From a virus, in the IMG/VR virus record IMGVR_UViG_3300034062_004845, positions 1-23,961 of that record: a stretch of DNA of 23,961 bases; one strand, written 5' to 3'. The notes under the pieces were generated by a model. The model saw only the letters and a list, made by a program, of their open reading frames with translations, was not told the DNA's origin and did not search any database. Below are positions 1 through 23,961 of the stretch, piece by piece. Numbering within the stretch: the first letter of the stretch is position 1; each line of letters begins with the position of its first letter. The translations under genes were made by a program, and so were the position numbers.

Positions 1-308
1 CAGATGTAGGGGTTGAGCAGGAAGTAATAGCCGCCGGTGGTCCTGTCCTTGCAGCGCACCAGGCACAGCTCGGCCTGGAGCTTCCGCAGCGACGCCGAGA
101 CGTGGGTGGCGTGCTCCCCCAGGTCCCCTGCGATCTGGACGGCGCTGACGTGTGCCTTCCCGGTCCTGAGGTTCAGGTACTTGGCCGCCGTCCAGAAAAC
201 CGTTACGTCCCGAGGCCGCAGCCGCCTGGCCTTCAACGCCTCGTCCAGTTTCTCCAGCCCTTCCTTGTGGACCATTCGGAAGTCCTCTGTCCCCTCTGTA
301 ACCTGCAT
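1..308 (-). CDS. Partial winged-helix protein, RepL-like (3' end outside window)
   Basis: This reading frame starts at the ATG complementary to 306-308 and stays open to the window edge, giving 102 residues of an incomplete protein. Residues 52-80 look like a helix-turn-helix (HVSAVQIAGDLGEHATHVSA), followed by a wing ending in GGYYFLLNPYI around residues 92-102. The closing Y-x-x-NP pattern after an HTH is typical of RepL-type plasmid replication initiators and of some winged-helix regulators; that family link is from memory of the fold. It is the only convincing leftward gene here and diverges from the rightward operon across about 900 bp of non-coding DNA, a usual place for a repressor or a replication initiator. 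The sequence does not decide between those roles. Confidence 0.65.
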   Translation of the reverse strand, partial: MQVTEGTEDFRMVHKEGLEKLDEALKARRLRPRDVTVFWTAAKYLNLRTGKAHVSAVQIAGDLGEHATHVSASLRKLQAELCLVRCKDRTTGGYYFLLNPYI

Positions 309-627
309 AGGTCGATCCGTCCTGGAGGGTGGTCGGCGGGCCCCGTTCAATTCCCCCCTGCTGGTTGCGACCCAGTGGGGGGAAGGGGTTTGCGTACCCG
401 TTTTGTCAGTCATAAGATACAACGGTGGAGAACATCCCTTGCGACCACTGGGCCGTTTTGCCGCCACTCTTATCTCTTGTATAGGAACCCAGAGACAAGA
501 CGGGCGCAAGCCCGATCCGTTCCTCCCCAGCCCCAGCCGCTTGGCCTGCCCCATACCCCCGGTCATCGCCATGGTCCCCAGTCCGCAGCAGGCCCATCGT
601 CAGTGGCTGGGGAGTTGCCATTGCTGC

Positions 628-669
628 GTTGGGAGGCTACCGCCGGTGTGCTCGGCTGCGCCTCCCAAC
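628..669. repeat. 10-bp perfect inverted repeat with 22-nt loop
   Basis: GTTGGGAGGC at 628-637 is exactly complementary to GCCTCCCAAC at 660-669. The GC-rich stem lacks a T tract on either side, so it is not a standard intrinsic terminator. It lies in the non-coding region next to the RepL-like gene and could be an origin hairpin or part of an untranslated RNA. Confidence 0.55.
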
Positions 670-1035
670 CGGTCTCAGGGCACCGCCTACCCACCACCCA
701 TCGGGTTCCCTGCTCATCAGCCCTTCGAATCCATTTCGCAGAAGGGGAGACAACCATTTGCCCTAGAGCCCAGGCCCCACCTGCTCAACACCCCTGCATT
801 CCTTGGCGCCATGAGGACCCTGAATTTTTGGGTCGCATTTTGTGATGGGTTGCACCGCAAAACGCACCCGCTGGCGCCCCCCATGCCCCCATGCTGATCG
901 CCCTGGCGGCCAATGGCGCGGTCTGCCGCAGACCTGCCAGTCTGCCACCAGCGCTGGCCTGGGTTGTCAGTAGATTTGACATCCGCTGCAGCGCTGCTGA
1001 GCCTGTCTGCCGGTGCTGCAGCCATGGCCAATGGC

Positions 1036-1081
1036 TTGACAATGGTTCTCATTCCCTTCCTATTGTTACGAATTGTTACGA
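1036..1081 (+). promoter_or_regulatory. Candidate sigma70-type promoter with tandem operator
   Basis: TTGACA at 1036-1041 matches the -35 consensus. TATTGT at 1061-1066, after a 19-nt spacer, is a plausible -10 element. ATTGTTACGA is repeated exactly head to tail at 1062-1071 and 1072-1081, so the copies would cover the -10 region and start site, as expected of a repressor site. The predicted transcript would lead into the rightward block that starts at 1231. The spacer is longer than ideal, so the promoter call is tentative. Confidence 0.4.
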
Positions 1082-1213
1082 ATCCATCCCAACTCCATGA
1101 TTCCCCACATCAGGAGGCCATAGTGGGCTCACTGCTCCAGGGATGGAGCGTCGCCAGTGGCCATAGGCGTTAAACCGGGCCGAGCCGCTCCCAGTAGTCC
1201 GGGGGCACCCCAA

Positions 1214-1221
1214 TCACCCGA
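1214..1221 (+). promoter_or_regulatory. TCACCCGA leader motif
   Basis: Instance of the recurring start-proximal motif (extended form TCACCCGACACC), 9 nt before the ATG at 1231. There is no purine-rich Shine-Dalgarno sequence between motif and start. Confidence 0.6.
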
Positions 1222-1230
1222 CACCGACCG

Positions 1231-1566
1231 ATGACAACAACAACGACACCCGGCCAGCGCACGCTCCTGCTGGGGTGGGCTGCCGCGTTCACCCTGGCCA
1301 AGGGGCTGGCGTGGGTGGTGGTGCTGGCCCTGGTGCTGGCCCGCCTGGATCGCTTCATTCCCCGCATGCCAGCCAGACCGGCATTTGTGGATGCAATGGA
1401 ATCCATGGATGCAATGGATGCAATGGCGCTGGCGGCGATTGCTGATCTGAAGGTTGCGGCAGCCGCTGCAGATGCGGACCTGGCAGCCGCTGCCGATGAG
1501 ATCGAGGCGGCCGTAGCAGCACCTGCACCAGTGGCACGCCGCACCCGTCGCCAACGGGTCGCCTGA
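1231..1566 (+). CDS. Small alanine-rich membrane protein of unknown function
   Basis: The product is 111 residues. A hydrophobic stretch at about residues 12-38 is long enough for one membrane span. After it come a short basic segment, a methionine/aspartate-rich repeat (MESMDAMDAMA) near residue 57, an alanine/acidic helix likely to form a coiled coil (about 64-95) and a strongly basic C-terminus ending RRTRRQRVA. The ATG at 1231 was chosen because the TCACCCGA motif sits 9 nt upstream. It is the first gene of the rightward accessory block. I do not recognise a family; an anchored helical protein with a cationic tail is all the sequence supports. The low-complexity composition leaves some doubt that it is expressed. 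Confidence 0.55.
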   Translation: MTTTTTPGQRTLLLGWAAAFTLAKGLAWVVVLALVLARLDRFIPRMPARPAFVDAMESMDAMDAMALAAIADLKVAAAAADADLAAAADEIEAAVAAPAPVARRTRRQRVA

Positions 1567-1574
1567 CACCACCA

Positions 1575-1635
1575 GACGGCATCACGGGCCCGCCGTTGGG
1601 CCCCTGCTGCCCTCAGCAGCTATTCACCCGACACC
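1575..1635 (+). repeat. Hairpin-plus-motif leader cassette, copy 1
   Basis: A 61-nt element nearly identical to 2482-2542. It contains two GGGCCC palindromes (1586-1591, 1598-1603) that can pair over a 6-nt loop, then CTGCTG/CAGCAG (1604-1619) with a CCCT loop, then TCACCCGACACC at 1624-1635. It fills the gap between two genes and ends 10 nt before the ATG at 1646. Confidence 0.8.
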
Positions 1636-1645
1636 CTTTGACACC

Positions 1646-1912
1646 ATGGAACTACAGCTAACGCCGGAGCAGGTAGTTACGGTTCACGCCGCTTTGAACC
1701 ATGCCGCAATCATGGCAAGGGATAAGCAAAAGCATTTTTTGGGCTTGCACGAATCGGACAAAGTTGGCCCAGTCACGCAATCTGAGGCCTGGAAGACTTA
1801 TCGGGCCTGGGAGCAACGCGAAAACGAAGCCGTCCAGGTTATGCAAGCAATGCAGGCAGCAGCAGGCGGCCACGAAGCCCTGCCCTTTACCGCTTGGGGG
1901 CTGTTCTCCTGA
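1646..1912 (+). CDS. Hypothetical small helical protein
   Basis: The product is 88 residues, predicted mostly helical, with a charged centre (residues 25-60: KQKHFLGLHESDKVGPVTQS) and a glutamine/methionine-rich helix (EAVQVMQAMQAAAGG) near residues 61-75. The start follows leader cassette copy 1 by 10 nt. Its stop overlaps the next start as TGATG, so the downstream gene is probably translationally coupled. The N-terminal pattern LTPEQVVTVHAALNHA resembles small phage proteins of unknown function, but I recognise no family and assign no role. Confidence 0.65.
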   Translation: MELQLTPEQVVTVHAALNHAAIMARDKQKHFLGLHESDKVGPVTQSEAWKTYRAWEQRENEAVQVMQAMQAAAGGHEALPFTAWGLFS

Positions 1913-2103
1913 TGGCCCGTCGCATCCCACGGGCACCCAAGCCCGCCAGATACCGGATGGACCCACTCCCTGGCCTCCCTGGCCCCTCGCAGGAGTGGAG
2001 CCCGCAGACGATCGACGCCAAGCCCACCCAGGGGCACCTAGCCCTTGATGGCAGCGTTCTTGGCCCACTGTTCAACACTCACCCGACACCCAACCAACCG
2101 TGA
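1912..2103 (+). CDS. Hypothetical proline-rich small protein
   Basis: The 63-residue product starts at the ATG overlapping the previous stop (TGATG) and ends across the GTG start of the next gene. It is basic and proline-rich (MARRIPRAPKPARYRMDPLP at the N-terminus), with no cysteines or membrane segment, and is probably unstructured. Support is positional: tight overlaps at both ends and no better frame in the gap. Its last codons coincide with the TCACCCGACACC motif of the next gene, so the motif here lies inside coding sequence and gives the tail TPNQP. Confidence 0.45.
   Translation: MARRIPRAPKPARYRMDPLPGLPGPSQEWSPQTIDAKPTQGHLALDGSVLGPLFNTHPTPNQP
2079..2086 (+). promoter_or_regulatory. 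TCACCCGA leader motif
   Basis: Extended form TCACCCGACACC at 2079-2090, with an A/C-only run to the GTG start at 2100 (13 nt after the 8-mer). It supports GTG as the true start of the following gene. Confidence 0.6.
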
Positions 2104-2483
2104 ACCGACTTATCACCGTTCCCGCCCACGAGGTAACCAGCCTGGCTCATGGCGTCACCGCCGCAGACGATGCAGAGCCGATTGACAACGCGGGGCCAAT
2201 CAACGGGCTAAACGCCTCCTATGGCGTGTTCTGGATCTCTGGTCAGCCGGTGAGCACCTGGCGCCAGGCGCTATTTGGCCCGGTTCAAATGGTCGCCAGC
2301 TCCACCAACAGGCACAGCGCAGCAATGGCGGCCGTTATGCACCTTGCCGCCATGAACGAGGTAGGCCTAGCGCTGGTGGTGCGCAACAGGGACACAGGCA
2401 GGAATGAAGCGCTTATTAGATGGGTTGAGCTATGGGGCCCCTCTGTTTACCCATATCGGTTCAGCGAGGAAACCTGGGCCTGA
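2100..2483 (+). CDS. Hypothetical protein, GTG start
   Basis: The product is 127 residues with mixed composition like a folded soluble protein. A central hydrophobic segment (about 76-95, AAMAAVMHLAAMNEVGLALV) is probably a helix and strand pair rather than a membrane span. The C-terminus is aromatic (WGPSVYPYRFSEETW). The GTG at 2100 was chosen because the leader motif sits just upstream and the previous gene ends across it. The stop overlaps the first base of leader cassette copy 2. No family recognised. Confidence 0.65.
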   Translation: MNRLITVPAHEVTSLAHGVTAADDAEPIDNAGPINGLNASYGVFWISGQPVSTWRQALFGPVQMVASSTNRHSAAMAAVMHLAAMNEVGLALVVRNRDTGRNEALIRWVELWGPSVYPYRFSEETWA

Positions 2484-2542
2484 CGGCATCACGGGCCCAC
2501 CCTTGGGCCCCTGCTGCCCTCAGCAGCTATTCACCCGACACC
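2482..2542 (+). repeat. Hairpin-plus-motif leader cassette, copy 2
   Basis: Second copy of the 61-nt element at 1575-1635, differing at only a few bases in the loop between the two GGGCCC palindromes. CTGCTG/CAGCAG pair at 2511-2526 and TCACCCGACACC lies at 2531-2542, ending 9 nt before the ATG at 2552. Confidence 0.8.
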
Positions 2543-2551
2543 CTGACGACA

Positions 2552-3031
2552 ATGAATTATTTCTACGGGCTCGTAGACGTGATCGAGATTAAATCCCGTT
2601 ACCGGGAACTCGCTCGGCAGCATCACCCAGATTTAGGCGGATGCCTGGAAACAATGAAGGCCATTAATGCCCAATACCACAAAACCTTGAAAGGTAACAA
2701 CGGTAAAGAATGCGACGGCAGAAAATATACCTATAACTCAGAACGGGAGCAACAGATCATGGATAAGATAAGCGAACTACTCACCTTGCCAGGTTTGACG
2801 ATCGACTTAATAGGCCTCTGGATCTGGATTCGCGGTAACACCAAGCCCCAGAAGGAACTGCTAAAGGCCAAGGGTTGCAGGTGGCATTCAGGCCGTGGCT
2901 GCTGGTACTGGAAGCCAGCGGATCTGGGCCGATCCCGCGCCAATCCTGGCAGCCTGGACGAACTGGCCGCAAAATACGGCGTCCAGGAGTTCAGAAGTAA
3001 AGCCCGCGGACCCCAACAACTAGCCGCCTGA
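2552..3031 (+). CDS. J-domain (DnaJ-like) small protein
   Basis: The 159-residue product opens with a short J-domain: IKSRYRELARQHHPDLGG at residues 13-30, with the diagnostic HPD tripeptide at 25-27, followed by the third helix (ETMKAINAQYHKTL). J-domains recruit and stimulate Hsp70 (DnaK) through HPD. The C-terminal half (about 92-135) has the pattern GLWIWIRGNTKPQKELLKAK then CRWHSGRGCWYWKP, a small tryptophan-rich module I have seen paired with J-domains in other mobile-element proteins. The ATG at 2552 was chosen because cassette copy 2 ends just upstream and a longer frame would read through that repeat. The glycine/phenylalanine and zinc-finger regions of full DnaJ are absent. A role in hijacking host DnaK for replication or assembly is inference. 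Confidence 0.75.
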   Translation: MNYFYGLVDVIEIKSRYRELARQHHPDLGGCLETMKAINAQYHKTLKGNNGKECDGRKYTYNSEREQQIMDKISELLTLPGLTIDLIGLWIWIRGNTKPQKELLKAKGCRWHSGRGCWYWKPADLGRSRANPGSLDELAAKYGVQEFRSKARGPQQLAA

Positions 3032-3040
3032 ACCCTGCCC

Positions 3041-3100
3041 GGTGGCCCCGGGGCAACCCTCGGCCACCCTGCAGCGCTCTGCTGCATTCACCCACCCGAC
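3041..3100 (+). repeat. Hairpin-plus-motif leader cassette, copy 3 (divergent)
   Basis: The architecture of copies 1 and 2 is kept but the stems differ: GGTGGCC (3041-3047) pairs with GGCCACC (3062-3068), and TGCAGC (3070-3075) pairs with GCTGCA (3081-3086) over a 5-nt loop. CACCCGAC follows at 3093-3100, 11 nt before the ATG at 3112. Paired changes in both arms point to a conserved structure. Confidence 0.7.
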
Positions 3101-3111
3101 AAAACAACACC

Positions 3112-3318
3112 ATGGCCAACACATGCAAATACCAGGACTGGCGCGATCTTGGTCCAGCGGCTAACATTTTTTCCCAAAACATTGCAGCAACTTGGGCGTC
3201 AAACCCTCGCGCTATTCCCAGGGAAATCAAAGACGCAATGCAAGCGGCGCAAACTGCGCTTTGTGCGCTTGATGATTTGATCCAGGAGCATGTGAGAGAA
3301 GATCTGGGCGATGACTGA
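3112..3318 (+). CDS. Hypothetical small acidic-tailed protein
   Basis: The product is 68 residues. The N-terminal half has two aromatic patches (KYQDWRDLG, IAATWASNPRA); the C-terminal half looks like a single amphipathic helix (DAMQAAQTALCALDDLIQEH) ending in an acidic tail. The start lies 11 nt after cassette copy 3. The gene ends overlapping the next start by 8 nt. The first bases of this gene (ACACCATGGCCAACA) recur at the end of the gene at 3643-3816, which may be a relic of a second copy. No family recognised. Confidence 0.6.
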   Translation: MANTCKYQDWRDLGPAANIFSQNIAATWASNPRAIPREIKDAMQAAQTALCALDDLIQEHVREDLGDD

Positions 3319-3631
3319 TATCCAGCCCGCCGGGGCTTCCCGGCAACAATCCAATCCCGTCGCCCTCAATTCCATGACACTTGATTCACTCCCCTGGTGC
3401 GCAAAAATTGCGCCCACCCTGCGCTACGCTTATTTCAGTGCCGAAGCCGCAAAAATACGCGGTTCATCTATATACCTCGCTCACGATGGAAGCGAAGTAG
3501 AGGTTACTTGTGTGGGCGAAAGCTTGATTGACCCAGGCTCATACAAATGGCCTGACCGTAAATCAGTGGGGCCTGTTGTGGCCTGGCTACGAAGAGGTCA
3601 AACAAGTCACTCCAGTTTCATTTTCTTTTGA
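3311..3631 (+). CDS. Hypothetical protein
   Basis: The product is 106 residues, soluble and mostly beta by appearance, with alternating hydrophobics at about 62-80 (SIYLAHDGSEVEVTCVGESL) and an aromatic C-terminus (SSFIFF). The ATG at 3311 lies inside the end of the previous gene, so the two are probably coupled. Codon use and base composition are slightly less GC-rich than the integrase and structural genes, as for several neighbours in this accessory block. No motif lets me suggest a function. Confidence 0.55.
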   Translation: MTDIQPAGASRQQSNPVALNSMTLDSLPWCAKIAPTLRYAYFSAEAAKIRGSSIYLAHDGSEVEVTCVGESLIDPGSYKWPDRKSVGPVVAWLRRGQTSHSSFIFF

Positions 3632-3642
3632 CCCCCAATCCC

Positions 3643-3816
3643 ATGACCAAATCTCAAACCCTCCCCCCCGCCACTGCGGCGGCACGCATCGCCCCTCTGC
3701 TGATCACACTGGCCGGCCTGGCCATTGCGGCCGGAGGCCAGTGGCTCTGGCGCCATCGCCGGCAGATCGTTGGGGTCAGAACTTTGGCAGCCAACGACAC
3801 CATGGCCAACAAATGA
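3643..3816 (+). CDS. Small single-span membrane protein
   Basis: From the ATG at 3643 the product is 57 residues: an alanine-rich lead, a hydrophobic span at about 15-36 (IAPLLITLAGLAIAAGGQWL), then a basic stretch (WRHRRQ) that would sit in the cytoplasm by the positive-inside rule. The stop overlaps the next ATG as ATGA. Its last codons (ANDTMANK) contain an apparent relic of another gene start, ACACCATGGCCAACA, matching the start of the gene at 3112; the C-terminus may therefore be a junction made by deletion. A lysis or superinfection role is possible but unsupported. Confidence 0.55.
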   Translation: MTKSQTLPPATAAARIAPLLITLAGLAIAAGGQWLWRHRRQIVGVRTLAANDTMANK

Positions 3817-4001
3817 CAGGCCCCATCGTCGCCCTCCTGCTGCTGACCCTGCTGCTGGGGCCCTGCGCCCTGGCCGGCAAGCTGCACCCGAAGCCACCGG
3901 CCCGGCCGACCCGGTACCCCAAGGCCAAAAGCAAGCCCCGCGTGCGCGATTACGTGGGGGCCTTTCTCTACGAGGAGGCACAGCGCAATGGACGCCGCTG
4001 A
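3813..4001 (+). CDS. Small secreted or periplasmic basic protein
   Basis: The 62-residue product begins MTGPIVALLLLTLLLGPCAL, a clear signal-peptide core, with a likely signal peptidase I site after A-L-A at residues 19-21. The mature part is about 41 residues, proline- and lysine/arginine-rich (PKPPARPTRYPKAKSKPRVR) with a short acidic-aromatic end. The cysteine at 18 follows proline, so it is not a good lipobox. It starts across the previous stop (ATGA) and its end overlaps the next gene. A small exported cationic protein beside a small membrane protein could be a spanin-like or envelope-acting pair, but nothing in the sequence proves that. Confidence 0.55.
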   Translation: MTGPIVALLLLTLLLGPCALAGKLHPKPPARPTRYPKAKSKPRVRDYVGAFLYEEAQRNGRR

Positions 4002-4326
4002 ATGCGCCGCCCTGGCCGGCAGGTTCAGGGCCATGCGCGAGGTAGCCAAGGCGGCAGGGCTCAACCTCAAAAGCAGGGACGTCGAGGTCCTGCTGTGGAT
4101 CGCAGCTGGTCGGGACACCTACCGGGAGCTGATGGCCGCATCAGGCATGGGGTTGCATGCCGTTCAGCGATCCGTATTCCTGCTGTCGGGGCGTCCCGTC
4201 AACCTGGGGCCCGGCAAAACCAGGAACAGCCCGTTCCGGCTGGTGGACACCAGGCCGCACCCGCACCTGCCGTATCCCGAGCGGCAGATTTTCCTTACCC
4301 AAACAACGCCAAATGGCAACCACTAA
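3988..4326 (+). CDS. Probable winged-helix DNA-binding protein
   Basis: The product is 112 residues. Residues 27-66 resemble the helical core of a winged helix (LKSRDVEVLLWIAAGRDTY then RELMAASGMGLHAVQRSVFL), with the recognition helix near 52-65. Residues 67-104 carry a basic loop (GPGKTRNSPFRLVD) and a beta-like strand (RQIFLT) that would form the wing. The layout parallels the gene at 4600, suggesting two DNA-binding proteins in tandem before the integrase. The start overlaps the end of the preceding gene by 14 nt. Family assignment is by fold pattern only; a regulator of lysogeny or early transcription is the likely role. Confidence 0.55.
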   Translation: MDAAECAALAGRFRAMREVAKAAGLNLKSRDVEVLLWIAAGRDTYRELMAASGMGLHAVQRSVFLLSGRPVNLGPGKTRNSPFRLVDTRPHPHLPYPERQIFLTQTTPNGNH

Positions 4327-4741
4327 ACCCTTGTGCATCGGCTCCGTATTCGACACCCTGTTTAGCCACGGGGTGGGATACACCGTTGTTGAGTACCCAG
4401 AACTGGAGCCATGCCGTCTCCTGCTGGTCAAAATCTTGTGGGTTGAAGATCGTCTCATAGCGTCTGAGGCCTTGACGGAGGCCCTGTCTGGCGAGCTTCT
4501 GACACTGGAGCGCAGCTTACAAGCCCGGATTAATGACGAGATTATGACGGGTGGGGTTAAGTGCCCTAGCGTGTTGGGTACTACGGTTGTATCCCACCCA
4601 TGGATCAGTTGGAGATGGTCCTGGCCCTTTTTTCGGGGCAGTATGACGATCCGGCAAATGTTCCGCTCCATCATTGCCGCCTGTTCCTGGCGGTGGGGCG
4701 TCGCGGTCAGTGCCGCTACCGTGATCTGGAGGAAGAATTAG
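4313..4741 (+). CDS. Hypothetical protein; C-terminal third overlaps the MarR-like gene
   Basis: The ATG at 4313 overlaps the previous gene by 14 nt and the frame runs 142 codons. The first 95 residues or so look natural (helical segment VEDRLIASEALTEALSGELL near 44-63). From about 4600 the frame is antagonistic to the better-supported winged-helix gene in another frame, and its composition becomes tryptophan/arginine-rich, as in a shadow frame. Either the two genes really overlap by 142 nt, or a frameshift has extended this one past its true end. No family recognised. Confidence 0.35.
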   Translation: MATTKPLCIGSVFDTLFSHGVGYTVVEYPELEPCRLLLVKILWVEDRLIASEALTEALSGELLTLERSLQARINDEIMTGGVKCPSVLGTTVVSHPWISWRWSWPFFRGSMTIRQMFRSIIAACSWRWGVAVSAATVIWRKN

Positions 4742-4959
4742 ACCTAGCCAATAGCTCGGTCAGTAGGACCGTTAACGCCCTGGCTTCTGTTCATCGCAAC
4801 GGCAAGCCAGGGCTAGGACTGATAACCACTACCCCAGATCAGGAGGAAGGGCGCCGGTTCATTATCAGTCTCACCACTAAAGGCCGGCTTTTATACAAGC
4901 AAATCCAACAACTCACCCGACATGACGATTCGAAAGACAGCAAAAGGCTGGATCGCTGA
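4600..4959 (+). CDS. MarR-like winged-helix regulator
   Basis: The 119-residue product has a MarR-type layout: a lead helix, an HTH at about residues 40-62 (YRDLEEELDLANSSVSRTVN), a glycine-rich wing (GKPGLGLITTTPDQEEGRRF, about 68-87) and the closing pattern ISLTTKGRLLYKQI at 89-102, which matches the LT-x-KG ending of MarR wings. It lacks the long C-terminal dimerisation helices of full MarR. The ATG at 4600 is the first usable start after an in-frame stop at 4567. The gene overlaps the integrase start by 38 nt, so it is probably a lysogeny regulator co-expressed with integrase. Confidence 0.7.
   Translation: MDQLEMVLALFSGQYDDPANVPLHHCRLFLAVGRRGQCRYRDLEEELDLANSSVSRTVNALASVHRNGKPGLGLITTTPDQEEGRRFIISLTTKGRLLYKQIQQLTRHDDSKDSKRLDR
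4913..4920 (+). promoter_or_regulatory. TCACCCGA leader motif
   Basis: The 8-mer ends 1 nt before the integrase ATG at 4922. The run TCACCCGACATGAC is shared with the gene at 12184. It fixes the integrase start. Confidence 0.6.
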
Positions 4960-5911
4960 CGTTTCCGTTGGCGGCCAGCGACTCACGGCTCAACGCCGAA
5001 CCAAGGCCGAGGCCATGGCAGCAGAGGCGCAACTGGTCGAGCGCATCGCCCACCGTGCAGCGGCGCAGGAAGCACCCGCAGGGTTCACGATCGCCGAGGC
5101 CCGCACCCTCAGCCTGCAGATCAGGTGGGCCAACACCAGCTACGAGCGGGTGGCCGCCATCTATTCCAAGGCGGCGGTTGATTTCTTCGGCCCCACCACA
5201 CCCCTGACCAGCATCGATGCCCCGGAGATCGAGCGCTGGCGGCAGGCCCTGGCAGAAGGTGGCAACCAGCCAGCCACCATCAACAAGAAAGTGAGCGCCA
5301 TCAAGGCCATGGTGGCCGATGCCCAGCTGCACGGGAAGATTGGCAGCGCCCCACGGCTGCCCCGTCAGCTCAAGGAATCCAACACCCGCGATCGGGTGGT
5401 GGCCGACTGGGAGCGGGACGCCATGGCCCGGTGGTTCCAGGCCAACGGGGAGCCCGCCGCGGCTGACCTGCTGGTCTGGTTGCTTGAGACCGGTTGCAGG
5501 TGGGGCGAGGCTGAAAAGCTGCGCGGCGGTGATGTGAACCTGACCAAGCCTGCCGTCAGCTTCCACGACACCAAGAACGGCGATGCTCGATCAGTTCCGC
5601 TGACGAGGCGTGCCGTGGACGCAATCAGTCCGCACCTGCCCGCCAGGCCAGGGCACCGGGTTTGGCCATACTCCTACAACCAGTTCGAGCGCCTGTTTGA
5701 CAAGGCCGCTGCAGGCTGCGGCATCAATGACCCAGCCCTGGTGATTCACAGCTGCAGGCACACCTGCGCATCCAAATTGGCATCGGCTGGCATCAGCATG
5801 TTCCAACTGATGAAATGGGGTGGCTGGAGAAGCCTGGGAGCCGTGCAGCGCTACGCCCATGTGGACGTGAACGCCCTGGCCGAGTGTGCCCGGGTACTGG
5901 AGGCAGCGTGA
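4922..5911 (+). CDS. int: Tyrosine recombinase / phage integrase
   Basis: The 329-residue product is a complete tyrosine integrase that would recombine attP with a host attB through a 3'-phosphotyrosine intermediate. The N-terminal 50 residues form a small arm-binding-type domain (GWIADVSVGGQRLTAQRRTK), 55-150 a SAM-like core-binding domain, and 160-329 the catalytic domain. The active-site set is complete: R193 (TGCRWGEAEKL), K218 (TKNGDARSVPL), H276 and R279 (HSCRHTCASK), W302 in place of the second histidine (GGWRS) and nucleophile Y311 (YAHV). The start is set by the motif directly upstream. A tRNA-Leu half lies 1.2 kb downstream, with repeated sites around it, and is the likely attP. Confidence 0.97.
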   Translation: MTIRKTAKGWIADVSVGGQRLTAQRRTKAEAMAAEAQLVERIAHRAAAQEAPAGFTIAEARTLSLQIRWANTSYERVAAIYSKAAVDFFGPTTPLTSIDAPEIERWRQALAEGGNQPATINKKVSAIKAMVADAQLHGKIGSAPRLPRQLKESNTRDRVVADWERDAMARWFQANGEPAAADLLVWLLETGCRWGEAEKLRGGDVNLTKPAVSFHDTKNGDARSVPLTRRAVDAISPHLPARPGHRVWPYSYNQFERLFDKAAAGCGINDPALVIHSCRHTCASKLASAGISMFQLMKWGGWRSLGAVQRYAHVDVNALAECARVLEAA

Positions 5912-6180
5912 TGGCCTGGACCACCTGGCGCGACCACTGCCGTCCGATCATTGCCGAAGTGGTCCAGCGGGTGGGCACCGCGGACCCCAAGGCCCTGCGT
6001 GCTGCCCTGCTGGAGGCCTACCCCTACGGCCAGCGCAGCCTGCACCCCTACAAAATCTGGCGCGATGAGATCCGGCGCCAGTTGAGCCCACCACCACCGA
6101 AGACCGCGTACCGCAGGCGCCCAGCGCCGTCGCCGGCAGAAGTGCCGGGCCAGCTTTCACTACTGGAGAGCAACGACTAA
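5911..6180 (+). CDS. Hypothetical protein coupled to integrase
   Basis: The 89-residue product starts at the ATG overlapping the integrase stop (TGATG). The N-terminal 55 residues look helical (WRDHCRPIIAEVVQRVGTAD then ALRAALLEAYPYGQR), followed by WRDEIRRQL and a proline/arginine-rich linker, ending QLSLLESND. This AYPYGxRxxHPYKIWxxEI pattern is one I associate with small cyanobacterial and phage proteins of unknown role. Its placement suggests an integrase accessory such as a directionality factor, but no excisionase fold is visible and that idea is only positional. Confidence 0.6.
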   Translation: MAWTTWRDHCRPIIAEVVQRVGTADPKALRAALLEAYPYGQRSLHPYKIWRDEIRRQLSPPPPKTAYRRRPAPSPAEVPGQLSLLESND

Positions 6181-6263
6181 TCTTGCACTGCTGGGTCGGC
6201 CCCAACCGTAAGGCGGGAGCGGTGGTTCTGGTTGACGTGGCCGGAGCCGTGAGCCGTACTGGA

Positions 6264-6307
6264 GACCCTGCCGGGTAAAGGGTCTGCGGGTTTCCCGTGG
6301 ACCCTTT
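6264..6307 (+). terminator. Strong hairpin with competing alternative pairing in KilA-N leader
   Basis: AAAGGGTC (6277-6284) pairs with GACCCTTT (6300-6307), and inside it CGGG (6287-6290) pairs with CCCG (6294-6297) around a TTT loop. GACCCT at 6264-6269 can instead pair with AGGGTC at 6279-6284, which would break the main hairpin. This mutually exclusive layout is typical of attenuators. The rest of the 238-nt gap (6181-6418) has only a weak TTGACG-like -35 at 6232 and no gene. Confidence 0.5.
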
Positions 6308-6418
6308 CCTGTTGACGGGGAACCTTGGGGCAAACACGGCTTGCCGTACTTGCGCAGAGATGCTGCTACCGTTCCGCAGCTGGGCAGCAGTGCCTGGCTC
6401 CAAACACGATCAGACCCT

Positions 6419-7045
6419 ATGAACCCCTCTGGGCTTGCTGTCCGCGTGTGGAATGACACGCCGATCAGTCGTCGCATCAGCGACGGATATGTCAATGCCA
6501 CGGCCATGTGCCAGGCAAACCGCAAACGGCTTAACGATTACACCCGAATCGAGCGCACAGACGCTTACATCGCAGCTCTGGCTGCCGTTACGGGATTTCC
6601 CGCAACGGAACTGGTGGCCTCCATCCAAGGCGGGCGCCCCGAGCTGCAGGGCACCTGGATCCATCCACGCCTTGCCGTGGACCTGGCCCGCTGGATCTCC
6701 CCGCAGTTTGCGGTCTGGATGGATGGCTGGTTTCTGGAAAGCATCCAGCAGCCGGCGCCGCAGGCCGAACGACTGCCCCACTTCAGCTTCCTTGCTGTCC
6801 TCGAAGCGGTCGATGTCTGCAACGAGATGGGCGCAGCCTGCCCGATTGCCACGGTGCAGGACATGCTCGCCTCAGTCACCGCCCGTTCGGGTGTCGCGGC
6901 GCTCAAGTGCTACGGCCTGCTCCGTCAGCACAAGGGCAACCTGTTCCTCACGGACAAGGGTGTCAGCCTGATTGAGCGCTTAAGCGGGGCCTGTAATGTA
7001 GATGCGTCTACAGGCGCTGCAGGTCTGCCGCAAGTCTGCCGATAG
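6419..7045 (+). CDS. KilA-N domain DNA-binding protein
   Basis: From the ATG at 6419 the product is 208 residues. Residues 8-108 match a KilA-N domain: VWNDTPISRRISDGYVNATA near the start, then the helical CQANRKRLNDYTR, and the closing GTWIHPRLAVDLARWISPQF followed by AVWMDGWF. KilA-N proteins are phage and giant-virus DNA-binding proteins and several act as repressors or anti-repressors. Residues 115-195 look like a second winged-helix unit (CYGLLRQHKGNLFLTDKGVS). It lies between integrase and the attP candidate behind a structured leader, fitting a lysogeny or late-switch regulator. Its last codons run into the phased GTCTGC repeats. Confidence 0.85.
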   Translation: MNPSGLAVRVWNDTPISRRISDGYVNATAMCQANRKRLNDYTRIERTDAYIAALAAVTGFPATELVASIQGGRPELQGTWIHPRLAVDLARWISPQFAVWMDGWFLESIQQPAPQAERLPHFSFLAVLEAVDVCNEMGAACPIATVQDMLASVTARSGVAALKCYGLLRQHKGNLFLTDKGVSLIERLSGACNVDASTGAAGLPQVCR

Positions 7046-7073
7046 TCTGCGTTTCCCCGCAGACCACGCAGAC
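7023..7073. repeat. Phased GTCTGC direct repeats and inverted partners (candidate integrase arm sites)
   Basis: GTCTGC occurs at 7023, 7034 and 7045, exactly 11 bp apart, followed by two inverted copies, CGCAGAC, at 7058-7064 and 7067-7073. More copies of GTCTGCG lie beyond the tRNA-like core at 7241-7247 and 7306-7312. One helical turn between copies and placement on both flanks of the core are what arm-type binding sites look like. GTCTGCG/CGCAGAC at 7045-7064 can also form a hairpin just after the KilA-N stop. Confidence 0.5.
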
Positions 7074-7106
7074 CCTAAAAACGGCAGAACCGCTGTAGCA
7101 ACACAC

Positions 7107-7149
<43 letters not shown>

Positions 7150-7187
7150 TAGCGATAGATGCACCCCTGCAGAACATCCACCACGAC

Positions 7188-7217
7188 AGGCCCGGTAGCA
7201 ATGCCGGGCCTTCTTGC
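7188..7217 (+). terminator. Intrinsic terminator upstream of RNA polymerase
   Basis: AGGCCCGG (7188-7195) pairs with CCGGGCCT (7204-7211) over an 8-nt loop and is followed by TCTTG. It would end host-type transcription coming through the lysogeny module before the RNA polymerase gene. The T tract is short, so efficiency may be moderate. Confidence 0.65.
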
Positions 7218-7297
7218 ATGGGTGGAGTGGAAACTCTGCGGTCTGCGCCAGTATTTCGGGGCCCTCCCCCAAATCCCGTTTGTCTACCGGCCAGCGA

Positions 7298-9586
7298 GTG
7301 TGCAAGTCTGCGGCGCAAATTCAGGCCGATCAGGCCGCCATGGCCTGGCAGCGTCGCAGCCGGGAGAAGGGCCGCGAGGCTGACACCACCTACGGCAGTT
7401 TGCTGTTCGAGGCCTATGGCGAACGCCTGCGCGAGGCGGTCGAATTGCTGTTTCTCAACCCTTCGGTGCCAGGTCCGCACCGTTGCGCACTGTTCGCCCT
7501 GGCCAACTTCGGCGGCAGGGGGGGCGTCAAGGCCCTTGTCACCACGGCACTGGGCCATGCCATCGACGGGATCTCCCAGACCCACAAGCACCGCGCCTTG
7601 GCATCAAGCATGGGCGTGGCCCTGGAGCTGGAGCTTCGTGGTGCTGGCCTGGCGCACGATCGCCCGGGCACCCTCCGGCTGATGAACCGCCGCATGAAGA
7701 AAACGGCAATCACCGCGCCGCGGCAGCTGCGGGCCCTGGGGCAGCCGGTCGAACCCTGGAGCCGGAGCGATCGCTTCGAGGTTGGCGGCCTGCTGCTGGA
7801 CCTGCTCCTTGCCATCGGCCTGCTGGAGCGCACCGGCGACCTGGTGGCCGCTAGCCCCGAGACCAAGGCGATCATCGCCGCAGCGCCGGCCCCCAGGGGC
7901 GGTGTTCGCAGGCTGCCGATGCTGGAGCCCCCGCAGCCGTGGACCGGCTTCTGGGGTGGTGACCGCAAGCCCCTCGTCGTCAGGGCCCCCTACCTGGAGC
8001 ACCAGCCATTGGCCCTTCAGATGGCGGTGGCCAATCAGCTTCAGGCCCAGCCCATGGAGATCGACGCCCCCATGGTTCGCCTGGTGCGCACCGCCTGGGA
8101 CCAGGGTCTGCCGTTGTTCCCGGTGCAGCGGGATCCGCTGGTGGCCCCGCCCCGGCCCGAGGAGAAGGTGGGCAAGGACGGCATCAATGCCTGGCGGCGG
8201 CAGGTGGTGGCTGCCCAGCGGGACCGGGCCGAGAACGGTGGCCGCCGCCGCCGCATCGAGACCGGTATCCGGGAGCTGGAGGCACTGGGCCAGGGCCCCG
8301 CTTGGTTCGGATACGAGCTTGATTTCAGGGGGCGGATCTACACCGGCAACCGGGCCGCCACCCACCAGGGCCCCGACTACAGCAAGGCATGCATCAACTT
8401 GCGCGGTGACCGTTGCGGGGAGGAGGGATTCGAGTGGTTGCTGTGGGCAGCGGCCGGTCATTGGGGCATGACCCGGGAGAGCCACGAAGAGCGCCGCCGG
8501 TGGGGGAAGCATGAGATCGAGCGCCTAAAGGCAGCCGCCGAGGATCCACTGGGCCAGCTGGGTTTATGGCGGGATGCCAAGGACCCGTGGCAGTTCCTGC
8601 AGGTGTGCGTTGCCGTTCAAGCCTGGCTGGCGAACCCATGGCAGCCGATCGGGTGCCCGGTGCGCATGGATCAACACGCCTCAGGGTTCGGCATCACTGC
8701 CTGCCTGACCCGTGATGCAGCGCTGGCGGCACGGTGCCGGGTGACGGGGGATTCCCCGGTCGATCTCTACGGGCACCTGGCCGAGCTGGTGACAGCGCGG
8801 TTGCGCCAAGACATGGACACCGGCCCCGAGCATCACCAGCGGCAGGCCCTGCAGTGGCTCCAGGCGGGCATCGATCGAGCATTGATGAAGGCCCCGGCCA
8901 TGACCACCTGCTACGGCGCCGGCTTTCTGTCCCTGGTTGACCGGCTGGCCCTGGACCTGGAGGAGCACTGCCCCAACCTGCCGCCGGCCCAATGGGAGAA
9001 GCGTCTGATCCGGCCCAGCCAATACCTGGCCCGCCATGTGATGGCGGTATTCGAGCAGGAGTTGGGCAGCGTGCTGGCTCTGCGCACCTGGATGAGGAAG
9101 GCCACCGCCACCGTGGCCAGGCATCAGCAACACGTCGAATGGCATGCACCCAGCGGGATGCTGCTCCGCCTGGGCCGCGAGCCCGACCGGGTGGCGATCG
9201 GCAGGACGGCGGTGTCTGGCAAGCGCCGATGGGTGGACGCCAAGGCGTCAGAGGTTGCCCTGGGGGGTGTGGCAACCGCCAGGGGATCCATGGCCAACCT
9301 GATTCACAGCTTTGATGGCAGCTTTTGTCAGGCCATCGTCAACAAGGCTGGAGAGCAGCGATACGGGATCATTACGAACCACGACTGCTTTGCCACCACT
9401 GCCACCAATGCCTCGTGGCTGGCCGAGGAGTTGATGCAGCAAAGCAGCGAGCTGTACTGGACTGACTGGCTGGCCCAGATCCGCAGCGAGATCAAGGCCC
9501 GTAGCGGTGTCGGCATCCCCAAGCCGCCGATGGTTGGCACCTTGGACCGGGATGCCATCGGCCAAAACCCATATGGGTTTTGTTGA
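7298..9586 (+). CDS. T7-like single-subunit DNA-directed RNA polymerase
   Basis: The protein, 762 residues from the GTG at 7298, would transcribe phage class II/III genes. Numbered from that start, the catalytic set of T7 RNAP is present: D458 (RMDQHASGFGI, T7 D537), R527 and K531 and Y539 in RALMKAPAMTTCYGAG (T7 R627, K631, Y639), H670 (NLIHSFDGS, T7 H784) and H695-D696 (NHDCFATT, T7 H811-D812). T7 RNAP is 883 residues; the shortfall is mostly in the N-terminal and promoter-recognition region. Start choice: the frame opens further upstream at a TTG in the terminator tail, so GTG 7298 or ATG 7340 is likelier; 7298 keeps a helix (KSAAQIQADQAA) that seems to belong to the N-domain. The C-terminus ends FC rather than the FAFA of T7. 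Confidence 0.95.
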   Translation: MCKSAAQIQADQAAMAWQRRSREKGREADTTYGSLLFEAYGERLREAVELLFLNPSVPGPHRCALFALANFGGRGGVKALVTTALGHAIDGISQTHKHRALASSMGVALELELRGAGLAHDRPGTLRLMNRRMKKTAITAPRQLRALGQPVEPWSRSDRFEVGGLLLDLLLAIGLLERTGDLVAASPETKAIIAAAPAPRGGVRRLPMLEPPQPWTGFWGGDRKPLVVRAPYLEHQPLALQMAVANQLQAQPMEIDAPMVRLVRTAWDQGLPLFPVQRDPLVAPPRPEEKVGKDGINAWRRQVVAAQRDRAENGGRRRRIETGIRELEALGQGPAWFGYELDFRGRIYTGNRAATHQGPDYSKACINLRGDRCGEEGFEWLLWAAAGHWGMTRESHEERRRWGKHEIERLKAAAEDPLGQLGLWRDAKDPWQFLQVCVAVQAWLANPWQPIGCPVRMDQHASGFGITACLTRDAALAARCRVTGDSPVDLYGHLAELVTARLRQDMDTGPEHHQRQALQWLQAGIDRALMKAPAMTTCYGAGFLSLVDRLALDLEEHCPNLPPAQWEKRLIRPSQYLARHVMAVFEQELGSVLALRTWMRKATATVARHQQHVEWHAPSGMLLRLGREPDRVAIGRTAVSGKRRWVDAKASEVALGGVATARGSMANLIHSFDGSFCQAIVNKAGEQRYGIITNHDCFATTATNASWLAEELMQQSSELYWTDWLAQIRSEIKARSGVGIPKPPMVGTLDRDAIGQNPYGFC
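9563..9582. repeat. 20-bp perfect palindrome overlapping the end of the RNA polymerase gene
   Basis: AAAACCCATATGGGTTTT with one extra C/G pair is fully self-complementary and ends 1 nt before the stop codon at 9584-9586. The right arm supplies TTTTG, so it could act as a bidirectional intrinsic terminator, or be a protein-binding site controlling the next operon. TTGACA follows immediately at 9583-9588. Confidence 0.6.
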
Positions 9587-9619
9587 CAAGTTGACGCTGG
9601 GGTGCCATCATCATTTTGC

Positions 9620-9672
9620 GCTCCAGCCGTGGAGCACGAATCAACGACACCCTTTCACCAAGTCACCCGACG
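9620..9672 (+). promoter_or_regulatory. Hairpin-plus-motif leader cassette, copy 4, before SSB
   Basis: GCTCCA (9620-9625) pairs with TGGAGC (9630-9635) over a 4-nt loop. Next comes a degenerate motif copy containing CGACACCCTTT, an 11-nt match to the leader at 1630-1640, and then TCACCCGACG at 9663-9672 directly before the ATG at 9673. The stem size (6 bp) and loop size match cassettes 1 and 2 although the stem sequence is different. Confidence 0.65.
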
Positions 9673-10341
9673 ATGCCGGAAATGCTTGTCAGCCCACCAG
9701 GGCTTTGCTTGTTTGCGAACATTCTTCAGCCAAAGGAGAAAGTAAATAAGACGACTGGCGCCAAGAAAATGCAGTACGGGATTGTCCTGCAACTGGATAA
9801 CCCCGAACTCGATTCAAGCGTCGCCGCTTTCATTGGCTCCTTGCACGCCATTTTTGTTGAGAAATTCGGCAAAGGCGCAGCCTATGGCCCCAACGGGAGG
9901 CCATGGAAGAAGGAGACGGAGACAGCCCAAAACGGTTTGGCGCATGAAACCGGGCTAACCCGGATCACTTTTAGCCGGGACATTGTTACCCGCAATGGCG
10001 TGGAACTTCCCCCGCCGATGGTTGAGGACGCAGCCAATCAGCCATGGCCCAAGACCGTAGCCATCGGCAACGGATCCCTAGTTAAGGTTGGTTTCTCTGC
10101 CTACCTGTGGGACAACCAGGACGGAGGCAAGGGGCTCAGCCTCAACCTCTTAGCCGTGCGCATCCTGCGCCATGCCCCTTATGTAGTTGATTCCGTGGCC
10201 CCCGGTGCATTCGGCCCACCGGAGGAGGGGGCCAGGGCCAATAGCCCAGAGGTGCTGGCGCTGGTCGGAGGGGGGGGCCAGGGTACCTCTGATGTCCCGT
10301 TTGACGACGGGCCTGCGTCCACCGAGGAAATCCCTTTTTGA
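9673..10341 (+). CDS. gp2.5-like single-stranded DNA-binding protein
   Basis: The 222-residue product fits T7 gp2.5-type SSB (232 residues). Its N-terminal beta-rich body begins LVSPPGLCLFANILQPKEKV and includes MQYGIVLQLDNPEL, the usual OB-fold opening of this group. It ends in an acidic tail with a terminal aromatic residue (DVPFDDGPASTEEIPF), the feature by which gp2.5 contacts its replication partners. It would coat ssDNA during replication and recombination. The ATG at 9673 was preferred over an upstream start because TCACCCGACG lies immediately before it. Position just after RNA polymerase matches cyanopodovirus order. Oddity: the usual partners, DNA polymerase and primase/helicase, are not in this window. 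Confidence 0.85.
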   Translation: MPEMLVSPPGLCLFANILQPKEKVNKTTGAKKMQYGIVLQLDNPELDSSVAAFIGSLHAIFVEKFGKGAAYGPNGRPWKKETETAQNGLAHETGLTRITFSRDIVTRNGVELPPPMVEDAANQPWPKTVAIGNGSLVKVGFSAYLWDNQDGGKGLSLNLLAVRILRHAPYVVDSVAPGAFGPPEEGARANSPEVLALVGGGGQGTSDVPFDDGPASTEEIPF

Positions 10342-10380
10342 ATCCCAGCGCCCACATAACCACTTACTCCCGAAGTATCA

Positions 10381-10722
10381 ATGGCCAGAGCCCCCTATTC
10401 AAATCGTGTCAACCACGATCCGCCGATCACTTTGTACCGCCCACCTACCCTGGCCGAATGCAGGGCAGCGTACAAATTTCAAACCCCTATCGTCTTGGCT
10501 ACGGTTGACTGCGTAGCCGAATCAGACAACACCTTATATATTCGTTCCTCTACGGGTAATGAATACGGAAGGCAGAAGGCTGCATTCCGCACCTTCCATA
10601 CTGAGGGTGAAGCGATAGCGGCAACTATCGACGACCTGCGTCAAGGCCGTCAAGGCTCACAAGAAGAAGCGGGGACAATTTTAGATATTATTAAATATAT
10701 CAATGATTCCCGAGGGGCTTGA
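10381..10722 (+). CDS. Hypothetical protein in the early replication operon
   Basis: The product is 113 residues, with mixed alpha/beta composition. A central basic-aromatic stretch (NEYGRQKAAFRTFHTEGEAI, about 61-80) is followed by a glutamine-rich linker and an isoleucine-rich C-terminal helix (AGTILDIIKYINDS). The upstream sequence CTCCCGAAG is a weak echo of the leader motif, 9 nt before the ATG. The stop overlaps the next start as TGATG. Base composition is lower in GC at its 3' end (TTTTAGATATTATTAAATAT), unlike its neighbours. No family recognised. Confidence 0.6.
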   Translation: MARAPYSNRVNHDPPITLYRPPTLAECRAAYKFQTPIVLATVDCVAESDNTLYIRSSTGNEYGRQKAAFRTFHTEGEAIAATIDDLRQGRQGSQEEAGTILDIIKYINDSRGA

Positions 10723-10940
10723 TGACACAACTCACCACAGTCACCTGCAGTTTCAGCTACAAGCACAACGCAGGCAACTACGAAAGCAAGGATTTCTTCT
10801 GCTCCCGTAGCCAGGAATGCACGGTAGAAGAAGCCGATGCAGTCAGCTGGCAATTGTTCCGCTGGTGCCGGTCCCAGGTTTTCACTGATCTCAATGAATA
10901 CCTGCGGCAGGCGAAAGAACAAGCGGCGAGGAAGGGCTGA
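10722..10940 (+). CDS. Hypothetical small cysteine-containing protein
   Basis: From the ATG at 10722, overlapping the previous stop, the product is 72 residues. The N-terminal half is beta-like (LTTVTCSFSYKHNAGNYESK); the C-terminal half is helical (DAVSWQLFRWCRSQVFTDLN then EYLRQAKEQAARKG). The four cysteines (about 9, 27, 33 and 49) are not spaced as a clear zinc site. It overlaps the next start by one base. The composition suggests a soluble DNA-metabolism accessory, but I can assign no function. Confidence 0.6.
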   Translation: MTQLTTVTCSFSYKHNAGNYESKDFFCSRSQECTVEEADAVSWQLFRWCRSQVFTDLNEYLRQAKEQAARKG

Positions 10941-11266
10941 TGGATCTCAGCAAAACCACCGTCCAGATCAATGGCGTTGATTGCACCGACGTGGATAAGC
11001 TGGCCGAAATGTATCGCGAGAAAAAGACAGCCAAGGAGGCGTTTGCTTACCTGCTTGATCAACACTTCGAGCGGGCCAGCAAATGCACCGAAGGCGGTGA
11101 GTTCAAGATGGCCTTTGGTTTCGCCTTCAGCCGGCAGACCGGGCGCACCGAGGTCAAGGCCAAGGTCAGGTATGCCAGGGCCTACACGTTGGACCTTGAG
11201 CTGTTTGCGCAGCATCAACAGGGCAACCTGTTCGACCGGATGGAGGAGGACGATGGCGACCTTTGA
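10940..11266 (+). CDS. Hypothetical phage protein
   Basis: The product is 108 residues. Residues 10-48 look helical (VDKLAEMYREKKTAKEAFAY), then comes a beta-hairpin pattern (FKMAFGFAFSRQTGRTEVKA then KVRYARAYTLDLELF) seen in small conserved phage proteins whose function I do not know, and an acidic end (DRMEEDDGDL). It overlaps its upstream neighbour by one base and its downstream neighbour by 14 nt, so it belongs to the coupled run behind SSB. Confidence 0.65.
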   Translation: MDLSKTTVQINGVDCTDVDKLAEMYREKKTAKEAFAYLLDQHFERASKCTEGGEFKMAFGFAFSRQTGRTEVKAKVRYARAYTLDLELFAQHQQGNLFDRMEEDDGDL

Positions 11267-11684
11267 TCCAAACAGCATCACGCCATCGGCAGACGTACTA
11301 ACGAGTTGGTGTTTTTCTGAAGCTGGCCTCATCCTTGCCGCCCGCTGGGGCGCCGCCAAGGCCGCCGAGGCGCTGCGGCATCAGTGGCCTGAGCCGATTA
11401 CGGATAGGCCGCCGACTGAGAAGGATGGGGATGGTAACGGGTTGGTTCAGTATTTGTGGTTCGACAAATGGAACTATGGCGGATGGAACCATGTCGCCAC
11501 TAAGGGATACTGCTGGCTCCACACCCCCCGCTGGTGCCCGAAACCCGAGCCCACGCTGAAGCAGCAGGCGATAGAGATCTTGGACACCGTTTTCCCTTCT
11601 GCCGGATGCACACTCGAGCAGGCCCTGCAAGCGGAAACTCTCCGCGTCGCCCTGGACCTGATACCGGAGGGGGACGCTGGATGA
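11253..11684 (+). CDS. Hypothetical tryptophan-rich protein
   Basis: The 143-residue product from the ATG at 11253 has a helical N-terminus (SEAGLILAARWGAAKAAEAL), an aromatic middle (LVQYLWFDKWNYGGWNHVAT then WLHTPRWCPKPEPT) and a helical C-terminus (LKQQAIEILDTVFPSAGCTL). A longer in-frame start exists upstream but would run through the previous gene. The stop shares bases with the next start (ATGA). The WxxDxWNYGG pattern may be a small binding domain; I do not recognise it. Confidence 0.6.
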   Translation: MATFDPNSITPSADVLTSWCFSEAGLILAARWGAAKAAEALRHQWPEPITDRPPTEKDGDGNGLVQYLWFDKWNYGGWNHVATKGYCWLHTPRWCPKPEPTLKQQAIEILDTVFPSAGCTLEQALQAETLRVALDLIPEGDAG

Positions 11685-12187
11685 CTTCAATGCCTGATTC
11701 CATCCTTGCGATAGATCCAGGGCCCATGGAATCAGGCTTTGTCTTGTTTCACCCATGCGCTGCCGGACTTCCATTGATAGACGAGGCAGGTATTAGGGGT
11801 AACTATGACCTAAAAGAGCTATGCCATAACATTAGCTCAGCCCTATCATTAAGGCCAATGCTGGCAATCGAAATGATTGCCTGTTACGGGATGCCAGTGG
11901 GCAAGGAAACCTTTGAAACCTGCCTATGGATTGGCAGGTTTGAGGAGGCATTCAACCCCAGCCGTGATTCGCTCCGCTGCTATCGCAAGGACATCAAGCT
12001 GCACTTATGCGGCACCACCAGGGCCAAGGATCCCAACGTCCGCCAGGCCCTAATCGACCGACTGGGGAAACCCGGCACCAAGAAGAACCCAGGCCCCACC
12101 TATGGCGTTAGGAGCCATGTGTGGTCAGCTCTGGCCGTAGCGGTCTACGCCGCTGATCAACTAACCAAAGCCAATCACCCGACATGA
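11681..12187 (+). CDS. RuvC-like Holliday junction resolvase / RNase H-fold nuclease
   Basis: The 168-residue product has the RuvC layout: first strand with catalytic aspartate, ILAIDPGPMESGFVLF (D12); second acidic strand, MLAIEMIACYGMPVG (E64); and the final helix SHVWSALAVAVYAADQ (about 145-160). RuvC is about 173 residues, so length fits. It would resolve branched DNA into packageable molecules. In T7 order this slot, after SSB, holds endonuclease I (gp3), so a different nuclease fold seems to do the same job. Oddity: the aspartate pair normally in the last helix is not obvious, H146 and S149 standing there; the catalytic set may be completed elsewhere or activity may be altered. Confidence 0.75.
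   Translation: MTSMPDSILAIDPGPMESGFVLFHPCAAGLPLIDEAGIRGNYDLKELCHNISSALSLRPMLAIEMIACYGMPVGKETFETCLWIGRFEEAFNPSRDSLRCYRKDIKLHLCGTTRAKDPNVRQALIDRLGKPGTKKNPGPTYGVRSHVWSALAVAVYAADQLTKANHPT
12175..12182 (+). promoter_or_regulatory. TCACCCGA leader motif inside the end of the RuvC-like gene
   Basis: The 8-mer ends 1 nt before the ATG at 12184. It lies in coding sequence of the upstream gene, encoding part of its NHPT tail. TCACCCGACATGAC is identical to the integrase start region at 4913. Confidence 0.6.
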
Positions 12188-13206
12188 CAGCAACAGAAGC
12201 ACCAGTAACAGAGGCACCGGAAGCACCAGCAGCGACTGACGCCCTGGCCCTTGTGGCACCGACCACCGTCATCACCCAGTACGAGGTTTTGATAGGTGAC
12301 ATCAAGGAGGCCAGGACCAAGGCCGCCGAGGTGACCTTTGATTTGACCGACAAAAAGGGTATCGCCGCCGCCAAGTCCTACGTCTTCAGCCTTAGGCGGT
12401 TGAACGGACGGATCGACGAGGCGCACAAGGAAGCCAAGGCCGAAACCCTAGAGCGGGGCAAGGCGATTGACCGCGTGAAGAACGTTCTTCGCGAGCAGGT
12501 GGCAGCCCTGATCCAGCCGCACCAGGACGCCTTGGATGCCATCGCAAAGGCGGAAGCCGAGCGGGTGGCAAAGCACCGGCAGGTAATCGACACGATTAAG
12601 GATGCGGCGCGGTTACCCTTCGGCTCCACGTCGCAACAGATTGCAGGCATCCAGGGACACATCAAAGCCCTGGATCTGGCCGGCCTGGAGGAGTTCGAGG
12701 TCGAGGCCAAGGCGGCATGGGCTGACACCATGCAGACACTGAGCGCAGCGCACGCCACGGCGCAGGAAGCCGAGCAGAAGGTGGCGGCTGCTCAGGCTGA
12801 AGCTAAAGCTGCAACGCAAAGAGCACTGAACGCCGAGGCCGTTGTCGATCTGCTGCAGTCGGAAGCGCTGCTGGAGATCAAGCCGGCGGAGGTTTTCGTG
12901 CCGCAGGAGCGCGAGACGGTATTGCTTGACAAAGGCTCTGGCCGCATGGACTTTGGCATGGCCCTCTTAGGCGGCTTCCCTGCGCCCCGGCAACCCGCCT
13001 GGCCCCGGCAAACCGCCACAGCCCCCGCAACCGACGCCGAGGCGACAGCGGCGCTTGTCGATACCCAGATCGCCCTACGGCTCGAGCTGATGCAAGCCCT
13101 GTCCGGCCGGACCCGCGCCGAGGTAGCCGACGCCTTGATCGACGGCACCCTGCACCATGCCATCCAGGTCAACTGGGCCGCAATGGCGCCAGGGGGGCAG
13201 GGATGA
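12184..13206 (+). CDS. DUF1351-like coiled-coil protein
   Basis: The 340-residue product opens with an acidic alanine/proline linker (1-30), then a long charged helical region: ITQYEVLIGDIKEARTKAAE followed by LRRLNGRIDEAHKEAKAETL and REQVAALIQPHQDALDAIAK. This arrangement (paired helices, long hairpin, then EAERVAKHRQVIDTI) is that of DUF1351 proteins, common in phages beside recombination genes and of unconfirmed function. Residues 175-225 form an alanine-rich coiled coil, and a separate helical C-terminal domain follows a proline-rich linker at about 262-275. The start is motif-supported and overlaps the RuvC stop. A role in replication or recombination scaffolding is inferred from context. 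Confidence 0.7.
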   Translation: MTATEAPVTEAPEAPAATDALALVAPTTVITQYEVLIGDIKEARTKAAEVTFDLTDKKGIAAAKSYVFSLRRLNGRIDEAHKEAKAETLERGKAIDRVKNVLREQVAALIQPHQDALDAIAKAEAERVAKHRQVIDTIKDAARLPFGSTSQQIAGIQGHIKALDLAGLEEFEVEAKAAWADTMQTLSAAHATAQEAEQKVAAAQAEAKAATQRALNAEAVVDLLQSEALLEIKPAEVFVPQERETVLLDKGSGRMDFGMALLGGFPAPRQPAWPRQTATAPATDAEATAALVDTQIALRLELMQALSGRTRAEVADALIDGTLHHAIQVNWAAMAPGGQG

Positions 13207-13286
13207 CACAAGACGACATCCTGATCTTCTGCTTTTTCAGCGGCATCATTGCCGCCATTGTTAACGACATTCTTTGGAGCATGTAA
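13203..13286 (+). CDS. 27-residue single-span membrane microprotein
   Basis: The ATG at 13203 overlaps the previous stop (ATGA). The peptide is acidic at its N-terminus (MTQDD), then hydrophobic through ILIFCFFSGIIAAIV and a short tail NDILWSM. That is one membrane span and almost nothing else. It is first of three such microproteins in the next 500 bp, all in overlapping or abutting frames with no waste, which is why I believe it is translated. Confidence 0.5.
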   Translation: MTQDDILIFCFFSGIIAAIVNDILWSM

Positions 13287-13361
13287 ATGATTTATTTTCT
13301 TGCTTTCACCTTTGGCGTTTTTGTCTGCGGCTTTGTCTGCGGCTACCAGGTGAGGCTCTGA
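13287..13361 (+). CDS. 24-residue single-span membrane microprotein
   Basis: It starts directly after the previous stop codon. The sequence MIYFLAFTFGVFVCGFVCGY plus QVRL is one hydrophobic span with two cysteines and a basic end, suggesting an outside N-terminus. It contains a small duplication at DNA level (GTCTGCGGCTTT repeated in part). The stop overlaps the next start as TGATG. Confidence 0.5.
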   Translation: MIYFLAFTFGVFVCGFVCGYQVRL

Positions 13362-13615
13362 TGAACTCACAGACTAAAGAATCAGCTATTGCAATTGTGC
13401 TTGATCAAAACCGTTTGTTTTCCCCCGGCGATCCTGTTGGACACGCCAGCGACCGAATGACTTATGAATTCTACAAGTATGAAAACGGAATGGCCGTTGT
13501 TGGTTTTGACGGTGTTACCAAATCTTTCCCAATCGGAGAGGTTTTTAACCCGAATGTAGTGCGCGAGGTTGCAACGCAAATCATGCTTAATTCCATTTTG
13601 CCATCCATGAACTAA
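13361..13615 (+). CDS. Hypothetical small soluble protein
   Basis: From the ATG at 13361 the product is 84 residues. It appears beta-rich in the middle (MTYEFYKYENGMAVVGFDGV) with a helical C-terminus (PNVVREVATQIMLNSILPSM). It is embedded among three membrane microproteins, with overlapping start and stop codons on both sides (TGATG and TAATG). Base composition is lower in GC than the flanking genes. I recognise no family; a soluble partner of the membrane peptides is conceivable. Confidence 0.6.
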   Translation: MNSQTKESAIAIVLDQNRLFSPGDPVGHASDRMTYEFYKYENGMAVVGFDGVTKSFPIGEVFNPNVVREVATQIMLNSILPSMN

Positions 13616-13692
13616 TGCCAGTGAAGAAATTACTTTTCTCCGTCTGGAGCATGGTCATCCTGGCCTGGGCCTGCTGGCTGGTGGTGTCCTGA
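13615..13692 (+). CDS. 25-residue single-span membrane microprotein
   Basis: The ATG at 13615 overlaps the previous stop (TAATG) and the TGA at 13690-13692 overlaps the next ATG. The peptide MPVKKLLFSVWSMVILAWAC plus WLVVS has a short basic N-terminus and a tryptophan-rich membrane span, so an inside N-terminus is likely. Confidence 0.5.
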   Translation: MPVKKLLFSVWSMVILAWACWLVVS

Positions 13693-14174
13693 TGCAGACA
13701 ACATCATGCCCGCATTGCGGCGGGGAGATCGAGGTAACCCTGCCGTCCAGGCGGTCACGCAGGCCGGCTGCTTTCTGGGAAATCACCATGGACGATGCCA
13801 TGCCCTACCTGGGGGCCCACGGCACCGACCTGCTGCCCATCCCTGCTGACATCTGCCTGTCGGTTTTGGAGTGGTGGAACGTGGCTCGCCGCAACCGCCA
13901 CGGCAGAAATGCCGCTTGGACACAGCAGGCATTCAAGCTGTCCTGCCGCAACTTGGGCAGGCTGCCTCACTGGCAACAGCGCCTACTGATTGATGAAGCC
14001 GTTGCTGCCGGCTGGATGAAACTTGACGTCTCCTATGTCGAGAAGGAAATCCAGCGACTGACGCGGGAGCAACAGCAACGGCAGCGGTCGCATGGCCCCC
14101 AGTCGTCACAGCTGCAAGCGGCGCTGACGTTGATCGAAGGAGGACTTTATGGAGGCGGTCATGGAGTCGATTGA
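13692..14174 (+). CDS. Hypothetical protein with N-terminal CxxC zinc knuckle
   Basis: The 160-residue product starts MQTTSCPHCGGEIEVTLPSR, a typical half zinc-ribbon (C6, C9), but the second cysteine pair is absent; cysteines at about 55 and 79 are too far away to be sure. The rest is helical (LSVLEWWNVARRNRHGRNAA then WTQQAFKLSCRNLGRLPHWQ) and ends in a glutamine/arginine-rich region. The helical part resembles DNA-binding or replication-accessory proteins in general character only. It overlaps the next gene by 26 nt. It occupies the place where T7-like phages encode primase/helicase, whose own zinc domain is also N-terminal, but no helicase motif is visible. Confidence 0.6.
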   Translation: MQTTSCPHCGGEIEVTLPSRRSRRPAAFWEITMDDAMPYLGAHGTDLLPIPADICLSVLEWWNVARRNRHGRNAAWTQQAFKLSCRNLGRLPHWQQRLLIDEAVAAGWMKLDVSYVEKEIQRLTREQQQRQRSHGPQSSQLQAALTLIEGGLYGGGHGVD

Positions 14175-14790
14175 TTGGGCCGCACTTCAGGTCAATGGAC
14201 TGCCCAGCCGGGACGAACAACGCTACTTTCTTGCCCGGGTAAGCCACCTGGCCGGCCCCGATGTCCCCGACACCACCCCGGCACCACTACTGGAAGAGAG
14301 CGTCGCCGCAAAGTGGTTCTTCACGTGCGTCGAGATGATCTGGGGGTATCTGCGGACAAAGGAGTCCGACCGCTGGGCGCCAGCGGTTGCCCTGGTAATG
14401 CACCAATCTTTTGTCGAGCAGTTCCCCGAGGTCAGCACCAAGCAGTTGGTCTGGGCCACGAGCCAGTGGATCCAGTCCACCGCCGGCAAGGAGTTTGTCA
14501 GGTTTCCCGGTTGGCGGGAGCTAATGGCTCCGTTGTATCGATGCGACGAGAAGGGCCTTGCCGTCAGGACCTGGGGGTTCCGCCCCGAGCTGCCCCCAGG
14601 GCTGCAGCCAACACCGGCACAGCTGGCCCTGATGCCAGCTAGATGGCACGCCCATGACCCGCAGGCCGTGATAGCCGCAGGACCTGACGGGCTGCCGATG
14701 CTGGCGTCCACCGGCCCACGGCAGCCGCTGCCATTGCCCGGCGAAGAGCAGCGGTTGCTTCCACCTTCACTTTCACCCGAGGAACCATGA
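14149..14790 (+). CDS. Hypothetical protein, possible replication accessory
   Basis: The 213-residue product has one of the few clear Shine-Dalgarno sequences here (AAGGAGGA at 14137-14144). Residues 50-125 form a helical domain rich in tryptophan (VEMIWGYLRTKESDRWAPAV, STKQLVWATSQWIQSTAGKE) with FPGWRELMAPLY near 121-132; the remainder is proline-rich and probably extended. The helical domain with F-x-x-x-x-W-R-E-L-M recalls helicase-loader or primosome-type accessory proteins of lambdoid phages in general shape, but this is a weak impression. It overlaps both neighbours, and the next gene's leader motif lies in its 3' end. Confidence 0.55.
   Translation: MEAVMESIDWAALQVNGLPSRDEQRYFLARVSHLAGPDVPDTTPAPLLEESVAAKWFFTCVEMIWGYLRTKESDRWAPAVALVMHQSFVEQFPEVSTKQLVWATSQWIQSTAGKEFVRFPGWRELMAPLYRCDEKGLAVRTWGFRPELPPGLQPTPAQLALMPARWHAHDPQAVIAAGPDGLPMLASTGPRQPLPLPGEEQRLLPPSLSPEEP
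14773..14780 (+). promoter_or_regulatory. TCACCCGA leader motif (GG variant)
   Basis: TCACCCGAGGAACC precedes the ATG at 14787, 6 nt after the 8-mer. Here the next bases (GAGGAA) could also serve as a Shine-Dalgarno. It lies within the 3' end of the upstream gene. Confidence 0.5.
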
Positions 14791-14987
14791 ACGGATTAAC
14801 CACAGAAGACGCCCTGGGCCTACTGGAGGAGCGTGCGCAATGGTGTCGAAGCAATGGGGAGTCCGACATGCGCAACATCGTGCACATGATTGCCGATATC
14901 AGGTCAATGATTGCTAAAGGTAAAAACCGCGAAGAGATTATAGAAGCATTTGCTATTGAGGACGAAGACAGCAATGCAGACCCTTGA
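14787..14987 (+). CDS. Hypothetical small helical acidic protein
   Basis: The 66-residue product starts at the ATG overlapping the previous stop (ATGA). It is largely helical and charged (TEDALGLLEERAQWCRSNGE, IVHMIADIRSMIAKGKNREE) and ends in a strongly acidic tail (EDEDSNADP). Size and charge fit a small inhibitor or DNA mimic, but I recognise no family. It overlaps the next gene by 14 nt. Confidence 0.6.
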   Translation: MNGLTTEDALGLLEERAQWCRSNGESDMRNIVHMIADIRSMIAKGKNREEIIEAFAIEDEDSNADP

Positions 14988-15174
14988 CCCCCCTGGCCGC
15001 CGGGAGACCATCGACCTGGTGAATGGCCCCGCCTACGGGTGGAAGGTCATCACGGCCAAGGGGAAAATCGTCACCATCCGGGTGTACGACCTGGAGCGCT
15101 GGCGCCGGTGTGGCCCGTATCAATGGCTGAACAAAAACCCGCCTTTATTACCCAATGTCCCGCATCCTGATTGA
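14974..15174 (+). CDS. Hypothetical small basic protein
   Basis: From the ATG at 14974 the product is 66 residues, beta-rich and basic (YGWKVITAKGKIVTIRVYDL then ERWRRCGPYQWLNKNPPLLP). It could be a single small beta-barrel or SH3-like unit, but this is only by hydrophobic alternation. It overlaps both neighbours, ending 20 nt inside the exonuclease gene. No family recognised. Confidence 0.55.
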   Translation: MQTLDPPGRRETIDLVNGPAYGWKVITAKGKIVTIRVYDLERWRRCGPYQWLNKNPPLLPNVPHPD

Positions 15175-15916
15175 CACCGAGGGCTTCTTGGTGCCCGCCG
15201 CCAAGGCCGCCGAGTACAGCTATGAATGGGAGCCAGCCAACTGGCGTATCGGCTGCCGCCACGATGAGGCGATGGCCTACTTCATGGACAAGCTGGCCGA
15301 CATTCGAGCCTTTGATCCCAGCCTGCCGATAACCCTGTGCTTCAGCTCTGCCCGGTCATTCCGCTACGGCATCTGGCCCGAATACAAAAGCAACCGGAAG
15401 TCTGAACAGAAGGTCCCCGGCTGGCCTGATTTAGTGGCAGCGGTTAAGCGGCTGGCCATCAGCAGCGGCTGGGATGTTGTCACCTTGGAGAACGTGGAGG
15501 CCGACGACGCCCTGGGTATCCTGGCCGGCCCTGACGACTTCATGGCCAGTGTGGACAAAGATCTGTTGACGGTGCCAGGCAAGCACTTGCGGAATGGGGA
15601 ACTTGTTGTCCAGACCGTGATTGCTGCGGATCGGTGCTTTTTTTCCCAGGCTCTGATTGGCGACCGCAGCGACCATTACCCCGGCTGCCCTGGCATCGGG
15701 GAGAAGAAAGCGGAATCGCTGCTGTCTAGGTGCACGGACGAACACCAGATGTGGGACGCCGTGCTTGCGGCCTATTCCTTAACAGCGCTCAAGGAAGACT
15801 GGGCGGACGCAGGTAAAGCCCCAGCCATGGCCCTGGCCCAGGCCCGGTGCGCCCGCATCCTGCGGCCCGGTGAATACGACTTTGAAACTCAGACCCCCAG
15901 ATTGTGGACGCCATGA
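15155..15916 (+). CDS. 5'-3' exonuclease, T7 gp6 / FEN-like
   Basis: The 253-residue product carries the flap-endonuclease metal-site series: D7 in ILIDTEG, the YKSNRK arch-entry motif at 77-82, E115-D117-D118 (VEADDALG), D134-D136 (SVDKDLLTVPG), G169-D170-x-x-D173 (IGDRSDHYPG) and the helix-hairpin-helix-like CPGIGEKKAE at 178-187. T7 gp6 is about 300 residues. It would remove RNA primers, degrade host DNA and help recombination. In T7 it lies downstream of DNA polymerase, but no polymerase precedes it here. The start overlaps the previous gene by 20 nt; the next gene begins on its stop (ATGA). Confidence 0.9.
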   Translation: MSRILIDTEGFLVPAAKAAEYSYEWEPANWRIGCRHDEAMAYFMDKLADIRAFDPSLPITLCFSSARSFRYGIWPEYKSNRKSEQKVPGWPDLVAAVKRLAISSGWDVVTLENVEADDALGILAGPDDFMASVDKDLLTVPGKHLRNGELVVQTVIAADRCFFSQALIGDRSDHYPGCPGIGEKKAESLLSRCTDEHQMWDAVLAAYSLTALKEDWADAGKAPAMALAQARCARILRPGEYDFETQTPRLWTP

Positions 15917-16107
15917 ACCACGAATTTATGCAGATCACTAGCAGCGGTGGGTACATCGGTCGCATTGTTTGGTGCAACTCTGGGACAATCGCGGCTGGAG
16001 GGCATGAAAAATGGGAATGGGGCAAAGTCTTGGTATTTCCAGTCACATCCTTGGGCGCCTGGGCTGGAGCGATCCCCCTGGTGAGGATGATGGTGAGATG
16101 GCGTTGA
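15913..16107 (+). CDS. Hypothetical small protein
   Basis: The 64-residue product starts at the ATG overlapping the exonuclease stop. It appears beta-rich (GGYIGRIVWCNSGTIAAGGH then WEWGKVLVFPVTSL) with a C-terminal segment of modest hydrophobicity ending in arginines. After it lies the only gap in this stretch (16108-16154), C-rich and without a convincing terminator. No family recognised. Confidence 0.55.
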   Translation: MNHEFMQITSSGGYIGRIVWCNSGTIAAGGHEKWEWGKVLVFPVTSLGAWAGAIPLVRMMVRWR

Positions 16108-16154
16108 TAACAACCTCACCCCCTTAGACTCCCTGGGAACACTGCACCCCTGTA

Positions 16155-16331
16155 ATGCAGCTCCTCGTCTCCCCAGGATTGCTGGCCCGCCTGACGGAGA
16201 GCTTCCCTGCTGACATCGTTGGCATGGCCAACAAGTCTCCCGACCAGCGGGCCCAGATCATTGGGGAGCAGCGGGTGGTAGAGACCATCCGCCAGTGGGC
16301 CACCGAGCAAGACCCGTTGCTGGACCTCTGA
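16155..16331 (+). CDS. Hypothetical small protein at the start of the virion block
   Basis: The 58-residue product begins at the ATG at 16155 and ends TGATG into the next gene. It is helical and amphipathic (LLARLTESFPADIVGMANKS, RAQIIGEQRVVETIRQWATE), ending QDPLLDL. Its place just before the two MCGG proteins and portal suggests a minor structural or assembly protein, comparable in position to the small gp6.x/7.x proteins of T7, but similarity is positional only. Confidence 0.55.
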   Translation: MQLLVSPGLLARLTESFPADIVGMANKSPDQRAQIIGEQRVVETIRQWATEQDPLLDL

Positions 16332-16705
16332 TGTGCGGCGGTCGCAAGCCCAAGGCTCCCACCATCACCCAACCCGACTACAGCAAGTACAACCGGCTGG
16401 CCGACACCCAGCTCCAGTTGATGCAGGCGCAGCAGTCGTCCAAGGTGATGGCGGCCCAGCAGGGGATCAACACTGCAACCCTGCAGCAGCAGGCGGTGAT
16501 GGGGCAGTTGCGCGATGCCCGCATGGAGCAGGCGCAGAACACTGCTGCAACTGCTGGCCGGCTGGCGGCATTGATCGGGGCGCCGGTCCCCGATCGCAGC
16601 GCCAAGGCGCCCACCTTGGGCGACAACCGCACCGGCATGACCCGGCCAACGGGCAGCCGCGGGCTGCGGATTGACCGGCAGCAAACACTATCCCTGGGGC
16701 AGTAG
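16331..16705 (+). CDS. MCGG-type small virion-associated protein 1
   Basis: The 124-residue product starts MCGGRKPKAPTITQPDYSKY. A long glutamine/alanine-rich helix (about 27-75: TQLQLMQAQQSSKVMAAQQG, TATLQQQAVMGQLRDARMEQ) is followed by a small basic C-terminal part ending GLRIDRQQTLSLGQ. The next gene product also opens MCGG, has a charged helix and ends with an LSLT-type tail, so the two look like diverged paralogs. Small basic proteins of similar shape (gp7.3) precede portal in T7; I use that only as a positional guide. The start overlaps the previous stop. Confidence 0.7.
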   Translation: MCGGRKPKAPTITQPDYSKYNRLADTQLQLMQAQQSSKVMAAQQGINTATLQQQAVMGQLRDARMEQAQNTAATAGRLAALIGAPVPDRSAKAPTLGDNRTGMTRPTGSRGLRIDRQQTLSLGQ

Positions 16706-16707
16706 CC

Positions 16708-17088
16708 ATGTGTGGAGGACGCGATCTGGCAAAGGCGATGGGCGCCAAGGACAAGAAGCCAAAGGCGGACCCCATGGCGCTGCAGCAGGAGGATGCGATG
16801 AAAAGCATCAACACGCAAAACCGGGAGCTGGTTGATCAACTGCGGGCCCAGTCGCAGATGATCGCCAACGACACGGCAGCACGGCAGCGCGAGCTGGAGG
16901 CGGCTAAGGCCCCCGGGCAAATCCTCGTCAATGCCAACCCCTACACCGTGTCCCTGGATCTGGGCACCGCTGGGGCGGGGCAGGAACAGACCACGGCGGT
17001 TACTGCGCCCAAGAAGAAGCCGAACCAGAGGCTCAGCCTGACCGCTGACATCAACCTTGCAGGCGTCGGCCTGAACCTGGGGATCTAA
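16708..17088 (+). CDS. MCGG-type small virion-associated protein 2
   Basis: The 126-residue product starts MCGGRDLAKAMGAKDKKPKA, then a charged helix (LQQEDAMKSINTQNRELVDQ, IANDTAARQRELEAAK, about 30-75), then a glycine/threonine-rich beta-like region and a basic tail PKKKPNQRLSLTADINLAGV ending GLNLGI. T7 gp7.3 also ends with a basic patch, LS and a GINI-like terminus, which is a weak but suggestive resemblance. The stop overlaps the portal start by one base, so it is probably coupled to portal expression. Confidence 0.7.
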   Translation: MCGGRDLAKAMGAKDKKPKADPMALQQEDAMKSINTQNRELVDQLRAQSQMIANDTAARQRELEAAKAPGQILVNANPYTVSLDLGTAGAGQEQTTAVTAPKKKPNQRLSLTADINLAGVGLNLGI

Positions 17089-18809
17089 TGGAACGCGGAG
17101 ACAGCGGCGTCGATTCGATCTCTGAAACCCAGGGACTGCACAAGGGGCGAGCGGAGGTCAGGTACAACCAGCTGCGCACCTATCGGGATACTTGGCTGGA
17201 GCGGGCACGTAGAGCGGCGCGGCTCACGATTCCATCCCTGATCCCTGACTCAGACGAGATCCTGACCGAGGCGGCACAGGAGCAGCAACTGCCGTACAAC
17301 GGCATTGGGGCGTTGGGGGTCAACAACCTATGCAGCCGGCTACTGCTGGCCCTGCTGCCGCTAAGTGGGTTGATCCGCTTGACGAAAGATGAGGTGGCGC
17401 AGGCGAGAGATGACGCTATGGCCGTCGCAGAGGGCACGACGGAAGAGGACCTTGCGGCCCAGAAGATCGAAATTGAGAAAACACTGGCCCTTCTGGATCG
17501 AGCCATTGAGCGCACCCTCTCCACCGGCAGCGATCGGGTCTCGCTGTTTGAAGGGCTGATGCACTTAATTGTCGGCGGCAACGCAATGTTGTATCGCTCG
17601 GCCACCGCGATGAAGTGCTTCCACCTCAACAAGTATGTGCTGTTGCGGGATCCAATGGGCCAGCCGGTGGAGGCCGTCGCTTGCGAAACCTATCTCTATG
17701 CCTCCCTGAACCCGAGGCTCAAGGCGGTTCTGGATGAGGCCGACAAGCTGCGAGGCGCTTGGCAAATCGACACCGACACCACCCGCAGGGACAACCGGCG
17801 GATCAAGGTCTTCACCCACATCAAATGGCAGCCGGGGTCTGACGACTCCCCGGGTAAGGTGACATGGCACCAAGAGGTTGGGGGCTATATCGTCCCCCAA
17901 ACCGATGGGAGCGAGCCAGCCGACGCCAGCCCGTGGATGCCGTTGAGGCTGTACAAGATCGACGGCGACAGCTACGGCCCCGGCTATGTCGAGTGGTGCG
18001 CCCTGGCCGACCTGTCCAATCTGGACGGCATCAGCCAGGCGGTGCTCGAAGGCAGCGCGGCTGCAGCGCGGCAGATCGTTGGCCGCAAGCCATCGGCAAT
18101 CACAAGCAAGGAGGCCTACGCCAGGGCGCCCAACCTATCCGTGATTGACGCGCAGCCTCAGGACTTCTTCCCGATTGAGACCAGCAACATTCGGGACTTG
18201 TCAGTGGCGGGGCAGAAGGAGAAGCAACTGGAAGAGCGGCTATCCAGGATCTTTCTGCTGTTCAACGCCCGAGACTCGGAACGCACTACGCGAGAGGAGA
18301 TCAAGGAGGACATCAACCAGATCGAGCAGATGTTGGGCTCCATTTACTCGATCCTTACGGTCGAGTTCCAGTACCCCCATGCCCGCAGGATCGTTTCGGT
18401 CATGCGCAAAACCAACGAGCTACCAGATCTGCCTGGCGTTGAGCCGCTGATCAATGTTGGCCTAGCCGCACTGGGCCGCCAGTCCGATGTTGAACGCCTT
18501 AACCAGTTCGCCATGCTTGGCCTACAGGCCATGCCGCAGGAGTTCAGCGCCTTGGTTGATGGCGCCTCATACCTCAGGGAGCTGGCGACCGGGGTAGGCG
18601 TGAACCCCCTGCTGGTCAAGTCCGACAAGCGGATCCAGGAAGAGCAGGCTGCCGCCATGCAGCAGGCACGGCAGCAGCAGTTGATCCAGGCCGGCATGGG
18701 TGATCCCCAGAAGCTGGCCAATGCCGGCATGGCCGTGCAGCAAATGGCCGAGGGGGCTCCCCCTGACGGCCAGCCCGTACAACCCACGTCACCCGAGATG
18801 CAGCCATGA
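17088..18809 (+). CDS. Head-tail connector (portal) protein, T7 gp8-like
   Basis: The 573-residue product matches the T7 gp8 portal (536 residues). Signature segments: RYNQLRTYRDTWLERARRAA at about 25-44, NGIGALGVNNLCSRLLLALL at about 72-91 and the clip/stem-like region ending in a glutamine-rich C-terminus (QQARQQQLIQAGMGDPQ). Portals form a dodecamer at one capsid vertex, the channel for DNA entry and exit and the base of the tail. The extra length is mainly at the C-terminus (SPEMQP end). It overlaps the upstream gene by one base and scaffold by four (ATGA). The TCACCCGA motif of the scaffold gene lies in its last codons. Confidence 0.93.
   Translation: MERGDSGVDSISETQGLHKGRAEVRYNQLRTYRDTWLERARRAARLTIPSLIPDSDEILTEAAQEQQLPYNGIGALGVNNLCSRLLLALLPLSGLIRLTKDEVAQARDDAMAVAEGTTEEDLAAQKIEIEKTLALLDRAIERTLSTGSDRVSLFEGLMHLIVGGNAMLYRSATAMKCFHLNKYVLLRDPMGQPVEAVACETYLYASLNPRLKAVLDEADKLRGAWQIDTDTTRRDNRRIKVFTHIKWQPGSDDSPGKVTWHQEVGGYIVPQTDGSEPADASPWMPLRLYKIDGDSYGPGYVEWCALADLSNLDGISQAVLEGSAAAARQIVGRKPSAITSKEAYARAPNLSVIDAQPQDFFPIETSNIRDLSVAGQKEKQLEERLSRIFLLFNARDSERTTREEIKEDINQIEQMLGSIYSILTVEFQYPHARRIVSVMRKTNELPDLPGVEPLINVGLAALGRQSDVERLNQFAMLGLQAMPQEFSALVDGASYLRELATGVGVNPLLVKSDKRIQEEQAAAMQQARQQQLIQAGMGDPQKLANAGMAVQQMAEGAPPDGQPVQPTSPEMQP
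18789..18796 (+). promoter_or_regulatory. TCACCCGA leader motif within the end of the portal gene
   Basis: TCACCCGAG encodes part of the portal tail and lies 9 nt before the scaffold ATG at 18806. It is the only instance in the structural block, and precedes one of the most strongly expressed T7-type genes. Confidence 0.45.
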
Positions 18810-19747
18810 CCACTGAAGCCACGCCCCCCAAGACCCTTGACCAGATCAATGCCTCGGCTGAACTTAAGGCACTTGTCGATCCCGCGTCCTCCAAGCAGAT
18901 CAGCATCCTGGACAAGTTCCTAGACGATGCAGGCGTCCCCGACCGCGAGGAGGTTGAGGGCGAGGAAGCGCCCGCTGCCCCCGGGGCCAAGCCGGCAAAG
19001 CTGGCCGGCAAGTTCGACAGCCCGGCCGACCTGGAGAGGGCTTACCTGGAACTGCAGCGCAAGCAGGGCCAGCAGGGCCAGCGCAGCGAGAAGACCGAGG
19101 CACCCCCGGCCGCCGCCGAGATCGAGGAGTACACCCCCGAGCGTGGCGCCGAGGTCTACGGCGAGGCCCTGGCCGCCAGGTTCCAAGAAGCCGAGGTCAA
19201 CCCTTTTGAGATGGCCGCCAAGTTCGAGGCCGGCGAGGATGTCACCGCCTACGTGGATGCCCTGGCCGAAAAGGGCGGACTGCCCAGGGCATTGATCGAA
19301 ACCTATCTGGCCGGCGTCAAGCCAGTCGAAGCAGCGGCACCGGCCGCCGGCAGCCTGAACGATCAGCCCGAGGTGGTGGCGGCCCTGCGCCAGTCGGTCG
19401 GCGGTGATGCCGCCTTCGACAAGCTGAGCCGATGGGCCGCCGCCAACCTGGCGCCAGAGGAGAAGAGCGCCTACCAGCAGGCCCTCGATACCGGCAATCT
19501 GCTGGCGGTGCAGTTTGCGCTGCAGGCATTCCAGGCCCGCGCCGGCACTGCCCCCAGGGAGCCCGAGTACCTGGGGGGCGGGGCGCAGGTCAGCGAGCCA
19601 GCCGATGTTTACGAGACACAGGCGGACTGGAGAAAGGACCGCTACGCCAAGGATGACAACGGCAACGAGCGATACCTGAAGGACGAAAGCTATCAGCGCC
19701 GCCTGGATGCCAAGTTCGCCAGAACGAAAAAAGCCAAGAAGTGGTAA
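18806..19747 (+). CDS. Capsid assembly scaffolding protein, T7 gp9-like
   Basis: The 313-residue product is close to T7 gp9 (307). It is acidic and alanine/glutamate-rich, without cysteines, largely helical, with PADLERAYLELQRKQGQQGQ near 72-91 and a basic amphipathic C-terminus (YQRRLDAKFARTKKAKKW), the usual capsid-binding end of scaffolding proteins. It would direct procapsid assembly and leave before maturation. Its position between portal and capsid is diagnostic. The segment DVYETQADWRKDRYAKDDNG near 268-287 is of the kind found in podoviral scaffolds. The start overlaps the portal stop. Confidence 0.9.
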   Translation: MTTEATPPKTLDQINASAELKALVDPASSKQISILDKFLDDAGVPDREEVEGEEAPAAPGAKPAKLAGKFDSPADLERAYLELQRKQGQQGQRSEKTEAPPAAAEIEEYTPERGAEVYGEALAARFQEAEVNPFEMAAKFEAGEDVTAYVDALAEKGGLPRALIETYLAGVKPVEAAAPAAGSLNDQPEVVAALRQSVGGDAAFDKLSRWAAANLAPEEKSAYQQALDTGNLLAVQFALQAFQARAGTAPREPEYLGGGAQVSEPADVYETQADWRKDRYAKDDNGNERYLKDESYQRRLDAKFARTKKAKKW

Positions 19748-19752
19748 CGTTT

Positions 19753-19770
19753 GGGTGGATTACTCCACCC
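19753..19770 (+). terminator. Hairpin between scaffold and capsid
   Basis: GGGTGGA (19753-19759) pairs with TCCACCC (19764-19770) over a TTAC loop and is followed by TTGT. It could be a weak terminator, or a processing or stability element giving the capsid message its own 5' end. The rest of the 107-nt gap (19748-19854) holds no gene; a phage promoter is expected here by analogy to phi10 of T7 but I cannot identify one. Confidence 0.45.
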
Positions 19771-19854
19771 TTGTAGCTATCTAGCCGGCTGCGGCCGACA
19801 ACTCGATTAGCGGAAGGCGATGGGTTCCAAGAGAACTTCATTTCCGCAATCACA

Positions 19855-20871
19855 ATGTCTGCCGATTTACTCGGCCTGTCCAGGCTTGGGCAGGTCCGGG
19901 GCGCTGGCGATGTCACCGCCCTGTTCCTGGACCTTGGCGGCGACGAGCTGCTGACCGCTTACGACAAGAAAAAAATCCTGTCTTCCACTGTGAAGACCAA
20001 GACCATCAAGGGTGGACGTAGCAAGCGGTTCAACATGACCGCCCGCCGTCAGGCCCGCTACCACACCATTGGGACCCCAATCGACGGCGGCGGCAACTCC
20101 CCGTCCGACCTCAACAGCCGGATCCTCCGGCTTGATGGGTTGATGATTGCCGATGAGGCGATCTACGACCTGGACGAGCTGCAGGAGGACCCGGCCACCA
20201 GGGCGGAAACCATGCACCAGCTGGGGGAGGCACTGGCTGACGAGAGGGAACTGCGGGTTGCCCGCATCCTGTTTGCGGCTGCCAACACCACCGCTGAGCC
20301 GTTCGCCAAATCGATCAACGCCGGCCGCACTGGCGACAAGATCACCCTGAGCGCTGGGTTTGCCGCTGCCAACAACGAGGCAAAGGGTGACGAGCTCTAT
20401 GCCGCCATCAAACAGATGGTGACCTTGAAGCAGAAGAAGCACGTCCCCACCGGGAACATGCGCTGCGTCGTTACCCCCGATGTCTTGGGTTGGCTCCAGG
20501 ACAGCAAGCGGCTCATCAATGCCGACTTCAACGGCGGGACCGGCAGCAACGGCACTGTCCAGGAAGTGTTTGCTGGGCGGATCTCTGGGGTGCCTGTTTA
20601 CTGGTCGAACTTCATCGAGCAGCCGGCTTACACCCTGCAGGCCCAGGACAACGCCAACAGCGAGTACGCCCAGGATCTCTCCAAATGTCGAGCCCTGATT
20701 TACCACGGGGATGCAATGGGCGTGCTGGAGCTGCGGGCGCCAAAGCTCCAGATGACTGCACCGAATGGTGATTACAACATCGTCTACCAGTCCCAACTGT
20801 TGGTGGCATCCATGGCCATCGGCATGGGCAAATTGAGCCCCGAATGCGCGGGGTGCATCGTCGTCCCCTAA
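19855..20871 (+). CDS. Major capsid protein, T7 gp10-like
   Basis: The 338-residue product matches T7 gp10A in length (344) and order. Features of an HK97-fold capsid are visible: LFLDLGGDELLTAYDKKKIL near the start, the E-loop region with basic residues (TIKGGRSKRFNMTARRQARY), the helical spine (DEAIYDLDELQEDPATRAET) and the C-terminal GDYNIVYQSQLLVASMAIGM. It would form the icosahedral shell. The ATG at 19855 has no Shine-Dalgarno and no leader motif but is preceded by an A-rich context. A strong intrinsic terminator follows the stop by 26 nt. A long antisense open frame here is a composition artefact. Confidence 0.95.
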   Translation: MSADLLGLSRLGQVRGAGDVTALFLDLGGDELLTAYDKKKILSSTVKTKTIKGGRSKRFNMTARRQARYHTIGTPIDGGGNSPSDLNSRILRLDGLMIADEAIYDLDELQEDPATRAETMHQLGEALADERELRVARILFAAANTTAEPFAKSINAGRTGDKITLSAGFAAANNEAKGDELYAAIKQMVTLKQKKHVPTGNMRCVVTPDVLGWLQDSKRLINADFNGGTGSNGTVQEVFAGRISGVPVYWSNFIEQPAYTLQAQDNANSEYAQDLSKCRALIYHGDAMGVLELRAPKLQMTAPNGDYNIVYQSQLLVASMAIGMGKLSPECAGCIVVP

Positions 20872-20897
20872 TCTGTAACCGGAGCACATGGGAGCAG

Positions 20898-20924
20898 GCC
20901 CCCGCGTCAAACCGGGGGTTTTTT
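20898..20924 (+). terminator. Strong intrinsic terminator after the capsid gene (Tphi-like position)
   Basis: CCCCCG (20899-20904) pairs with CGGGGG (20913-20918) over an 8-nt loop, extendable by a G-T pair, and six T residues follow at once (20919-20924). T7 carries Tphi at the same place, between genes 10 and 11. It also shows that the ATG at 20888 upstream of the hairpin is not the start of the tail gene. Confidence 0.85.
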
Positions 20925-20968
20925 CATGGCTGCCGCTAGGATTGCTCTACAACCTTGCAGCGGCAGCG

Positions 20969-22654
20969 ATGGGGCAGGCGGCCCAGCAACTGAGCCCCGG
21001 CCGGACCACGCTTCTGGAGGCGGTCAATATCTGCCTGGCGACGATCGGCGAAGCGCCGGTCAATTCGCTGGAGACGCAGCAGGTAGGCGAGGCAGCGGAA
21101 GCCGAGCGTGCCCTGCTCGAATTTCACAAGGAAGGCCAGGCCCAGGGGTGGAGCTGGAACCGGGAGACCGAGGTGCCCTTCCACCGGGATTCGGATACCG
21201 GTGAGCTGACAGTTCCGGCCAACATCGTGCAGTGGGCGCCCAACCGGGTCGAATGGAACGGGCGTTTCCAGCTGCGCGGGGCCCGCGTTTACGACCTGCA
21301 AGCCAGGTCTTATGTGATCGGTGAGGCGACGATCTACGCCAACGTCGTCACCCTGTTGTCGTGGGACGAATCCCCCGAGGTATACAACCGCTGGGCCACC
21401 ATCCGTGCGGCGCGGGTGTTCGGCAACAGGGCGGTGGGGAACACCACCACCTACCAGCTCACGCAGGCCGATCAGGACGAGGCATGGGCCAACCTGCTGC
21501 GGACCGACACTGCGCAGTCGCAACCCAATGCCCTGACCGGCGGCGATTCATGGGCCACATTCCGCCCGCGCCTGGGGGTGGGCGGACGCCGCGGCAGCGG
21601 GCTGGGGGATGGGGCGCTTGGCTTTGGCGGGAGCAGGGGGGCGTCGCTGGGGGGCACGGGGGGAACGGGAGGGACCGGGGACGCTGGGCCACCAGGGCCG
21701 CCGGGGCCCCAGGGGCCGCCAGGCGCCACTGGGGCCACGGGAGCGACAGGGCCCCAGGGCGCACCGGGCCCAGCTGGGCCTCAAGGGCCATCGGGCGCGA
21801 CGGGGGCCACGGGCGCGACGGGGGCTGCATCGACGGTTCCGGGTCCAGCCGGGCCTGCCGGGCCTGCCGGGCCCGCTGGGCCTCAAGGGCCGGCGGGGGC
21901 TGCGTCAACGGTCCCTGGCCCAACTGGGCCTACTGGGCCTCAGGGGCCGGCGGGGGCTGCATCAACGGTCCCTGGCCCAACTGGGCCTACTGGGCCTCAG
22001 GGGGCGACGGGGCCTACCGGCGCAACGGGCAGCAGCGCCTACCAGGCGGCCGTGGCTGGCGGTTTTTCAGGGACCGAAGCACAATGGCTGGCTTCCTTGG
22101 TTGGGCCGCAAGGCACGACTGGTGCGACCGGGCCCCAGGGGCCAGCAGGTCCTACCGGTGAAGCCGGGGCGGCTGGACCTCAGGGCCCAACGGGCGCGAA
22201 CGGAACCGATGGCGTCGCATCAGCGGTTGCGCCTCTTTCCTATAACCCCACCACCAAAGCTATTAGCCTGTCGTCCATTGCTGACGCGATGATATTCAAG
22301 GCGACAAGCAAGGGGGAAGCGGGAACCGCCGCCACCAATTATGACGAACTGCCGGTTGCTGTTGTCGCTGGAACTTTTGCTATTACGGGTATATATTTTG
22401 GGTGTCACATTGATACTGTTGGCACTGGCACGGCGACTTTTAACGCTTACCGCCGAACAGCGGCAGGCGTTAAAACGTCGCTGCTGACGACCAATGCAAC
22501 TTTGTCCGCTGGCGCCAGCCTGGTGGATGCGACCTCGCTGCTAACCGGAGCCACGGGGATCACTGCCGGCACTCGTGTTGGTTTTGATGTCCTGGGCTTC
22601 GGGGGCGCTACAGGTGTTTTTGTTGCCTTCCAATTCACTCGCACTCAAGTCTGA
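20969..22654 (+). CDS. Tail tubular protein A (gp11-like) fused to a collagen-like fibre
   Basis: The 561-residue product starts at the ATG at 20969; an earlier ATG (20888) lies ahead of a terminator hairpin. Residues 1-190 match podoviral tail tubular protein [41 protein letters not shown] and [21 protein letters not shown]7 gp11 is about 196 residues and forms the ring joining portal to nozzle. After a glycine linker, residues 239-415 are G-x-y triplets ([19 protein letters not shown]), broken at 355-380 by the fibre module [20 protein letters not shown]. Residues 420-561 form a beta-rich C-terminal domain with no family I recognise. Collagen-like arms usually belong to tail fibres, so a ring subunit carrying one is unusual. 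The frame is unbroken in the window. Confidence 0.9.
21899..22012 (+). repeat. 57-nt tandem repeat in the collagen-like region
   Basis: Two near-identical 57-nt units (21899-21955, 21956-22012) encode [19 protein letters not shown]-type blocks; a longer, older unit beginning [16 protein letters not shown] lies at 21824. High DNA identity indicates recent duplication, so fibre length may vary between relatives. Confidence 0.8.
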
Positions 22655-23265
22655 TGACTGCAAACATTGCCACCAATTCTGATACAGGGGTTCGTTATTA
22701 CGCTGACCCAGGGCCACAAGAGGGCCATAGCGTTGACCTGTTTGTTCCGTTGCGCGATGGCGTTGTCACCAATCCAACCGGCACGGAATGGCCCAACCTG
22801 TTTGGCCTCCCCGAGGATCGCCCTGAACTGGTTTGGTACCTGAAGACCGACTCCCAGCCCCGCGAATATGACAACCGCACCAGCTATGAAATCGCGACAT
22901 GGGCACCCGTGCCTTATGCCAACCCCAAGCCCGGCGGTCCGCTAGGAACGTGGGAGGAAACACTGGAGGTAAAACCGCATCCGCAAGACGTGCTGATAAG
23001 CCAAGTTGAGTCCGCTTTTTCTCAAGCAAATTTTCGTCTTTACCCTGGCAACAGAGATCCTCTTTTTCGTGAACTATTAGAGGAAGCAGAAAGGCTTGAC
23101 TCATTGAATCAGGCGACGACAGCTCAGCGAGAGTTATTGGTTCTACGCCAAAAAATTAGGGATGCTGGCATGGTCAACTTGGAGCGCCAAGCAGAGTTGA
23201 TTGCAGACATCAAGGCCGGCAGGGTAATTGATCTGTCCACTGGTTGGATCAATGAGGTTTCGTAA
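22654..23265 (+). CDS. Hypothetical tail-associated protein
   Basis: The 203-residue product starts on the previous stop (TGATG). Residues 1-105 are beta-rich and aromatic (VRYYADPGPQEGHSVDLFVP, RPELVWYLKTDSQPREYDNR); residues 110-190 are charged helix (VLISQVESAFSQANFRLYPG then ELLEEAERLDSLNQATTAQR). A beta domain followed by a helical region next to a fibre gene recalls fibre-assembly or fibre-connector proteins, but I recognise no specific family. In T7 order, tail tubular B (gp12) would be expected here, and this protein is far too small for it. GC content drops in its 3' half, hinting at separate origin. Confidence 0.65.
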   Translation: MTANIATNSDTGVRYYADPGPQEGHSVDLFVPLRDGVVTNPTGTEWPNLFGLPEDRPELVWYLKTDSQPREYDNRTSYEIATWAPVPYANPKPGGPLGTWEETLEVKPHPQDVLISQVESAFSQANFRLYPGNRDPLFRELLEEAERLDSLNQATTAQRELLVLRQKIRDAGMVNLERQAELIADIKAGRVIDLSTGWINEVS

Positions 23266-23302
23266 GGAATGGAGACGCGGGCCATGGGTGGGAGGTAACC
23301 GG

Positions 23303-23961
23303 ATGACCGTTGTTGTAGACAGAAGGAGGCCCCCCGTTACCAGCGGCGCCCCCACGCCGCTGCTGTTCTGCGATTTTGGTAACTCTGCCAGCTACCCCGG
23401 CACCGGCACAACCATCAGCAGTCTGGGCACGGTTGCCGGGCTAACTGGCACGCTAACGGGTGGCCCTACATTTAGTACAGCCAACGGGGGCATCTTGCCG
23501 CTAGACGGTGTGAACGATTACGTTCAATTTAACGACTCCGGCACCCAGTTGGTGCCAACAACTGGCCTAACTATTATCGCCTGGGCTCGTATTGCCACTA
23601 ATGATAAATGGTTGCTAGATAAAATTGGCGGGAACCGGGCCGCAGCAGGCTACGCGCTGACCGCAGACGGCGCAGCTTTACAGTTCTATGTAAACAACCG
23701 GTTCATCGCCAATCCCTCAGGCAACTTTAACAATACATGGGGCATGTTTTCTGGGGTTTGGGTGCCCTCAACGTCAATGACCCTGCGGCGTAACGGCACG
23801 ACCCTGGTGACAACAGCCACGGCCATACCCGCCAAGCTGGGCTCCCAAGCTGCCCCGTTGCGATGGGGCGGTCGCGCAACTAATCAAGATTACATAAGCG
23901 GAGCTATTAGTATAATTAAAGTAATTGGCGCAGCGCTAGATACGGCTGCGTTGGTAGTGGA
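23303..23961 (+). CDS. LamG / concanavalin-like protein, probable tail fibre or adhesin (partial)
   Basis: The ATG at 23303 follows a Shine-Dalgarno (GGGAGG) and the frame stays open to the window edge, giving 219 residues of an incomplete protein. Residues 15-60 are low-complexity serine/threonine/glycine (SYPGTGTTISSLGTVAGLTG). From about 70 the pattern LPLDGVNDYVQFNDSG, then LTIIAWARI and later ALQFYVNNRFIANP and MTLRRNGTTLV is that of a LamG-type jelly-roll, often used by phages to bind surface glycans. It follows the collagen-fused tail gene and is probably part of the host-recognition apparatus. Full length and C-terminus are unknown. Confidence 0.7.
   Translation, partial: MTVVVDRRRPPVTSGAPTPLLFCDFGNSASYPGTGTTISSLGTVAGLTGTLTGGPTFSTANGGILPLDGVNDYVQFNDSGTQLVPTTGLTIIAWARIATNDKWLLDKIGGNRAAAGYALTADGAALQFYVNNRFIANPSGNFNNTWGMFSGVWVPSTSMTLRRNGTTLVTTATAIPAKLGSQAAPLRWGGRATNQDYISGAISIIKVIGAALDTAALVV

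What the first reader, a model, noticed from the sequence alone, without database searches (positions are those of the whole stretch)
1214..18806. TCACCCGA start-proximal motif repeated across the genome
The 8-mer TCACCCGA occurs nine times on the + strand (1214, 1624, 2079, 2531, 4913, 9663, 12175, 14773, 18789), plus CACCCGAC at 3093. Every copy ends 1 to 14 nt before a start codon I would choose independently. In 24 kb one 8-mer is expected less than once by chance. Downstream bases are A/C-rich, not purine-rich, so it is not Shine-Dalgarno. It precedes unrelated genes (membrane, J-domain, integrase, SSB, DUF1351-like, scaffold). Variable spacing argues against direct ribosome pairing and for an RNA-binding site, a transcript start or processing site, or a recombination boundary.
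Basis: seen in the sequence. Interest (0 to 1): 0.88.

Follow-up and report, generated by a model that had tools for sequence, protein, structure and literature searches.

The report
Promoter motif of phage RNA polymerase
A short DNA word repeated just before the start of many genes in this cyanobacterial virus is most likely the "start copying here" signal for the virus's own T7-like RNA polymerase, and related viruses have swapped it for a different word as their polymerases diverged.

Summary
TCACCCGA occurs 9 times on the + strand and never on the - strand (0.76 expected). With the CACCCGAC at 3093, every copy ends 1-14 nt before a start codon. The window is a fragment of a T7-like cyanophage (kin of Synechococcus phage S-SRP02) that encodes an integrase and a single-subunit RNA polymerase with intact catalytic residues. 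Near relatives, including 43-45 kb contigs, keep the motif on the gene strand only, at orthologous genes and also in front of different early genes. More distant relatives have a different word at the same place: the integrase leader reads TCACCCGACACC, AACAACCACCACC, CACACCACACC, CACCTACCACC or CCACGACC by lineage. Motif class follows the RNA polymerase tree (8 changes for 7 classes). Where a Shine-Dalgarno is present it lies between motif and ATG. Sites before SSB and scaffold match T7 promoters phi2.5 and phi9. Best explanation (about 0.78): promoters of the phage's own T7-like RNA polymerase, unusually short (about 10 bp) and nearly abutting the start codon, giving leaders of about 0-20 nt. 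No transcript has been mapped, so the promoter role and start site are inferred.

The parts
1214..1222 (+). TCACCCGAC, predicted phage-RNAP promoter, 9 nt before ATG 1231 (111-aa membrane-like early protein)
   Evidence: same site in relative G004 at 5513
1624..1632 (+). TCACCCGAC, about 14 nt before ATG 1646; directly follows two hairpins in a block of about 65 bp duplicated at 2531
2079..2087 (+). TCACCCGAC, about 13 nt before GTG 2100
2531..2539 (+). TCACCCGAC, about 13 nt before ATG 2552 (J-domain-like protein); second copy of the duplicated block
3092..3100 (+). CCACCCGAC, one-base variant, 11 nt before ATG 3112; in G002 the ortholog of this gene follows an exact TCACCCGAC
4913..4921 (+). 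TCACCCGAC; ATG of integrase follows at 4922
   Evidence: same leader position carries lineage-specific motifs in relatives
9663..9671 (+). TCACCCGAC, just before ATG 9673 (SSB); position analogous to T7 phi2.5
12175..12183 (+). TCACCCGAC; ATG 12184 follows (340-aa protein of unknown function)
14773..14780 (+). TCACCCGA followed by GGAACC, 6 nt before ATG 14787 (66 aa)
18789..18796 (+). TCACCCGA in the end of the portal gene, 9 nt before scaffold ATG 18806; position analogous to T7 phi9
7301..9586 (+). T7-like single-subunit RNA polymerase (upstream TTG at 7214 also possible), proposed reader of the motif
   Evidence: PF00940 E 1e-42; PHROG 414 E 3.8e-101; T7 catalytic residues D537, K631, Y639, H811, D812 conserved
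9203..9232 (+). codons for RTAVSGKRRW, aligned to the promoter-specificity loop of T7 RNAP (about residues 748-757)
4600..4959 (+). MarR-like winged-helix protein, the other DNA-binding candidate, considered and disfavoured
9583..9611 (+). host sigma70-like promoter TTGACA-17-CATCAT upstream of SSB, separate from the motif
   Evidence: pattern match only; total hits not above shuffles

Best explanation
TCACCCGAC(A) is the promoter of the phage's own T7-like single-subunit RNA polymerase. Host RNA polymerase would make the first polymerase. The phage enzyme then reads the TCACCCGAC sites through its specificity loop and transcribes rightward from each site, including through its own gene from the integrase site. 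Shown: over-representation, strand bias, orthologous placement and co-variation with the polymerase lineage. Inferred: recognition by the polymerase, and a start site at about the G/A of the motif. Because the start codon can begin at the base after TCACCCGAC, the start site must lie at or before that base for the start codon to be in the mRNA; leaders would then be about 0-20 nt, with integrase and the 12184 gene nearly leaderless.
For: (1) Strand-specific excess in front of starts. In five genomes of this class TCACCCGAC is found 39 times on the gene strand (37 near a start) and once on the other. (2) Only the RNAP clade of the window, L007-009 and L030-036, plus a MAG contig found by RNAP similarity alone (L162, Synechococcaceae WB9_2_112, RNAP 47% identical), uses this word; L162 has it at both integrase and SSB leaders. 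(3) Other RNAP clades have their own word at the same leaders; seven classes need 8 changes on the RNAP tree. Across classes the words lie on the RNAP strand 175 times against 6 on the other. (4) In class D and F leaders the SD lies between motif and ATG, so the motif is on the 5' side of the ribosome site. (5) Sites at SSB and scaffold correspond to T7 phi2.5 and phi9; T7 itself has promoters 11-13 nt from starts (phi1.5, 1.6, 4.3, 4.7). (6) Class A polymerases share TA[VI]SGxRRW in the specificity loop: loop identity 69% against 51% overall; different-motif pairs 38% against 46% overall. (7) The Syn5 RNAP promoter ATTGGGCACCCGTAA contains the CACCCG core (PMC3950665). (8) In a scan of 2.9 million viral contigs for TCACCCGACACCATG, the contigs with more than three strand-specific copies of the 9-mer were class A phages.
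Against: No transcript ends are mapped. The motif is shorter than T7 or Syn5 promoters and has no conserved upstream AT-rich part. RNAP phylogeny is confounded with whole-genome phylogeny. Most class words are A/C-only, which an unstructured translation leader could also explain. In G002 and G003 the integrase copy is changed to TCGCCCGAC. No copy precedes the major capsid gene (T7 phi10 position). The Syn5 start site lies after TAA, a spacing that would put the start inside some start codons here.
Confidence: 0.78

Rival explanations
1. The motif is a translation signal: an unstructured A/C-rich leader that recruits the ribosome without Shine-Dalgarno.
For: Class A and B leaders almost never have an SD (2 of 51 and 1 of 47 sites); the words are A/C-rich.
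Against: An exact 9-mer with G is kept while its spacing to ATG varies 1-28 nt. In classes D and F an SD is present between motif and ATG (8 of 11 class D sites). Words differ between phage lineages with related cyanobacterial hosts. Most genes in the phage lack it.
Confidence: 0.09
2. The motif is an operator for a phage regulator (the MarR-like protein next to the integrase, or KilA-N) acting on transcription.
For: Such regulators are present in the same cluster and share its phylogeny.
Against: The motif is not palindromic and is strictly directional. The MarR recognition helix is nearly identical between phages with different motifs (NSSVSRTVNALG against NSTVSRTVHALG). S-SRP02 has a separate palindrome ACTCCTAGGAGT upstream of MarR.
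Confidence: 0.06
3. The motif is an RNA processing or RNA-binding site (hairpin plus motif) that creates mRNA 5' ends.
For: Hairpins lie just upstream of many early sites; upstream folding energy -15.4 against -11.9 kcal/mol at other starts.
Against: Sites at 2079, 4913 and 14773 have weak or no hairpin yet the same word; lineage change would need a co-evolving RNA-binding protein that has no candidate.
Confidence: 0.04
4. Recombination boundary: early-gene cassettes copied with their flanks.
For: The block at 1580-1640 is duplicated at 2485-2548; early genes are shuffled between relatives while the motif stays.
Against: Copies at integrase, SSB and scaffold lie in unique flanking sequence; lineage-specific replacement at the same leader is not explained.
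Confidence: 0.03

Closest known systems
T7 RNA polymerase promoters (phi1.5, phi2.5, phi4.7, phi9 and others)
   Same: Directional repeats read by a phage single-subunit RNAP, about ten or more per genome, at SSB and scaffold; some only 11-13 nt from the start codon
   Different: T7 promoters are about 17-23 bp with an AT-rich upstream part (own knowledge); here about 10 bp, typically 1-20 nt from the start, and none before the major capsid gene
Syn5 cyanophage RNAP promoter ATTGGGCACCCGTAA
   Same: Cyanophage T7-like RNAP; shares the core CACCCG
   Different: Only two per genome, 15 bp, start after TAA; the Syn5 RNAP is not among the close relatives
Yeast mitochondrial nonanucleotide promoter (related single-subunit RNAP)
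   Same: Short promoter of about nine bases ending at the start site (own knowledge; motif named in the references of PMC6298784)
   Different: Different sequence, needs Mtf1, mitochondrial
Synechococcus phage S-SRP02 (MW822601)
   Same: Same gene order; own start-adjacent word AACAACCACC at integrase, scaffold and early genes
   Different: Different word; its paper reports no promoter

Membership tests
Promoters of T7-like single-subunit phage RNA polymerases | Genome encodes an intact single-subunit RNAP | tested here: met
Promoters of T7-like single-subunit phage RNA polymerases | Repeated, orientation-specific conserved word upstream of genes on the transcribed strand | tested here: met
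Promoters of T7-like single-subunit phage RNA polymerases | Sites at positions known in T7 (SSB, scaffold) | tested here: met
Promoters of T7-like single-subunit phage RNA polymerases | Sequence co-varies with RNAP specificity | tested here: met
   confounded with genome phylogeny
Promoters of T7-like single-subunit phage RNA polymerases | Length 15-23 bp with AT-rich upstream contact region (typical, not universal in this polymerase family) | tested here: not met
   conservation limited to about 10 bp; the yeast mitochondrial enzyme of the same family uses a nine-base promoter (own knowledge)
Promoters of T7-like single-subunit phage RNA polymerases | Transcription starts at the site | not testable with these tools
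   needs 5'-end mapping or in vitro transcription
Shine-Dalgarno or ribosome-pairing site | Purine-rich, fixed spacing to the start codon | tested here: not met
MarR-type operator | Inverted-repeat site read by a recognition helix that changes with it | tested here: not met

The most novel reading that the evidence does not exclude
A clade of cyanophage T7-like polymerases uses minimal promoters of about 10 bp fused to the start codon, so that many phage mRNAs are leaderless or nearly so, and the promoter word turns over quickly among A/C-rich variants together with the polymerase specificity loop.
Probability: 0.35. Interest if true: 0.68.

Novelty: new variant of a known kind. Interest (0 to 1): 0.52.

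Why it matters
It gives about seven promoter classes matched to polymerases that share roughly 35-75% identity, a natural series for working out how single-subunit RNA polymerases change promoter choice, and a source of orthogonal polymerase-promoter pairs. It also lets the transcription map of an uncultured cyanophage clade be drawn from sequence, and raises the question of how cyanobacteria translate phage mRNAs with almost no leader.

Tried and rejected
An SSB start at 9769 with a 100-nt leader was considered as evidence for a promoter; dropped because the N-terminus from 9673 is conserved. Base-pairing with 16S rRNA: a CGGGTGA stretch in 16S (own knowledge) could pair with class A, but the other lineages' words could not pair there. 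MarR operator: rejected on the recognition helix. Identity of the residue at the T7 N748 position as the sole determinant: dropped because L162 differs there but keeps the motif. The sigma70 and terminator scans were not above shuffles. TCACCCGACACCATG in other viral contigs: mostly single chance matches. Pfam gave no hit for most of the early and middle proteins behind the motif. The Syn5 RNAP paper PMC3561573 is not held.

Full report
WHAT IS THERE. TCACCCGA occurs at 1214, 1624, 2079, 2531, 4913, 9663, 12175, 14773 and 18789 on the + strand and nowhere on the - strand; 0.76 would be expected, and no shuffle of 100 gave more than three. CACCCGAC at 3093 is a tenth, one-base variant. The distances to the chosen starts are 9, 14, 13, 13, 11, 1, 2, 1, 6 and 9 nt. 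Four sites lie in the coding ends of upstream genes, in different reading frames, so protein constraint does not explain the word. Sites 1624 and 2531 belong to a duplicated intergenic block of about 65 bp, so the number of independent sites is nearer nine than ten.

WHOSE GENOME. The window is an IMG/VR record of 23,961 b. It carries a MarR-like protein, tyrosine integrase, KilA-N protein, single-subunit RNA polymerase, Gp2.5-like SSB, Holliday junction resolvase, exonuclease, portal, scaffold, major capsid and tail proteins, in the order of Synechococcus phage S-SRP02 (Autographiviridae). RNA polymerase identity is about 42% to S-SRP02 and 34-35% to the Mediterranean Oinezvirus and Nohivirus phages. 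A contig of a Synechococcaceae MAG encodes a polymerase 47% identical.

NEAR RELATIVES. Four contigs with polymerases 95% identical carry TCACCCGA 4, 7, 3 and 10 times, all on the gene strand. In the 44,992-b contig G004 all ten copies precede starts, and none lies in the roughly 21 kb of structural genes downstream of the scaffold site. The motif stays when the gene behind it differs: in G002 the gene that follows 3093 in the window sits behind a different, exact TCACCCGAC. Contigs with polymerases about 50% identical (L031-L036) also use TCACCCGAC. Over five genomes of this class the nine-base word is found 39 times on the gene strand (37 near a start) and once on the other. One integrase copy in G002 and G003 is changed to TCGCCCGAC.

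OTHER LINEAGES. A search for start-adjacent words without prior assumption, in 80 loci found by polymerase similarity, gave a different word for each lineage: AACAACCACC in S-SRP02 and many others, AACCACCAAC, CACACCACAC, CCACCTACC, CCACGACC and CACCACCACC. They stand on the RNAP strand 175 times and on the other strand 6 times in the loci of their own class. The integrase leader shows it best: the same short gap between the MarR-like gene and the integrase ATG is filled by the word of that lineage. On a polymerase tree of 57 rows the seven classes need eight changes, the fewest possible being six. A contig fetched for its polymerase alone (L162) has TCACCCGAC before both integrase and SSB, as predicted.

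WHY A PROMOTER. (a) The word has a direction and follows the transcribed strand. (b) In the CACACCAC and CCACGACC lineages a Shine-Dalgarno lies between the word and the ATG, so the word is not the ribosome site. (c) The SSB and scaffold sites correspond to T7 promoters phi2.5 and phi9, and T7 has four promoters only 11-13 nt from start codons. (d) The polymerase is intact at T7 D537, K631, Y639, H811 and D812. (e) The region aligned with the T7 specificity loop is 69% identical within the TCACCCGA class at 51% overall identity, against 38% at 46% overall for pairs with different words (average over few lineages, modest support). (f) The Syn5 cyanophage promoter ATTGGGCACCCGTAA shares CACCCG (PMC3950665). 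Steps not shown: binding, initiation and the exact start site.

LIMITS. The word tracks the polymerase, but the polymerase tracks the genome, so co-inheritance with another factor is not excluded. The MarR-like protein is a poor candidate, since its recognition helix hardly changes between lineages with different words. Conservation is limited to about ten bases, short for a phage promoter though not for a single-subunit polymerase (the yeast mitochondrial promoter is a nonanucleotide; own knowledge, named in the references of PMC6298784). Hairpins directly upstream are common at early sites (-15.4 against -11.9 kcal/mol, p = 0.0017) and may be terminators of the preceding unit, but three window sites have little structure. 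The A/C-rich character of most words leaves a translation role possible.

VERDICT. A new promoter family for a known kind of enzyme, with two unusual traits: it is very short and it nearly touches the start codon. If starts map within the motif, several phage mRNAs, the integrase among them, would have 0-3 nt leaders. No promoter is reported in the S-SRP02 paper, and literature searches found no description for this clade.

Noticed in passing
L013 (S-SRP02) 10055, 10069, 13596, 18905: Palindrome ACTCCTAGGAGT, complete upstream of the MarR-like gene and in part beside a sigma70-like promoter before SSB: candidate operator of the lysogeny regulator.
   Followed up: partly
window 9583-9704: Host-type promoter TTGACA-17-CATCAT, a hairpin, the motif, then a terminator-like hairpin (9691-9704) inside the first codons of SSB.
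   Followed up: partly
window 1030-1090: TTGACA followed by the direct repeat GTTACGAATT GTTACGAATC, possibly the early control region.
   Followed up: no
window 1580-1640 and 2485-2548: Duplicated intergenic block with two hairpins (GGGCCC...GGGCCC and CTGCTG...CAGCAG) ending in the motif; similar hairpin-plus-motif blocks occur in other lineages with their own word.
   Followed up: partly
L033 3503-3526, L046 5064-5078, L103 8771-8784: Tandem copies of the lineage's word a few bases apart in one leader.
   Followed up: no
L162: MAG Synechococcaceae bacterium WB9_2_112 holds a contig with a relative of this phage's integrase-polymerase-SSB region, a prophage or a captured phage, which points to freshwater Synechococcaceae as host.
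   Followed up: partly
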